Assembly (NCBI GenBank): GCA_947259495.1
Contig: CAMYLV010000009.1
Span: 28,073 to 92,072 of the forward strand
Origin: an uncultured Desulfobacterales bacterium
Lineage (GTDB): Bacteria > Desulfobacterota > Desulfobacteria > Desulfobacterales > JAHEIW01
Direction of reading: 5' to 3'
Length of the DNA: 64,000 bases
The position numbers were made by a program, and so were the translations under genes. Shown here piece after piece: positions 1 to 64,000 of this stretch. The notes under the pieces are model-generated. The model saw only the letters and a program-made list of their open reading frames with translations. It made no database searches and was not told the DNA's origin. Every line of letters starts with the position of its first letter. The first letter of the stretch is position 1.

Positions 1-2
1 CC

Positions 3-1082
3 TATCAGCTGTCCAACACCATCCTTTTTTCACCGGCTGTTGAGCTGGATACCGTCGCCTATGAAGATGCGCAACGGGTCTTTGAGCGCCTGGTGACGAT
101 GATTCGAAAGAACAACACGATTCGCGAGGTCGTAAATGCACATATGATTTCCCAGGAAAACTGGCGTCGGTTTCGCTCCCCGGAAGACAACACCCGGGAA
201 ATGATGGAAATATTTTTAAAGCGCTTTAACGATGCCGAAGTCCCGCTAGCGGCCCAGGCCTGCAAGAACTGGTCGCTGGAGGAACAAGACGATGAATACC
301 GATTGATCATCGGCAATGAAAAAAATACCGAGCCGGTTCAAATCCTGGAAACCACCGTCGTCGAATGCAGGGAATTTTACCAGGCCGTAGCCGACCATGC
401 CGATTTGATTCCCACCGTGGCCGCAACGCTGGTAGACATTTTCTTTTACGGGTATCTGCCGGAAGACAAAGCCACAATCATTAATGACATTGTTGAAGAC
501 GATCCGGCCACTTTTAACGATATTTTTCAAAATATCCTTTTTTCAAAAGAATTTTTGCTGAATGTGGAACGACCGAAGCAATTCGAAGAAGTCTTCTTTA
601 GCCTGACCGATCGATTAGACTGGTACGCCAATAAAAGTTTTTTCAAGAACCTCAACCGGGTGACCGGCAGCTCAAATTTTCCCAGTCTCAACAATATGAA
701 ACAGGCCGCCATGACCTATAAACTGGGCAGGCTGGGGGGGGTGCCCCTGGATACCCTGAGTTTTGCCTTTTATCATAAAGCGGTCCGCGAAAAGCTTTTG
801 GTCGACCGCAAAGGCAACCCGGACAACGACAACGACGGCGGCTGGCAGGATTCGTTCATCAATGTAAGCCTGGTGCAGGACGAATTTATCGATTATTTAT
901 TTTTATCGGTTTTGTCGCGCAACGCCAGTGAGCAGGAATTGGATGAGCTCAATGCCATTATCGTTGATCGGGGTTTTAACCGTGATGACCGCAAAATGCA
1001 GCAAACCATGATCGTGCTGGATTATTTGTCCCGGCTATCGGAATTATACCATACCCGGCCGTTTGAAAAGGAGGTGCAATAA
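3..1082 (+). CDS. Unrecognised protein, C-terminal part (5' end outside window)
   Basis: The frame is open from the first bases of the window, so the gene begins upstream; about 359 residues are visible. I do not recognise a family. The visible part is mostly helical and acidic, with no membrane segment, and carries an Asp/Asn-rich stretch (NPDNDNDGG) about 110 residues from the C-terminus. Its stop codon overlaps by one base the ATG of the following Tat-exported DUF1501-like gene (TAATG), behind a strong GGAGG site, so the two are translationally coupled. DUF1501 genes are commonly paired with a second exported protein of the DUF1800 type; this gene holds that position, but I cannot show it belongs to that family. 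Confidence 0.7.
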   Translation, partial: YQLSNTILFSPAVELDTVAYEDAQRVFERLVTMIRKNNTIREVVNAHMISQENWRRFRSPEDNTREMMEIFLKRFNDAEVPLAAQACKNWSLEEQDDEYRLIIGNEKNTEPVQILETTVVECREFYQAVADHADLIPTVAATLVDIFFYGYLPEDKATIINDIVEDDPATFNDIFQNILFSKEFLLNVERPKQFEEVFFSLTDRLDWYANKSFFKNLNRVTGSSNFPSLNNMKQAAMTYKLGRLGGVPLDTLSFAFYHKAVREKLLVDRKGNPDNDNDGGWQDSFINVSLVQDEFIDYLFLSVLSRNASEQELDELNAIIVDRGFNRDDRKMQQTMIVLDYLSRLSELYHTRPFEKEVQ

Positions 1083-2461
1083 TGTTCACGAGAAGACAGT
1101 TTCTAAAAGCAGCCGGAATCGGGGGCCTTTCTTTGGCCTTGCCGCCGATGGTCTGGAAAAATGAAGTCCAGGCAGCCCTGCCGGATACGCTCAATTATGC
1201 CGCTCCGGCGATGATGCCGCAGATTATCCATATTTTTCTATACGGCGGGCCTTCAGAGCTGGCCGGTAATCTGACCAACATCGAAGAAATCGCTGCCAAT
1301 TCCCAAAATCCCTATCCGGCCAGCCTGGATCCAAATAACGCTAACAACGATATTACCGCGAATAATTTCTGGGGCAGCGCCGGCGGTAATATCATGGAAC
1401 AACTGTTGGCTAACGGTGAAATGTCTCTTTATCGCACCATCAACCGCATTAAAGATGACTCCAAAGCCCATGGCCGCTGTATTGCCCAGAACCTGTCGGG
1501 CAACCTGGACCTGTCCAACCCCGGCATCGCCACCACCCTGGCGGCTGTCCTGGAGAAGTTTAATCCTTTCGGCAAGGCCGTTGATGAGCTATTGCTGCCC
1601 TTCGTCACCTTTGAAGGTGATTCCCGGGTGTTTAGCCCGGGTGATCTAGATCTTCCCTCGGCCTTGCGGCCCCTGGCCCTGGATGCCAATTTCAACAACC
1701 CCTATGCGCGCTCTGGCAATAACTTTCTGAACGCCGCCAATGATCAAAAATTGGAGGATCTGGCCAAAACCGAGTCGAATCAATTCCCGCAGTTTGAAAA
1801 GGTCAACAATGCCTTCATCAAACGCGCCGAGCTGTCGAATTTTATTGAAAGCAGCTTTAACAGTGAAAAAATTATGGCGGATCTACCCGTAGATCCGGGC
1901 ACCGGACAAAAAATTCAGTATCCGAACACCAATTTCGCAAACCGGTTGCTGGCCGCCGTCAGCCTGGCGATCAAGAACCCGGAAAGCCTTTTCATCAGTA
2001 TGGGCAGCGGGGGTCTGGGCGGTTGGGACGATCATTCCGATTCTTTGACCCGCTATCCAAACCGCATACAGCTCCTGATGGAAGCCATGCAGGTCGCTTC
2101 CCGGCATCTGGCGTTGATGGAAGCCAACAACATCGTCATGCATGTGTTCGGCGATTTCGGCAGAAATGTTAATGTGAATGACTCCAAGGGGTGGGATCAT
2201 GGCAACAACCAGAACCTGTATACCTTCGGCGGTGCTGACATTACCGGCCGCGCCCTGGGAAAGCTGGTCGGAAAAACCCAGCACATCGGAACCGCTTTTC
2301 AAAACCGACAGTTTACCTCGCCGACCAACGATAGCTACCAGAGCGAACCGTTTGGGATTGCATCGACGATCTTCAAGTATTTCGGGGTGCAAAACCCGGA
2401 GGTGCTCACGGGTGAACCGGCCATTGACGAATCCAATAATGTACCCAATGAGCTGGTTTAG
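1082..2461 (+). CDS. Tat-exported DUF1501-like protein
   Basis: The N-terminus reads MFTRRQFLKAAGIGG, a twin-arginine signal (RRQFLK) followed by a hydrophobic stretch, so the protein is predicted to be exported folded. The body resembles the DUF1501 group of the alkaline phosphatase/sulfatase superfamily: an early HIFLYGGPSE segment, a central GGLGGWDDHSD segment and a late GDFGRNVNVNDSKGWDHG segment, where the family usually has FGR followed by DH. At 459 residues it has normal family length. The start is set by AAGGAGGTGCAATA just upstream and the one-base overlap with the preceding gene. Function in this family is not established; export and metal-dependent hydrolase-like folding are inferences. 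Confidence 0.75.
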   Translation: MFTRRQFLKAAGIGGLSLALPPMVWKNEVQAALPDTLNYAAPAMMPQIIHIFLYGGPSELAGNLTNIEEIAANSQNPYPASLDPNNANNDITANNFWGSAGGNIMEQLLANGEMSLYRTINRIKDDSKAHGRCIAQNLSGNLDLSNPGIATTLAAVLEKFNPFGKAVDELLLPFVTFEGDSRVFSPGDLDLPSALRPLALDANFNNPYARSGNNFLNAANDQKLEDLAKTESNQFPQFEKVNNAFIKRAELSNFIESSFNSEKIMADLPVDPGTGQKIQYPNTNFANRLLAAVSLAIKNPESLFISMGSGGLGGWDDHSDSLTRYPNRIQLLMEAMQVASRHLALMEANNIVMHVFGDFGRNVNVNDSKGWDHGNNQNLYTFGGADITGRALGKLVGKTQHIGTAFQNRQFTSPTNDSYQSEPFGIASTIFKYFGVQNPEVLTGEPAIDESNNVPNELV

Positions 2462-2557
2462 CCTGTACGCTGGTTGAGCGTCAATATCCCAATCCGCGTT
2501 ACGGCGATTGAAAAAAATTGATGCCCTGAAGCAACATCTGAAAATATCCACAAACGC

Positions 2558-2594
2558 GGCGGCGGTTGAATTTTTTCAATCGCCGCCTTTTCTT
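2558..2594 (+). terminator. Rho-independent terminator after the DUF1501-like gene
   Basis: A 13-bp stem (GGCGGCGGTTGAA at 2558-2570 with TTCAATCGCCGCC at 2575-2587, one G:T pair) closes a TTTT loop and is followed by a T-rich run. It lies about 100 bp past the stop at 2461 and ends the two-gene unit. Confidence 0.85.
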
Positions 2595-2756
2595 GTAAGG
2601 GTTTGACTTCCTTCAAGAAAAAAAGCTATAATGAAGATGGTCAATGCCTGGATCCGGCATGAAGATGAATAATCCCCATCAATGGCGCGCAGTTTGTGCG
2701 ACCAGAGGGATTGGTTTCGGACCGTAAAAACGCAGCGGAAAGAAAGGCTTTTTGTA

Positions 2757-3248
2757 ATGGACAAGACCCAGCGCGGAAAACTGATTCTAAAGACAGTGCC
2801 GGCCGGAGAAGTTGAAAAAAAAGTCGTTATGCTGCTCTTAAAATTTTCAAAAGGGGCCTCCGCTGATACGTTAACCGAAAAGATCAGAAATACACCTTAT
2901 GAGCTCAGTAATGATATTGAGGCGCAAAAGGCTGTCATGTTTATCGAAGCGTTTCAAAAATGCGGAGCGACGGCCGTGTTCATACCACATGTGACCGCTA
3001 AACCAACTGTTGAAAAATTCACCCCTGTCAAAAAGCAGCCGGATTTCTCCTTTGGCTCACCATCAACCGATAAAGCAGCGCCACCGCCCATCCGGGTAAA
3101 ACCTGAAAAGAACGGCGTCCGTCGGTTAACCATGACGTTGGTCATCATCTTACTCCTTTTGTCCTTCGGTTATCTGACCTGGCAGCTCTGGCCGATTCTG
3201 GGCGTTAAAATTCAGGAATTGGTAGCACACCTCAAGCAACTCTTCTAA
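2757..3248 (+). CDS. Small protein with L7/L12-C-terminus-like module and a C-terminal membrane anchor
   Basis: The 163-residue protein has three parts: an N-terminal alpha/beta module (about residues 8-80), a Pro/Lys-rich linker, and one hydrophobic helix near the C-terminus (about residues 122-142, LVIILLLLSFGYLTW). The N-terminal pattern, a hydrophobic strand, a helix with small residues, then a helix ending in CGATAVFIP, resembles the fold signature of the ribosomal L7/L12 C-terminal domain. It also matches the N-terminus of the DUF4870 protein at 33770-35059. I take ATG 2757 as start, because the frame continues upstream as non-typical sequence and the conserved module begins just after it. 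It stands alone between a terminator and a long non-coding stretch. Function unknown. Confidence 0.65.
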   Translation: MDKTQRGKLILKTVPAGEVEKKVVMLLLKFSKGASADTLTEKIRNTPYELSNDIEAQKAVMFIEAFQKCGATAVFIPHVTAKPTVEKFTPVKKQPDFSFGSPSTDKAAPPPIRVKPEKNGVRRLTMTLVIILLLLSFGYLTWQLWPILGVKIQELVAHLKQLF

Positions 3249-3808
3249 AACCTATCTTAAAAATGCATCTAACCCGCCTGCGGTGGACAGGCGCCCAAGG
3301 GCGTTGTTACAAACCGATTCAAAATACTCGAATACTATCGTGTATACTCCGTTTTTGAATCGGTTTGCGCCTTGCCCTTGAACGTTATCTACTATTTTTA
3401 AGACAGGTTTTGGTAATGCGTCTTAGGAAAAATATCAACATTCCCATTTTTTAAAATTTGAAACGCTCATTTTAGGTTATACTTAAAGTGAGCGATTGTC
3501 GAGGTTGCCGCAGCTACACGGAAGATGGCATTTCGCTGTAGTTAACTATGCGGGACGACATCTGACACAGTAGATGCGGTAAGATCGACAAGTCCGAAGG
3601 GTTTCAAATTAAAAATATTAAAATCGATTGAATTCCTTAATATTAAAAAGCGACCCCCATATTTTTAATTTGAAACGCTCATTTTAGGTAAAAGTTATGT
3701 AAAAGGTACCCGACCCATATTGACTGTCGAAGCCGGTGCTTATAAAATTTAATCATAAGTACAACGACTGACTTCAACCGATCACAGATACAGACAAGGA
3801 TAGATTCT
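3249..3808. other. 560-bp non-coding region with several repeats
   Basis: No convincing ORF on either strand. Three kinds of structure are visible. An inverted repeat pairs an ACAAACCGATTCAAAA arm near 3310 with a TTTTTGAATCGGTTTG arm near 3352. A 21-bp direct repeat (TTTGAAACGCTCATTTTAGG plus T) occurs at 3457-3477 and 3669-3689. An 18-bp perfect inverted repeat spans 3601-3676. The stretch 3480-3600 between the direct repeats could fold (for example GCTACA near 3511 with TGTAG near 3536). The last 100 bases hold the leader of the alpha-2-macroglobulin gene. Repeats this dense suggest a remnant mobile element or a structured RNA; the sequence does not decide between them. Confidence 0.6.
3601..3676. 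repeat. 18-bp perfect inverted repeat, hairpin-forming
   Basis: GTTTCAAATTAAAAATAT at 3601-3618 is exactly the reverse complement of 3659-3676. The 40-bp interior is AT-rich and contains a GATTGAATTCC segment. The right arm overlaps the second copy of the 21-bp direct repeat (3669-3689), so the arm and the direct repeat share the TTTGAAAC core. Confidence 0.8.
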
Positions 3809-6800
3809 ATGAAATTGAAAAATTCCATTTTTCTAATAACGGCGCTTTTACTGATAGCCGCACCTGCCGGAGCTGAAGATGCAGCCCACCTTCAAATTCG
3901 CAGACAGGCGCAAGAGGCCTACACCGACGGCAACTGGCAGGATGCCTTTGAGCTGTATCGCCAGCTGAGCCTGGCAACAAACGCTGATCCCAACATGGTC
4001 GGCCCGGATTTCACCCGGGCCTGGCAGTGCCTGCGCCAGCTTAACCGATTACAGGAGCTGGACGGGTTCCGCGAGGCGGTCATTGAACGGCATACCGCCA
4101 ACTGGCGGCTGCTGCTCGCTGCGGCCCGCAGTTACAGTCAAAACAACCATTGGGGCTATATGATCGCCGGAGAATTTCAGCGCGGCCACCACCGCGGTGG
4201 CGGAAAATATGTCAACGCCGTTGCCCGCGATCGGGTTCGCGCATTGCAGCTTCTACAGCAGGCCATGGCGCCGGCCGAATTGGATCTGAAAAAAGCTGAA
4301 GCGGCAGCGTTTTACATGGAATTTGCCCGTATCGTTCAGCAGTATCGCGGAACCGTCCAGGCCTGGCGCCTGCAGTATCTGACCGATCTCATCCGGCTTC
4401 CAGACTATGAGCCCGGATACGGCTATCACTATAACAGCCGCACCAGAGGCGCACCGGCAGATACTGAGGGTCAACCCGTATATCATCGACTGCCAAAAGG
4501 TTTTGAAACCGCCGGTTCAGACGGCGAGCGCTGGCGCTGGCTGCTGACCAGGGCCGTAGCGCTTAATCCGGCGCTGAAGACCAGTGTCGATTATACCTGG
4601 ACCGCCTTTCTGCATCAGCAATTTGGTGTCCAGACGCTGGCTGATTACGGCATCCTTTACGGCCGCGGGCGCCCTTTGGATAAAGAAGCGCAAAAAAAGG
4701 ATAAAAGCGGCGCCTATGCGGTGCACACCTTAACCGATGGTGAAACCATCGCCAAGCTGGCGGTGGGGGTGCGGCGCTTCGATATGCCTGCTGAATTTAA
4801 TTTCATTCTAAAGTTTAAAAAAATCCTTGAAAACAGCAACAACGGTTACACCGGAAATGCCGCCCGGGCGCTGGCTCAGATTTATGAAAACCGGCGGCAA
4901 TACGAAAGTGCCGTCCAGTACTGGCAACTCTATCAAAAATATGATCGCTCCGCCGCCCGGCAGCATATCGATCAGATCACTAAAAATTGGGGCGTATTTG
5001 AATCCGCCGGTACCCAGCCCGCCGGTGCAACGCCGCAAGTCGAGTATCGCTATCGCAACGGCCGCAGCGTGGCGTTTAGCGCCCACCGCATCCGGGTCAA
5101 GCGGCTGCTTGAAGACGTAAAAACCTATATCCGCTCTAAGCCCTGGCGGCTGGACTGGCAACGCATCAACCTCAACAACATTGGCTGGCGCATCGTAAAT
5201 GCAAATCAGACGAAGTATATCGGCCAGCGAGTGGCCAATTGGCAGCTGGATCTGGACCCCGACAAGGGTCACTGGGATCGGCGCGTAACCGTTCATTTTC
5301 CCAATTCGCTCAAAACAGCCGGTGCCTACCTGGTCACAGCGCAGATGCAAGACGGCAACATCGCCCGCATTATCATCTGGGTGGCCGACACGGTCATCGT
5401 TAAAAAGCCGCTTCAACAGCAGATGCTTTATTATGTGGCCGACGCCGTCAGCGGCAAAGTCCTGCCCAGCGTAAACCTCGAATTTTTCGGCTACCGCACC
5501 CGCTCCATTAAAGGAACCAATCGCTATCACATCATTCACCGGGACTTAAAAAAGGAAACCGACAAAAACGGCCTGGTGATTGTCAAACCGGCCCAAATGG
5601 CACAGAATATGTCCTGGCTGACGACCGCAACCACCCGGGCCGGCCGTCTGGCCTTTTTGGGTTTTTCCAATGTCTGGTATCCGAATTATTATGACAGCGA
5701 ATACAACCAGACCAAAACCCTGATCATGACCGACCGCCCGGTGTATCGACCGGCCCAGACGGTAAAATTTAAAGCCTGGGTGCGGCACGCCCGCTATGAT
5801 AAAGACGATGCGTCCGCTTTCGCCGGCCAGCGCTTTAACGTACGGATCCACAATCCTAAAAACGAGCAAATTTATTCTCAAAGCCTGACGGCCGATGCCT
5901 ATGGCGGTATCGCGGGCGAGTTTAAAATTCCGGCAGAGGCGGCATTGGGTGTATATCGCATCTCCCATGGACGCAGCAGTGTCTATGGTGGCCAGACCTT
6001 TCGGGTGGAAGAATACAAAAAACCTGAATTTGAGGTCAGCGTGGAGGCCCCCGCCGAGCCGGTCATGCTGGGCGAGAAGATCAACGCCACGATTAAAGCC
6101 GTCTATTACTTCGGTTCCCCGGTCACCGAAGCCCGCGTTAAATACAAGGTGTTGCGCAGTGAATACGATAGCCGTTGGTATCCACAGTTTTACTGGGACT
6201 GGTTTTATGGACCGGGTTACTGGTGGTATGCCTATGATTATCCCTGGTACCCGGGTTGGCGGGACTGGGGCTGCCGGCGACCGATCTGGACCTGGTGGCC
6301 ACACTGGCCACAGCAGCAGCCGGAAATCGTGGCCGACGGCGAAGTCGATATCGGCCCCGACGGCACCGTCAGCATCCCCATCGACACCGCGCTGGCCAAA
6401 CTGATCCACGGCGACAGCGACCACCGCTATACCATCAAAGCCGAGGTGCGGGATCAGTCCCGGCGAACGATTGTCGGCCAGGGCCAGGTGCTGGTGGCCC
6501 GCAAGCCCTTTAAGGTGTATGCCTGGCTGGATCGCGGCTATTATCGGGTCGGTGATACGATCCAGGCCAGTTTCAAAGCCCAGACCCTGAGCCAGGAGCC
6601 GGTTGGCGGCCGGGGCCGACTGAAACTGCTGCGGATTACCTATAAAAATAACCAACCCCAAGAAACCGAAGTGGCCAGCTGGGTCCTAAACGCCGACGAC
6701 CAGGGCAATGCCGCCTTGCAGATTCAGGCTTCGCGGTCCGGTCAATACCGGTTGTCTTACACGGTCACCGATGCCACAAACCATTCCATCGAAGGCGGCT

Positions 6801-9800
6801 ATGTTTTTACGGTACGCGGTAAGGGTGATGACGGTGCCGGCTACCGCTTTGCCAAGATCGAATTGATCGCCGATAAGGCCGAATATTCACCCGGGGACAC
6901 GGTAAGGCTGCAAATCAACACCGATCGCCAGGGCGCTACGGTAGTACTGTTTGTGCGCCCGGTCAACGGAATATATTTGCCGCCCAAAGTCATCACCCCC
7001 ACCGGTAAAAGCGCCCGGGAGGCGATTCGAATTTCAAAAAAAGACATGCCCAACTTCTTTGTGGAAGCGTTCACGGTTTATGACGGCAAGGTACATACGG
7101 AGGTCCGTGAAATTGTGGTACCGCCTGAAAAACGGGTGCTCAACGTGAACGTCACGCCTGCCAAAAAAGACTATCGCCCCGGACAAACGGCCAAACTCAA
7201 GGTTCAGCTAACCGATTATTACGGTGAGCCTTTTCAGGGCTCGGCCGTCATCAGCGTTTATGACCGCGCGGTAGAATATATTTCCGGTGGCTCCAATGTG
7301 CCGGAAATTCGTTCATTTTTCTGGAAATGGCGACGGCACCATCAATCCTACCAGGAGTCCAGTCTGGCCCGCTGGTTTGCCAATCTGCTTAAAAAAAATG
7401 AAACCCCCATGAAACCCATCGGGGTTTTTGGACATCTAATGCTGCCCGATACAGCCGGAAAAAGTCCCCTGGCCGAGCAGAAAAAGGCCCGCTCCCAAGT
7501 GGCCCCTGAAGCCGGGGCTGCCAGGGCCCCCGCGCCGGCCGAGGCCGGTGAGGCCGACGCCGCTTTTCGGCAAAAATCTGATGAAACCGGCCGCTTGGCC
7601 GACAAAGAATCATCGGCTGCCGAAAATCTTGTTCAGCCAACGGTGCGCACCCAATTTGCCGACACCGCCTTCTGGTCGGGCAACATCAGCACCGACGCGC
7701 AGGGCATGGCTGAAGTGGCATTTGACATGCCCGAAAACCTGACCGGCTGGCAGGTGAAAGTCTGGGCCATGGGGCACGGAACCAGAGTCGGCCAGGGAGA
7801 TGCTGATCTGGTTACCCGCAAGGATCTGATCGTGCGCCTCCAGGCCCCCCGATTTTTTGTGGAAACCGATGAGGTGGTTTTGTCGGCCAACGTCCATAAT
7901 TATCTAAAGCGCCGCAAATCCGCAAAAGTTGTGCTGGAGCTGGACGGTGGCTGTCTGGTTTTGGTTAACGGCCAAAAACAAACCCGGTCGGTATCCATTG
8001 ACGCCAGCGGTGAAAAGCGGGTGGACTGGCACGTTAAGGTCCTCAAAGAAGGCGAGGCCGTGGTGCGCATGAAGGCGCTGACCGATGAAGAATCAGATGC
8101 CATGCAGATGCGCTTTCCGGTTTACGTCCACGGCATGGTCAAGCAGGTGCCCAAAAGCGGTGTCATCCGCACCGAGCAGACCCGGGCCCAAATCCAATTT
8201 CAGGTGCCGGCGGCCCGGCGGGTGGCCCAATCGCACCTGGAGCTGCGCTATTCACCGACGCTGGCCGGTGCCATGGTGGATGCCCTACCATACCTGGTCA
8301 GCTATCCTTACGGCTGCACCGAACAGACCTTAAATCGTTTTTTGCCCACCGTGATCACCCAGCAAACTTTGAAGCGCATGGGTGTCAATTTAGCAGACAT
8401 TCAAAACAAACGCACCAACCTGAATGCTCAGGAAATCGGCGATGATCAACAGCGCGCCTTGCAATGGCGCCGCTATGATCACAACCCGGTATTTGACGAA
8501 GATGAAGTCGCATCCATGGTCACCGCCGGCGTTAAACGCCTGGTTGCCATGCAGCTTTCCGACGGCGGTTGGGGCTGGTTCAGCGGCTACGGTGAACATT
8601 CCTATCCCCATACCACCGCCCTGGTCATCCATGGGCTGCAAATCGCCCGGGAAAACGGGGTGACCGTCCCCGGCGGTGTGATCGCAAGGGGAGTGCAGTG
8701 GCTCAAAGAATATCAGGCCAAAGAAATTGAGCGCCTGAACCTCTGGGACCGCACCAAAAAGAAAGGCAAATCCCATGCCGACAATCTGGATGCCTTTGTC
8801 TACATGGTGCTAAGCGATGAAGCCCTGGAAAACAAACTAATGCGGAACTATCTGTACCGCGATCGCAATTCGCTGGCGGTCTATGCCAAGGCCATGTACG
8901 GCATGGCGCTGGTCAAGGTTGAAGACAATGATAAACTGGCCATGGTCGTAAAAAATATTGAACAGTTTCTGGTTGTCGACGACGAAAACCAGACCGCCTA
9001 CCTGAATCTTCCCAACAACCATTACTGGTGGTACTGGTATGGCTCCGAATACGAAGCTCACGCCTATTACCTGAAGCTGTTGTCGCGCACCGACCCGGCC
9101 GGCAAAAAAGCGTCCGGCCTGGTCAAATATCTGCTCAACAATCGCAAGCATGCCACCTACTGGAACAGCACCCGGGATACGGCCGTGATCGTGGAAGCCT
9201 TTGCCGATTATCTGGCGGCCAGCGGTGAGGCCGCACCGGATTTAACCCTGGACATCTTTTTTAATGACCGCAAAGTAAAAACCGTTCGGATTAATGCCCA
9301 AAACCTGTTTACCTTCGACAACAAGTGGGTCCTGGAAGGCAAACAAATTTCCAGCGGCACCCATACGCTGAAGCTTAAAAAATCCGGCCGGGGTTCCGTC
9401 TACTTTAATGCCTATCTGGATTATTTTTCCCTGGAAGACTTTATCACCAAAGAAGGTCTGGAGATCAAAGTCCAGCGCCGGGTTTTCCGGTTAACAGAAA
9501 TCGACAAGAAAATTAAAGCTGTCGGCTCGCGCGGGCAGGTGGTCGACCGCCGGGTTGAAAAATACGAGCGCCAACAGCTTGAAAATAGGGCGACCGTAAA
9601 AAGCGGCGAGCTGGTTGAAGTTGAGCTGATCATCGACAGCAAAAACGATTATGAATACCTGGTCTTTGAGGATCTGAAGGCCGCCGGCTTTGAGCCGGTT
9701 GAGGTGCGCAGCGGCTACACCGGAAATGAAATGGGGGCGTATGTGGAATTTCGCGATCAAAAGGTGGCTTTTTTCGTGCGCCGCCTGGCGCGCGGCAAAC

Positions 9801-9934
9801 ACAGTGTCAGCTATCGGCTGCGGGCTGAGATTCCGGGCAAATTCAGCGCTCTGCCCACCAGAGCCTATGCCATGTATGCACCAGAGCTAAAAGCCAATTC
9901 CGATGAGATTAAGCTGATTGTTCGTGATAATTAG
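3809..9934 (+). CDS. Giant bacterial alpha-2-macroglobulin with thioester
   Basis: This 2041-residue protein begins with a Sec signal (MKLKNSIFLITALLLIAAPAGAE). A helical, TPR-like N-terminal third (about residues 25-400) precedes several macroglobulin beta domains; the TDRPVYRP motif near residue 645 is the typical MG2 hallmark. A low-complexity Ala/Pro/Glu stretch (about residues 1215-1265) sits where the bait region is expected. It is followed by the A2M domain and the thioester motif GCTEQ at residues 1502-1506 (bases 8312-8326), then the helical thioester domain and a receptor-binding-like end. Family members trap proteases in the periplasm or at the envelope. No penicillin-binding protein 1C gene, a common partner, is adjacent. 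Residues 786-834 form a strikingly aromatic insert (23 of 49 residues W, Y or F). Confidence 0.93.
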   Translation: MKLKNSIFLITALLLIAAPAGAEDAAHLQIRRQAQEAYTDGNWQDAFELYRQLSLATNADPNMVGPDFTRAWQCLRQLNRLQELDGFREAVIERHTANWRLLLAAARSYSQNNHWGYMIAGEFQRGHHRGGGKYVNAVARDRVRALQLLQQAMAPAELDLKKAEAAAFYMEFARIVQQYRGTVQAWRLQYLTDLIRLPDYEPGYGYHYNSRTRGAPADTEGQPVYHRLPKGFETAGSDGERWRWLLTRAVALNPALKTSVDYTWTAFLHQQFGVQTLADYGILYGRGRPLDKEAQKKDKSGAYAVHTLTDGETIAKLAVGVRRFDMPAEFNFILKFKKILENSNNGYTGNAARALAQIYENRRQYESAVQYWQLYQKYDRSAARQHIDQITKNWGVFESAGTQPAGATPQVEYRYRNGRSVAFSAHRIRVKRLLEDVKTYIRSKPWRLDWQRINLNNIGWRIVNANQTKYIGQRVANWQLDLDPDKGHWDRRVTVHFPNSLKTAGAYLVTAQMQDGNIARIIIWVADTVIVKKPLQQQMLYYVADAVSGKVLPSVNLEFFGYRTRSIKGTNRYHIIHRDLKKETDKNGLVIVKPAQMAQNMSWLTTATTRAGRLAFLGFSNVWYPNYYDSEYNQTKTLIMTDRPVYRPAQTVKFKAWVRHARYDKDDASAFAGQRFNVRIHNPKNEQIYSQSLTADAYGGIAGEFKIPAEAALGVYRISHGRSSVYGGQTFRVEEYKKPEFEVSVEAPAEPVMLGEKINATIKAVYYFGSPVTEARVKYKVLRSEYDSRWYPQFYWDWFYGPGYWWYAYDYPWYPGWRDWGCRRPIWTWWPHWPQQQPEIVADGEVDIGPDGTVSIPIDTALAKLIHGDSDHRYTIKAEVRDQSRRTIVGQGQVLVARKPFKVYAWLDRGYYRVGDTIQASFKAQTLSQEPVGGRGRLKLLRITYKNNQPQETEVASWVLNADDQGNAALQIQASRSGQYRLSYTVTDATNHSIEGGYVFTVRGKGDDGAGYRFAKIELIADKAEYSPGDTVRLQINTDRQGATVVLFVRPVNGIYLPPKVITPTGKSAREAIRISKKDMPNFFVEAFTVYDGKVHTEVREIVVPPEKRVLNVNVTPAKKDYRPGQTAKLKVQLTDYYGEPFQGSAVISVYDRAVEYISGGSNVPEIRSFFWKWRRHHQSYQESSLARWFANLLKKNETPMKPIGVFGHLMLPDTAGKSPLAEQKKARSQVAPEAGAARAPAPAEAGEADAAFRQKSDETGRLADKESSAAENLVQPTVRTQFADTAFWSGNISTDAQGMAEVAFDMPENLTGWQVKVWAMGHGTRVGQGDADLVTRKDLIVRLQAPRFFVETDEVVLSANVHNYLKRRKSAKVVLELDGGCLVLVNGQKQTRSVSIDASGEKRVDWHVKVLKEGEAVVRMKALTDEESDAMQMRFPVYVHGMVKQVPKSGVIRTEQTRAQIQFQVPAARRVAQSHLELRYSPTLAGAMVDALPYLVSYPYGCTEQTLNRFLPTVITQQTLKRMGVNLADIQNKRTNLNAQEIGDDQQRALQWRRYDHNPVFDEDEVASMVTAGVKRLVAMQLSDGGWGWFSGYGEHSYPHTTALVIHGLQIARENGVTVPGGVIARGVQWLKEYQAKEIERLNLWDRTKKKGKSHADNLDAFVYMVLSDEALENKLMRNYLYRDRNSLAVYAKAMYGMALVKVEDNDKLAMVVKNIEQFLVVDDENQTAYLNLPNNHYWWYWYGSEYEAHAYYLKLLSRTDPAGKKASGLVKYLLNNRKHATYWNSTRDTAVIVEAFADYLAASGEAAPDLTLDIFFNDRKVKTVRINAQNLFTFDNKWVLEGKQISSGTHTLKLKKSGRGSVYFNAYLDYFSLEDFITKEGLEIKVQRRVFRLTEIDKKIKAVGSRGQVVDRRVEKYERQQLENRATVKSGELVEVELIIDSKNDYEYLVFEDLKAAGFEPVEVRSGYTGNEMGAYVEFRDQKVAFFVRRLARGKHSVSYRLRAEIPGKFSALPTRAYAMYAPELKANSDEIKLIVRDN

Positions 9935-9960
9935 TGCCCATCCGAAAATATAATGAACCT

Positions 9961-10069
9961 CCCTGCAGCTTGCTGCAGGGTATCAAATTTGATTTAATCT
10001 TTTCCCCTCACCCTAACCCTCTCCCCAAGGAGAGGGAATCGGTGGGTGACCCTGTAGCGCGCTACAGGG
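9961..10069. repeat. Pair of related palindromes, REP-like
   Basis: 9961-9980 is CCCTGCAGC-TT-GCTGCAGGG (9-bp perfect arms). 10050-10069 is CCCTGTAGCGCGCTACAGGG, a perfect 20-bp palindrome. Between them lies CCCTCACCCTAACCCTCTCC with its own CTCTCCCC/AGAGGG pairing. The two outer palindromes share the CCCTGyAGC...GCTrCAGGG form. Position just after the alpha-2-macroglobulin stop suggests termination or a REP-type element. Confidence 0.7.
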
Positions 10070-10179
10070 AATTATCAATTTAAAGGACGGAAGGTGGGGG
10101 ATTTCACAAGGGCGGGTTGGGTGGATGGCCCATTACAGCTGTACCCGCTATCAGCCAATTTACGTTGAATATGAGCAGC

Positions 10180-10518
10180 TTAGAAGCGCGGCAGGTGCAG
10201 TTCGTCAATATGGTGTTTATTTTCCCTGACAAAATGATTGACGTAAGGCGGAACCACCTGCCGGTTCAAATAGTATTTAAAATCCGTATCTATTTTATCT
10301 TTGGAAACGGTGGCAACCGGCCAGTCCTCGGCAGATTTACAGAAAACATCATATTCGCTGTTTCCGGTCACGCGCGAAATTTTATACAGGTAAAACTCCA
10401 TTGAGTCCTGATGCTTCTGGATTTTTCGGGCATTTAATTTATACAGGGCTACCAGTCCCATCCCCGCCAGCAGGGCAATGCACACGCTGCCAATTACATT
10501 TATGATTTCAGTAAACAT
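10180..10518 (-). CDS. Hypothetical single-span membrane protein
   Basis: A 112-residue protein starting MFTEIINVIGSVCIALLAGM. The ATG at 10518 is preceded by GGAGAAAGATCG, an acceptable ribosome-binding site, so the longer open frame to 10644 is probably untranslated leader. One hydrophobic helix (about residues 5-27) is followed by a basic, then mixed soluble domain of about 80 residues with a YLNRQVVPPYVNHF segment. I do not recognise a family. The gene is isolated, and a dispersed repeat copy (10697-10805) sits upstream of it in the same orientation. Confidence 0.55.
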   Translation of the reverse strand: MFTEIINVIGSVCIALLAGMGLVALYKLNARKIQKHQDSMEFYLYKISRVTGNSEYDVFCKSAEDWPVATVSKDKIDTDFKYYLNRQVVPPYVNHFVRENKHHIDELHLPRF

Positions 10519-10696
10519 CGATCTTTCTCCGAAAAATTTTTTCCACAATAGATATCGGTAAAGTCGTCCGTGTTCCTTAGACCCATAAATGGGATAATTC
10601 AGCCCGGCAGCAGGATTATCCTGAACAAGGACGAATTCAGCCAAAATGCCGGGGGTATATGATAAGCACGAAGTAAAAATTGCAAATCACATGCCA

Positions 10697-10805
10697 TTAT
10701 AGTGGTTGTCAAAAAAACGTTGCGTTAATCCAACGTTTTTTTCTACAACCACTTATACCCCAATTCCGTAATTGGGTGGTTTTTAACCGGGTGCTTTGCA
10801 CCCGG
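10697..10805 (-). repeat. Dispersed repeat, copy 1 (long form)
   Basis: Read on the minus strand: a CGGGTGCAAAGCACCCGG hairpin, then CACCCAATTACGGAATTGGG, then the core hairpin (GTGGTTGTAGAAAAAAACGT pairing with AACGTTTTTTTGACAACCAC around a short loop), ending in TATAA. It shares this layout with copy 3 at 15271. It points toward the minus-strand gene that starts at 10518, about 180 bp away. Confidence 0.85.
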
Positions 10806-11105
10806 ATATCTTAAGCGCCAGATGTCCCTCACAAAGCTTTGCCGCATCGATGGTGGGGTCACCGCATCAGCAGTATTGTGGACTCCGCAAAATCCGTCAA
10901 ATTACAGTCCTTAATGCTACCCGGCAACGTCAGGATTTTGGCAGGATTGAATAAAATAGATCCAAAACCGACGTGGCGCTGCGATTCCAAATAAGCGTGC
11001 ATCGGTTGGACGGCTTGCCTGCGGCGTCTTTGATGCTTAAGATTTCCTCATCATTCAATCAAACAAATTAACGGGTGCAGGCTGCGCCCGATTTCATTTA
11101 ACGTA

Positions 11106-11212
11106 TTTCTGCCGCTTTTCATATTAATGTTCCGAATGGCGGAATTGCGGCATAAATAGTTGTAGAAAAAGAACGTTTTTATATCGGAACGTTTTTTTGA
11201 CAACCACTATAG
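11106..11212 (+). repeat. Dispersed repeat, copy 2
   Basis: Begins CTGCCGCTTTTCATATTAAT, continues with GTTCCG and GGCGGAATTGCGGCATAA, then the core hairpin (GTTGTAGAAAAAGAACG with AACGTTTTTTTGACAACCAC) and ends ACTATAG. Only 13 bases separate it from the GTG start of the permease at 11226. Confidence 0.85.
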
Positions 11213-11225
11213 AAGGACTTTTACC

Positions 11226-13586
11226 GTGACGCCGGAAATTGTACTGGTTTTGTCGATCCTGGCAATAGCGATCGTGTTTTTAATCAGCGAATGGATCCCG
11301 ATGGAGGTCACCGCTTTGCTGGCACTGGGCGCTGTGGCCTTGACCGGTCTGGTCACGCCGGTTGAAGCGCTCGCGGGTTTCAGCAACCCGGCGGTTATTA
11401 CGGTGTGGGCGGTCTTTATTCTCAGCGGCGGTTTGACCCGAACGGGTGTTGCCAATGTCATTGGTCGCTTTGTCCTACGCCTGGCGGGCGACAGTCAAAC
11501 GGTCATGGTCATCGTTATCATGCTAACAGCCGGGGTGATGTCGGCTATCATGAACAATGTGGCGGTTGCGGCTCTGATGCTGCCGGTGGTCATGGATATT
11601 GCCCGCCACACCGGCAGTCCGCCCTCCCGGCTGTTGATGCCGCTGGCATATGGTTCGCTGTTGGGCGGTCTTACCACGCAGATCGGCACCCCCCCCAACA
11701 TTCTGGTCACCGACGCCCTGCGCGATGCAGGACTCAAGCCCTACACCTTTTTTGATTTTACGCCCATCGGCCTGATCATCATGTTTGGCGGCATCGCCGT
11801 TATGACCTTTATCGGCCGTTACCTGCTGCCGCAGCGAGACGTCGCCAAAGATTCATCCCGCGCCAAGGGGGTCGACTGGCAGTCTCAAGACGATCCGGGA
11901 GAACAGCTGTTTAAAATCCGTATCCCGGCAGCCTCGAATCTGATCAACAAAACCCTGGCAGACAGCCGCATGGGATCGATCCTGGGCTGGAATGTTATCG
12001 GTATTACGCGCCATGAGCGCACCATCCTGGCGCCCGGGCCTTCCGATATTTTGCAGGCCAATGACCTGTTGACCGTTGAGGGCCGCATTGAAAATTTAGA
12101 TGACCTGAAAAGCTGGCAGCAGTTGATTGTTGAAGACCAAAAAATCGATATAACCGAACCGTATTCGGATGAGATCAAAATCGGTGAAGTCCGCGTGCCG
12201 CCCGCCTCCCGGTTTGTGGGCAAAACCCTGAATGTCATGGAGTTTCGCACTCAATTTGGTGCCAATGTGCTGGCCATTTACCGCAACGGCAGCACCAAAC
12301 GCACCCATCTGTCGGATGATCCCCTGCAGCCCCAGGATCGGCTGCTGGTGGCCGGTCATCAGGAGCGCCTGGAGGCGCTCAGGGAAACATCCGGATTCGA
12401 TCAATTTCGCTTTGTTCCCCGCCAGGAACTGATCGATGCTTATCATCTACATGAACGCCTGATGGTCATGCGGGTACCGCCGGACTCGCCGCTGGCTGGA
12501 AAATCACTCAAACACAGCCGTCTGGGAGATGCGCTGGGCAGCCGGGTCCTGGGGATCATGCGGGGAAACGATCCCATCGTCATGCCGGAGCCCCAGGAAG
12601 TCCTGCAGGCTGACGATCGGCTGGCGGTTGAAGGTCGTCTGCGGGATTTTGAAGAATTGCAGGAACTTGAAAAACTGCAAATTGAACGGCGCACCCGCCC
12701 GGATATTCAATCACTGGTTTCGGGAAATTTCGGCGTGGTGGAGGCTATCCTTTCCCCCCAGACAACTCTGGTGGGAAAAACCTTGCGCCAGTTGAATTTC
12801 CGTGAAAAATACGGTTTGAATGTTCTGGCCATCTGGCGCCGGGGCAACGCATTTCGGTCCGATCTGCGCGATATGGACCTGCGCTTCGGCGATGCTATCC
12901 TGCTACTGGGCCCGCGCGACAAACTCCAGCTGCTGGGCCGCGAGCCGGATTTTGTGGTTTTGACCGAAATGGCCCAGGAGGAATTACGGCTGGAGAAAAT
13001 AAAAATCTCCGTTTTTATCATGGTGGCGGTTCTATTTCCGGTCATCATGGGATGGGTACCCATCTACATCGCTGCGGTGGTGGGAGCCGCTTTGATGGTC
13101 CTTTGCGGCTGCCTGACTATGGAAGAGGCCTACCGGCAAATCGAGTGGAAGGCCGTATTTTTAATCGCCGGCATGTTGCCCCTGGGAACGGCCCTGGATC
13201 AAACCGGCGCCGCCCGGATGATCGCCGAAACAGTTGTCGCGCTGGTGGGTCCTTTTGGTCCTACAGCAGTGATGTTCGGCCTGGTGGCCTTGACTTTTGC
13301 GGCCACCTGTTTTGTTCCCACCGCCGCCCTGATCGTTCTGATGGCGCCCATCGTATTGAGCACCGCGGCCAACACGGGGATGTCTCCTTATGCGCTGCTG
13401 ATGGCGGTGGCCATGGCCGCCTCAGCCAGTTTTATGACCCCTATATCGCACCCGGCCAATATTCTGGTGATGGGGCCTGGGGGATATCGTTTTCTGGATT
13501 ATATCAAGGTCGGCGGTCTGCTGACCCTGGTCATTTTGCTGATCATCGTTTTTGTGCTACCCTATTTCTGGCCCCTGGCCGGCTGA
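11226..13586 (+). CDS. SLC13-type anion permease with internal RCK_C (TrkA-C) domains
   Basis: A 786-residue inner-membrane transporter. The first 200 residues hold the N-terminal permease half, with GFSNPAVITVWAVFILSGGL and the GGLTTQIGTPPNILVT re-entrant motif. About four consecutive RCK_C (TrkA-C) domains follow in residues 215-590, each with the LxVEGR or LLVAGxxERL ending. The second permease half (residues 595-786) repeats the loop motif as SFMTPISHPANILVMG. This is the SLC13 permease architecture with cytoplasmic RCK_C domains, members of which move sulfate or other anions with Na+; the substrate here is not determined. A sulfate role would fit a sulfate reducer but is inference. The GTG start is supported by AGAAGGA eight bases upstream. 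Confidence 0.88.
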   Translation: MTPEIVLVLSILAIAIVFLISEWIPMEVTALLALGAVALTGLVTPVEALAGFSNPAVITVWAVFILSGGLTRTGVANVIGRFVLRLAGDSQTVMVIVIMLTAGVMSAIMNNVAVAALMLPVVMDIARHTGSPPSRLLMPLAYGSLLGGLTTQIGTPPNILVTDALRDAGLKPYTFFDFTPIGLIIMFGGIAVMTFIGRYLLPQRDVAKDSSRAKGVDWQSQDDPGEQLFKIRIPAASNLINKTLADSRMGSILGWNVIGITRHERTILAPGPSDILQANDLLTVEGRIENLDDLKSWQQLIVEDQKIDITEPYSDEIKIGEVRVPPASRFVGKTLNVMEFRTQFGANVLAIYRNGSTKRTHLSDDPLQPQDRLLVAGHQERLEALRETSGFDQFRFVPRQELIDAYHLHERLMVMRVPPDSPLAGKSLKHSRLGDALGSRVLGIMRGNDPIVMPEPQEVLQADDRLAVEGRLRDFEELQELEKLQIERRTRPDIQSLVSGNFGVVEAILSPQTTLVGKTLRQLNFREKYGLNVLAIWRRGNAFRSDLRDMDLRFGDAILLLGPRDKLQLLGREPDFVVLTEMAQEELRLEKIKISVFIMVAVLFPVIMGWVPIYIAAVVGAALMVLCGCLTMEEAYRQIEWKAVFLIAGMLPLGTALDQTGAARMIAETVVALVGPFGPTAVMFGLVALTFAATCFVPTAALIVLMAPIVLSTAANTGMSPYALLMAVAMAASASFMTPISHPANILVMGPGGYRFLDYIKVGGLLTLVILLIIVFVLPYFWPLAG

Positions 13587-13670
13587 CAGTGATCAATCAA
13601 TGCAATCATAACACGCCGACCCCTTGTCGACGGGTCGTGTTGAAGGTCATCGCGTAAAGGAGGTGGCACA

Positions 13671-14915
13671 ATGGGTTATCTGATCGGAGAGACTCTCGTA
13701 TATCTGATATTGGCGGCGATCATCGGAGCCGCCATTGCCTGGTTACTGCGGGGGGTGGGCTGTCGCTCCAGTGAAAATCAGCTCAAGACGGAGCTTGAAC
13801 AAACCCGCAGCGCACTGGAAACTGCCGAAACCAACGGGCGTTCGCTTGAAAGCGCGCTCAACGAGCTGCGTGCTGAGATGGACAGTGAAGCCCGCAAACT
13901 TGAGGCCAGAATCAGGGGACTGGAAATCGAAAACGGCAAGCTCCAAGAGACACTCAGCGAACTGGAACCCCTGCCGGGCAGAGTTCAGGAGTGCGATACC
14001 ATCATCGGCCACTGGGAAAGAGATTTTCAAAACCTTCAACAGCAGAGTGAGAGCGAAATTGCCAAACTGCAAGATAAAATTGCCGGGCTGGAACCGTTGC
14101 AGGCGGAGCTGGAAAACTCTCAAAAAGCATATACGAAACTCAGCACTGAACTTCAGGCGTTACAAACCGTTGCACATCAGGAAAATCGAAAAGCACTACA
14201 AATTTCAAATCTGCAAAATGAGATTAAAAAATTGCAGTCCGTGTCGGCAAAGATAAAAGAGCGCGATACAACCGTGGAGCACCTCCAAAGCCAGTTGCGC
14301 TCCCAAGCCAAAACCAAGGATGAAGAAATTGCACGCCTGCAAAAGGAGCTACAAACGCAGCACCGCAGCCGGCGGAAAAAAATTGACGCACTTGCTGAAA
14401 GGCTAACTAAAATCGAGCACCTGCCGCAAACCCTGGCCGAGCGCCAGCAGAAAATTACCCGTTTGCAGGAACAGCTGGGCAATGTGGAGCAACAAAAAAA
14501 CCAGGAGCTGAGCGTGCTCAAGGCTAAAATCAAAACGCTTGAGCCCTTTAAGGCGGCAGCTCAAGAACACAGCCGCGAGGTCGATCAGCTCAAACAACAG
14601 CTGGCAGCCGGCAAAAGCCGGGCAAAACCCGCTGCCGGTGCAACAAAATCAGGCAAGCGTCCCCGGAAAAAGCAATTGTACACACCGCCGAAAGAAAAAG
14701 ATGATCTCAAGCTCATCTATGGCATTGGTCCGGTAATGGAGCGGACCCTAAACAAACTGGGGGTGACTTCCTTTCAGCAGATAGCCAAATTTTCCCGCAA
14801 AGATATCGAACGCGTCGCCGGGGCGCTGCAATCCTTTCCAGATCGCATCATGCGCGATAACTGGGTCGGAGGTGCCAAAAAAGAATATCGCAAAAAATAC
14901 GGTAAAACGCTTTAG
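13671..14915 (+). CDS. Membrane-anchored coiled-coil protein with C-terminal helix-hairpin-helix
   Basis: The 414-residue protein has an N-terminal hydrophobic helix (about residues 5-25) and a very long heptad-rich coiled coil (about residues 33-320, rich in E, Q, K and L with repeated LQ and KL pairs). A basic linker (PAAGATKSGKRPRKKQ) leads to a C-terminal helix-hairpin-helix module starting LIYGIGPVMERTLNKLGVTS and continuing with IAKFSRKDIERVAGAL. This C-terminal type occurs in many bacterial proteins as a presumed nucleic-acid or protein-binding unit (LKGIGP...). The start has a near-perfect AAAGGAGGTGGCACA site. It lies 84 bp after the permease and could be co-transcribed with it. Role unknown; linking membrane to DNA is only a guess. 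Confidence 0.75.
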   Translation: MGYLIGETLVYLILAAIIGAAIAWLLRGVGCRSSENQLKTELEQTRSALETAETNGRSLESALNELRAEMDSEARKLEARIRGLEIENGKLQETLSELEPLPGRVQECDTIIGHWERDFQNLQQQSESEIAKLQDKIAGLEPLQAELENSQKAYTKLSTELQALQTVAHQENRKALQISNLQNEIKKLQSVSAKIKERDTTVEHLQSQLRSQAKTKDEEIARLQKELQTQHRSRRKKIDALAERLTKIEHLPQTLAERQQKITRLQEQLGNVEQQKNQELSVLKAKIKTLEPFKAAAQEHSREVDQLKQQLAAGKSRAKPAAGATKSGKRPRKKQLYTPPKEKDDLKLIYGIGPVMERTLNKLGVTSFQQIAKFSRKDIERVAGALQSFPDRIMRDNWVGGAKKEYRKKYGKTL

Positions 14916-15120
14916 CAGATTTGGATAATTAGGATGGGATGGGGGTGTCAGGGAAAAGATCACCTCGCGGAGTCAATGTCAATTAAGAAAATGTAAAGGG
15001 GGATATACTGACCCGAACCAGAGACAAAAGCAGAATTGGCATAGGACTCATGTATAAGGCGTCGGCTTCCTGTTATATACTTTCCTCCATCCGGAAAAGA
15101 TTATCCCCCCCTGAAGGCCA

Positions 15121-15195
15121 CATGCTGTTTGACATGGTTTTAAGCACCTTATCGGATGATAAGCGCTCGTGGCTTAAAACAGCCATGGCAGCATG
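15121..15195. repeat. Long imperfect inverted repeat, possible structured RNA
   Basis: Arms of about 27 bases (beginning CATGCTG..., with TTTTAAGCAC pairing GTGGCTTAAAA) pair with small mismatches. The inner loop itself contains CTTATC-GGAT-GATAAG, a perfect 6-bp stem. It does not have a T-run, so it is not an obvious terminator. It could be a small RNA, a cruciform or an element end. Confidence 0.55.
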
Positions 15196-15270
15196 GATTT
15201 CCCCTTAAGAAAAACCAGTGATTTGCCGATATTATTGCAGGCAAAAAGCCAGGGAGATTTTTCGATAATT

Positions 15271-15378
15271 CGGGTGCAAAGCACCCGGTTTGAAAACACC
15301 CAAATACGGAATTGGGGTATTAGTGGTTGTAGAAAAAAACGTTGGACTAACAGAACGTTTTTCTGACAAACACTATAA
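15271..15378 (+). repeat. Dispersed repeat, copy 3 (long form)
   Basis: Carries CGGGTGCAAAGCACCCGG, then CACCCAAATACGGAATTGGG, then the core hairpin ending TCTGACAAACACTATAA. Closely matches copy 1 over its whole length, in the opposite orientation. Ends 19 bases before the HTH gene start. Confidence 0.85.
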
Positions 15379-15397
15379 AGGACTGCAGGTGGAATTT

Positions 15398-15679
15398 ATG
15401 ATTAATGATCACATCGTACAGCGCAGAAGCGGTGAAGATCGGCGTAAAAAACACGACAGACGCAGCGGTTTTGACCGACGTACCGGGAGCTTTGCCAAAG
15501 GATTTGATGAAAATGGCCAGGAAAACGTCTATACCACCAAAGAGGCCTGTGAATATCTTAAGATTTCGCGCCCCACCTATCTCAAGTACATTGCGGAAGG
15601 CCGCCTCAGAGCCATTAAAGTCGGCCGCGGTTGGCGCACGCTCAAAACCGAACTGGACCGGTTTTTACGCGGAGACTAA
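15398..15679 (+). CDS. Small excisionase/MerR-type HTH protein
   Basis: A 93-residue protein starting MINDHIVQRRSGEDRR. The N-terminus is a run of charged GxDRR-type repeats (RRSGEDRR, DRRSGFDRRTG), a motif seen in signalling proteins of this group. Residues about 43-93 form a helix-turn-helix of the excisionase (HTH_17) kind: VYTTKEACEYLKISRPTYLK then YIAEGRLRAIKVGRGWR. The start at 15398 is chosen because the frame upstream is dispersed-repeat sequence and GCAGGTGG lies five bases before this ATG. It probably binds DNA; no integrase or phage gene is near, so a local regulator is more likely than a true excisionase. Confidence 0.75.
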   Translation: MINDHIVQRRSGEDRRKKHDRRSGFDRRTGSFAKGFDENGQENVYTTKEACEYLKISRPTYLKYIAEGRLRAIKVGRGWRTLKTELDRFLRGD

Positions 15680-15690
15680 ATCTTTTCTAC

Positions 15691-16110
15691 TTAATTCATA
15701 AAGCCGCCGCTACCGCCGGAAACTTTACTTTCGCTTACTTTTCGAACGATACCGCTTTTTTCAAAATAGACATATAAATTGCAATTTTTTTTATCAATTG
15801 AAACCCGACCCGCACCCAGCCGGTCTTTACTGAATGACTTGAAAGCAGACCCGCCGCTGCTGCCGCTGGGCGAGGTGACTTTATAAGTATACTTCCACAG
15901 TTCGCCTTTATTTAGCGCACCTTCAACCTTGTCGGGATCGCCGATGAGTTGCTTCACATCTTCTTTGGTCGACTTGCCCTGCTGAATCTGACCAATAATC
16001 TTGGGATCGCACACATCGCTGTTACCGCTAGCTGAACGGGCAAAATCGGGCAAAACTATTGCCATTGTAAATAGACAAACCGTCAGGGCGGTTATATATT
16101 TACCATTCAT
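15691..16110 (-). CDS. Exported BamE/SmpA-OmlA-like small protein
   Basis: The 139-residue protein starts with a signal peptide (MNGKYITALTVCLFTMAIVLPDFARSAS) behind a strong AAAGGAGGATAAAAT site. The mature part (CDPKIIGQIQQGKSTKEDVKQLIGDPDKVEG) has the KSTKEDVxxLxGxPxxV pattern of the BamE (SmpA/OmlA) fold, which in true BamE supports outer-membrane protein insertion. There is no lipobox and a Gly/Ser-rich tail is present, so this is a BamE-like domain protein rather than BamE itself. It faces the HTH gene tail to tail, with 11 bases between the two. Confidence 0.65.
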   Translation of the reverse strand: MNGKYITALTVCLFTMAIVLPDFARSASGNSDVCDPKIIGQIQQGKSTKEDVKQLIGDPDKVEGALNKGELWKYTYKVTSPSGSSGGSAFKSFSKDRLGAGRVSIDKKNCNLYVYFEKSGIVRKVSESKVSGGSGGFMN

Positions 16111-16293
16111 ATTTTATCCTCCTTTCCACAAACGGCAAAGGAAACTGAGAACCAGATGATGATTTTTGTGGTTAAAGATAATTCCCTAATTTTGATTGAC
16201 AACCCCGAGCTTGAAATAAGCGTTGACAGATGACATCAAACATATTGACTTTGACAGCCATACCGGAGACATAAAAGCCGCAGGAGACAAAAA

Positions 16294-17202
16294 TTGAAAC
16301 CCATAAAATTGGCAACCATGGATTGCCAACAGGTCTGTGAAGAGATCGGTGATTTTGTCATCGAAATGGTGCTGACGACCGCTTCCAGCGGGTGTGTGAT
16401 CGGATTGTCGGGTGGCGTCGATTCGAGCACGGCGGCAGCGCTGATCAAAACCGGTTTTGATCGCCATAATGCCAAACTTGCAAAAGATCAGCCGGCGCAT
16501 GAGTTGGTGGGCTATATCTTGCCGTCAAGCATCAATGCGACCCGGGACGAAACCGACGCCGCTTCGGTGGCCGAACATCTGGGGTTGCGTTATGAAATTC
16601 ACAACATCGAAGGCCTGCTGGAACCTTTCAAGTTAACCAATCCGGAAGCATTTGATGATAAATTCCATAAAGGCAATATGATCTCCAGGATCCGGGCCAA
16701 CGTTTTGTCAACCAAAGCAGCGACAGAAAATAAAATTTTAGCCGGCACCGGCAACCGCGATGAAGATTTCGGCATCGGTTATTACACCCTTTTCGGGGAC
16801 GGGGCCGTGCACCTCAGCCCCATCGCCGGTTTACCCAAACGGCTTGTACGTGAAATGGCCGCCTTCCTGGGGCTGGACAAACAGATCATCCACCGCGAAC
16901 CGACTGCCGGTTTGGAACCGGGCCAGAGCGATTTTAAAGACCTGGGATATGATTATGATGTGGTTGAAATGATCACCGAGGGCCTTGAGCAGGGGTTTTC
17001 CAAAGAGGTGCTGATCAAACACACGCAAATTGCCCCGCTGGTCAAGCGACAAATCAAGCAATACCAATCGCTTTACGGCGATGAAAAGTTGCCTTCCGTG
17101 GTAGCCGTAGTGGAAGATGTGATCAAGCGGCATCAGCAGGCCAAAGGCAAAATGAAAATTATCCATCCGCCCAAACCCAAAATCACATTGACATACGATT
17201 GA
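16294..17202 (+). CDS. nadE: NAD synthetase, ammonia-dependent type
   Basis: Makes NAD+ from deamido-NAD+ with ATP and ammonia in the cytosol. The 302-residue protein has the PP-loop ATPase motif LSGGVDSSTAA (residues 38-48), the TKAATENKILAGTGNRDEDFG segment of the family, and YYTLFGDGAVHLSPIAGLPK. There is no N-terminal nitrilase domain, so free ammonia is the likely amide source. The TTG at 16294 is preferred over ATG 16318 because AGGAGA lies six bases before it. It stands alone between a divergent BamE-like gene and dispersed-repeat copy 4. Confidence 0.9.
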   Translation: MKPIKLATMDCQQVCEEIGDFVIEMVLTTASSGCVIGLSGGVDSSTAAALIKTGFDRHNAKLAKDQPAHELVGYILPSSINATRDETDAASVAEHLGLRYEIHNIEGLLEPFKLTNPEAFDDKFHKGNMISRIRANVLSTKAATENKILAGTGNRDEDFGIGYYTLFGDGAVHLSPIAGLPKRLVREMAAFLGLDKQIIHREPTAGLEPGQSDFKDLGYDYDVVEMITEGLEQGFSKEVLIKHTQIAPLVKRQIKQYQSLYGDEKLPSVVAVVEDVIKRHQQAKGKMKIIHPPKPKITLTYD

Positions 17203-17227
17203 TCAATTTTTGCTTTTCTCTAAATAA

Positions 17228-17332
17228 TTTATACCGCTTTTCATAATAGTGTCCCGATTCACGGAATTGCGGCATAAGGGGTTGTAGAAAAAACGTTTGA
17301 ATATCGGAACGTTTTTTTGACAACCACTATAA
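17228..17332 (+). repeat. Dispersed repeat, copy 4
   Basis: Starts TTTATACCGCTTTTCATAAT, then GTGTCCCG and CACGGAATTGCGGCATAA, then the core hairpin (GGTTGTAGAAAAAACGTTTG with AACGTTTTTTTGACAACCAC), ending ACTATAAC. Lies 33 bases before the start at 17366. Confidence 0.88.
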
Positions 17333-17365
17333 CACCCAAAAAAGACCATAGATGAGGGGAGAAAA

Positions 17366-17848
17366 ATGTCTGAAGATGCCTTGCGCAAGCAATTATATGG
17401 ATCATTTAAAAACCGCGCCATGATGTACTGGCACATTTTTGAAGCACTGAAGATAGAAGTCGGCGAACAAAAAGCCACCGAGATCATAAACCGCGGGATA
17501 TACAACCGCGGCCTGGAAATCGGCAAGCCGTTCAAAAAATTCGCGCCCGCTGACCTGCACGGATTAAAACATGCCTTTTTCGATTTTATTCCCGATGGGG
17601 GCAAAATGTTTGATCCCGAAGTGTTGAAATGTGATGAGAGCGGCCTGGTCATTAAGATGCGCCGCTGCCCCCTGAAAGAGGTCTGGCAGAATGCGGGGTT
17701 AAGGGATAGCGACATTGCCAAGATGTGTGATATGGCGGGCATTGTTGATAAAGGCACCTTCGAAGGTGCCGGGTTTGGCTTTTCAGCTGAAACCTGGGCG
17801 CCGGGACAGCAAGGGTGCTGCCTGCTAAAAATTAGGCCTGGAAAATAA
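17366..17848 (+). CDS. L-2-amino-thiazoline-4-carboxylate hydrolase family protein
   Basis: The 160-residue cytosolic protein matches the ATC hydrolase family by its C-terminal half: CPLKEVWQNAGLRDSDIAKM, then CDMAGIVDKGTFEGAGFGFS and a GCCLLKIRPG ending, with conserved Cys and acidic residues. Characterised ATC hydrolases open the thiazoline ring on the way to cysteine; many homologues in anaerobes have unknown substrates, so the reaction here is not assured. The start has a GGGGAGAAAA site. It is a single-gene unit that begins right after repeat copy 4. Confidence 0.75.
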   Translation: MSEDALRKQLYGSFKNRAMMYWHIFEALKIEVGEQKATEIINRGIYNRGLEIGKPFKKFAPADLHGLKHAFFDFIPDGGKMFDPEVLKCDESGLVIKMRRCPLKEVWQNAGLRDSDIAKMCDMAGIVDKGTFEGAGFGFSAETWAPGQQGCCLLKIRPGK

Positions 17849-18049
17849 AGCATCCAGACGGCTTTTCATGATCATGACGGAAAAAAAAGCTAAAGTTAAC
17901 CGTAATATGGCAGATAATAATATCGGGGGATTTGTGACTTTCTGGCGCGGTAATGCCGTCCGCAAAATCCAAATTGCCCCCTTATCAGCGTACAGTCCAG
18001 CATTCGGACAATCGATCCGTTCATAATTGCCCGGCCTTGGGGGGCTTAG

Positions 18050-18415
18050 ATGCGTAAGAGTCTTTACCGTTTGGTCTTGATGTTGGTCATTGTCAGTTTC
18101 ACCTGCCTGATTGGCGGCTGTAATTCAATTCCGGTTCCGGAAGAAAAAAAATCTTATATCGGAACATGGGAAGGTGTCGGCTTTCACCTGACCATAAGCG
18201 ACAATGGCGGCGTTAATTACCGGCGGGTAAATGGAAAACGTTCAACCAAGGTCTCCGGTCCCCTGAAAAATTTTGCGGGGGATGATTTCATTGTCGGTGT
18301 GCTGTTTTTCACTACAACCTTTGAGGTGCATAAGCCGCCATACCTGGATGGCGACGACTGGTTCATGGTGGTCGACGGCGTTGAATTGAGAAAAGTTGCC
18401 GGACCGATTACCTGA
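18050..18415 (+). CDS. Small lipoprotein, unknown function
   Basis: A 121-residue protein with a lipoprotein signal ending LIGGC (about residue 25), preceded by a GGGGGG ribosome-binding site. The mature part (YIGTWEGVGFHLTISDNGGV) looks like a small beta-barrel or lipocalin-like fold (GTWEG opening, alternating hydrophobic strands). I do not recognise a named family. It is followed by a second short lipoprotein gene separated by repeat copy 5. Confidence 0.6.
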   Translation: MRKSLYRLVLMLVIVSFTCLIGGCNSIPVPEEKKSYIGTWEGVGFHLTISDNGGVNYRRVNGKRSTKVSGPLKNFAGDDFIVGVLFFTTTFEVHKPPYLDGDDWFMVVDGVELRKVAGPIT

Positions 18416-18450
18416 ACCTTTTTAATAAGCGCTTCACCCTCCACTTTTAG

Positions 18451-18504
18451 AGATTGTAAAAAAAACATTGTGGTATTCAAACGTTTTTTTTACAACCACT
18501 ATAA
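18451..18504 (+). repeat. Dispersed repeat, copy 5 (core hairpin only)
   Basis: Only the core hairpin is present: GATTGTAAAAAAAACATTGT pairing with AAACGTTTTTTTTACAACCA, ending ACTATAA. The upstream module seen in other copies is missing. Ends 31 bases before the lipoprotein start at 18536. Confidence 0.8.
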
Positions 18505-18535
18505 ACGCCTTCGAAAATAGTAAAGGAGTTGAAGC

Positions 18536-19000
18536 ATGCGCCTGAAATGGACTGGCCTGGTGGTTCTTCTGGGATTTTTCGCGGTATCCTGTGCCACAGA
18601 CTCCGGACCACGATTCAAAAATTTGCGAGCCGCAGAGCAACAGCGAACCCAGCAGCAATTGGAGAACAACTGGTCTCAATACATAATTTATTACATTCCG
18701 CAACATGCCGTTTTATTTGATCCTAAAGATGACAATAACACCCTGAAGGTGAGCGGACGGTGGATCAAGGTGGGTGATCAAAAGACCTGGATAGCAATTT
18801 TGCGGCAAAACACCCAGACTTCTGACAATATTATCAGTGTCTGGCTGGGTTCAAGAACCGGATTTCTTGAAATCATCGGACCCGATGAACAGTTTTTCGG
18901 TTATTTGGTCCATGAAAAAATGGACCTGGTGGCGCTAAAAATCATCGACCGCAATACGATGCGAATCTATTACTCACCGCAAAGAACCGACGGACCTTGA
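18536..19000 (+). CDS. Small lipoprotein, unknown function
   Basis: A 154-residue protein with a short signal and lipobox AVSC (Cys at about residue 20), behind AAAGGAGTTGAAGC. The mature part has a Gln-rich helix (EQQRTQQQLENNW) followed by alternating beta segments (VSGRWIKVGDQKTWIAILRQ). No family recognised. It ends 11 bases before the convergent aminotransferase gene, so the two share a short tail-to-tail junction without an obvious terminator. Confidence 0.6.
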   Translation: MRLKWTGLVVLLGFFAVSCATDSGPRFKNLRAAEQQRTQQQLENNWSQYIIYYIPQHAVLFDPKDDNNTLKVSGRWIKVGDQKTWIAILRQNTQTSDNIISVWLGSRTGFLEIIGPDEQFFGYLVHEKMDLVALKIIDRNTMRIYYSPQRTDGP

Positions 19001-19011
19001 TGAATCCTCAT

Positions 19012-20226
19012 CTATTTTAACTTCTTTTTTATCAACCTTCCCAGCTCGGCCACCGCTGCAGCAATTACAGATTCGCTGGACTGAGAATAGGACAGTCTGA
19101 AAGTATGGGTTCCGCTACCGTCGATAAAAAACGGTTGCCCGGCCACAAAGGCGACATTATGCGCAATGGCTTCAGTCAGAAGCGTTGAGGTATCAAGGGT
19201 TTTTGGCAATTTAACAAAAATGAAAAACCCGCCATCCGGTCGATTCCATTGAGCCTGTTCGGGAAAATGGGCTGCCAATTGCTTGAGCATAAAGTTACGT
19301 TTGCTTTTATAGTGTTGATTGTTGAGCTGAACGCGCTTTTCCCACAATCCGCTACGAATAAATTCCAGTAAAATATATTGGGCCAGGCTATTGGTGGCGA
19401 CATCGACGAACTGTTTGGCGACCACCATTTTGCGAATCATTTCAGGCGGTCCGATGGTCCAGGCCACCCGCAGACCCGGTGCAAAGGTCTTGGACATCGA
19501 GCGCATGTGGACGACTCGACCATGAGTATCCAGAGATATAATCGGGGGAAGATGTTCGCCCTCAAATCGCAAATCACCATACGGATCATCTTCGAAAATG
19601 ATCAGGTCATAGCGCTCTGCCAGTTCAACGAGGTGTTTGCGGCGTTCAAACGATAATGTGTTTCCGGTCGGGTTTTGAAAATTGGGTATGACATAAACCC
19701 CTTTGGCTCGCTGATTACTTTTCTTTAGCCTTTGCAGTTGATCGTCCAGTTGTTGGGTATCCATCCCCATATTATCGACGGCCACCCCCAGCAGTTCGCC
19801 GCAAGCGGCCATTACAGCACCAGTCCCACCAAAATAGGTCGGCAGTCCCACAAAAACAAGATCTTCGGGGTTGATAATCACCCGGCAGGCCAGATCCATT
19901 CCCTGGGCCGAACCGGCCGTAATAACAATGTGATCCGGGCTGCACACAATACCGTAACGCTCTGTCGCCAGGCGGGCAAGTTCGCGTCGCAACTCGGTAA
20001 GTCCCTCGGTTGTGCCGTATTGCAAGACCCGATCCGCCTTATCGTTGAGCAGCTCGTTCGTAATGCGGATGATCTCCTGGCCTGGAAAAACAGCCGGATC
20101 CGGCCAGCCGCCTGCCAATGATTTCATACCCGGTGAATCAACCAGTTTGTTAATTTCACGGATGGCCGATGGCACAGCGCAACAGGCACTTTTTGAATAC
20201 AAATGGGCCAAGCTTGATGTCGACAT
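19012..20226 (-). CDS. PLP-dependent class I/II aminotransferase
   Basis: A fold-type I aminotransferase of about 404 residues. Seen: GTTEGLTELRRELAR near the N-terminus, VIPNFQNPTGNTLSFERR, the Asp of FEDDPYGDLRF that contacts the pyridine nitrogen, and MSKTFAPGLRVAWTIGPP, which contains the Schiff-base Lys. This set is typical of the LysN/2-aminoadipate and valine-pyruvate aminotransferase group; the exact amino acid cannot be read from sequence. I chose ATG 20226 because TTTGAGG lies six bases before it; a longer form would start at 20250. It follows the thymidylate synthase gene on the same strand with a 45-base gap. Confidence 0.85.
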   Translation of the reverse strand: MSTSSLAHLYSKSACCAVPSAIREINKLVDSPGMKSLAGGWPDPAVFPGQEIIRITNELLNDKADRVLQYGTTEGLTELRRELARLATERYGIVCSPDHIVITAGSAQGMDLACRVIINPEDLVFVGLPTYFGGTGAVMAACGELLGVAVDNMGMDTQQLDDQLQRLKKSNQRAKGVYVIPNFQNPTGNTLSFERRKHLVELAERYDLIIFEDDPYGDLRFEGEHLPPIISLDTHGRVVHMRSMSKTFAPGLRVAWTIGPPEMIRKMVVAKQFVDVATNSLAQYILLEFIRSGLWEKRVQLNNQHYKSKRNFMLKQLAAHFPEQAQWNRPDGGFFIFVKLPKTLDTSTLLTEAIAHNVAFVAGQPFFIDGSGTHTFRLSYSQSSESVIAAAVAELGRLIKKKLK

Positions 20227-20271
20227 AATGAACCTCAAATTAGGATTCAATTGGGTTCCGGCGATGCGGGA

Positions 20272-21063
20272 TTAAGTTCTCAAACAGCGCAGGTTCGCCA
20301 AATCTTCCGCATAGCCGTAAAGGTGCAGTCCTTTACTTTCGACAACCATTTGACCGTCTTCGACACCTATTTCGGCGGCCATGTACTCTTTGAGATTTTG
20401 GATGGCAGCCAGGTTGGCCGGAAAACCGTTCCATAAGTCCCAGGATCGAAAATAGACAAAGAAATTTAGGCTGTTATTCTGAATCCGGGTATCAATCGAC
20501 CGCAGGCAGGGTGGATCCAGCAAGGTTAAATCCGAGGGATGTGCGACTTGCAGGACCAGTTGATTATTGCGCTCGCCGAACTTCCGGTAAGTATCAATCA
20601 CCCATTCGATCTGGTTTAAATAAAACTGGCCGTCTTCATCAAAAATAATTTTTCCGTCAACATCGCGCTTGTCAATTATGTCGGTATTGGATGTTTTCCA
20701 CCAGTGGAGCTTGTCTCCGGATAGCGGGACGCGTGTCAATCGTTCGCCGTAGGTATAGGACTCACCGGGTTCCTTGCGCGAGGACATTAAATACTCAATA
20801 TAGGCACGGTCATAACCGGGACCACCGTAAATGTAATCGTGTTCCACCGGATTGGGTATGCCGCATGCCGGCGGAATATCCGGAATCAGTGGTTGTGTTC
20901 CGGGAAATTTCACATGGCCCATAAAATAGTCATATTCCAGACGGGTTTGCCCCTCATAGGACCCGCGATCGATGACAAAGCGCTTGCCGTGATCTAGAAT
21001 ATCATGAACCGCCTGAAACCACAGATCCGGTAAATCTCTGGCATTAATGTTGTGAATATCCAT
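20272..21063 (-). CDS. thyA: Thymidylate synthase, archaeal-like ThyA type
   Basis: Converts dUMP to dTMP using methylene-tetrahydrofolate. The 263-residue protein shows the catalytic Cys region as LLDPPCLRSIDTRI, the FFVYFRSWDLWNGFPANLAA segment (normally RSxDxFLGxPFN) and the SKGLHLYGY end, as in the thymidylate synthases of archaea and some anaerobes. The bacterial PPCHALYQF sequence is not present. It lies downstream of gyrB on the same strand, separated by a 280-bp gap holding a mirror repeat. No dihydrofolate reductase gene is next to it. Confidence 0.8.
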   Translation of the reverse strand: MDIHNINARDLPDLWFQAVHDILDHGKRFVIDRGSYEGQTRLEYDYFMGHVKFPGTQPLIPDIPPACGIPNPVEHDYIYGGPGYDRAYIEYLMSSRKEPGESYTYGERLTRVPLSGDKLHWWKTSNTDIIDKRDVDGKIIFDEDGQFYLNQIEWVIDTYRKFGERNNQLVLQVAHPSDLTLLDPPCLRSIDTRIQNNSLNFFVYFRSWDLWNGFPANLAAIQNLKEYMAAEIGVEDGQMVVESKGLHLYGYAEDLANLRCLRT

Positions 21064-21135
21064 TATTATCTTTCTATTGGGGATTTTCTAATTTGCTAAA
21101 TTCCCATAATGCAAATTGCGCGAGGGGTCAATTAC

Positions 21136-21272
21136 CAGGTTCCAAGGTTTAAGGTTCAGGGTTTTATTTTTGAGTATTATGTGCTTCGTTGCCCAGAAGG
21201 AGGATAGATTCGCTGAGTGGCAGTAAGCAACCAGTGACTGGAACCTCTGAACCTTTGAACCCTGAACCCTTT
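21136..21272. repeat. Intergenic GAACCT-type inverted repeat
   Basis: AGGTTCCAAGGTTTAAGGTT near 21138 pairs imperfectly with AACCTTTGAACCCTGAACCC near 21250, around a loop of about 80 bases. A related pair of arms occurs at 56068-56235. Located between gyrB and thyA. Confidence 0.7.
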
Positions 21273-21343
21273 TGATTTAAATCGTGAGCCAAGTTCTCAA
21301 GAAGAAATGTTGATACAGAATGCAGTTATATGGTTTACCAAAC

Positions 21344-24915
<3,572 letters not shown>

Positions 24916-25217
24916 AATCTATTCCTTAATATTTATTAAAATAAAAAGATAATAATAAATAAGGACTGTTTATAAATCCAATAACATTGTAAGATTTTAA
25001 AATTATATAATAATAATTAAAAAAGATTGGTGAAAATTTTTTCAATTTAATACTAATAACCGGGTCGATATCATCAAAAATATAAAATTGTTGATAACGT
25101 TTACTTTTTAAACAGACTATTCACTGGTTATTAACGATATCATGTTTAAAAATATAATAAACATATATATTTAATAAAAAATAATAATTTCAGATAGATA
25201 CAAATATTTTTATTAAT
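24916..25217. other. AT-rich region upstream of dnaN, possible origin-type DNA
   Basis: About 300 bases, visibly AT-rich with runs of A, T and TAATAA. Two sequences resemble a DnaA box on the minus strand: TTATCAACA (25089-25097, one mismatch to TTATCCACA) and TTATAAACA (24967-24975, two mismatches). CGATATCAT occurs twice (near 25067 and 25135). No gene is visible. The dnaN promoter must lie here. Calling it an origin is not justified without strand-bias data. Confidence 0.4.
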
Positions 25218-26375
25218 CTACAAAACGGACCGGCACCAATTTTTAATTAAGGATATGTCACGTTTTTGCCAGCGGGTCGCTACCCTGTATTTGATAAAGG
25301 TTTTATATAATTTATCTAAAAATTGCAATATCTTATCATAAAGAAAGATTTTTTCTAAAATAAAACCCTCCATTTCTTCCGGGCTTTCAGGAGCGGCTGT
25401 TTTAGGTATTTTAAAACTGCTCAGGTTCAAACTCTCTGCCTTTATTGTGAACTGCCATTTTTGCTCGCCGGATCGGTAAACCAGATTAAGTTCAGCCACC
25501 AGAGCACCTTTTTGTAAGGCCAGCATAGCCTCTTCGAGACCGGCATTCTCACCTTTAATGGTAATTCTTTCAACCGACCTTTTATGCCGTTTTTCAAGGA
25601 CAATACGGTTGCCGATTTCCAATGAAGTTAAGTCCGGATCGGCCTTTTTTAGGATAACCGGGTCCTTTTCTATCACAAACCACAACCAGGTTAAAAACTC
25701 TTCACCTAAAAATTTAAAGCGGTTATACGCAACAGCAACGTCCAGCATTTTATTGATTGTTTATCCAGTAAAATGGGTCTGTGTCAGTCCAAGCAGGATA
25801 TCTTTTTCGGTATCCGTAAGGTCGGAGGTGTAATGTGCTGCCATATAGGGAATCAACCGAACCAGCGTTAAATCAAACGATCGTAAAAATAAGGTTTCCA
25901 ACTCCTCGTTGGCCGCCTTGAGATTGGAAAAAAACCATAAAATGGCGTCCTCATAGTTCCAGATAATGTCATAAATATTGGGTGTTGACGGAACCGTTGC
26001 GTTTAGGCGATCCATTACTTGGTCTCGAATGCGCTCTTTTTCGTTACGGGACAAATAGGGTCGGCCGCTTTCGGCCAGACGTCTGTCTGATTCGATCACT
26101 GCATGTTTTCTGACCACTTTGGGTGCAATGGTTTTGCGATCAATTCTCAATGAAAACAGAAGGTAATTTCCATATACAAACGCGGATCCGGTAAAATCCG
26201 GCTGATACGGCTTTTCAAGGGATGTCCAGCCAACCGCCTTTTCCAAAGACCGATCATCTATTTCAGAAATCACATTTTTATTAAGCCCGGCGGCGATCGT
26301 TTCCAGAATAGGAGTTTCAAGTTGTCCCTCAACTTTGTATCGTGTTAAGGAAACCGAGGCGGACAGTAAACTCAT
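25218..26375 (-). pseudogene. rdgC: rdgC-like gene interrupted by one in-frame stop
   Basis: Two open frames, 25761-26375 (204 residues) and 25218-25748 (176 residues), lie in the same reading frame, separated by TAA and four sense codons. The upstream part resembles the N-terminal half of RdgC, a ring-shaped DNA-binding protein that limits RecA (GWTSLEKPYQPDFTGSAFVY, VVRKHAVIESDRR, NYEDAILWFF). The downstream part resembles the C-terminal half (FLGEEFLTWLWFVIE, LEIGNRIVLEKRH, QFTIKAESLNLSSFKIP). No ribosome-binding site precedes the second ATG, so independent translation looks weak. A recent nonsense mutation, a sequencing error or stop read-through are all possible. Members with both halves joined have about the combined length. 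Confidence 0.6.
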
Positions 26376-26627
26376 TTTAGCGTCATTTGACCTGTTTTGT
26401 GTAAAGCGTTTATTTGGCTTTAAAGTGTAAAGCGGTATGAAACACCATATATAGTATATAATATAAAATATTTTAAGTATATAGCGTGTTTATTAGAAAC
26501 TGACAAGCTAAATTTAGGGTTAAAAAAAGACCCTAAAAATGCTATGAAAAAACGGTGGGTTTGCTTCATGCGAATAGAGCCGGTTTTTATTTTGCTTAAT
26601 TCCCCAATTTAAAGTTAAGAAACTTCC

Positions 26628-29600
26628 GTGAAATTTATTGCCGACTTACACGTTCATTCCAAGTACTCAAGAGCCACGGCTAAAAACCTGGATCTGGAAA
26701 ATCTTTACATTGCTGCCCAGCTTAAAGGCGTTACAGTTGTGGGGACCGGCGACTTTACCTACCCGGCCTGGTTTGCAGAAATTTCAGATAAACTGGTTGC
26801 AGCTGAACCCGGTTTGTATAAACTAAAAGCTGAACTGGCGCGGCATTGCGACCTGCGGGTGCCGGGCGCCTGCCGCGGGCCGGTGCGCTTTATGCTGGTC
26901 ACTGAAATCAGCAATATCTACAAAAAAAATGACACGACCCGTAAAAATCACAACCTTGTTTTTGCACCGGACGTCGATGTTGCCAGGCGATTCAGCAACA
27001 GGTTGGATAAAATAGGCAACATTCAATCAGACGGACGACCAATCCTGGGACTGGATGCCCGGGACCTGCTTGAAATGGTGCTTGAAACTTCCGACGAGGC
27101 TTTTTTAATCCCGGCCCACATCTGGACCCCTTGGTTTTCTGTGTTGGGCTCAAAATCGGGTTTTGATTCCATTGCTGAGTGCTTCGAAGATTTAACGGCT
27201 CATATTTTTGCGGTTGAAACCGGGCTTTCCTCTGATCCGGCCATGAACTGGCGGGTATCTTCACTGGATGCGTTTACACTGGTGTCCAACTCGGATGCGC
27301 ATTCGCCGCTCAATCTGGGACGTGAAGCCAATTTATTAAATACGCGGCTTTCTTATACGGCCATAAAATCAGCGCTGAAAACCGGTGACCCTGAACAATT
27401 TTTAGGCACCCTGGAGTTTTACCCCGAAGAGGGCAAATACCATATCGATGGTCACCGTGCCTGCAACATTTCCTTCTGGCCCACCACTACACTTAAACAC
27501 GATGGGCTGTGCCCGGTCTGCGGCAAAACCCTGACTCTGGGAGTTTTACATCGCGTTGAAGAATTAGCAGACCACAAAGAAGGCCGCAAACCACCCCGAC
27601 ATACCCCCTACCACAGCGTCATTCAGTTGGCGGACATCCTATCTGAGATCATGCAGGTCGGTCCCAAGTCCAAAAAGGTCACCCGGGCGTATCAAACCGC
27701 TTTGGATAAATTGGGTTCGGAATTCAACATCTTGCAAAATTTAGATACCGATGCCATCGAGCAGGCCGGCATTCCATTGCTGGCGGAGGCTGTTCGGCGC
27801 ATGCGGCACAAGGAAATCGACGTCATACCCGGATTTGACGGGCAATACGGGCGGGTCCGGATTTTTAAAAATAATGAGCGCGCATCGCTTCTGGGCCAGC
27901 AGTCGCTTTTTGCGATTCCCGAGCCCCCGGTGTCCGTGTCTAAAACCAGCGCCAGCGCACCATTCCACAAAACTTATATAAAAGACACAAGTGCTTCCCG
28001 GAATGCTAAACTAAAAAAGGAACATCCTACCACCAGTGTTTCGCCGCACATTCTTTTCCGCCAGCTCAATGACCGTCAGCGCCAGGCTGTAGAGCATCCC
28101 GACGGACCCCTGTTGATTGTTGCCGGACCCGGTACCGGAAAAACCCGCACCCTGACACTTCGAATCGCCCATTTGATTAAACAAAAAGACGTATCACCCG
28201 GCCAAATTCTGGCGCTGACCTTTACCCGTAAAGCTGCCCGTGAAATACAGCAACGCCTACACACAATTTTAGGCAATACCCATCAATTGCCGCTTGCTGC
28301 CACCTTTCATGCATTGTGCTTTAAAATATTAAGCGCTTACAAATCAGCTGAGACAGTCACTATTATTGATGACGATGCCCGTAAAGAATTGATTCGCGAA
28401 GCGATTACAGGGGTCAGGAATCATGGAATTACGGTCTCCCCAAAACCACAAAAAATTCTGGACCGGATCATTGCGGCCAAACAAAAGATCTTGGGTCCGG
28501 ATGACGCAACACCGATGGACCTTGTCACCGTTGATGACCGTGCACTGGCCGAGGTGTATCACAGTTATCAGAAGCTGTTATCCATCCAGGGACTATACGA
28601 TTATGAGGATCTGATTTTTAACGTAGTCCGACTGCTGGAGAATGATCAAAACGCTCGCCAACAATACCACAGCCAATTTCAGCATATTTTTGTCGATGAA
28701 TATCAGGATTTAAACCACGGCCAATACCGCATTGTGAAGGCCTTGGCTCCCCCCGACGATCCCAACCACCATCTATGTGTGATCGGTGACCCGGATCAGT
28801 CTATTTACGGATTCAGAGGGGCCGATGTGCGTTATTTTAAGCGCTTTGTGGATGACTATCCCGCCACCACTGTGATTCAATTAACCCGCAACTACCGATC
28901 GACGGAAACGATTCTGGATGCTTCGTTTCAGGTGATCCGGAATCACCGGCTGCGCTCCGGCGATGCCCGAACCTATTCGCAGATGGATGGTGTTAAAACC
29001 ATCAGCATCCTTGAGTTGGCCAGCGGCAAAGCCGAAGCCCGGGCGATTGCCCGGGTCATTGGCGAATTGGTGGGTGGCACCGGTTTTCATTCCATAGATA
29101 CCGGCCAGGTTGCTGATGCCAATCTTGTTTCCGCCCGCAGCTATGCGGATTTTGCCATTCTGGTTCGAACCCACCGTCAGCTTATAATTATTGCCGAGGT
29201 GTTTGAGCAGGAGGGCGTCCCCTTTCAGATTGCCAGCCGCAAAAATTGTCTTAAAAGCTGGGGCCTGGCCGAACTGATCTCGCTATTAAGCGTTGTGGAA
29301 GGATATGGCAGTGACCTGGATTTAAATAACTGCCTGTCGCTGTATTCCGTCGGCTTGAGCAAAAAGGCGGCCGGTCATTTTAAATCCTGGTGTTATTCAA
29401 AAAAATTATCGCAACAACAGGGCTTGGTCAATGCCAAACGATTTCCGGTTCCGGGCTTAAACCACACCCAACAGCAAAAACTCATCGATTTTGCCGAAGA
29501 GGTGGCCGGCATCAGCAAAAAGACCACCGGCATGGCAATTGCCGAAAAATTGCAGTATTTGTCACGGATTCCCCAATTCACCGCCATAGTGAATACCGAG

Positions 29601-30065
29601 CCCCAATCCCGGGAGGCGTTTATCAATCTTTTAACGCTTTCAAAGGATTACGGCGAAGACATGGCTTCATTTTTAGCGACCGCAGCACTTCACAGCGACA
29701 CCGATGCCTATTTACCCCTGGCGGAAAAGGTCGCGTTGATGACCATGCATGCAGCCAAGGGCCTGGAATTTCCGGTGGTGTTTATTGCCGGATGTGAAGA
29801 CGATTTGATCCCGTTTAACCGGCAAGGCTCTGAGCCCCCCGAGATGGCTGAAGAACGCCGCCTGTTTTATGTGGCCATGACCCGTGCCATGGAACAGTTG
29901 ATCCTGTCCCGGGCAAAAAAGCGCAGCGTCTATGGAAAACTCCTGCCCCGCTCCCCTTCTCCTTTTGTGGCCGATATCGAAAACCGCCTCAAAAAAGACG
30001 AATCCCCGCAGATAAAGTCCAAAAAGAAGAAAGAGAAGCAGCAGCAACAGCTCAAACTCTTCTAA
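26628..30065 (+). CDS. EndoQ-like PHP nuclease fused to UvrD/PcrA helicase
   Basis: A 1145-residue fusion. Residues 1-400 match the PHP-superfamily EndoQ type: DLHVHS, GTGDFTYPAWF, PAHIWTPWFSVLGSKSGFDS, SNSDAHSPLNLGREANLL and a zinc-finger segment GLCPVCGKTLTLGVL (Cys295 and Cys298). Characterised EndoQ cuts DNA 5' of deaminated bases. Residues about 470-1125 are a superfamily 1A helicase: Walker A GPGTGKT (residues 500-506), DEYQDLN (from residue 690), GDPDQSIYGFRGAD, LTRNYRST, TMHAAKGLEFPVVF and VAMTRA. A Pro/Ser-rich linker joins the halves and the end is Lys/Gln-rich. Start GTG 26628 lacks a strong ribosome-binding site. The gene is divergent from the rdgC-like gene. Damage recognition coupled to unwinding is inferred. 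Confidence 0.88.
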   Translation: MKFIADLHVHSKYSRATAKNLDLENLYIAAQLKGVTVVGTGDFTYPAWFAEISDKLVAAEPGLYKLKAELARHCDLRVPGACRGPVRFMLVTEISNIYKKNDTTRKNHNLVFAPDVDVARRFSNRLDKIGNIQSDGRPILGLDARDLLEMVLETSDEAFLIPAHIWTPWFSVLGSKSGFDSIAECFEDLTAHIFAVETGLSSDPAMNWRVSSLDAFTLVSNSDAHSPLNLGREANLLNTRLSYTAIKSALKTGDPEQFLGTLEFYPEEGKYHIDGHRACNISFWPTTTLKHDGLCPVCGKTLTLGVLHRVEELADHKEGRKPPRHTPYHSVIQLADILSEIMQVGPKSKKVTRAYQTALDKLGSEFNILQNLDTDAIEQAGIPLLAEAVRRMRHKEIDVIPGFDGQYGRVRIFKNNERASLLGQQSLFAIPEPPVSVSKTSASAPFHKTYIKDTSASRNAKLKKEHPTTSVSPHILFRQLNDRQRQAVEHPDGPLLIVAGPGTGKTRTLTLRIAHLIKQKDVSPGQILALTFTRKAAREIQQRLHTILGNTHQLPLAATFHALCFKILSAYKSAETVTIIDDDARKELIREAITGVRNHGITVSPKPQKILDRIIAAKQKILGPDDATPMDLVTVDDRALAEVYHSYQKLLSIQGLYDYEDLIFNVVRLLENDQNARQQYHSQFQHIFVDEYQDLNHGQYRIVKALAPPDDPNHHLCVIGDPDQSIYGFRGADVRYFKRFVDDYPATTVIQLTRNYRSTETILDASFQVIRNHRLRSGDARTYSQMDGVKTISILELASGKAEARAIARVIGELVGGTGFHSIDTGQVADANLVSARSYADFAILVRTHRQLIIIAEVFEQEGVPFQIASRKNCLKSWGLAELISLLSVVEGYGSDLDLNNCLSLYSVGLSKKAAGHFKSWCYSKKLSQQQGLVNAKRFPVPGLNHTQQQKLIDFAEEVAGISKKTTGMAIAEKLQYLSRIPQFTAIVNTEPQSREAFINLLTLSKDYGEDMASFLATAALHSDTDAYLPLAEKVALMTMHAAKGLEFPVVFIAGCEDDLIPFNRQGSEPPEMAEERRLFYVAMTRAMEQLILSRAKKRSVYGKLLPRSPSPFVADIENRLKKDESPQIKSKKKKEKQQQQLKLF

Positions 30066-30439
30066 TTAGCATGGTGTAAAGGGTATGCGGCATAGTGTAA
30101 ATAGAAATCTTTAACGCGATTTTCTAAATTATACATCAAGCCCAAGCCATTCGATGCTGTTGATTTTTAACTCAAGATTTCCTCTGTTTTTGTCGATATT
30201 TTAGATGACAAGGATGACAGGCCGGCGCAGGAATTATACCCCTTTGGTCGACGGCTTTTGCACCCCAAGAGATAGAAGTATAATTTATAAACACTTATAA
30301 TTATTATATATTATTATTAATCGCTTGAGTTTCAAAAAAAAGTATTGTAAAATTTATCATAGAAACGATGCGAGTGCGCCAAGGGGGGGTGTTGTTAATG
30401 CAAGGCGCCCAAGGGATTTGAATTTGTTCTTGAGGCTTT
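30066..30439. other. 374-bp non-coding stretch
   Basis: No gene on either strand. A very AT-rich segment at 30280-30325 (TATAATTTATAAACACTTAT and TATTATTATTAATC) probably contains the promoter of the lytic transglycosylase. A GGCGCCCAAGGG motif near 30403 also occurs near 3290. Confidence 0.5.
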
Positions 30440-31039
30440 ATGGGCGGACGCAGAATTTATTTTTACCATATTGTGGTCTGTGGCACACTTCTTTTTTTAA
30501 TGGCCCTGGTATCATCGGTGTCTGCGGATATTTTCCGCTATATCGATGAAAATGGGGTGATGCATTTCACCAACACACCGACATCCAACGCCCAGGAATA
30601 CAAACTTTATATCAAAGAAAAAACTTCTGTTTCCAAGCAGTTTTACGCAACCGACAAGTATGATCGTTTTATTACGGATGCATCTGCGCAAACCGGTGTC
30701 GATTCGCGCTTATTGAAAGCCATGATTAAAGCCGAATCCGATTTTAACCCGCGGGCCGTCTCTAAAAAAGGCGCCATGGGTTTGATGCAGATTATGCCCG
30801 AGAATTTTAAAATGCTGGATTTGCAAAACCCTTTTGATCCCTGGCAAAACATCAGGGCCGGTGCACGCTATTTTCAAAAACTTTACGAACGCTTTAACGG
30901 CAAACTGGCGCTCTCTCTGGCCGCATACAATGCCGGACCCACCGCAGTCGACCGCTATAAAAGAATCCCTCCGTATCAAGAAACCGAAGAGTATGTTCAG
31001 CGGGTGTTACGGTATTATCGCACTTTTAAACAACTCTAA
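30440..31039 (+). CDS. Lytic transglycosylase (SLT domain) with DUF4124 N-terminus
   Basis: A 199-residue exported murein hydrolase. A signal sequence (VVCGTLLFLMALVSSVSA) leads to a short DUF4124 module (DIFRYIDENGVMHFTNTP). The SLT goose-lysozyme-like domain then covers about residues 70-195: the catalytic Glu in KAMIKAESDFNP, KGAMGLMQIMPEN, and SLAAYNAGPTAVDRYKRIPP. It cleaves peptidoglycan with formation of anhydro-muramyl ends. Start ATG 30440 has TTGAGG five bases upstream. It stands alone, downstream of the EndoQ/helicase gene. Confidence 0.9.
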   Translation: MGGRRIYFYHIVVCGTLLFLMALVSSVSADIFRYIDENGVMHFTNTPTSNAQEYKLYIKEKTSVSKQFYATDKYDRFITDASAQTGVDSRLLKAMIKAESDFNPRAVSKKGAMGLMQIMPENFKMLDLQNPFDPWQNIRAGARYFQKLYERFNGKLALSLAAYNAGPTAVDRYKRIPPYQETEEYVQRVLRYYRTFKQL

Positions 31040-31119
31040 CCTTAATTTTTAAATTCCCTTTTCAAAAGAAGATCGATCATTATGGTTATATAATAATATC
31101 ATTAAAATGACTTTCAAAT

Positions 31120-31860
31120 TTAAATGCCCCAGCCACCGGAAACGGCAACCGGCGTTGCGGTAATGTAGGAGGCTTCGTCAGAAGCCAGAAAGGCAATCAC
31201 GCTGGCAATTTCTTCAGCTTCGCCCATACGGCCCAGGGGGGTATTATCGAGAATAGGCTGCTTGTATTTCTCGGCCATGAATTTCTCGATGGTGGGTGTA
31301 CGGGTCAGACCCGGCAGGACCGCATTGACGGTGACACCGTCCGGGCCGGCTTCTTTGGCCACTGATTTGGTCAGGCCAATCACACCGGCCTTTGCCGTTG
31401 AATAGGCCACTTCGGCCTTGGCACCGGTCAGCGCGTAAATTGAGGAGACATTGATGACGCGACCCCAGCCGGCGGTGCGCATATCCGGTAAAAGCAGCCG
31501 AATCAGCACAAACGGAACAACCAGATGAATGTTGAGGACATCTAAAAAATCGTTGCTGCTAATTTTGGCAGTGGTTCCGGGTCGATCATATCCGGCATTG
31601 TTTACCAGAATGTCGATGCGGCCTTTGCGTTTTGCTTCCTTGACGGCCTTTTTAAGCGCTTCGAAGTCGGTTAGATCCAGCGCCCGGGCGAACACCTGCC
31701 GGCCCCTGGGTGCAATTTTGTCGGCGGTTTCCGAAAGCGTTTTGGGATTTTTATCAAATAAAATCAAATTGGCGCCCTTTAAGGCCAAGACCTCCGCACA
31801 GGCCCGACCGATTCCCTGCCCCGCCCCGGTGATCAATGCCATATGACCGCTAAGTTCCAT
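31120..31860 (-). CDS. SDR-family oxidoreductase (FabG-like)
   Basis: A 246-residue short-chain dehydrogenase. Seen: the Rossmann motif TGAGQGIG (about residues 11-18), NNAGYDRPG, the catalytic Ser of NVSSIYAL and the YSTAKAG catalytic Tyr-Lys pair, then the VNAVLPGLTRTP segment. NAD(P)H-dependent reduction or oxidation of a small ketone or alcohol is expected; 3-oxoacyl-ACP reductase is one option. The start at 31860 is chosen because GGAGAGAAAAGCG lies directly before it; the open frame extends 21 codons further. It is convergent with the transglycosylase and followed on the minus strand by no partner gene. Confidence 0.85.
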   Translation of the reverse strand: MELSGHMALITGAGQGIGRACAEVLALKGANLILFDKNPKTLSETADKIAPRGRQVFARALDLTDFEALKKAVKEAKRKGRIDILVNNAGYDRPGTTAKISSNDFLDVLNIHLVVPFVLIRLLLPDMRTAGWGRVINVSSIYALTGAKAEVAYSTAKAGVIGLTKSVAKEAGPDGVTVNAVLPGLTRTPTIEKFMAEKYKQPILDNTPLGRMGEAEEIASVIAFLASDEASYITATPVAVSGGWGI

Positions 31861-31969
31861 CGCTTTTCTCTCCTTCAAAACGTCAAAAGGGGTGTTTTTG
31901 AAAGATATAGTTCCGCTTTCCACGGGCTGCGCCAGTGACCAAAAATTTCATATGCGTGCATTTCCAGGC

Positions 31970-32722
31970 TTAGCGGGGTATTTTAGACATTTTTTCCAGA
32001 CGCACCCATTTTACAGTAGCGCGGCGAATCAGTTTCTGCCACAGTGCCCTGGGGTCATGGGCAAAGACGCTATCGGCGTCGGCTTCTAAAACATGCCAGT
32101 CCCCCCGGGTCCGTTCAAAATCGAGTTGATTGGGCGCCCAGCCGGCATAGCCCGCAAATAGGCGAAATCGCTGCTCAGCGTTCGCCTTTTTGATGAGGCG
32201 CTCCAGCACCGTCCAGCTCGAACTCATATAAACATTCTCTATGACTGGAACCGAAGCTGCCGGCGCCTGGGTTGATCGGATGAGCATCAGCATCTGATTT
32301 ACGGCCACCGGCCCGCCAACGTAAATGGTATCCTTGCGCTGTTTTAGCTCTTTTGCATCCGGAAACACCGTCGACAGCTTTACGTTTGAAGGACGATTGA
32401 TCACCAGGCCCACGGCACCTTCCGGCCCGTATTCAATCAACAGCACCACCGTTTCGCTAAAATTCGGATCCCCAAGGCGGCGACTGGCCACCAAAAATTT
32501 TCCTTTAGCCAATTCTTCCCGGGAACTCGGTACATCCGGGCCTTCCCTGGGAATCGCCGTTTCAAATGGCCTGGGTGCCGACTTGTGGCTGTATGATTCT
32601 GCGCTTATTTTCGGGCACAAAAAGGGCCAGCCGCTCACCATCAGGTATACGCTCAGGCAAATGCGCACTGTACGCGCATGAGATCGTTTGTATTGATGTG
32701 TGCCAGGATTCAGTCTCACCAC
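31970..32722 (-). CDS. YqgE/AlgH family protein with N-terminal extension
   Basis: The 250-residue protein has an N-terminal hydrophobic stretch (VRICLSVYLMVSGWPFLCPK) that looks like a signal or anchor, a Ser/Pro-rich spacer, then the YqgE/AlgH (DUF179) domain from about residue 70: GKFLVASRRLGDPNFSETVV, EGAVGLVINRPSN, YVGGPV and FAGYAGWAPNQLDFE. Ordinary YqgE proteins are about 185 residues and cytosolic; the added export-like N-terminus is unusual. The family's function is not known. Spacing to the SDR gene is about 110 bases. Confidence 0.8.
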   Translation of the reverse strand: MVRLNPGTHQYKRSHARTVRICLSVYLMVSGWPFLCPKISAESYSHKSAPRPFETAIPREGPDVPSSREELAKGKFLVASRRLGDPNFSETVVLLIEYGPEGAVGLVINRPSNVKLSTVFPDAKELKQRKDTIYVGGPVAVNQMLMLIRSTQAPAASVPVIENVYMSSSWTVLERLIKKANAEQRFRLFAGYAGWAPNQLDFERTRGDWHVLEADADSVFAHDPRALWQKLIRRATVKWVRLEKMSKIPR

Positions 32723-32874
32723 CCCTCTCTGCTATATCAAATTGGGAACGACGGTTAACATAGCAAGGTCCGGTACCAATAAATCATTTTCGGAGTCAAG
32801 AAAGCAACCCATAAATGGTTTTGCGCTGGTACGCTAAATTCCGCAAAATCACTCTCGTCCAGAAAATAATGTCT

Positions 32875-33405
32875 TCAATCACTGAAACCCATACCTTTAA
32901 AGGCCTCTAAATGGGCCTTACTAACCCGCCAGCGGCCCCGTGTTTTGAGCAGTTCGAGTTTAAGCTGATACAAATCGGCGTTTTCGCCCACCGTTTCGAG
33001 CCAGCTTTTAGGGTCATCGTAGAGGTCTCTTAGATCGGGGACAACACGGTCCTTTTTAACGATCAGCAAATACATTCCGCAAAACGCCTGATTGTCTTTG
33101 TTGTAGAGATCAACGGAGGGCTTGGGGTATAAAATCCTAATTTTACCATAGTGCATCAACGCCGACCAGATGATGCGCTTGATTGCCAGACGATTGTACG
33201 CGCCCGGCTGGGCCACAAGATCTTCGGTGGCCAGCTCCATCATGCCGCTGATATCATGGTCTTCTGTCAGCTTTGCGCCTTCTTGAATCATTGCGCGGAT
33301 GGCAGCGGCATCATCTTTTTGTGCGCAGGCGGCCGCCATAAAGAAAAAAACCGCCCCGGATAGGGTAATTATTATTCGTTTTGTGCGGCGGGTAACCCGT
33401 TTCAT
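32875..33405 (-). CDS. Lipoprotein with NTF2-like domain
   Basis: A 176-residue protein with a basic N-terminus, hydrophobic helix and lipobox AAAC (about residue 27), preceded by a GAGGTCC site. The mature part begins DDAAAIRAMIQEGAKLTEDHDISGMMELATEDLV, a helical start followed by strands, as in SnoaL/NTF2-like stress or ligand-binding domains. The substrate is unknown. Minus-strand neighbours on both sides could form a loose operon. Confidence 0.6.
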   Translation of the reverse strand: MKRVTRRTKRIIITLSGAVFFFMAAACAQKDDAAAIRAMIQEGAKLTEDHDISGMMELATEDLVAQPGAYNRLAIKRIIWSALMHYGKIRILYPKPSVDLYNKDNQAFCGMYLLIVKKDRVVPDLRDLYDDPKSWLETVGENADLYQLKLELLKTRGRWRVSKAHLEAFKGMGFSD

Positions 33406-33769
33406 TGCCTTGGACCTCGTCCGTATTCGGGATCGTTATTCTCGATGGCATTCATGACCGATGTCTCCAGATATTTGGAGCTGCTTTATACGGCATTTCT
33501 GATCAGCACACGTCTAATCAGGTATGCAATAGCTGCAAAGGGTAAAAAGGTAATCAGCGAAAAGACAAGACGAATGCGAATCGTAAAGTCTTTATTCCGG
33601 TGGTCGCGAATAAGGATTTATCAGGCCTCACAGGCCAAATTGAATGTTCCCATGATATGGGCTGCCCGCATCTGCCTGCTGGTGACAGCGCCCTGCATGC
33701 CGTTTTTGGGGACGACTAAAAAGGTGACCCCGATGCGCAAAAATAAAAACGCGGATCAAACCGGGCGAG
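33406..33769. other. 364-bp region without a clear gene, possible decayed minus-strand gene
   Basis: On the minus strand two short coherent reading stretches follow each other in different frames: one reads RIGVTFLVVPKNGMQGAVTS and ends ...NLACEA-stop near 33630; the next reads RIRLVFSLITFLPFAAIAYL and ends ...RNAV-stop near 33494. Together they would make a small membrane protein, but neither has a good start or ribosome-binding site. A plus-strand ORF (33445-33849) overlaps the DUF4870 gene and looks like a shadow. Confidence 0.35.
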
Positions 33770-35059
33770 CTATCGGCTCGGATATTTCTTTTGCGAAATC
33801 AGCCGCAGGCACATCGGATATCGATAGTATTCTCCCTCATTGGCTTTGACACCGGCAACGATAACCATAATCAAACCGAAGAGCACCAGACCAATTATCA
33901 GAAAAATACCGATAACAATGAAAATTAAAACCAACGAAATCAGCATGTAAATAAACAGCGAGATCTGAAAGTTGAGAGCTTCTTTGGCCTGATCGACAAC
34001 GAATTCCGATTCATTTTTCTTTAATTGCCAGATGACGATGGGACCGATAAAATTACCGAGCGGCACCAGCATGGAACAAAAAGTGCTGATATGGGCCCAC
34101 ATGGCCCAGTTATTCTCCTCGTCTTCGCTAAGAGAAGCATTAAGCAGTTTGCGTTTGTGCTTTTGGCGCTTGATCAGAATCACCAAGCCCATCACCGGGG
34201 CGGTTATAAAACCCAATAAAAACAGTACAATTGCCCAGGCTATGCCTTTAACCATTTCCGCTAGATCAAACCGGCGAAGCAGGAGGCCGTCGCCACTTGG
34301 AATTTCCCCTAAAACTGTGGCACTGTAGGAGCCGAGGGTGTCGAACTGAATCTGAGCGATGGCCTGCAGGGTAGTTCCGCCATCATCTTCGGTATAGGGA
34401 ATTTCAACCGGCTGTAATGCCAATTCTTCTCCGGTGGCCAGATCCATCAGCTCGATGTCAAAATCCCGGCCTAATTGATAATTGGCAATATTGAATTTGG
34501 TATGCGCGGCGGTTTCGTAAAAAAGGATATAGGTTCCGGGTTTGTCAAGCTGAATATCCGTTTCGCCCGTCACTATCAGGCGCGTTTCGCTGGACAAATA
34601 GGCATCCAGGGTGTCGAACAGCGTGATCCCACCGGCAATCGCCGGGACTAAAAAAAGCAAAACCGCAACGATATACCAGAATCCGCTGGGACCAGTGCCT
34701 GTTGCTGCCGGTGGCTTTTCAGCAACAGCTGCCGGCGATGGTTCAACAGCCGCCGCCGGATTCTGAACCGGCTGATTGGGCGCTGATTGAGCGGGTAGCG
34801 GCGGCGGTGCGGTCGGGTTGCAATTCTGTGTCGGGGAGATCATACAATCAGCACCGGCGTCTTTAAAGACATTATTGATCTTGAGGGCGGTCTGATGATC
34901 GACATTTTTTTTGATAACAATACGCTTGCCTGAAAACAGTTTATAAATAGTATTTTCATCTGCTTTTAAAAGTTTCGTCAGGTTGGCTTTGACTTCATCA
35001 AGGTCCCACCCCGGAATAATACGCCCTGAAAAGTCGATATTGTAAAGCATTTCAGACAT
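33770..35059 (-). CDS. DUF4870 membrane protein with L7/L12-like N-terminal module
   Basis: A 429-residue membrane protein in four parts. (1) A soluble alpha/beta module (about residues 5-76, FSGRIIPGWDLDEVKANLTK to DAGADCMISP) like that of the small protein at 2757-3248. (2) A Pro/Ala-rich linker. (3) A transmembrane helix (about 127-150) and an extracytoplasmic domain (about 150-265) with beta character (ETDIQLDKPGTYILFYET). (4) A helix and the DUF4870 domain with several membrane helices (NWAMWAHISTFCSMLVPLGN, KEALNFQISLFIYMLI, GVKANEGEYYRYP). DUF4870 function is unknown. The start is supported by CAAGGAAACGATT. A 209-bp inverted-end element lies upstream. Confidence 0.8.
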   Translation of the reverse strand: MSEMLYNIDFSGRIIPGWDLDEVKANLTKLLKADENTIYKLFSGKRIVIKKNVDHQTALKINNVFKDAGADCMISPTQNCNPTAPPPLPAQSAPNQPVQNPAAAVEPSPAAVAEKPPAATGTGPSGFWYIVAVLLFLVPAIAGGITLFDTLDAYLSSETRLIVTGETDIQLDKPGTYILFYETAAHTKFNIANYQLGRDFDIELMDLATGEELALQPVEIPYTEDDGGTTLQAIAQIQFDTLGSYSATVLGEIPSGDGLLLRRFDLAEMVKGIAWAIVLFLLGFITAPVMGLVILIKRQKHKRKLLNASLSEDEENNWAMWAHISTFCSMLVPLGNFIGPIVIWQLKKNESEFVVDQAKEALNFQISLFIYMLISLVLIFIVIGIFLIIGLVLFGLIMVIVAGVKANEGEYYRYPMCLRLISQKKYPSR

Positions 35060-35079
35060 AATCGTTTCCTTGATCGTGT

Positions 35080-35288
35080 TTTATACCGTTTTACGTAATA
35101 ATGTTCCGTGCTAACGGCATCAAGTCTACTTTCGGCTAAATCAAGGAAATGGTTTAGGGTTTTTTCACCCCTAAGACCTTTATATTTCATAAAAAGCCGT
35201 TCGGGCCCGTCAGGAAAGTAACATATCCGCTGTAACAAATTTTACAGAATTGAGAATTTCGGAACATTATTATGAAAAGCGGTATAAA
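35080..35288. mobile_element. 209-bp element with terminal inverted repeats (MITE-like)
   Basis: The left end TTTATACCGTTTTACGTAAT continuing AATGTTCCG (35080-35108) is an imperfect inverted copy of the right end CGGAACATTATTATGAAAAG continuing CGGTATAAA (35260-35288). The same end sequence opens dispersed-repeat copies 4, 6, 7 and 8. The interior has no transposase, so mobility would need a partner in trans. Located between the DUF4870 gene and pdxT. Confidence 0.7.
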
Positions 35289-35372
35289 GTTGGGCGCCAA
35301 TCTGGAGGATGAATCCGTGGCGGCAGAGGCCACCGGCAGGATAATGATTATCAGCGGTTAGCAGTAAGATGA

Positions 35373-35954
35373 TTACTGCCGAATCAAGCTCAAAAAGTAT
35401 TGGTGGAATCGGGTATCACTCGTCAGTTCGGGATGAAATGCCGTCGCTAAAAGCTTATTTTCAACTGCCGCAACCGCAGTACCGTCTGCCCGACTGGCAA
35501 TTTTGACGGCCCGGCCTCGTGTTTGAACCAGCCTGGGTGAACGAATAAATATTCCTGGAAACGGGATCGAATCTCCATTTTTCAGGACTTTTACATATAA
35601 ATCTTCCTGAAAACTGTCTTTTTGCCGCCCAAAGGCATTACGTTCGACCACAATATCCATTACGCTCAGCAAGGGCTGATCCATTCCAATCGCCTTGGCC
35701 ATTAAAATCATACCGGCACATGTGCCCCAGACCGGCCTGTCAACGGCGAATTGACGCAAAGGATCCATCAACTGATACATGACGGCCAATTTGCCGATGG
35801 TGGTGCTTTCACCACCCGGTATAATAAGTCCGTCCAGATCCTCCAGATCTTCGGGCAAGCGCACCTCGACAGCTTCAACACCTATCTGCCGCAGCATGTG
35901 GATGTGTTCGATAAATGCGCCCTGCAATGCCAGTACGCCGATTTTCATTACCAT
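35373..35954 (-). CDS. pdxT: Pyridoxal 5'-phosphate synthase glutaminase subunit
   Basis: Supplies ammonia from glutamine to PdxS for pyridoxal phosphate synthesis. The 193-residue class I glutamine amidotransferase has the oxyanion motif IPGGESTTIGKL, the nucleophile Cys in VWGTCAGMILMAK and the His-Glu pair in ATAFHPELTSD. Start ATG 35954 gives MVMKIGVLALQG; the second ATG at 35948 is equally possible. It follows pdxS with a 13-base gap, so the two are co-expressed. Confidence 0.95.
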   Translation of the reverse strand: MVMKIGVLALQGAFIEHIHMLRQIGVEAVEVRLPEDLEDLDGLIIPGGESTTIGKLAVMYQLMDPLRQFAVDRPVWGTCAGMILMAKAIGMDQPLLSVMDIVVERNAFGRQKDSFQEDLYVKVLKNGDSIPFPGIFIRSPRLVQTRGRAVKIASRADGTAVAAVENKLLATAFHPELTSDTRFHQYFLSLIRQ

Positions 35955-35967
35955 GCTGAAAATTTTC

Positions 35968-36876
35968 CTACCACCCGCGGTCGGCCAGGGTTTCCCCTTC
36001 AGCTAGGGTGCTGACACTGATACCGACCATAGGCTCCCCGAGGTTTTGACTGATTTCAGCCAGGATCTTGGGATCCTTGTAGTGCGTGGTGGCTTCAACG
36101 ATCGCCTTTGCCCGGAGCGCCGGGTTGTCGGATTTGAATATACCGGAGCCAACGAAAACGCCGTCCACTCCGATTTGCATCATCAAGGCTGCATCGGCTG
36201 GCGTGGCAATGCCGCCGGCCGCAAAATTGACCACCGACAAACGGCCCTGTTCTTTGGTTTGCTTCACCACCTCATAGGGGGCACCGATATCCTTGGCATA
36301 TGCCATTAATTCGTCGTCCGGTTTTGCTTTTAGATCACGGATGGCGCCCAACACAGTGCGAGCGTGGCGCACTGCTTCTACAATATCACCGGTTCCGGCT
36401 TCACCTTTTGTTCGGATCATGGCGGCCCCTTCTCCGATGCGGCGCAGTGCCTCACCTAAATCCCGGCACCCGCAGACAAACGGAATCGTAAAGGCATGCT
36501 TGTCGATATGGTGGCGCTCATCGGCCGGGGTCAGCACTTCACTTTCGTCAACATAATCAACGCCGATGGCCTCTAAAATCTGGGCCTCTACAAAGTGGCC
36601 GATGCGGCATTTTGCCATAACCGGGATGCTGACCGACTCTATGATTGCTTTGATTAATGCCGGGTCAGACATGCGTGCGACACCGCCGTGTTCACGGATG
36701 TCGGCCGGCACCCTCTCAAGGGCCATGACCGCAACAGCACCGGCCTCTTCGGCAATGACGGCATGTTCCACGGACACGACGTCCATGATCACGCCCCCTT
36801 TAAGCATCTGCGCCAGGCCACTTTTCACCGTGAAGCTGCCCACCCTGGCATCTGAATTTTTTTCATTTTTTCCCAT
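35968..36876 (-). CDS. pdxS: Pyridoxal 5'-phosphate synthase, lyase subunit
   Basis: Builds the PLP ring from ribose 5-phosphate, glyceraldehyde 3-phosphate and ammonia. The 302-residue (beta/alpha)8 protein is strongly conserved: [78 protein letters not shown] and [18 protein letters not shown] 36876 is chosen because GGGAGGTGTTTACA precedes it; a GTG nine bases upstream in the same frame is less likely. pdxST is divergent from the MocR-type regulator at 37177. Confidence 0.96.
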
Positions 36877-37176
36877 TGTAAACACCTCCCTGAATTTTTA
36901 AATTTTATAATTTTCTAATTGCCGCCATGTTAGCGGTCATGGTAATAAAAAACAGATACAGATAATTATAAAAATAGGCATAACAGTTTTAGCGCCTCTT
37001 TAGTGTGTTGGAATTAATATATCGATTATTATTAGTCGTTTATATAATAAATAGAGGTTTTATACTGCTTTTCATAATAATATTCCGGATTACGGAATGG
37101 GGGGTATAAGTGGTTGTAGAAAAAAAAGTTGGCGTAACGGGATGTTTTTTTGACAATCACTATAACGGAGAAGAGT
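36877..37176. promoter_or_regulatory. Divergent pdxST/pdxR intergenic region
   Basis: 300 bases that must hold both promoters and the regulator's operator. The pdxS-proximal half is AT-rich (CGATTATTATTAGTCG, GTTTATATAATAAATAG). The regulator-proximal half is filled by repeat copy 6 (37058-37164). I do not see a clear pair of direct operator repeats outside the repeat copy. Confidence 0.5.
37058..37164 (+). repeat. Dispersed repeat, copy 6
   Basis: Begins TTTTATACTGCTTTTCATAA, continues ATTCCGGATTACGGAATGGG then GTATAA, then the core hairpin (GTGGTTGTAGAAAAAAAAGT, right arm GATGTTTTTTTGACAATCAC), ending TATAAC. Only 12 bases lie between it and the ATG of the regulator at 37177. Confidence 0.88.
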
Positions 37177-38616
37177 ATGGATGAGACAAAAAAAATTTTT
37201 CGCTACCGGTTCCTAGCCGAAGAGATCGAGCAAAAAATTATGAACGGAACCTATCAGCCCGGAGAAAGGCTTCCCTCGATCCGCAAACTTCACAAACAAT
37301 CAAATCTGAGTATCTCGACCATCTATCATGCATACATGGAGCTGGAATCCATGGGGCTGGTGGAGGCACGGCCGAAATCCGGCTATTACGTCAATCCGCT
37401 TGCCCTGCAAAATTTGAAAGCTCCGCGATTTAAAAAAGTATCTTTTCCGCCGAAAAAGGTCAGACTATCATCGATGGTGAATTCGGTCATTTCTGCGATC
37501 AGCAATCCTTATCTTTTACCTCTGGGTTCGACGGTGGCCGATTCGGAACTGATGCCGTTTAAACACTTTTCCCGAATCCTGAAAGATCTCTCCCATGCCG
37601 ACGTGAAATCCATGATTTCATATTCGCTTTCAGAAGGCTTGCCTGAACTTCGCCGGCAGATTGCACTTCGAACCGTGGGCGTTTTGGAAGGAATCACACC
37701 GGAAGATATCATTATTACCAACGGCTGTATGGAGGCGGTGGCATTGTCATTGCTGGCCATCGCCCGGCCGGGAGATACCATCGCGATTGAGACCCCGACG
37801 AACTTTGGTTTTCTGCAGTTGCTTCAAGAACTGGGGCTTCTGGTTATGGAAGTGCCGGCTGATCCCAGATACGGCGTGGATTTAGATGAATTGGAAAACA
37901 TCTTTCGCCGAAACTCAATCAAAGCCTGCCTGCTGATACCGAATTTCCACAATCCATTAGGCGCCCTTATGCCCGATGACCATAAGATCAGGCTGATTCA
38001 ATTAATCAATGAATATAAAATTCCTGTAATTGAAGATGACATCAGCTCCGAACTGCATTTTGAGCGCAAACGCCCCATGCCCCTGAAATCATTTGATCAG
38101 GAAGACCGGGTGATTACCTGCTCATCATTTTCAAAAACACTGGCACCGGGTTTGCGTATCGGTTGGGTGATACCGGGAAAGCGGCTGATGGAAAAAGTTC
38201 AGAATTTAAAAGCTGCCACAACGGTTTCAACTTCGACACTCGATCAATATCTGGTATCGAAATACCTTGCCGACGGTGCCTTTGAGCGGCACCTCAGGCA
38301 ACTGCGAACCACACTTAAAAAGCAAGTCGTGCGAACCGCTTTGGCCATCCAAAAACACTTTCCATCCGGAACCCGGCTGGCCATACCTGATGGCGGAACG
38401 CTGCTGTGGGTTGAACTTCCACCGCAGGTTGCCGGCTTGAAAGTATACCATAAGGCATTGGATCACCATATTGCCATTATTCCCGGAGTGGTATGTTCAA
38501 ACTCAAGGCAGTTTGAGAATTTTATCCAGATGAGCTGTGGAACTCCCTTTACAGAAGACTTAGATAGGGGAATTGTGAGGTTGGGTGAGATCGTCTCAGA
38601 TTTGTCTCGCCAGTAA
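37177..38616 (+). CDS. MocR-family regulator (GntR HTH plus aminotransferase), probable PdxR
   Basis: A 479-residue fusion. Residues about 8-75 form a GntR-type winged helix (YQPGERLPSIRKLHKQSNLS, TIYHAYMELESMGLVEARPK). Residues 100-479 form a fold-type I aminotransferase domain (LEGITPEDIIITNGCMEAVA, LIPNFHNPLGALMP, VIEDDISSELHFE and the Lys of SFSKTLAPGLRIGWVIPG). MocR proteins sense PLP, and PdxR members activate divergent pdxST. The back-to-back arrangement with pdxST supports PdxR, which is inference, not sequence proof. ATG 37177 is preceded by CGGAGAAGAGT and is favoured over the longer frame that starts inside the repeat. Confidence 0.8.
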   Translation: MDETKKIFRYRFLAEEIEQKIMNGTYQPGERLPSIRKLHKQSNLSISTIYHAYMELESMGLVEARPKSGYYVNPLALQNLKAPRFKKVSFPPKKVRLSSMVNSVISAISNPYLLPLGSTVADSELMPFKHFSRILKDLSHADVKSMISYSLSEGLPELRRQIALRTVGVLEGITPEDIIITNGCMEAVALSLLAIARPGDTIAIETPTNFGFLQLLQELGLLVMEVPADPRYGVDLDELENIFRRNSIKACLLIPNFHNPLGALMPDDHKIRLIQLINEYKIPVIEDDISSELHFERKRPMPLKSFDQEDRVITCSSFSKTLAPGLRIGWVIPGKRLMEKVQNLKAATTVSTSTLDQYLVSKYLADGAFERHLRQLRTTLKKQVVRTALAIQKHFPSGTRLAIPDGGTLLWVELPPQVAGLKVYHKALDHHIAIIPGVVCSNSRQFENFIQMSCGTPFTEDLDRGIVRLGEIVSDLSRQ

Positions 38617-38664
38617 CAGCCATCATGTTAAGTTTGATCGCTGTTCGCTATTGCACCGATTGCA

Positions 38665-38838
38665 TCACTGAAAATCATCTAGCGTATAGGTTCCCCATTG
38701 GCCAATTTTGACGATACCGTCTTCTTCCAATCCCTCTTGAATCGATTGAAAAACAGCATCGACGGCTTTAACGGCAATTTTATTAGGGATATCATCCAGT
38801 TTTTCGGCCACTCTTTTGACTAATTCTGATTTATTCAT
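38665..38838 (-). CDS. Truncated HU-like protein (57 residues)
   Basis: A 57-residue reading frame starting MNKSELVKRVAEKLDDIPNK and ending WGTYTLDDFQ, behind a good ribosome-binding site (AGAGGATACAG). It matches the N-terminal half of HU/IHF-family DNA-binding proteins (MNKSELIxxxAEKxxL...AxxxxDAxxxxIxExLxxxxxVxLxGFGTF) but stops right after the GTF-like segment. The beta-arms that grip DNA and the C-terminal helix are missing, and I find no continuation in other frames. It may act as a dimerisation partner, or it may be a remnant. Too short for ordinary ORF listing. Confidence 0.75.
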   Translation of the reverse strand: MNKSELVKRVAEKLDDIPNKIAVKAVDAVFQSIQEGLEEDGIVKIGQWGTYTLDDFQ

Positions 38839-38961
38839 CTGTATCCTCTTTATCTTGATGCAAAAATGGCTTCAAAACCGTCTATCATGTTTGAGGGCCC
38901 GCCATAGCGGGGCAACACAGCCATCGGCCATGGGTCCGCCGGAAGCGGATGGGAGCCATTT

Positions 38962-39402
38962 TTATTTCCATCCAATGACCTGATAGCCCTTATCCCGCAG
39001 GCATTGCTCAACAAAGCGACGCTCGATTTGATCCGGATCGCCTGATTTCCAGGCGCCCCCCATCATCCCCCCCGCACCGCCACCGGCCGCACCGGCAGCC
39101 GCTCCCCGGCCGGGCCGACCGGTGACTGCTCCGACGGCACCGCCGACCACCGCTCCGGTAACGGCCCCCTTGGCAGTCGAGCCGGCGACATTCTTGCCGG
39201 CATCTGTTTTATGACCGTGATCGGCCGCCAGCTGAATACATTCATCAATATCGGCCGTGGCCACAGTTGCGCCGGCTGCCTGATAGGTTGGATTTGGATA
39301 AAGAACCGGACGCTTCTTAGCGCAGGCGCTCATCAGCATAACGATTCCAAGCAAACAAATGAATATTGTCGGATATTTTTTCATTTTAGCGAAAACTTTC
39401 AT
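38962..39402 (-). CDS. Glycine-zipper lipoprotein
   Basis: A 146-residue outer-membrane-type lipoprotein: signal MKKYPTIFICLLGIVMLMSAC with lipobox MSAC, then a short soluble part (NPTYQAAGATVATADIDECI), a glycine-zipper membrane segment (GAVTGAVVGGAVGAVTG and AAAGAAGGGAGGMMGG), and a C-terminal QCLRDKGYQVIGWK. Proteins of this kind sit in the outer membrane; a precise role is not known. The first ATG is at 39402; the frame also has an ATG at 39384. Confidence 0.75.
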   Translation of the reverse strand: MKVFAKMKKYPTIFICLLGIVMLMSACAKKRPVLYPNPTYQAAGATVATADIDECIQLAADHGHKTDAGKNVAGSTAKGAVTGAVVGGAVGAVTGRPGRGAAAGAAGGGAGGMMGGAWKSGDPDQIERRFVEQCLRDKGYQVIGWK

Positions 39403-39602
39403 TGCTGTGCGTTCATCATATCGAATAAATGCGTGCAGCGGTAGGTTTATTTAACATATTTTGCAAGCCCTCTGCTTTTTAGACGTTTTGGGGCGACATT
39501 TTTGTCGACATGTTCTATTATCGTGTTTTAGTGACGGCGTCGGTCGAATCACAAATAGCGGGTTACAAACAACTTGCCAATCATAGCACATAGTGTATGG
39601 TT

Positions 39603-39938
39603 TCAGGAATTCGGCCGGGACTCAGTTTTTTCGTCCGATTCAAGCCCAATATCATCGCGATCGGGTTTACACACGGATTCATTGTCTGTGGATGTGTCAC
39701 CCAAGATATGGTAAGCCTGAGGACGGCTTGACCCCTGTCGGATTCTTTCATGAAGGAAGTACAGCAGATAAGCGATAACGATTCCGAGAAAAATAAAAAA
39801 AGCAACCATCAAAAGGGACTCGACCAGGGTTGCCACGGCGGTGCTGAAACTATCACTCTTAACCATGCGATAAACAACGGTGAAAATAAACAAAAGCAAG
39901 GCAGCGAAAAACAAGATCGCCTGAAAGGGGTTAATCAT
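39603..39938 (-). CDS. Hypothetical protein with two membrane helices
   Basis: A protein of about 111 residues starting MINPFQAILFFAALLLFIFT, with a second hydrophobic helix (LLMVAFFIFLGIVIAYLLYF) and a polar, acidic C-terminal tail of about 40 residues. ATG 39938 is preceded by GGCAGGGGCGC and is favoured over 39971. No family recognised. The acidic tail is likely cytoplasmic; topology is inferred. Confidence 0.5.
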   Translation of the reverse strand: MINPFQAILFFAALLLFIFTVVYRMVKSDSFSTAVATLVESLLMVAFFIFLGIVIAYLLYFLHERIRQGSSRPQAYHILGDTSTDNESVCKPDRDDIGLESDEKTESRPNS

Positions 39939-40124
39939 GCGCCCCTGCCGGTTGCAAACCTGTCGCATCATTTTATTGCCCCAGTAGCCTCTAAAATCTT
40001 AATTCAATACCGGCTTTTTGATGCCAGCATTGCGCTCATATACGTGATGATTTAATAATTTTACGCGTCCGTTCAATCGACCAAATGATTTCAAGGCGGG
40101 ATGTCGCCGTCGTCATTTTAGGTT

Positions 40125-40772
40125 TTAGTTAAATGTTAATGTCTCAACGATCTCTTCCAACTGGCTGTGGCCAGATTCGTCCTGAAAGGTCAGCGCCATC
40201 AATAGGGCATATCCCTTCATGATGGTCGCATATTGTATCTGTCGGATAACGACACCCGGCCCCATGGTGATTTTGGTTTCCATGATGTCAAACGAGACCC
40301 CATCAATGGTCTTTTCGTATATCTCTTGCGGATAAGAAACCTTCATGCGGCTCATTTTCAACAGTTTTTTCGCATGGTAATGGTAGTCGCTGCCTCTTTT
40401 AATGCCCGGTGCATGCGTTACTTTTTCTGCAATCAGCATGATCCCCGGATTGGTGGAAACAGCCGCCCCGGGTGGATGTTCATAGGCGGTTAATAAATTT
40501 ATGCTTTGCAAATCCGCGGCTTTGATGGCAGCCTTTAAGTTTTTATTATCTCCGGCGACAATTTCACCCCCGCGTTTCATTATTTCCAGGCGCGCTTCCT
40601 GTTCCAGCACATGCCAGGAATCCGGAATGCTGAGCATCAGATTAAAAAACGTATTGGAATAGCTGCCGGATTCAAACGTTCCGAAATCAATTGCTTTTTT
40701 ATCACTGCAACTGATAATCAGCGCGCTTGTCAGTATGCATGCGGCCATCATCACATTTCGCGCACTATTCAT
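40125..40772 (-). CDS. Lipoprotein, unknown function
   Basis: A protein of about 215 residues. N-terminus MNSARNVMMAACILTSALII with lipobox IISC. The mature part (NTFFNLMLSIPDSWHVLEQE) has beta strands alternating with helices and a C-terminal YALLMALTFQDESGHSQLEE segment. This pattern (a lipid-anchored domain beginning with a short 'SIPDSW' strand) is seen in exported proteins of unknown function. The start at 40772 was picked to put the lipobox at a normal distance; ATG 40802 is also open. Confidence 0.6.
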   Translation of the reverse strand: MNSARNVMMAACILTSALIISCSDKKAIDFGTFESGSYSNTFFNLMLSIPDSWHVLEQEARLEIMKRGGEIVAGDNKNLKAAIKAADLQSINLLTAYEHPPGAAVSTNPGIMLIAEKVTHAPGIKRGSDYHYHAKKLLKMSRMKVSYPQEIYEKTIDGVSFDIMETKITMGPGVVIRQIQYATIMKGYALLMALTFQDESGHSQLEEIVETLTFN

Positions 40773-41015
40773 GCGGCGGCTGCCCCCATAATTTTTTGTC
40801 ATTCTAGTTTCGATACTAAAAAAAGCGTTCGATAAGTTAAATATAGTATATCGGAAATCGTGTCGCGTCGCAATTTTTTCCGCTTAAAATTTACAAAAAG
40901 TACGCCTAACATAGCCAGGCAATGAAATATTAATCCGCCCCCGGGGTGCGGCGTGCTAAGATTGCTGACCGGCACACCAGTGCTTAACCTTTTCTAACCA
41001 TAATAGGAGGTCATA

Positions 41016-41426
41016 ATGGAAGTTTTAAACTGGAAAGAATGCGAGGACGTTCAGATAAAAAAATTTCCCTATCGGGGTCAGCAACTCGATGTTAAGGGCA
41101 TCAGCATTCGCTGGCTGTCAAAGCATGGCGATGACGGCAGCGGCTATCCCGAGTACGGTCTGCGGTTTTTTACGGCCCGGCCCGGTGGTGAGATCCCCAT
41201 CCACAATCATTTTTATCACCAGACCATGTATATCTTAAGCGGCCGGTTCGAATGCTACCAGTTTGATTCCCAAACCGATGAAATCGTCCAGAAAACGGTT
41301 TGCGGTGCCGGTGATGTCATTTTTGTTCCCAGCCTGGAACCCCATGGCATGAAAAACATCAGTGACACCGAAACGGCCACTTTCCTGTGCTGCATCTGCA
41401 ATGTTTACGACCATGAGGGTGAATAA
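41016..41426 (+). CDS. Cupin-domain protein
   Basis: A 136-residue single-domain cupin. The metal-site motif is visible as IPIHNHFYHQTMYILSGRFE and the second motif as GAGDVIFVPSLEPHGMKN. Such proteins bind a metal and a small ligand (often a sugar or organic acid) or act as small isomerases; the substrate is unknown. Start ATG 41016 follows AATAGGAGGTCATA. It is convergent with the glycogen branching enzyme gene, with a 53-base gap. Confidence 0.8.
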   Translation: MEVLNWKECEDVQIKKFPYRGQQLDVKGISIRWLSKHGDDGSGYPEYGLRFFTARPGGEIPIHNHFYHQTMYILSGRFECYQFDSQTDEIVQKTVCGAGDVIFVPSLEPHGMKNISDTETATFLCCICNVYDHEGE

Positions 41427-41479
41427 GCGCAAGGCGCCTTTGCGGATTGTAAGGGGTGTTGAATGCGACAACGTATCGA

Positions 41480-43528
41480 TCAGATAAAATGCTGTAAAAC
41501 AATTCCAGTTCGGCTGGGTAAATAAAGGCTTAAAAAATAATTTTCTCCATCGGTGCCCTTTTTACGCAGCGTCATATGCTCCTGGCCGGATATCAGGCGG
41601 CTATGACCGCCGTATTGCGGGTCATCGCTGGAAAGCAGCATACGGTAGGTGCCCGGCGGGGCATCAAAGCGATAGTCGGGATAGGACTGTTGGGGGTGAA
41701 AGTTCAAGGCAAACAACAGAGCGGCCCGCTTAAATATGATGATCTTGTTGTCGGAGTGCTCGTAAAGCAGATGCAGATCGTCGCCATCCAACAGATGGCG
41801 GGATTTGGCCAGCCCAATCATATCACGGTCAAAGCAAGCCAGAAATTGATACTTTAAATGTGGATCGTCGACCAGGTGCCACTGCCGGCGGGCGTAATGA
41901 TATGACCAGTTGTTGCCTTCCCGCGGAAAATCAATCCATTCCGGATGCCCGAATTCATTGCCCATAAAATTCAAATAACCGTTGCCGGCAGTGCCCAGTG
42001 TGACCAGTCGGATCATTTTCTGCAGGGCCATTCCACGATCCACTTTCATATTTTCAGAATCCACGTGCATGTGGTCATACATGTCGGCACCGATTAATCG
42101 GAAAATGATGGATTGGTCCCCCACCAGGGCCTGGTCGTGGGATTCGGCATAGCTGATGGTTTTTTCATCGCTGCGCCGATTGGTGAGCTCATGCCACAGG
42201 TGTTTGATGGGCCAGTGCTCATCAGATACTTCTTTAACCAATTTGATCCAGAAGTCCGGTACCCCCATGGCAAAGCGAAAATCAAATCCGAAGCCACCGT
42301 TTTCAGCCGCAGCCGCCAGTTGCGGTATCCCGCTGACATCTTCGGCTATCGAGATGGCATCCGGGCGGACCTCGTGGATGACTTCGTTGGCCAGCGCCAG
42401 ATAGACCAGCGCTTCTTCGTCCACCTGTTCATTGAAATAATCGTCGTAAGATGTAAAGGCCTTATTCAGGCCGTGGTGCAAATAAAGCATGCTGGTGATG
42501 CCGTCAAAGCGAAAGCCGTCCAGCTGATATTCATCCAGCCAGAAGCGACAGTTGGAAAGCAGAAAATGCAACACCTGATGCTTGCCGTAATCAAAGCAAC
42601 GCGAATCCCACAGCTCGTGGCGTCCGCGCGGACCTGCATGAAAATACTGATACAGGGTGCCGTCAAAGCGGCTGAGGCCTTCAACTTCATTGGAGACGGC
42701 ATGAGAATGGATCAAATCAATCATAACGGCCAGACCGGACGCGTGGGCTGCGTCGATCAGGGCTTTAAAATCTTCGGGGGTGCCAAATCGCGAGGATGCC
42801 GCAAAAAAGCTCGACACCTGGTAACCGAAGGACCCGTAATAGGGATGCTCCGGAATGGCCATGATCTGCAGCGTGTTGTATCCGGTGGCTGCCACCCGGG
42901 GCAGAATATTTTCAGTAAATTCCGAATACGATCCGATTTTAGCCGCTTCCTGGGCCATACCGATGTGAACTTCATATATCAGGGGTGCATCGGAAGCGCG
43001 CCGAAAATCCTTACACTGCCACTGATAGGGTGAATCCGGCCGCCAGACCTGGGCGTTGAATATGAGCGATTGGGGGTCCTGAACTACGCGCCGGGCGTAA
43101 GCGGGGATACGATCCCCTTCACCGCCGGGCCAGTGTATGCGCAAGCGGTACAAAGTGCCGTGCTGAAGCTTTTCGGCTGCCAGGCGGATTTCCCAGATCC
43201 CGTCATCGCGGGCCTTGAGGGCAAATTCCGCTTTTTCCTGCCAGCCGGACATATCTCCGATCAAAAATATTTCCGCGGCGTTGGGGGCCCATTCGCGAAA
43301 AACCCATTGATCGTCCTCAAAATGCAGACCAAAGTATTCATGTCCGGAAGCAAAGTCCGCCAGGGATGCGTGTCCCCGGGTCAGCCGCTGTCGGGTTTGA
43401 GCAATTTTCGACAGGCGCCGGGAAATGATGTTTTGATAGGGCGCTAAATACGGGTCGCCTTTCATCAGACGCTGGAGCGCCAGATTGATCTGATCTTGCT
43501 GATTACCATCTGGTTTATGTGAGGTCAT
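41480..43528 (-). CDS. glgB: 1,4-alpha-glucan branching enzyme (GH13)
   Basis: Transfers alpha-1,4 oligoglucan segments to alpha-1,6 positions in glycogen. The roughly 682-residue protein has a carbohydrate-binding N-terminal module (residues about 60-160, FREWAPNAAEIFLIGDMSGW) and the GH13 barrel: DLIHSHAVSNEVEG, DGFRFDGITSML with nucleophile Asp342, the acid Glu in SIAEDVSGIP, and SYAESHDQALVGD. FMGNEFGHPEWIDFPREGNN is also typical. The sequence is closer to the eukaryote-like (GH13_8) branch. ATG 43528 is used; a GTG 18 bases upstream lies inside repeat copy 7. Last gene of the minus-strand glycogen cluster, behind glgA. Confidence 0.95.
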   Translation of the reverse strand: MTSHKPDGNQQDQINLALQRLMKGDPYLAPYQNIISRRLSKIAQTRQRLTRGHASLADFASGHEYFGLHFEDDQWVFREWAPNAAEIFLIGDMSGWQEKAEFALKARDDGIWEIRLAAEKLQHGTLYRLRIHWPGGEGDRIPAYARRVVQDPQSLIFNAQVWRPDSPYQWQCKDFRRASDAPLIYEVHIGMAQEAAKIGSYSEFTENILPRVAATGYNTLQIMAIPEHPYYGSFGYQVSSFFAASSRFGTPEDFKALIDAAHASGLAVMIDLIHSHAVSNEVEGLSRFDGTLYQYFHAGPRGRHELWDSRCFDYGKHQVLHFLLSNCRFWLDEYQLDGFRFDGITSMLYLHHGLNKAFTSYDDYFNEQVDEEALVYLALANEVIHEVRPDAISIAEDVSGIPQLAAAAENGGFGFDFRFAMGVPDFWIKLVKEVSDEHWPIKHLWHELTNRRSDEKTISYAESHDQALVGDQSIIFRLIGADMYDHMHVDSENMKVDRGMALQKMIRLVTLGTAGNGYLNFMGNEFGHPEWIDFPREGNNWSYHYARRQWHLVDDPHLKYQFLACFDRDMIGLAKSRHLLDGDDLHLLYEHSDNKIIIFKRAALLFALNFHPQQSYPDYRFDAPPGTYRMLLSSDDPQYGGHSRLISGQEHMTLRKKGTDGENYFLSLYLPSRTGIVLQHFI

Positions 43529-43529
43529 A

Positions 43530-43604
43530 TTTATACCGCTCTCCACAATAGTGTTCCGATATATGGAAGTGGGGCATGAGTGGTTGTGGAAAAAAACGTT
43601 TGAA
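43530..43604 (+). repeat. Dispersed repeat, copy 7 (truncated)
   Basis: Begins TTTATACCGCTCTCCACAAT, then GTGTTCCGATATATGGAAGT, then GTGGTTGTGGAAAAAAACGT; the right half of the hairpin is missing and the sequence runs straight into the glgA stop at 43610. It fills the glgA-glgB gap but faces the opposite way to both genes. Confidence 0.8.
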
Positions 43605-43609
43605 TTATT

Positions 43610-45172
43610 TTACGCTACCTGGTTGAAATTTGTTTTGCAAGCGTCCGGATTGGGCATATTTTCTACGATCAGCGGACGCTCGAGCATCCGTTCGTATAGT
43701 GCAATGTATTGACGCGCGGTATTGGCGTGGGTAAAGGTTTCGGCACTTTCTTTCATAATTCGCCTGATCTGCTGATTTTTGATGGTTTTCGGCAGATTGT
43801 AAAAATTCATGGCCTGCTCGATGGCCCAAAAAAGGCCGTTGGAGTCGAAGGTTTTAAAAAGAAAACCATTTCCCTGGTCCCCGATCGTGTCCAGATCAAC
43901 GATGGTGTCGTGGATCCCGCCGGTGTCGTGAGCAACCGGCAGGGCGCCGTAAATGGGCGCGATCATCTGGGGCAGTCCGCAGGGCTCAAAACTTGAGGGC
44001 ATCAATATGAAATCGGCTGCGCCGTAAGCCAGATGTTCCAAACGGAAATCAAAATCGCAAATCGCGACACGTTTTTCCAGACCGTGAAAATTGATAATAT
44101 CCCTGAAGACCGCCTGATAATCCCCGTTGGCGACAAAGATGATTTGCAGATTTTGTTTCCAATAGGTTGAAAGGATCTTGTAAAAAATGTCGGCCAGCAA
44201 ATGGCAGCCCTTTTGAATCGGATCCAGGCGCGAAGGCCAAAAAAACACCGGGGCCGCATCATCCTGGATGAGTCCCAATTTTTTTTGAAGAAAGGCTTTG
44301 TTGGCTTTTTTGCCGGATACAAAATTTTTGGGGCTGTAATTTTGTACCAATTCCCTGTCTGTTACGGGATTAAAGGAAGGGTCGGGCGCATTGAGTATGC
44401 CCGCGGCGCAATCGGCCGCTACTTTATTTGCCAGTTCCCGTTTCAGGGGGGGATAGACAAAATTATGGCGACCGTTGATAACTTCCGCTAAAAAGTTGGG
44501 ACTAACCACATTGACAAAGTGGGCGGCAAATACGCCGCTGGTCAGCAGGTCCACCGGATTGGTCTCCCGGGCCGCTTCATAATGATCGGCCATGTTTTCA
44601 AAATATAAATTTTGCCAGAAATAGGCGGCATCGATACCGCGGTCTTCGATATAGGCCAGGGTGGTTTTGACCGTATGCACATTATGAATGGTGAAAAGAC
44701 AGGGGATGCCTATCTGCCTGGCCATGGCCGGAACCAGGCCGGTCATCCAATCGTTGCAGTGGATCAGGTCGGGCTGTACCCGGGGAACAATGTTGTTGAT
44801 GACCTCCCGCTGAAACGCTAACGCCAGCTTGATGTTTTCCTCACCATAAGCAGAATAAACGCGGTTCACATAATAAAAAGCGCGATCCTCGGCCAGGTGG
44901 ATGCGGTCATCGGGCATTTTTCTGCGAATCGTACGAAATTCCTTTCTGAGAACCGGTGCCAGGCCGTCGCTGAAAATAGACCGATAGTCCGGGATGGCCA
45001 CGTGCACATCAGCGCCCTGTTCAAATAAGGCCGTCACCAGGGCTGCCGACACATCGGCCAACCCGCCGGCTTTGGCCGTAAAAAAGGAGGCCAGGCCGCC
45101 CATGCGGTCCGGCAGGTAGGTTACCTCGGGGGTCACAACCAGCACCCGCGGGTTGCAGGAAACGTCATTCAT
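43610..45172 (-). CDS. glgA: Glycogen synthase (GT5)
   Basis: Elongates glycogen from ADP- or UDP-glucose. The 520-residue GT-B protein has the GT5 N-terminal donor loop as TAKAGGLADVSAALVTALFE (KxGGLADV, about residue 35), a VQPDLIHCNDWMTGLVPAMA segment, an FFWPSRLDPIQKGCHLL segment and the C-terminal FILMPSSFEPCGLPQMIAPI. The nucleotide donor cannot be told from sequence; UGPase is encoded nearby, ADP-glucose pyrophosphorylase is not seen. It lies 35 bases behind the phosphorylase and 81 bases ahead of glgB, with the gap to glgB filled by a repeat. Confidence 0.93.
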   Translation of the reverse strand: MNDVSCNPRVLVVTPEVTYLPDRMGGLASFFTAKAGGLADVSAALVTALFEQGADVHVAIPDYRSIFSDGLAPVLRKEFRTIRRKMPDDRIHLAEDRAFYYVNRVYSAYGEENIKLALAFQREVINNIVPRVQPDLIHCNDWMTGLVPAMARQIGIPCLFTIHNVHTVKTTLAYIEDRGIDAAYFWQNLYFENMADHYEAARETNPVDLLTSGVFAAHFVNVVSPNFLAEVINGRHNFVYPPLKRELANKVAADCAAGILNAPDPSFNPVTDRELVQNYSPKNFVSGKKANKAFLQKKLGLIQDDAAPVFFWPSRLDPIQKGCHLLADIFYKILSTYWKQNLQIIFVANGDYQAVFRDIINFHGLEKRVAICDFDFRLEHLAYGAADFILMPSSFEPCGLPQMIAPIYGALPVAHDTGGIHDTIVDLDTIGDQGNGFLFKTFDSNGLFWAIEQAMNFYNLPKTIKNQQIRRIMKESAETFTHANTARQYIALYERMLERPLIVENMPNPDACKTNFNQVA

Positions 45173-45207
45173 GCGGTTTATGCTTTCTTAACGATTAACA
45201 TCGTCGC

Positions 45208-47710
45208 TTAGGCCCATGTCAGCAGCCCGGGCGTCGATTTTACGCGCCCATCACCCCGGGGGGTGACGCGAACTGTAAAACCAAAGCGACCCGAACGCTG
45301 GCAATTTAAAGAGCAGCTGTAAAGGAACTGTCCGTTACCACGGTCTTCCAGAACAAGCATTTGTTCCGATTTGCTGGCATCCAGATCCTCTAAAGATTTC
45401 ATCTGGCCGTAGTAAAGCTCGACATCGACCTCATCGGGATTGAGTTCTGCCAGATTGATTTCCGATGTGATGTCGAATTTTTCACCCACCCGGCAGGGCC
45501 CTTGAGCGTGTCTCACCGGCGGCTTGACTTCAATGTTTTTCCAGAGCGAACGCAGCCGGCTTGCCTGAGCGGTCAAATTTTTCGCTTCCTCGGTCTGCTT
45601 GGCAAGCAGGGTCTCATAACGTTTGGCAGCGGGAACGTAGAAACGCTTTTCATACTCGGCGACCATGCGAATGCTGCAATACGTTTCCATCGCCATTTTC
45701 ATCGAGGCCTTCATCATTTTTAACCAGTTGCCGGGGAGATCACCGTTTTTGCGATCATAGAAACAGGGGATCACTTCATTTTCCATAACATTATACAGCG
45801 CCTGGCTTTCAACGGCATCCTGATAGCCGCGATCCTCGTATTCCTCCCCGTTTCCGATGCGCCAGCCTCTTTCCTCCGTATAGCCTTCACACCACCATCC
45901 GTCGAGAATACTGACATTCAACACCCCGTTAATGGCCGCTTTCATGCCGGACGTACCGCAGGCCTCAAGGGGTCGCCGGGGTGTGTTCAGCCATACATCG
46001 GCGCCCTGCAGCAGATGACGGGCCAGATGCATATCGTAATCTTCAAGAAAAACAATTCGATCACGCAGCTCCGGTTTGCTGGCAAACTGAAAAAGCTTTT
46101 TGATGAGGTCTTTACCTTCATTGTCTTTCGGATGGGCTTTGCCGGCAAAGACAAACTGGACCGGGTATTTTTGCGAGTTAACGATCGCTTCCAGGCGCTG
46201 GGGATCCTGAAATAACAAATAAGCACGCTTATAGGTCGCAAAACGTCTGGCAAAAGCGATGGTAAGCACATTCGGGTCCAATACCGATTGGAGGGTCTCA
46301 ATCACATTTCGCGGTGCGTTGCGGCGCGCATATTGTTTGACAAGTTGTTCCCGGCAGGTACGCACCAGACGCGAGCGGTTCAATTCATGACTGCGCCACA
46401 GCTCCTCGTCGTAAATATCATCGATATGCTTGATATTTTCAGGTTTGCGAGAACCCATGTACCAGTCCGACCCGAGATAGCGCCCGAAAAGATTGGTAAA
46501 TTCCTGAGAAATAAACGATGATATATGACGGCCAGACATGCGACCACATGCGCCGGGCCACAGACCCGTGTAACCGGCTGACACCATTGCAATAGGATGC
46601 CAGATGCAATCCCAGGATGAACATCGACAACGGCGCTTCGGAAACGGATCCAACAGGTTGCCCCCAGGATAAAATTTCCGATGCCGACGTTCCCAATTTT
46701 TTCTCCAGCGGTTTTAAATACGGCAGAACATGCTCGGCCGGAAATTCATCATGCCCAGCGGCTACCGGCGTATGAGTGGTAAAGACGGTTGTGCGCGGCA
46801 CGATCTCAAGTGCGGTTTTAAGGTCAACATTTTGATTGGCCATTATTTGCGCCAGGCGTTCCAGGCTGGCAAAAGCAGAATGCCCCTCGTTCATATGCAG
46901 GACGTTAACCTGGATGTTTATAGCTGCTAGGGCGCGCATTCCGCCGATTCCCAGCAACACCTCCTGGGCCAGACGTGTTTTCTGATCACCGGCGTAAAGC
47001 CTTGATGTGATTTCGCGATACGGCTGGGGGTTTTCAAGAATATTGGTATCCAGCAGGTAAAGTGGAATGCGCCCGATCATCATTTTCCAGACAACAGCAT
47101 GCATAGGGCCCTGCGGTCCGGCAACCGCGATTCGCAATTCATTACCCGCATCATCTTGCACCCGCTCAGCCGGAAGATCATAGAGGTCGGTTTCCGGATA
47201 GGCTTCCTGCTGCCAGCCATCATGATTGAGGTACTGGCGAAAATATCCGTGGCGATACATGAGCCCCACACCGGTTAGCGGAAGATTCAGATTTGATGCC
47301 GCTTTCAAATGATCACCGGCCAAAATGCCCAGGCCACCGGCAAACAGCGGCAGGCTTTCATGAATGCCGAACTCCATGGAGAAGTAGGCAATCGTCTGCC
47401 CGGGCCCCAAAACCGTTTCAGCGCGGTCGGTCGAGTCCAGGACCCGACTTTGAAATTGTTTTTGGACTTCTTTTAAGTGGGCAAGATAACCCTTATCCTT
47501 TCCCAGTTTTTCGAAGCGGCTTTGTGAAATCTTCGATAAGAAAAAAATCGGGTTGCGGCCGGCCTCAACCCAAAGCGGCGGATCCATACGACGAAAAAGT
47601 TCGATGGCATCTTTATTCCAGCTCCACCACATATTGCGGGAGAGGATTTCGAGAAATTGAAGGGGTTCGGGTATACTTGGGATCACGTGAAATGTTTGAT
47701 AATTTTTCAT
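45208..47710 (-). pseudogene. glgP: Alpha-glucan phosphorylase (GT35), broken by a short deletion and frameshift
   Basis: Two overlapping reading frames make one phosphorylase. The first part (47710 down to about 46530) reads MWWSWNKDAIELFRRMDPPL, YFSMEFGIHESLPLFAGGLG, VLHMNEGHSAFASLERLAQ and VSRLHGSVARRMWSHVWP. The second part, in another frame from about 46530 down to 45208, reads HISSFISQEFTNLFGRYLGS, FAGKAHPKDNEGKDLI and SGMKAAINGVLNVSILDGWW. Between HVWP and HISSF the roughly 16 residues that normally include the conserved HVTNG active-site segment are missing. So it is more than a one-base slip: about 50 bases are gone and the frame changes. PLP binding needs residues of the second part, so the enzyme is probably inactive. 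It would release glucose 1-phosphate from glycogen. Confidence 0.75.
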
Positions 47711-47895
47711 ACAATCGAAATCCTTAATTTTTTATGCTGCCGGCATCGCCGTCCTGGGTTCACCCCATGCGAGTAACCCCTGCAGCCGAGTTACAGAAGA
47801 ATAAAGCCTAATGTGAGAAAAATCAATATATCCCTAATAATTTAGGAATTCAGGAATTCAGAGATCCTGGAATTAAAATCGGCGATGAACATCAA

Positions 47896-47932
47896 TTTAT
47901 ACCGCTTTTCATATTAATGTTCCGAGTCACCG
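47896..47932 (+). repeat. Dispersed repeat, copy 8 (left module only)
   Basis: TTTATACCGCTTTTCATATT followed by AATGTTCCGAGTCACCG, matching the opening of copies 2 and 4; the core hairpin is absent. Between the phosphorylase and the debranching enzyme genes. Confidence 0.7.
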
Positions 47933-47958
47933 ACCACCCGCTATAATCCCTCAATCCC

Positions 47959-50900
47959 TTAATTATTATTTTTCTCCAGCTTGAGCCAGACGCGCAACAA
48001 TTCGCTTGCTCCCCAGGCCTGGGCATCACATCCGCGCGGGGTGTGGGGATAATCGCCGTCTAAAATTTCCGGAATATGACCCAGGCAGCCGTGTTCCATA
48101 AGCTGCGCCCCGCTGGACAGCCAGGCCAGAGCGGTGGCTTTGCCCTCCTCTCCGTAGGTCATAGCCCATGCTTCACAAAAGGAAGGAAACAACCAGGTCC
48201 AGGCCGTGCCATTATGATAGGCCGGTTTGCGCCGGGTGTCTTCGTCCCCTTCGTATCTTCCACAGTAGGGATGGCGGGGATCGTTGATGAGTGTTCCCCG
48301 GTGAAGGATTTTAATCTCATGTCGAACCGGTCGATCGGCCAGGCTGCGAATGGCACCCGGGACCAGAAGCGTTTCACAGGCGGCCAGGATGCCCTGGCAT
48401 TTGACCGTATCATCGATGGCGCCCAGCGTGATGGCCAACAGCTGGTTGGGGCGCAGGGAATCGTCGGCAATTGAATCCTGGGCCGTCTGGCCGGGGGCGC
48501 TGTGCAGACAATCCGATAAAAATGCGAATTCCGGCTGCCAGAAGTACTTTTGAATCGAGTTTTGAACCTGTTCGGCCAGCTGTTGCCATTGCCGGCCGGT
48601 TTCAGCCGGATCTATTTCGGCCAGAAAAATCAGGGCCGCGTACCACAGGGCCTGGATTTCGATCGGATATCCCTGGCGGGGGGTACCGGCCGGATGATTG
48701 GTGTCCATCCAGCTGAAATGGGTCGGGCTAAAGATCAATCCGGTTTCCGGGTCCATGTGCACACCGTTGGGCGCGCCGCTGCTTAAGGATTGGCCGATGG
48801 AAAACAGGATCTGTCGCACAGAGCGTCCCCCGCAATCGGATTCGAGCAATTGACGTTCATCTTGTGCTTTGACCCAATCAGCACAGGCCTTGATCAGCCA
48901 GAGCGGTGCGTCGGATGTATTGCGGTTGGCGTCATTTTCGGCTTGAATCATATTCGGCAGGGTGCCGTTTTTCTCAGACCGGGCAAACTGGATGAGAATA
49001 TCGCGGGCATCTGCCGTTTTGCCGGCGGCCACCAGCCCGCGCACAAAAATTAAGGCATCCCGTCCCCAGTCCAGAAACCAGGGATAACCGGCGATGACGG
49101 ATTTCAAATCACTGCGCCTGACGACATAATGGTCCAAAGCGTTTTTCAACATTTCGGTGGCCGCTATTTTGGTTTCGCTTTCTGCTAAAGCAGGCTCGGC
49201 CATCGAATCCGCAGCAGGCGGATTTGCTTGCGATACCTCTTTTGAGGAGCCGACAGTGGCCCACAGGTTTACGGTCTGATTTCCTTTTACATAAACGGAC
49301 AGGTATCCGGGACTGAACAGGTCTGAATCCGGATCGTGGCCCCGCCGGGCATCCTGTGGCCGGTGAATCATATAAAGCCATTCCGGTTCCGGCACAAAGG
49401 CAGCCTGATCCATCTGGATCCTGAGTTGGTGGTCGGCGTCGGGGGTGAAATCAAAGCCATCGGAAAAAGCACTCACCGCCTGTGGCCACCGATCTTGTGG
49501 CCCCTTGTAGGCCTTGGTGGATGCGTGAAAAATACGGCTTTCAATGTCCGGCCGCAAAATGATTTCCACGGGTTCCCAATCCGCCAATCTTTGAGGCAGA
49601 TCTTCGGCCGGATGACGAAAAAAGCGCAATGCGACCGAATTTTGGTCTGCAATCATTGTCATCCGGACGGTCAGCAGTACATGTTCACCCTGACCGGTGG
49701 GGATATGATATTGCCAGAATCCGCTGCCGTCTGCCGATGTCCGGAACCTTTCCAGACAATCCATATTAAGGGCATTTGAGTAACCCTGAAAAACCACCCA
49801 GGCCCGGCAGCGGCTGAACATGATCCAGCGATCTGCAGGAAATTGCCGATTCAGATTAGCCGCCAGCAAACCGTCATAGCGGCTGGTCAGCTTGCCCCAG
49901 GAAACCGGGCTGCGCAGCATTGCCCCGCGGCCGTTGGTTCCCAGGAAGGTAAAATCCTCGGCGAGCAGTTCGGAATGGTTAAACGTTTGTTTGATGCGCA
50001 TGTCCTTTGAGCGGGGCAGCAACAGCACGTGTGCCTCTTCATGTATACAGCCCGGTCGCTCAGCCTGATCGTAGACCGACAATGAAAGGGTGCACGGTTT
50101 TAGGGTTTGCGGAATAGCCGGTGGCAAAAACAGGGCGAAATGGTTTTCGTCTGCTGTCGGCAGGCTGGTCTCCGAGGCGAGGGTCCGGTCCCCGGCGGCC
50201 ATACGGACCCGAAAGGCGCTATCGGCGCGAATGAGCAGAAAATGATCCGGCGGGATCATGACTTCTCGCCGCAAATCCTGCGGCCACTGCCATGTGATGA
50301 CTCGGGGTGGTCGGCCGGAGGAAACTTGCTGCTTGCAAAACGCCAGCGGATCTTCTTTTAGCTGTTGAGCCGCCTGGAATGGATCAAAATTAGCGAAATG
50401 ACCAATACCCCGGTAAAATGAAACCACCTCCAGGGCTTTGGCAGACATGCGCTGCTGTTCAATTCGCTCGGGCAGCGAGAAGGGCTGTTCAGGATACTGC
50501 TGAGCTTGCTGTAAATCTTCTGCCCGTGCTGAAAGACACAGCACCTGGCCGGGTTCCAGCAACAGGCTGTGCAATTTATCAGATTCCTCGGGTGCGACCG
50601 ACTCGCCGCTGAGCAGATCATAAAATGGGGGTTCTACAAAACCTGTTGTGCTCGCGTCCCACGCGGCCGTCGTCTGCTTGTCAGGGTCTAAATTGACAAT
50701 GATCAACAGTTTTTTTTCAGAGTTGCGATGGTGTCGCAGCAAGACAATAAAATTACCGTCCTTTTGCTGGTGCATGCTTAAGGCGACCTCTGCATGAAAC
50801 GCCGGATGAACTTTCAGCAGATGATTCAAGCGCCGAATTGCGGCGATCTGGTTGGATGCTGCACCCCAGTTTAAAGAAGGCGCATCGTGGACGTTTATTT

Positions 50901-52278
50901 TCTCTGTGGCCAGCCATTCCACGCCATTGGCAAAACCAAAGGCACCGTTAAGGGAACTCAGAGCGCATAGGGCGGTTCGCATGCGGGCGTAGGTTTCGGA
51001 TTGCTCTGCCAGCCTGGGATTATCATGGGTTTCGGAAAAATGCACCGTTATGCCGTCTGTTCCAGAAATATCAATGGCTTCGGGCAGATAATGTTCGATC
51101 TGACCGCGGTCATAATTTTGAAAGAGCTCTGAATAAGCCCAATTTAAGTTGGCCCTGTTTAACAGCTCGCGGGTCACTGAAATTTTGCCGCCCAAACCTT
51201 CGAGTAAAAAAATCACTTCCGGAAATTGCGCCCGCACCTTGGCAACGATGTAGCGCCAGGCCGCCAGCGGTATCATATAACCGGCATCACAGCGGAAACC
51301 ATCCACCCCCCGCCGACACCACTTGAGGAAAACATCTGCCATGTAGTGCCACAGTTCGGGTTGTGAATAATCTAATTTCGTCAGGTCTTCCCAGGCAACG
51401 CCCCAGGCGCTGGGCACTTCGATACGGCCTTCAGGGCTTCTGACCAGCCATTGCGGATGAGCTTCATGCAGGCGCGCGGCCCAGCCGGTGTGGTTGATGG
51501 CAATATCGATCAGGATTTTGGCATTGCGCAGGTGCACAGCGTCCACCAGTTCGATAAATTGCTCCAGCGGCGTGGCATGCGGATCGAATGCCGCCTGGGC
51601 GGGATCAACCTCTGTAAAGCTCAAGGCGGCGTAAGGGCTGCCGAATCTTCCCATGCGTCCATAGGTTGTAGGGGTGGGATGGATGGGAAGTAGCAAAAGC
51701 ATGCGGCACCCGAGCTCACCGATAATAAAGTCAAGTTCTCCGATCAGATCACGAAAGGTCCCCGAAGGCGGAATAACGGTATAACCGCTTTTGTCCAGTT
51801 TCTGAACGCACTGCGTCTCAGATGGTTCAAGTACCTGGCGACCGGCTTTATTGGGACCGAATTGCCGCACAAAGGCATTGTAAATGGTGTTGGCGCAACA
51901 GGCATCGGCCGATTCTACGTTAACGGCGATGTTCGGCCCCGGCGGCCAGGTCGGTTGGACCGCGCCTTCTTTCAGAAAATAGCATTTGGCTTCAAAATGA
52001 CCGGCCTCGCATAACGGCAGGGTCACTACAAAACACCGGTCATCCAAACGCTGCATGGGAAGGTCAAACCAGGCTTTTCCGAGAGGCGTTTTCTTTTTTT
52101 CGACCGCTTGGATAATTTCATCTCTGATTGTACTGGCGTGACCGATATTGGTGCGTACCCATGCGGTGCCGGATTGGGAACGCTGCAATTTAAGGGTTAA
52201 CGTCTGCATGTCTCCGCAAAAGCGCACCAGGCGCGTTCCCGAAGGGGGATCTTGAACGATTTGGTCGTCTTGAGTCAT
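47959..52278 (-). CDS. Bifunctional glycogen debranching enzyme (GH13 transferase plus amylo-1,6-glucosidase)
   Basis: A 1439-residue two-enzyme protein. Residues about 1-620 form a GH13 4-alpha-glucanotransferase: ILIDIAINHTGWAARLHEAH, the nucleophile Asp in GVDGFRCDAGYMIPLAAW, the Glu in VIFLLEGLGG, and VHFSETHDNPRLAEQ. A beta-rich middle (about 650-1050) precedes a C-terminal GDE_C (GH133) alpha/alpha-barrel: GYPWFLDWGRDALIFVRGLV, NGTLPNMIQAENDANRNTSD, PLWLIKACADWV and AYHNGTAWTWLFPSFCEAW. This is the eukaryote-like debranching architecture. It acts before phosphorylase on limit dextrins. First gene of the minus-strand cluster; its ATG at 52278 has no strong ribosome-binding site. Confidence 0.88.
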   Translation of the reverse strand: MTQDDQIVQDPPSGTRLVRFCGDMQTLTLKLQRSQSGTAWVRTNIGHASTIRDEIIQAVEKKKTPLGKAWFDLPMQRLDDRCFVVTLPLCEAGHFEAKCYFLKEGAVQPTWPPGPNIAVNVESADACCANTIYNAFVRQFGPNKAGRQVLEPSETQCVQKLDKSGYTVIPPSGTFRDLIGELDFIIGELGCRMLLLLPIHPTPTTYGRMGRFGSPYAALSFTEVDPAQAAFDPHATPLEQFIELVDAVHLRNAKILIDIAINHTGWAARLHEAHPQWLVRSPEGRIEVPSAWGVAWEDLTKLDYSQPELWHYMADVFLKWCRRGVDGFRCDAGYMIPLAAWRYIVAKVRAQFPEVIFLLEGLGGKISVTRELLNRANLNWAYSELFQNYDRGQIEHYLPEAIDISGTDGITVHFSETHDNPRLAEQSETYARMRTALCALSSLNGAFGFANGVEWLATEKINVHDAPSLNWGAASNQIAAIRRLNHLLKVHPAFHAEVALSMHQQKDGNFIVLLRHHRNSEKKLLIIVNLDPDKQTTAAWDASTTGFVEPPFYDLLSGESVAPEESDKLHSLLLEPGQVLCLSARAEDLQQAQQYPEQPFSLPERIEQQRMSAKALEVVSFYRGIGHFANFDPFQAAQQLKEDPLAFCKQQVSSGRPPRVITWQWPQDLRREVMIPPDHFLLIRADSAFRVRMAAGDRTLASETSLPTADENHFALFLPPAIPQTLKPCTLSLSVYDQAERPGCIHEEAHVLLLPRSKDMRIKQTFNHSELLAEDFTFLGTNGRGAMLRSPVSWGKLTSRYDGLLAANLNRQFPADRWIMFSRCRAWVVFQGYSNALNMDCLERFRTSADGSGFWQYHIPTGQGEHVLLTVRMTMIADQNSVALRFFRHPAEDLPQRLADWEPVEIILRPDIESRIFHASTKAYKGPQDRWPQAVSAFSDGFDFTPDADHQLRIQMDQAAFVPEPEWLYMIHRPQDARRGHDPDSDLFSPGYLSVYVKGNQTVNLWATVGSSKEVSQANPPAADSMAEPALAESETKIAATEMLKNALDHYVVRRSDLKSVIAGYPWFLDWGRDALIFVRGLVAAGKTADARDILIQFARSEKNGTLPNMIQAENDANRNTSDAPLWLIKACADWVKAQDERQLLESDCGGRSVRQILFSIGQSLSSGAPNGVHMDPETGLIFSPTHFSWMDTNHPAGTPRQGYPIEIQALWYAALIFLAEIDPAETGRQWQQLAEQVQNSIQKYFWQPEFAFLSDCLHSAPGQTAQDSIADDSLRPNQLLAITLGAIDDTVKCQGILAACETLLVPGAIRSLADRPVRHEIKILHRGTLINDPRHPYCGRYEGDEDTRRKPAYHNGTAWTWLFPSFCEAWAMTYGEEGKATALAWLSSGAQLMEHGCLGHIPEILDGDYPHTPRGCDAQAWGASELLRVWLKLEKNNN

Positions 52279-52607
52279 TGTATTGAGGCCATGGGGGATT
52301 AGGTTGTGATTTGCTTTTTTTGGTCAGCCTATTAGATATAAAAATCGTCGTTAATTTGCAAAAGCATTTAAATTTACATTCCTCTGTTAAGATTTATACC
52401 GAACGGTGTCAAGGGGTCGTGCTGCGCAATTTTGAACTGAATTCAAACGCTTTGAGCACGGGGGTTTAATTCTAAATATAGAATTTCCTCTTGAAAAATA
52501 AAAAATATAAGCATAAGAAATAGTTAAAGATTTATCAGGCTTTGATTTTATTATAATTATAAAGTTCCACTGTATACCAGATAAACGGTAGCGCCAATAG
52601 GCTTTTA
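52279..52607. other. 329-bp divergent intergenic region
   Basis: No gene seen. It is AT-rich and must hold promoters for the debranching enzyme (leftward) and for the DUF2914/cyclase unit (rightward). A TTATTATAATTATAAAG segment near 52550 is a reasonable -10 region for the rightward unit, but I cannot point to a matching -35 with normal spacing. Confidence 0.4.
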
Positions 52608-53057
52608 ATGGGATGGGGACGAACCGCTATGAGATTTCGATGCGTGTTTATTTTGGTTGTTTTTGTTGTCGCTTACCTTTTTCCTTTCCTGCCATTTCCG
52701 TCTGCTAGAAATGCTCACAGCGCCGATGCACCCCAGTTAAAACTATTTCAGGCGCTGATGTGTGAAGAAATTTTTTCTAACGCCCCCCGCAACCCGACTA
52801 TCGTTTTTTCTGTCGAACAAAAGAAAGCGGTCTGTTTTACATCGTTCAGTGAGGTGCCGCAAATAACGATTATCTACCACCACTGGTATCATCGTGATGT
52901 ACCCAGCGCCAAAATTAGGTTAACGCTCAAGCCGCCCAGCTGGTCAACGTATAGCAGCATTCAGCTGCGAGAAACCGATATCGGTCCCTGGCGGGTAGAA
53001 ATAACCGATGAGACCGGCAATATTCTGTATGTTTTAAGATTCAGTGTTACGGAATAA
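52608..53057 (+). CDS. Exported DUF2914 protein
   Basis: A 149-residue protein with a signal-like N-terminus (MRFRCVFILVVFVVAYLFPF) and a DUF2914 domain: ALMCEEIFSNAPRNPTIVFS, the VCFTSF strand, ITIIYHHWYHRDVPSAKIRL, and RETDIGPWRVEITDETGNIL. DUF2914 has no known function but occurs in envelope proteins. ATG 52608 has AGG six bases before it; ATG 52629 would also keep the signal. It precedes the diadenylate cyclase by five bases, so they are likely one transcript. Confidence 0.75.
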   Translation: MGWGRTAMRFRCVFILVVFVVAYLFPFLPFPSARNAHSADAPQLKLFQALMCEEIFSNAPRNPTIVFSVEQKKAVCFTSFSEVPQITIIYHHWYHRDVPSAKIRLTLKPPSWSTYSSIQLRETDIGPWRVEITDETGNILYVLRFSVTE

Positions 53058-53062
53058 TCACC

Positions 53063-54496
53063 ATGGAAAATTTCGCTGTATTCATATCCTCCATTCGATG
53101 GCAGGACGTTGTTGATATCAGCTTAAACAGCTATATTCTTTTTCGTTTTTACGTTCTTTTCCGAGGGACAAATGTTTTTCGAGTCCTCATGGGCATGACC
53201 GTTTTGTGGTTTCTGCAGCGAATTGCCATCTCCCTGGGACTCATCGTCACCAGCTGGGTTGTCCAGGGCATTGTGGCGGTCGGTGCCATTATCATCATAG
53301 TTGTGTTTCGCAATGAAATCCGCCGGGTACTGCAGGCTAAAAATTTAAAATCCATCTTCTGGGGGCTGTCCTACAAAACGGCTACGACGCCTACGGAAAT
53401 TATTGCCGAAACCGTATTCCAAATGGCAGCACGCAAATGCGGTGCGTTGATCGTTTTTCCGGGCAAGGAGGATTTAAGCGACGCGGTGCAGGGGGGGACG
53501 CCCTGGAAAGGCCTGATCACCAAAGAAATGATAGCCAGTATATTCTGGCCCGATAATCCGGTGCACGATGGTGCCGCCATTGTTCAGGGAGATCAGATCA
53601 CGGTCGTGGGTGCGATCCTGCCGTTATCCGATCGTGAGGATATGCCGTCGCATTATGGTACCCGGCATCGAGCCGCTCTGGGACTGGCCGAAGCATCGGA
53701 TGCGCTGGTCATTGTTATATCAGAAGAAAGAGGCGATGTGCTGGTTGCCAAGGGAAACCGCCTACGGGAGATCAAGCAAAAACGGACGCTGGAGCACAAC
53801 ATACAGGAGCATGTGGGTACAGCAGCCGTCAATAAAGGGGCCGTTCGAAATGAAGCTCTTGAAATCGCGGCTGCCGCGATGCTGTCCATCGTATTTATTA
53901 CCGGTATCTGGTTCAGTGTTTCCCGAGGGCAGGATACGCTGGTTTCTCTCGATATCCCGGTGGATTATATCAATCGGACAGCCGGCACCCAAATTGTCGA
54001 CACCTCGGCAAAATCCGTTAGTCTGGTTTTAACCGGATCGGGTGCTCTGGTTAAATCGGTCACACCGGACCAGGTCGGTGTCCGGCTGGATTTGAGCAAA
54101 GCCGCTGTTGGACGCAATACGTTTACAATTACTTCTGATAGCATTTCCCTGCCGCCCGGTATTGTGTTGCGAGAGGTGACGCCATCTGAAGTGGACGTTA
54201 TGATCGATGAAACCATTAAAAGAGAATTACCGGTCCAAATCGATTGGGTGGGCGCACTTTCCGACAATCTGATTCTGGTGGATTCCGTTATCACTCCCTC
54301 TAATGTTGAAATCTTAGGCGGCAAACGTATTCTTGAAGGAATTGCGACGATTTATACGGAAAAAGTACTGCTTGATAAATTAAGTGGCAAAGGCGAAATT
54401 GCGGCCAACCTGGTTTTGACACCACCGTCTCTGAAAATGGCTCCAGGTTTCAAGGACAAGGTCACGATCCAATATTTGATTCGCGAAAGAGAATAG
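53063..54496 (+). CDS. Diadenylate cyclase with fused YbbR domains (CdaA-CdaR fusion)
   Basis: Makes cyclic di-AMP. The 477-residue membrane protein begins with about three helices (residues 15-90). The DAC domain follows with NPVHDGAAIV (Asp169, Gly170, Ala171) and GTRHRAALGLAE (Arg201, His202, Arg203), the two motifs needed for catalysis. After the cyclase a further hydrophobic helix (about residues 272-290, AAAMLSIVFITGIWFSVS) leads into two YbbR-type beta repeats (residues about 295-475, IPVDYINRTAG and LILVDSVITPSNVEILGG). In Firmicutes CdaA and its regulator CdaR (YbbR) are separate genes; here they are one chain. glmM, a common neighbour, is not present. Confidence 0.88.
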   Translation: MENFAVFISSIRWQDVVDISLNSYILFRFYVLFRGTNVFRVLMGMTVLWFLQRIAISLGLIVTSWVVQGIVAVGAIIIIVVFRNEIRRVLQAKNLKSIFWGLSYKTATTPTEIIAETVFQMAARKCGALIVFPGKEDLSDAVQGGTPWKGLITKEMIASIFWPDNPVHDGAAIVQGDQITVVGAILPLSDREDMPSHYGTRHRAALGLAEASDALVIVISEERGDVLVAKGNRLREIKQKRTLEHNIQEHVGTAAVNKGAVRNEALEIAAAAMLSIVFITGIWFSVSRGQDTLVSLDIPVDYINRTAGTQIVDTSAKSVSLVLTGSGALVKSVTPDQVGVRLDLSKAAVGRNTFTITSDSISLPPGIVLREVTPSEVDVMIDETIKRELPVQIDWVGALSDNLILVDSVITPSNVEILGGKRILEGIATIYTEKVLLDKLSGKGEIAANLVLTPPSLKMAPGFKDKVTIQYLIRERE

Positions 54497-54522
54497 TTTG
54501 ATTGTGGAATGCAGATGAACTG

Positions 54523-54595
54523 GGTAAAGCGCAAGGGGCATAGTATTTTTAATCTATATTTTACGCTTTGCGCCATGCGCTATGCCCTATGCTGT
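54523..54595. repeat. GCGCATGGC-type inverted repeat
   Basis: GTAAAGCGCAAGGGGCATAG near 54524 faces CGCCATGCGCTATGCCCTAT near 54570, forming an imperfect hairpin between two convergent genes. Likely a mirror repeat of the kind common between genes in this group, possibly serving as terminator. Confidence 0.55.
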
Positions 54596-54645
54596 GGTGA
54601 ATTATAACCCTTTCAGCGTGACTTCCAGACAACTAAGTTAGAAGC

Positions 54646-56049
54646 TCAGAAGGCCATATCGCTATTGATGACGGATCCCTTTTTGACCACCGCCGGAGTG
54701 CTCTGCGTGTTTTTGATCGACACCCTGCCTTGAATGGTAACCTCGCTTTCAAAATAGACATCACCTTCAATGTTGAGGGACTCACAGTCAAACAGAGAGG
54801 GCAGTCCATGTTTAAATCGTCGCTCCAGCAGATCTATTTTGCCATAAAAATTCGGATCCAGTTTTATCTTGACGGTTTCCGGTTTGCCGGCCGACAAGCG
54901 CTTCGGATTCAGACGGAGTTGATATCGATCTTCCAGGACATAGCAATCCGAACGCAGCGCCAGAAGATCATTGCAAGATTTGACCGGGAAAAATCGGGAT
55001 CGGGGTACCCGAACTGCGGTGGCACCGTCGAAAAGCGAAATAGCGGCCCCCATGGCGGTCTCAACCTGGTAGACGGCAGGGCTGTTTGCCTTCCTGGGAT
55101 CCACTGTTTTGGGGTTAAGGATCATGGGGAGATGAAGGGTCTGTTCCTTTTCAAACACCGTTTTCAAAGATTCTAAATTGATCCAGATGTTATTGGTGTT
55201 GAAAAAGCGGTAGCGTGTAATATCTTGAAATGCCTTTATTTCATCTTGCGGGCATTGGGCGGCTTCACGTAAAATCAGGCGCCCGTTGCGGTGTTTAGCC
55301 AGATGCCCGCCCTTGATATCCGCCGGGGTTTTTTCAGCCACCTCCATCATAAAGGGGAATTCGCATTCCGCAAAATATCCCAGCAGCCATGATTCCATCT
55401 GGGCGCCGAGATTATCCAGGTTGTGAATAAAGGCATACCGAATTCCGCTTTTTTGCAGGTTTTCAAGCATCCCGGAAGTATGAAGGGCGGTGTACACATC
55501 ACCGTGTCCCGGTGGATTCCATTCCAGGGCCTGATTTTTTGGCCAGGCAGTCGGTGATAGATCTTTTTGCTGGATTTTTGGAAACTTGTGCTGGATAAAC
55601 TGAAGGGGCGTTCGGGCAGGTTTAATTTTGGACAGGGCCGCGCGGGTTGCAGCGTGGGTATTAAAGCTGTTCATTAGCGCCAGCTGAACCCCGCTGTGAT
55701 CCGCCTGTTTTAAAATAATTTCAAGAAAGTTTTTTCCGTTTTTGGCTTCAATCAGCGACTTGGGCCCGGTTAACCCCATGGTCGTTCCCAGCCCGCCATT
55801 CAAAACGATTCTGACGCAATGTTTCAGAGCGCGCTGACCGGCAGCGGCGTATTTTTTTAAGTGATTAAAATCCTGGATATCCTTAAGCGCAACCGGTTGA
55901 ATTTCGCGATCATAGACCAGGCCGGTTTCACCGCTCAGCACCTGATTGTAGTAATAAGCGAAGGTGTCGATCACCAGCGGCTGCAGACCCTCGTTTTGCA
56001 TTTTGGCAACAAATGCGGGCAGATGGTCTTCAACCTCCGATTTAGGCAT
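54646..56049 (-). CDS. UTP-glucose-1-phosphate uridylyltransferase, eukaryote-like
   Basis: Makes UDP-glucose from UTP and glucose 1-phosphate. The 467-residue protein belongs to the eukaryotic-type UDPGP family, not the GalU type: VLNGGLGTTMGLTGPKSLIE (nucleotide-binding loop), ALMNSFNTHAATRAAL, the EWNPPGHGDVYTALHTSGML segment, and YAFIHNLDNLGAQMESWLLG. A C-terminal left-handed helix region follows. A GGAG site lies six bases before the ATG. It may supply sugar nucleotide for glycogen or envelope polysaccharide; it is separate from the glg cluster. Confidence 0.92.
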   Translation of the reverse strand: MPKSEVEDHLPAFVAKMQNEGLQPLVIDTFAYYYNQVLSGETGLVYDREIQPVALKDIQDFNHLKKYAAAGQRALKHCVRIVLNGGLGTTMGLTGPKSLIEAKNGKNFLEIILKQADHSGVQLALMNSFNTHAATRAALSKIKPARTPLQFIQHKFPKIQQKDLSPTAWPKNQALEWNPPGHGDVYTALHTSGMLENLQKSGIRYAFIHNLDNLGAQMESWLLGYFAECEFPFMMEVAEKTPADIKGGHLAKHRNGRLILREAAQCPQDEIKAFQDITRYRFFNTNNIWINLESLKTVFEKEQTLHLPMILNPKTVDPRKANSPAVYQVETAMGAAISLFDGATAVRVPRSRFFPVKSCNDLLALRSDCYVLEDRYQLRLNPKRLSAGKPETVKIKLDPNFYGKIDLLERRFKHGLPSLFDCESLNIEGDVYFESEVTIQGRVSIKNTQSTPAVVKKGSVINSDMAF

Positions 56050-56067
56050 TTAAATCTCCATAGTAAA

Positions 56068-56235
56068 AGGTTTAGGGTTCAACGTTCAGAGGTTTAAAGG
56101 TTTATTATCAAATTATTGAAAATTGAATATCCAGATAACCCGGGATCAAATGGCGAAGAACTTGTTCGAATTGTCGCTCTGGTGCCAAAAATTACAGAAC
56201 CCCTGAATCTTTGAACACCGAACCTCTGAACCTAC
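56068..56235. repeat. Intergenic GAACCT-type inverted repeat
   Basis: AGGTTTAGGGTTCAACGTTC near 56068 and GAACACCGAACCTCTGAACC near 56212 form imperfect arms around about 100 bases. Related to the repeat at 21136-21272. Between ilvE and the UGPase gene, both minus-strand. Confidence 0.65.
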
Positions 56236-57296
56236 GCAACTTGAACAACCCACCCCAGTGGATCCTCGGTCTTGCCATATTGAATGTCGGTGATGGCATT
56301 GTAGTATTTGAGGGCAACCGGGCCGACCTCGCCGCCGGATATGCTGATGACCTGGTCCCCGTATTTGATCTCGCCGACCGGTGAGATAACAGCTGCTGTC
56401 CCGGAACCGAAAACTTCCTGCAGTTTCCCGTCAGCATGGGCCTGCATTAACGTGTCGATGCTTATTTTTTTCTCAGACACGTTGTCGTTCCAGTGTTTGG
56501 CCAGCCGGATCACTGAATCCCGGGTGATTCCCGGCAGGATACTGCCGTTTAACGCGGGGGTGACGATTTCATCGTCAATCACGAAAAAGATGTTCATGGA
56601 ACCGACTTCTTCAAGATATTTTTGCTCGACACCATCCAGCCACAACACCTGCGAATAACCCTCTCTGTGGGCTTTTTCACTGGCCAGGATGCTGGCGGCG
56701 TAGTTGCCGGGCGTTTTGGCTTCGCCCACCCCGCCGCGCACCGCCCGAACGTATTCATGGGTTACCTGAATTTTGACCGGACTGAAGCCCTCGGGATAAT
56801 AGGCACCCACCGGTGAAAGGATGATGAAAAAACGATAGGTATGTGAAGCGCGCACGCCCAGATAGGGGTCCATTGCAATGATGGTTGGCCTTATGTAAAG
56901 CGACGTTTGCGGCGCCCCCGGAACCCAGTCTTTTTCCATTGTGAGAAGCTGTTTGAGTGCGCCGAGCGCAAGGTCTTCGTCGAGTTCAGGCATACACAGC
57001 CGTCGGCAGGAGCGATTCAAACGTCTAAAATTTTCCTGGGGTCTGAAAAGCTGAATGCTGCCGGATTGGGTTCGGTATGCTTTGAGTCCTTCGAAAGCGC
57101 CCTGAGCATAATGCAGAAACATGGTGGACGGATCCAGGGGCATGGGGGCGTAAGGTTCGATGCGCAATGAATGCCATCCCTTATCCGGCGTGTAATCCAT
57201 AATAAACATATAATCTGTGAATAGGGTCCCAAAACCCAGCTTGGATTCATCCGGCTTTTCTTTTAATGTTGCAGCTTCTGTCACGGTTAATTGCAT
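56232..57296 (-). CDS. ilvE: Branched-chain amino acid aminotransferase
   Basis: Transfers the amino group between glutamate and branched-chain 2-oxo acids, the last step of Val, Leu and Ile synthesis. The 354-residue class IV (fold type IV) aminotransferase is of the longer bacterial type II: MFLHYAQGAFEGLKAYRTQS, YIRPTIIAMDPYLGVR, the catalytic Lys region TPGNYAASILASEKAHREG, LEEVGSMNIFFVIDDEIVTP and FGSGTAAVISPVGEIKYGDQ. ATG 57296 is directly after AGGAGGATCCC. It follows the YkgJ-type gene region divergently. Confidence 0.95.
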   Translation of the reverse strand: MQLTVTEAATLKEKPDESKLGFGTLFTDYMFIMDYTPDKGWHSLRIEPYAPMPLDPSTMFLHYAQGAFEGLKAYRTQSGSIQLFRPQENFRRLNRSCRRLCMPELDEDLALGALKQLLTMEKDWVPGAPQTSLYIRPTIIAMDPYLGVRASHTYRFFIILSPVGAYYPEGFSPVKIQVTHEYVRAVRGGVGEAKTPGNYAASILASEKAHREGYSQVLWLDGVEQKYLEEVGSMNIFFVIDDEIVTPALNGSILPGITRDSVIRLAKHWNDNVSEKKISIDTLMQAHADGKLQEVFGSGTAAVISPVGEIKYGDQVISISGGEVGPVALKYYNAITDIQYGKTEDPLGWVVQVA

Positions 57297-57649
57297 GGGA
57301 TCCTCCTCCGCGATTCAAGAATTTATCTGATGCGTAATATGCTTTATGTTCATTCCTGAAGCTTGCATGAAAATTAATGAAAATATGAAAGCCTCCGACT
57401 TGTCCGCCTCTGGAGGACTCGTGCAAAATTCAGGTGACTCACTAATGGATATAGTATATTCAGGTGATAAATCAAGAAATAAGTTCTCATCGGAAGACAA
57501 AGATGGTAACCCGTGTGGAGCGGATTATCCTGATTCAGGTGGATCATAAACGCGGTTTATTGACATCGAGCGTTGCCTCAGATATAAGCGGTCATTTGAA
57601 TCTAAAAGTTGGCGCTTTGGGTAATCGTTTTATAGGAAAGGGATTTTGC
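57297..57649. other. 353-bp divergent intergenic region
   Basis: No confirmed gene. The frame of the downstream YkgJ-type protein is open back to 57464 and reads VERIILIQVDHKRGLLTSSV near 57515, which has an ACT-like look, but no ribosome-binding site supports translation from there. ATTCAGGTG occurs three times (near 57429, 57460, 57533). Confidence 0.4.
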
Positions 57650-58450
57650 ATGAGCGATACAGAACGAATGGCCAATGTCGAGCCGGTTCGGCTTGGCCCT
57701 AAAAGTCAGTTTAAATTTAAATGCCACCCGGGAGTGGAATGTTTCACCCAATGCTGCCGGGATATTAATATCATCCTGACGCCCTATGACATCATTCAGC
57801 TTAAAAATAAGCTGCAACTGAATTCCGAGGAATTTTTAGCACTTTATACCGAGCCGCAAATGCTGGAAAAAACCGGGCTGCCGGTTATTACGCTTAGGTT
57901 TCTGGAAGACGAAGAAACGGATTCGGACAGTAAACTGTGCCCCTTTGTCAAAGAAAACGGGTGCCTGGTCTACGACAACCGGCCAACCACCTGCCGCTAT
58001 TATCCACTGGGCGTTGCATCACTGAGCCACAAAGAAGATGCGGATGGAGACGAGTTCTATTTTTTTGTACATGAATCCCACTGCCTGGGGTTCAAGGAAG
58101 AAAAACTCTGGACGGTCAAAGAATGGCGCAAAGATCAAGGGGTCGATTTGCATGACAAAATCAATGCGGAGTGGACCGATCTGCTGGTTCGCAAGCGATC
58201 CTTCCCGCCCAATATGCAGCTGACCGAGAAGACGAAGAAAATGTTTTTTCTGGTGAGCTACAACATCGATAAATTTCGGGAATTTGTTTTTAAAAGTTCG
58301 TTTTTGGATCGTTACATGGTGGACAAAGCCGTCCTTAAGCGGGTCAAAGATGACGAAATCGAGCTGCTGAAATTTGGCTTGAGTTGGCTTAAATGGCTAC
58401 TGTTCAAGGAAGGCGATTTCAAACTTAAGCCCGGAGTTACTGATAAATGA
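57650..58450 (+). CDS. YkgJ-family Cys-cluster protein
   Basis: A 266-residue protein with the N-terminal cysteine cluster FKCHPGVECFTQCCRDINII and later NGCLVYDNRPTTCRYYPLGV with further Cys, the pattern of the YkgJ (Fe-S or Zn) family. The middle reads LTPYDIIQLKNKLQLNSEEF. Family proteins are thought to bind a metal cluster but have no agreed function. ATG 57650 is chosen because TATAGGAAAGGGATTTTGC precedes it and the family-like part starts here; an upstream start would add about 62 residues. It is convergent with the dapA-family gene. Confidence 0.75.
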   Translation: MSDTERMANVEPVRLGPKSQFKFKCHPGVECFTQCCRDINIILTPYDIIQLKNKLQLNSEEFLALYTEPQMLEKTGLPVITLRFLEDEETDSDSKLCPFVKENGCLVYDNRPTTCRYYPLGVASLSHKEDADGDEFYFFVHESHCLGFKEEKLWTVKEWRKDQGVDLHDKINAEWTDLLVRKRSFPPNMQLTEKTKKMFFLVSYNIDKFREFVFKSSFLDRYMVDKAVLKRVKDDEIELLKFGLSWLKWLLFKEGDFKLKPGVTDK

Positions 58451-58545
58451 GAAACAGGCAGTGAATCTTGAAGCCATCTCAAAACCCCTTTTTCATCGGT
58501 TTGTAACACCGCCATTGGCCAAGAGATGATGGTTTTTAAATCAGT

Positions 58546-59580
58546 TTAGTAGGATTTGTAGGCCAACCCTTCCAGGTATTTTTCATTTTCAAGGCGCTCG
58601 CCGATGTTCACATTAAAAAATTCAGCCACCGGCTGCAGGATTTCAGGCGCTGTTGTTTGCACCTTGCGCACGGCATCCAATACGGTTTGCAAACCGTTTT
58701 GTGTCAATTTGCCCAGCGGCTGCCGGCACATCCCCGACGGCATACCCAAAATGGACATCAGCGCTTTGTAGGCCAGCGGATTCCTTGCCCGGAAGGACAC
58801 CTCGCCATAAGGTGTCTGCTCGGTTGTTTTTACGGTTACCAGATTGAAAAGCGGCTCCAGTTTTTGCATCAACAACTTGGCTTCAGACGGGTCGTCTGCA
58901 TTGAGCAATCGAACCATTTCCGTGACGGCTTTCGGGGCCACGTTGGACGCCACCGAGATAACCCCGGCGCCTTTGATTTGAGGGTCCGTCATCATGTCAT
59001 AAGTTATTCCATCATCGCCGGATAAAATCATAAAATCAGGCCCGCAACATTCCCGGGTGCGCTTCATATTATCGATGCTGCCGGTGGCTTCCTTTACCGT
59101 CCTGACATTGGGGTATTCTTTATACAACAGGGCCAGGTCCGGCGGAAATAATTGGGTTCCCGTCCGGCCCGGAATGACGTAGGGGATAATATCGAGATCT
59201 TTAAAGGCCGCGGCGATCGGGGCAATGTATTCTTTACGAATTTCAAGCGAGCTGGGGCCATTGTAATACGGTTCCACCAGCAATGCGGCATCGGCCCCCA
59301 CTTCAGCCGCATGTTGAGTTGCTGCCAGGGACTCTGTGGTATTGTTGCTGCCGGTACCGGCAATGCACAGACACTTGCCTTTGGCCTTTTGGGCGATTGC
59401 TTCGGTTACTTTATTATGTTCATCCCAGGTGAGAACCGGGCTTTCCCCCGTGGTCCCAACAGCCAGAATGCCGGTGATGCCGTTTTGAATCTGGAAATCG
59501 GCCAGTTTTTCCAGGCCTTCATAGTCAACGGCATTGTTGATAAATGGTGTAATGATTGCGGTATAACATCCTGCTTTCAT
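58546..59580 (-). CDS. dapA: Dihydrodipicolinate synthase family protein (DapA type, long)
   Basis: Class I aldolase of the DapA/NAL superfamily; DapA condenses pyruvate and aspartate semialdehyde in lysine synthesis. Seen: GITGILAVGTTGESPVLTWD, PYYNGPSSLEIRKEYIAPIA and the Schiff-base Lys in NVRTVKEATGSIDNM. The 344 residues exceed the usual 290 by about 50, with a C-terminal extension (QPVAEFFNVNIGERLENEKY). That extension and the isolated position leave room for a related aldolase instead of true DapA. Start ATG 59580 follows GGGGGCTATC. It is separate from any other lysine gene. Confidence 0.8.
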   Translation of the reverse strand: MKAGCYTAIITPFINNAVDYEGLEKLADFQIQNGITGILAVGTTGESPVLTWDEHNKVTEAIAQKAKGKCLCIAGTGSNNTTESLAATQHAAEVGADAALLVEPYYNGPSSLEIRKEYIAPIAAAFKDLDIIPYVIPGRTGTQLFPPDLALLYKEYPNVRTVKEATGSIDNMKRTRECCGPDFMILSGDDGITYDMMTDPQIKGAGVISVASNVAPKAVTEMVRLLNADDPSEAKLLMQKLEPLFNLVTVKTTEQTPYGEVSFRARNPLAYKALMSILGMPSGMCRQPLGKLTQNGLQTVLDAVRKVQTTAPEILQPVAEFFNVNIGERLENEKYLEGLAYKSY

Positions 59581-59809
59581 GATAGCCCCCTTACGGTAAA
59601 TACACCTTGTTTTATCCCTGTAAAGTCTTAATATTAAGGGTATTCAAACGGTAGTTAAAAGCAAAATTGATGTCAAGTAAAAAGATGGGTGCCGTGTTGA
59701 GCGCTTGAAAAACTCTCATGTTTCCTGTACAAGCCATTTCATTGTTCTGATGATCTGAAATTTATAGCATAATCTAAATCTAAGAATTCTGACAGAAGGA
59801 AACCATACC

Positions 59810-60445
59810 ATGACAAAAGCCAAAGATGCGGATGAATTTATTGTCCAGCAACGGCAGGCCATCGCTCAAAATCCGGAATGCGGCAATTCCCATTACAACC
59901 TGGGCGTTGCCCTGATGGGCCAGAAAAAATATGATGAGGCCGAGAAACACCTCAATGAAGCCATTGAGAACAGCCCCGGTCTGGCTGAAGCTTATGTGGC
60001 CCTTGGCGGTATCGCTTTGCAGCGCGGCGATCTGGACGGTTGCCTGCGGCAAAACCGAACGGCGGTAAAAGCCAGACCCGGTTTTTCCGAGGGCTGGGGC
60101 AACATCGGTTTTATCGAACTTCAAAAGGGAAACCTCGACGAGGCCATCAAGGCGCTGGAAAAGGCGACGACCTTTAATTTCAGGTATGTCCAAGCATTTA
60201 CCAATCTGGCCAACGCCTATTTGATGAAAGGCATGATCGACGAAAGCATTGAATCCAATCTGAAAGCTTTAACGCTACACCCGGACTTTGCGCCGGCCCA
60301 CAACAACCTTGCCATCGCCTATCTTGAAAAAGGAGAGACCAAAGAAGCCATCGAACACTGTGAGCGGGCAATCGAACTGGGATACGAGGTACCGCCTGAA
60401 ATATTAAAAGAAATTGAAAAACTCAAGGAATCAGATGGCAGATGA
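59810..60445 (+). CDS. TPR-repeat protein
   Basis: A 211-residue soluble protein made almost entirely of tetratricopeptide repeats: about five 34-residue units from residue 20, such as YNLGVALMGQKKYDEAEKHL, LAEAYVALGGIALQRGDLDG and HNNLAIAYLEKGETKEAIEH. It has no signal or membrane helix, so it is cytosolic and probably an adaptor. AGAAGGAAACC precedes ATG 59810. It lies in front of the unrecognised kinase-like gene and dsrAB; whether they are functionally linked is not known. Confidence 0.85.
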   Translation: MTKAKDADEFIVQQRQAIAQNPECGNSHYNLGVALMGQKKYDEAEKHLNEAIENSPGLAEAYVALGGIALQRGDLDGCLRQNRTAVKARPGFSEGWGNIGFIELQKGNLDEAIKALEKATTFNFRYVQAFTNLANAYLMKGMIDESIESNLKALTLHPDFAPAHNNLAIAYLEKGETKEAIEHCERAIELGYEVPPEILKEIEKLKESDGR

Positions 60446-60545
60446 TAGATGACAGAAGTCAGATGACAGAAATCAGAAGACAAAAAAATTTATCCATTTT
60501 ATTCTGTCCTCGGCCCTCTGTTTTCTGTCCTCTGACTCCTAACCT
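60436..60545. repeat. GACAGA-type inverted repeat
   Basis: GATAGATGACAGAAGTCAGA near 60445 and the stretch TTTTCTGTCCTCTGACTCCT at 60521-60540 form imperfect arms around about 45 bases, between the TPR gene and the gene at 60558. It reads like the mirror repeats found elsewhere in this window but with a different unit. Confidence 0.6.
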
Positions 60546-60557
60546 CTGAAACGAAAC

Positions 60558-61742
60558 ATGCCCCACTTTTCCTTTTTTACATCCCGCAGCAAAGAACCTG
60601 TCACTAAAGACAGCCCGATATGGCAGCAACCCTTACCCCTGAGACTGGATGCTCTACTCAAGGCAGATGACGCATCGGTGAACCATGCGGATTATTTCCG
60701 GGCCGCGCAAGCGTTTCTGGAAGCCCGTTCTTATGACATCATCACCCGGGCGGCTTCTCAACGACTTGGCCGCAAGATCAAGCCGCAGGACATTTCAGCA
60801 ATTCGTATCCGCCTCGAAAAACACGGTGCCTATTATCATCCAGCGCGCGTCGAGACCATCGTGGATCAAAAAAAACTTTCCTTTGTCCTCAACGTGGCCC
60901 TATCTGAATCCGGCCAGCGCTTTGTCGAAAGGGACTATCATAACTTAAAGCGCCTGAATGTCGAGACAACGTGTCACTATTTACCGCAGGTGTATGGTTG
61001 GGAACGGATTACCGGTTCAGTGGGATTGAATTTCGGCATGTTTCTGGGAGAATGGTTTGATGGCTACCATGAATTCCACCTTGCACCGGATCCGGCCGCT
61101 AAAACGCTTAAAATTATCGTCTGGGATGAGACCCGCGGAAGGTTTTTTCTGACAGGCGAACAGATGAAGACACTCTATGCCCAGGCGGCAAAAATACTGA
61201 CCTGTTACTATAATCTGGAGTCCTTTGAGCAGATTTTGGCCTGGCACCACGCTGCCGGTGATTTTGTGGTGAACATTGAAAACGAAAGGCCCGGATTAAG
61301 ACTTGTCACCGTCCGGCGGTATACAGCGATCTTTAAAGACAAACAGCAGCCACCGGCAGACGCAAACGACCCGCAACGGTTGTTGCAGGCCCTATTGGTT
61401 TTCTTTTTAAAACTTTCGATTCAGATGCGCCTGGATCGCCTAGGGGGGGTCGGGGAAATGGTCTGGTCGGATAAAGCTGCAGTTGACGCCACCCTAACCG
61501 GCTTTTTGGACGCCCTGACCATGAAACCGGATGTTGACGTTTTGCCGGATTCACCGCTGGCTTGTTTCATCGCTTATCTTTCAGCATGTCAGGCCTCGGA
61601 CTTACTTGATTTGTCAGCGGCGATCGTCAACCGCTTTAACCCCCGTATGCCGGAGCTGTTCGTTATCAAGAAAAATTTAAGCAAACATGTGGAAGCGCTC
61701 TACAGTTCGATCCAACAATTTTTATCGATTTCCGCTACATAG
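60558..61742 (+). CDS. Unrecognised protein, possibly protein-kinase-like
   Basis: A 394-residue cytosolic protein I cannot name. The middle has kinase-like rhythm: FVLNVALSESGQRFVERDYH (ATP-lobe-like Ala and Glu), LPQVYGWERITGS, FGMFLGEWFDGYHEFHLA (hinge-like) and WHHAAGDFVVNIE (a catalytic-loop-like HxAxxD). These point to an atypical kinase-like or aminoglycoside-phosphotransferase-like fold by eye only. It precedes dsrAB by about 280 bases and may be under separate control. The start at ATG 60558 has no clear ribosome-binding site because a repeat lies directly upstream. Confidence 0.5.
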   Translation: MPHFSFFTSRSKEPVTKDSPIWQQPLPLRLDALLKADDASVNHADYFRAAQAFLEARSYDIITRAASQRLGRKIKPQDISAIRIRLEKHGAYYHPARVETIVDQKKLSFVLNVALSESGQRFVERDYHNLKRLNVETTCHYLPQVYGWERITGSVGLNFGMFLGEWFDGYHEFHLAPDPAAKTLKIIVWDETRGRFFLTGEQMKTLYAQAAKILTCYYNLESFEQILAWHHAAGDFVVNIENERPGLRLVTVRRYTAIFKDKQQPPADANDPQRLLQALLVFFLKLSIQMRLDRLGGVGEMVWSDKAAVDATLTGFLDALTMKPDVDVLPDSPLACFIAYLSACQASDLLDLSAAIVNRFNPRMPELFVIKKNLSKHVEALYSSIQQFLSISAT

Positions 61743-61835
61743 AGCGTTTTTTCTTTGACCGGCCGCAAAATGTAGTATTGCCGGCTTAACTAGTCGATCA
61801 TTGAGACTTAAATCCGCTCTAACGCGCCTTTTTTA

Positions 61836-61864
61836 TTGACAAGCCTAAAGATTAATTCTATATC
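61836..61864 (+). promoter_or_regulatory. Sigma-70-type promoter for dsrAB
   Basis: TTGACA (61836-61841), a 17-base spacer, then TATATC (61859-61864). This is a near-ideal vegetative promoter about 155 bases before the dsrA start. It implies a leader with at least two further purine-rich ribosome-binding-like sites before dsrA. Confidence 0.65.
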
Positions 61865-62020
61865 AGATCCTTTGATTAAATTTAAAAAAAATCACTGAAA
61901 ATATTTAAGATAAAGGCTGAAAAAAACAGGTTGAGAGGAGGTGAATTGCAGCGAATCCCGGGAGGGGAAGATGATTCTTACTCGTTGAAGCGAAATTACT
62001 AACATTAATGGAGGTAAATA

Positions 62021-63334
62021 ATGGCAAAACATAAAACCCCGTTGTTGGACCAGCTTGAAAGCGGGCCGTGGCCAAGCTTTGTTTCGGATTTGAAACAACA
62101 GGCCGAAGTCAGAGCTAAAAACAAGGAGAAGATCGAATTTCAGATTCCGGAAGATGTTGTCGAAGACCTTCTGGGCATATTGGAGCTTTCCTTCAAACAC
62201 GGCCGAACCCATTGGAAACACGGCGGAATCGTCGGCGTTTTCGGCTATGGCGGTGGCGTTATCGGCCGCTATTGTGACCAACCCGAACAGTTTTCGGGTG
62301 TGGCCCACTTCCATACCATGCGCGTAAATCAGCCGGGCGGTAAATTTTATACCGCTGAATACTTAAAACAGCTCTGTGATTTGTGGGACTTCCGCGGCAG
62401 TGGTATTACCAACATGCACGGCTCCACCGGTGATATCATTTTTCTGGGCACCACCACCCCCCAGCTGGAAGAAATTTTCTACGAGATGACTCACAACTAC
62501 AACCAGGACCTGGGCGGTTCGGGTTCCAATTTGCGGACCCCTTCGGACTGCATCGGTCAGGCGCGTTGTGAATATTCCTGTTACGACACCCAGGCGCTCT
62601 GCTATCATCTTACTCAGGAGTATCAGGATGAGCTGCACCGGCCGGCATTTCCCTATAAGTTCAAATTTAAATTTGATGGCTGTCCCAACTGCTGCGTGGC
62701 CTCCATCGCCCGGGCGGATATGTCGTTCATCGGCACCTGGAAAGATGACATCCGCATCGATCAAGAAGCCGTCCAGGCTTACGTTGGCGGCGAGATTGCG
62801 CCCAATGCCAACGACCACAGCGGTCGGGACTGGGGTGCCTTCGACATTCAGAAGGAAGTATGCGACCTTTGTCCCACCGAGTGCATGTGGATGGAAGGCG
62901 ACAAACTGATGATCGAAAACAAGGAATGCAACCGCTGCATGCACTGCATCAACGTCATGCCCCGGGCACTGCGCATTGGAAAGGAGACCGGTCTTTCCAT
63001 CCTGGTCGGCGCCAAGGCTCCGATTCTCGATGGTGCCCAGATGAGCTCGATGCTGGTGCCCTTCGTCAAGGCCGAAGAGCCCTATGATGAAATCAAGGAA
63101 GTCATTGAAGCGATCTGGGATTGGTGGATGGAAGAAGGCAAAAACCGCGAGCGGCTTGGTGAGTTGATGAAGCGTCAGGGTTTCCAGAGACTGCTGGAAG
63201 CAACCGGCCTTAAACCCGATCCGCGCATGGTTAAGGAGCCTAGATCCAACCCGTACATCTTCTGGAAAGAAGACGAGGTACCGGGCGGATTCGAACGAGA
63301 CATCGACGAATTTAGAAAATATCATCAGAGATAG
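62021..63334 (+). CDS. dsrA: Dissimilatory sulfite reductase, alpha subunit
   Basis: With DsrB reduces sulfite in the last step of sulfate respiration, using a siroheme coupled to a [4Fe-4S] cluster in the cytoplasm. The 437-residue protein has the cluster/siroheme Cys set C177-x5-C183 (CIGQARC) and C221-x3-C225 (CPNCC), the DsrA-specific NMHGSTGDIIFLGTTTPQLE segment, and an inserted ferredoxin domain (CDLCPTECMW and CNRCMHCINVMPRAL). Length and motifs are normal for DsrA. Its GGAGGTAAATA site is strong. dsrB follows after a 12-base gap. Confidence 0.98.
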   Translation: MAKHKTPLLDQLESGPWPSFVSDLKQQAEVRAKNKEKIEFQIPEDVVEDLLGILELSFKHGRTHWKHGGIVGVFGYGGGVIGRYCDQPEQFSGVAHFHTMRVNQPGGKFYTAEYLKQLCDLWDFRGSGITNMHGSTGDIIFLGTTTPQLEEIFYEMTHNYNQDLGGSGSNLRTPSDCIGQARCEYSCYDTQALCYHLTQEYQDELHRPAFPYKFKFKFDGCPNCCVASIARADMSFIGTWKDDIRIDQEAVQAYVGGEIAPNANDHSGRDWGAFDIQKEVCDLCPTECMWMEGDKLMIENKECNRCMHCINVMPRALRIGKETGLSILVGAKAPILDGAQMSSMLVPFVKAEEPYDEIKEVIEAIWDWWMEEGKNRERLGELMKRQGFQRLLEATGLKPDPRMVKEPRSNPYIFWKEDEVPGGFERDIDEFRKYHQR

Positions 63335-63346
63335 GGGGATAAGACC

Positions 63347-64000
63347 ATGGCATTTGTATCATCAGGTTACAATCCTGACAAACCGATGGAAAACAGAATT
63401 TCCGACATCGGTCCGAAAAAATACGACGAATTTTATCCGCCGGTGATTGCCAAAAATAAGGGCAAATGGCTGTATCATGATGTCATCAAACCCGGCGTCT
63501 TGGTGCATGTGGCCGAATCCGGCGACAAAGTGTTTACGGTCCGCTGCGGGGGCGCACGCCTTATGAGTACCACCCACATCCGTGAGATCTGCGAAATCGC
63601 CGAAAAGCACTGCGACGGCCACCTGCGGTTTACCACCCGCAACAACATCGAGTTTATGGTGGACGAGGAAAGCAAGGTCGATCCGCTGGTCAAAGATCTT
63701 GAAAGCCGCAAGTTTGCCGGCGGCAGCTTCAAGTTCCCGGTGGGCGGTACCGGCACCTCCATTACCAATATCGTGCACACCCAGGGCTGGCTGCACTGCC
63801 ACACGCCGGCTACCGATGCTTCCGGTCCGGTCAAGGCCACCATGGATGTGCTTTTTGATTATTTCCAGGAGCACAAACTGCCGGCCAAGCTGCGCGTATC
63901 CCTGGCCTGCTGCCTGAACATGTGCGGTGCCGTGCATTGTTCGGATATCGCCATCCTGGGCTATCATCGCAAACCGCCGATGCTGGATCATGAATATCTG
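63347..64000 (+). CDS. dsrB: Dissimilatory sulfite reductase, beta subunit (3' end outside window)
   Basis: Partner of DsrA; carries the catalytic siroheme side in the alpha2beta2 enzyme. The first 218 residues are visible: [60 protein letters not shown] and [18 protein letters not shown], which holds cluster cysteines. The start ATG 63347 follows ATAGGGGGATAAGACC. The frame is open to the last base of the window. Confidence 0.97.

Follow-up and report, generated by a model that had tools for sequence, protein, structure and literature searches.

The REP, BIME and REPIN repeats are short intergenic palindromes that occur in hundreds of copies and are associated with RAYT transposases. The nearest precedent for the family that we describe here is RUP of pneumococcus, which is reported to be 107 bp long, AT-rich, present in ~110 copies, inserted at TA and over-represented between convergent genes, with ends that resemble those of IS630-Spn1, its proposed mover (PMC3049150, PMC2229807). 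The Correia elements of Neisseria (NEMIS, CREE) are described with size classes of 104 to 108 and 153 to 157 bp, TATA ends, a TATAG[CT]GG start and hairpin transcripts; many copies lie 5′ of genes, and promoter and RNase III effects have been reported (PMC2649163). A sulfur bacterium is also reported to have TATA-ended MITEs with no known parent (PMC4853749). Here, we describe a dispersed repeat of an uncultured Desulfobacterales bacterium that is very probably a non-autonomous MITE of ~103 bp. Its ends match the ends of an IS630-family element found intact in the order, and a transposase of that type, for which searches of the repeat's own genome gave no match, likely mobilized it in trans. 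This kind of element is already known, as RUP and Correia illustrate; it is the family itself, with its two-hairpin build, that is new, as set apart by the published descriptions of those two. Searches of open PMC text turned up no title on such a family in Desulfobacterales.

Within the window, by which we mean the whole stretch of 64,000 nucleotides analyzed, the core arms (four and seven matches at three mismatches or fewer) and the left module (seven matches) far exceeded the 0.00, 0.00 and 0.03 matches expected from shuffles. Across the genome that contains it (G000; 4.44 Mb, 69 contigs), the left module was found at 232 places and the core hairpin at 115, as against no occurrence of either reversed control pattern, confirming the dispersed family proposed by the first-pass annotation. 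A profile built from the family's own copies and run over a sample of 1.50 Mb, about a third of the genome (the window together with six entire contigs), gave 166 hits. Discarding the weaker of overlapping hits, for the most part the palindrome read on its opposite strand, left 119 non-overlapping matches; 69 of these are full length, from which we extrapolate ~200 full copies in the whole genome. The complete unit measures ~103 to 105 bp from TATACCGC to CACTATA and has the layout TATACCGCTTTTCATAATAATGTTCCG ... CGGAACGTTTTTTTGACAACCACTATA, with the ends mostly 101 to 104 bp apart. Inside each end lies a partial inverted copy of that end, which produces a left hairpin and a core hairpin. A long form of 228 bp (e.g., C2:9536-9763) carries additional DNA in the left-hairpin loop, which in the two long-form copies of the window holds the hairpin CGGGTGCAAAGCACCCGG; both forms are short and have no transposase gene of their own. 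The left flank reads TTTA before TACC and the right flank TATA followed mostly by A, and a search of 196 position pairs for a target duplication longer than TA found no consistent left-right correlation (best z 2.9). Because nearest-neighbor identity among the 69 full copies has a median of 0.92 and a maximum of 0.98, a recent burst is not evident. A search for known structured RNAs gave no Rfam match at gathering score within the window.

Three copies in the window are full length, all on the plus strand: 11108-11211, with a left end mutated at its tip, 17230-17331 and 37061-37164. Taking the last base of CACTATA as the right end, these stop 14 nt before GTG 11226, 34 nt before ATG 17366 and 12 nt before ATG 37177, respectively. 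Also on the plus strand, a left-truncated long-form copy (15271-15377) ends 20 nt before ATG 15398, and a core hairpin alone (18446-18503), which, being a palindrome, the profile search assigned to the minus strand, lies 32 nt before ATG 18536. The five distances to same-direction starts agree to within one base with those first noted. The other plus-strand pieces are the left two thirds of a copy from which the right end is absent (43532-43605), the left end of a long-form copy (47898-47937) and a solitary left end (35080-35110), with a second solitary left end in the opposite orientation on the minus strand (35259-35288). These assignments correct the original copy list, with three full-length copies and the others truncated or partial. 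A minus-strand copy (10698-10809), a left-truncated long form made up of the CGGGTGCAAAGCACCCGG hairpin, inner left arm, core hairpin and right end, had been said to face its gene as well; this point is weak because the called ORF at 10180-10518 is 179 nt away and has no Pfam match. The solitary left ends at 35080-35288 flank ~150 bp, part of which is host DNA conserved in the congeners G001 and G002.

In the descriptions of RUP, the likeness to the present family extends to size, AT-richness, IS630-like ends and, probably, insertion at TA (PMC3049150, PMC2229807). On the same descriptions, RUP lives beside its IS630, whereas no parent was found in the genome studied here; RUP ends pair over 9 contiguous bp, whereas ours are imperfect terminal inverted repeats of 27 bp (20 of 27 positions identical in the consensus, counted by eye), each with a partial inverted copy of itself on its inner side; and RUP favors convergent gaps, whereas a plain count places 11 of 67 full copies here between convergent genes. 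Correia elements, as described, share the two main size classes (~103 and 228 bp here), the TATA ends and the TATAG[CT]GG start, and when the patterns given in PMC2649163 are compared by eye, agreement with the Correia repeat TATAG[CT]GGATTAA... stops after roughly TATAG[CT]GG, about eight bases. As with REP and REPIN sequences, these are short intergenic palindromes in hundreds of copies in a genome with RAYT genes, but their ends are those of an IS630 element rather than of a RAYT, and none of the three RAYT loci of the genome has matching ends within 1.5 kb. These loci (L066, L067 and L068) are RAYT-like Y1 transposase genes, none with the present repeat nearby.

The first-pass annotation had likened the TA-flanked hairpin to a minimal MITE of the IS630/Tc1 type and had proposed a search for an IS630-type transposase with matching ends, and relatives of the bacterium supplied one. 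In G186, an intact element of 1,200 bp (L294) has a 341-residue transposase gene bounded on both sides by ends that fit the end pattern with zero mismatches; its product scores 213.7 bits against the NCBIfam IS630 model (cut-off 100) and 127.7 bits against Pfam DDE_3 (cut-off 28.6), and all three transposases tested reach 214 to 217 bits with the IS630 model at the same cut-off of 100. Intact relatives in G021 (L287) and G245 (L293) have one matching end each, the other having been looked for at both loci and not found. Overall, L294, L289 and L290 at both ends and L287 and L293 at one end match the pattern at zero to two mismatches. The stop codon of the transposase falls inside the right end of the element, and the one matching end in G021 adjoins the stop codon of its gene. 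The right end of the MITE still reads IGTFF-stop, as compared with IGTLF-stop at the ends of the intact genes of L287 and L294. The congener G003 holds copies of 471 and 631 bp that are internally deleted, with transposase remnants between two matching ends, and these look like a step from insertion sequence to MITE. A search of seven genomes for DDE_3, an IS630-type endonuclease family, gave matches in G003, G021 and G030; the DDE_3 genes of G030, a genome rich in copies, have no such ends. The family looks orphaned in the genome of the window, as neither a DDE_3 match nor a match to the IS630 transposase found with these ends (protein search, E 1e-30) was obtained there.

The distribution of the family is patchy. 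Eleven of 58 genomes searched, its own included, have a match, among them all four members of the genus represented. In the wider order, a DNA match is present in 38 of 389 genomes and a near-full-length copy in 18 (count of listed rows), many of the remainder matching just the last ~29 bases, i.e., one end. A protein search at E 1e-30 found the transposase in only 9 of the 389 genomes, as against the 38 with a DNA match, and the intact parent in G186 belongs to another family of the same order; both facts count against the IS630 explanation. Of the 18 genomes with a near-full-length copy, G003 and G021 alone have the transposase (hypergeometric p = 0.06); in most genomes, then, the family occurs without its parent. 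Six genomes have both transposase and DNA match, of which only G003, G021 and G378 are independent co-occurrences, because the match in G186, G198 and G245 is the insertion sequence's own end. Among the matches listed for public genome contigs (at least 80), titles name Desulfobacterales, Desulfobacteria, Desulfobacteraceae, Desulfobacula and Deltaproteobacteria, with one isolate given as Proteobacteria; paired ends in these listed matches also lie 145 to 434 bp apart, and no complete autonomous copy was found in the contig stretches of the 80. Two pattern scans of viral contigs gave no match.

Comparison with congeners indicates how the copies came to lie where they are. Synteny with the window is seen in G001:C2 and G002:C99, and the nine window copies (the pair at 35080/35288 taken as one) are missing at the matching places in both, as judged by a scan for ends and by flank alignments in which divergence blurs the junction for the copies at 10698, 15271, 18446, 43532 and 47898. 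Clear empty sites are CCATTTAAGC in G002, corresponding to C13:178127 (TATA at either end when filled), and CTTTA/ACGGAG in G001, corresponding to the window copy at 37061. A TTTA in the empty site corresponds to TATA on both sides of the inserted copy, which is compatible with duplication and with none. The congeners also have ribosome-binding sites free of any copy, next to 11108 in G001 and next to 37061 in both G001 and G002. At the place matching 15271-15377, G002 has a copy in the opposite orientation (G002:C99:36518-36617), apparently an independent insertion. We suggest that an IS630-type transposase inserted the element at TA in AT-rich, TTTA-like stretches between genes and was later lost from this genome. 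The cluster of copies before start codons in the window would then be due to AT-rich leaders tolerating insertion rather than to selection for leader function. In copies that are transcribed, the two hairpins might be expected to affect mRNA folding, by analogy with what is reported for Correia elements.

The possibility that the copies are instead kept as regulatory leaders, in which a transcribed double hairpin upstream of the ribosome-binding site stabilizes the mRNA or tunes translation and selection acts on place and orientation, deserves consideration given the five window copies that lie 12 to 34 nt before starts in gene orientation. Placement was assessed for 85 copies (69 full, 16 partial), after 34 of the 119 matches that had no right end or were short stubs had been set aside, and two of the 85 have no called neighbor on one side, which leaves 83 in the upstream counts. 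Inner members of nested pairs were kept, their nearest neighbor being another copy; the core hairpin at 18446-18503 was scored as minus, and the orientation first assigned to it would add one sense-upstream copy in the window. Genes were called with a home-made caller, and start positions may be off. None of the 85 copies overlaps a called gene, in a sample of which called genes cover 81%; this is not proof that no gene has ever been cut, because the caller would report the two halves of an interrupted gene separately. With the window included, the leader explanation gains some ground: of 83 copies, 13 lie sense-upstream within 40 bp versus 6.9 expected (p = 0.026), 17 versus 9.9 within 60 bp (p = 0.020) and 22 versus 15.4 within 100 bp (p = 0.05). 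The window had been picked for its upstream pattern, however, and was left out of a second test, in which the 77 remaining copies showed 9 versus 6.3 expected within 40 bp (p = 0.18), 13 versus 9.1 within 60 bp (p = 0.12) and 18 versus 14.1 within 100 bp (p = 0.16). This excess agrees in direction with the first-pass annotation from 40 to 100 bp and is never significant, and within 20 bp (2 versus 3.4) even the direction differs. The same picture was obtained outside the window with TTTA sites as the null. Orientation gave no significant bias outside the window either (13 sense versus 8 antisense within 60 bp, p = 0.38), although antisense-upstream copies within 20 bp were absent there where 3.4 were expected (p = 0.03, one of several tests), as retention in gene orientation would predict.

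Folding and conservation bear on the same question. Six window copies fold well (z -2.8 to -7.7), as a leader should, but the 15 sense-upstream copies fold no better than the 52 others (core median -18.8 versus -21.2 kcal/mol, p = 0.07) and have no better profile scores, and the congeners keep their ribosome-binding sites beside 11108 and 37061 without a copy. The arms of the hairpins do co-vary. In an alignment of 88 of 111 copies (86 distinct; 18 in rejoined contigs without a locus reference and 5 of irregular length were left out), 91.6% of cells retain the proposed pairing, compared with 89.8% in shuffles and 42 to 52% when the pairing is slid. Double changes occupy 44 cells versus 12.8 in shuffles, mainly at columns 51-101 and 62-92, and the covariation score of 0.087 exceeds that of all 500 shuffles, with cell counts inflated by shared descent. 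Compensatory changes are thus present in the arms, although they are spread over 5 pairs versus 4.9 in shuffles, i.e., no more than by chance. Such covariation counts in favor of leaders and fits what an inverted repeat under any symmetry constraint would give, with no leader function demanded. Support for leaders comes mainly from the window, since the sense-upstream excess outside it is not significant and upstream copies are neither better folded nor better scored, and we consider retention as leaders improbable. The upstream placement and orientation first seen here thus do not extend to a significant genome-wide bias in the sample outside the window, and the case is a warning of how a striking local pattern can lack significance in the rest of a sample.

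A promoter reading outward from the right end was considered and dropped. Although 55 of 69 full copies contain TTGACA, a -10 element with a 5-of-6 match at 16 to 18 nt is absent from all 13 copies that lie sense-upstream within 100 bp. The mean -10 score is 2.9 in these 13 and 2.4 in copies that are not upstream (p = 0.057). The mechanism described for Correia promoters, with the -35 in the element and the -10 completed by the flank, accordingly finds no support in this family.

Duplication of a TA target is a hallmark of IS630, and nested copies bear on it here. In three independent cases, one copy has inserted in the core-hairpin loop of another, with junctions CGTTT/GAATAT (C6:13749), CGTTG/GAATAA (C4:51493) and CGTTTG/AATACC (a compound unit). 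Once TACC..CTATA is removed, the loop reads as in other copies in all three, with zero duplicated bases, which runs against the IS630 explanation. The outer TA is also lopsided: among 69 copies it deviates in 20 at the left end and in 5 at the right (p = 0.0016), which again runs against that explanation. Either the right-hand TA is carried by the element, or the left TA of a duplication was changed each time to the exact host base, which is less likely. The compound MITE, ~205 bp long and consisting of one copy nested in the loop of another, occurs at five places in the sample (C6:105929, C4:79780, C4:107844, C4:121887 and C4:173535, that at 121887 without the outer right part). It probably moved as a unit, because the five places show different short flanks. 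A tentative and rather doubtful extension is that the element invades its own hairpin loop without TA duplication and that the ~205-bp nested product is mobile, so that a MITE grows into a two-unit MITE after its parent is gone. If such self-invasion does occur, IS630-type ends could be joined at non-TA sites, with the right-hand TA carried by the element. The nested insertions and the compound unit together raise the testable question of how IS630/Tc1-type ends choose and join their targets.

A Y1 (HUH) transposase of the IS200/IS605-like or RAYT type, acting on single-stranded DNA without target duplication as for REPINs or palindrome-associated elements, would account for the three nested insertions, the left-right asymmetry of the flanking TA and the hairpins at both ends in a genome with three RAYT-like genes, but we find it very improbable as the mover, as none of the Y1 loci examined bore the ends (neither the genome's own three, within 1.5 kb, nor 27 from relatives, apart from matches with 4 to 5 mismatches that are at chance level), copy-rich G021 has a single Y1 match, and the ends belong to the gene of an IS630 parent that was found.

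With an IS630-type origin preferred on these grounds, a large, patchily distributed repeat of Desulfobacterales-type genomes is tied to a concrete parent transposon, and hundreds of hairpins that could be mistaken for regulatory RNAs can therefore be annotated as likely transposon remnants. The same genomes hold further repeats. A second dispersed repeat of ~230 bp lies at window 3443-3697, L040:4011-4243 and L040:14950-15186 and has numerous matches in G001 and G002, on both strands; the window pair has AATTTGAAACGCTCATTTTAGG in common. A third stretch, L040:15446-15656, is matched many times in the congeners. Finally, degenerate short repeats of the GAACCTCTGAACC type are present at 21241-21267 and 56197-56246 of the window.
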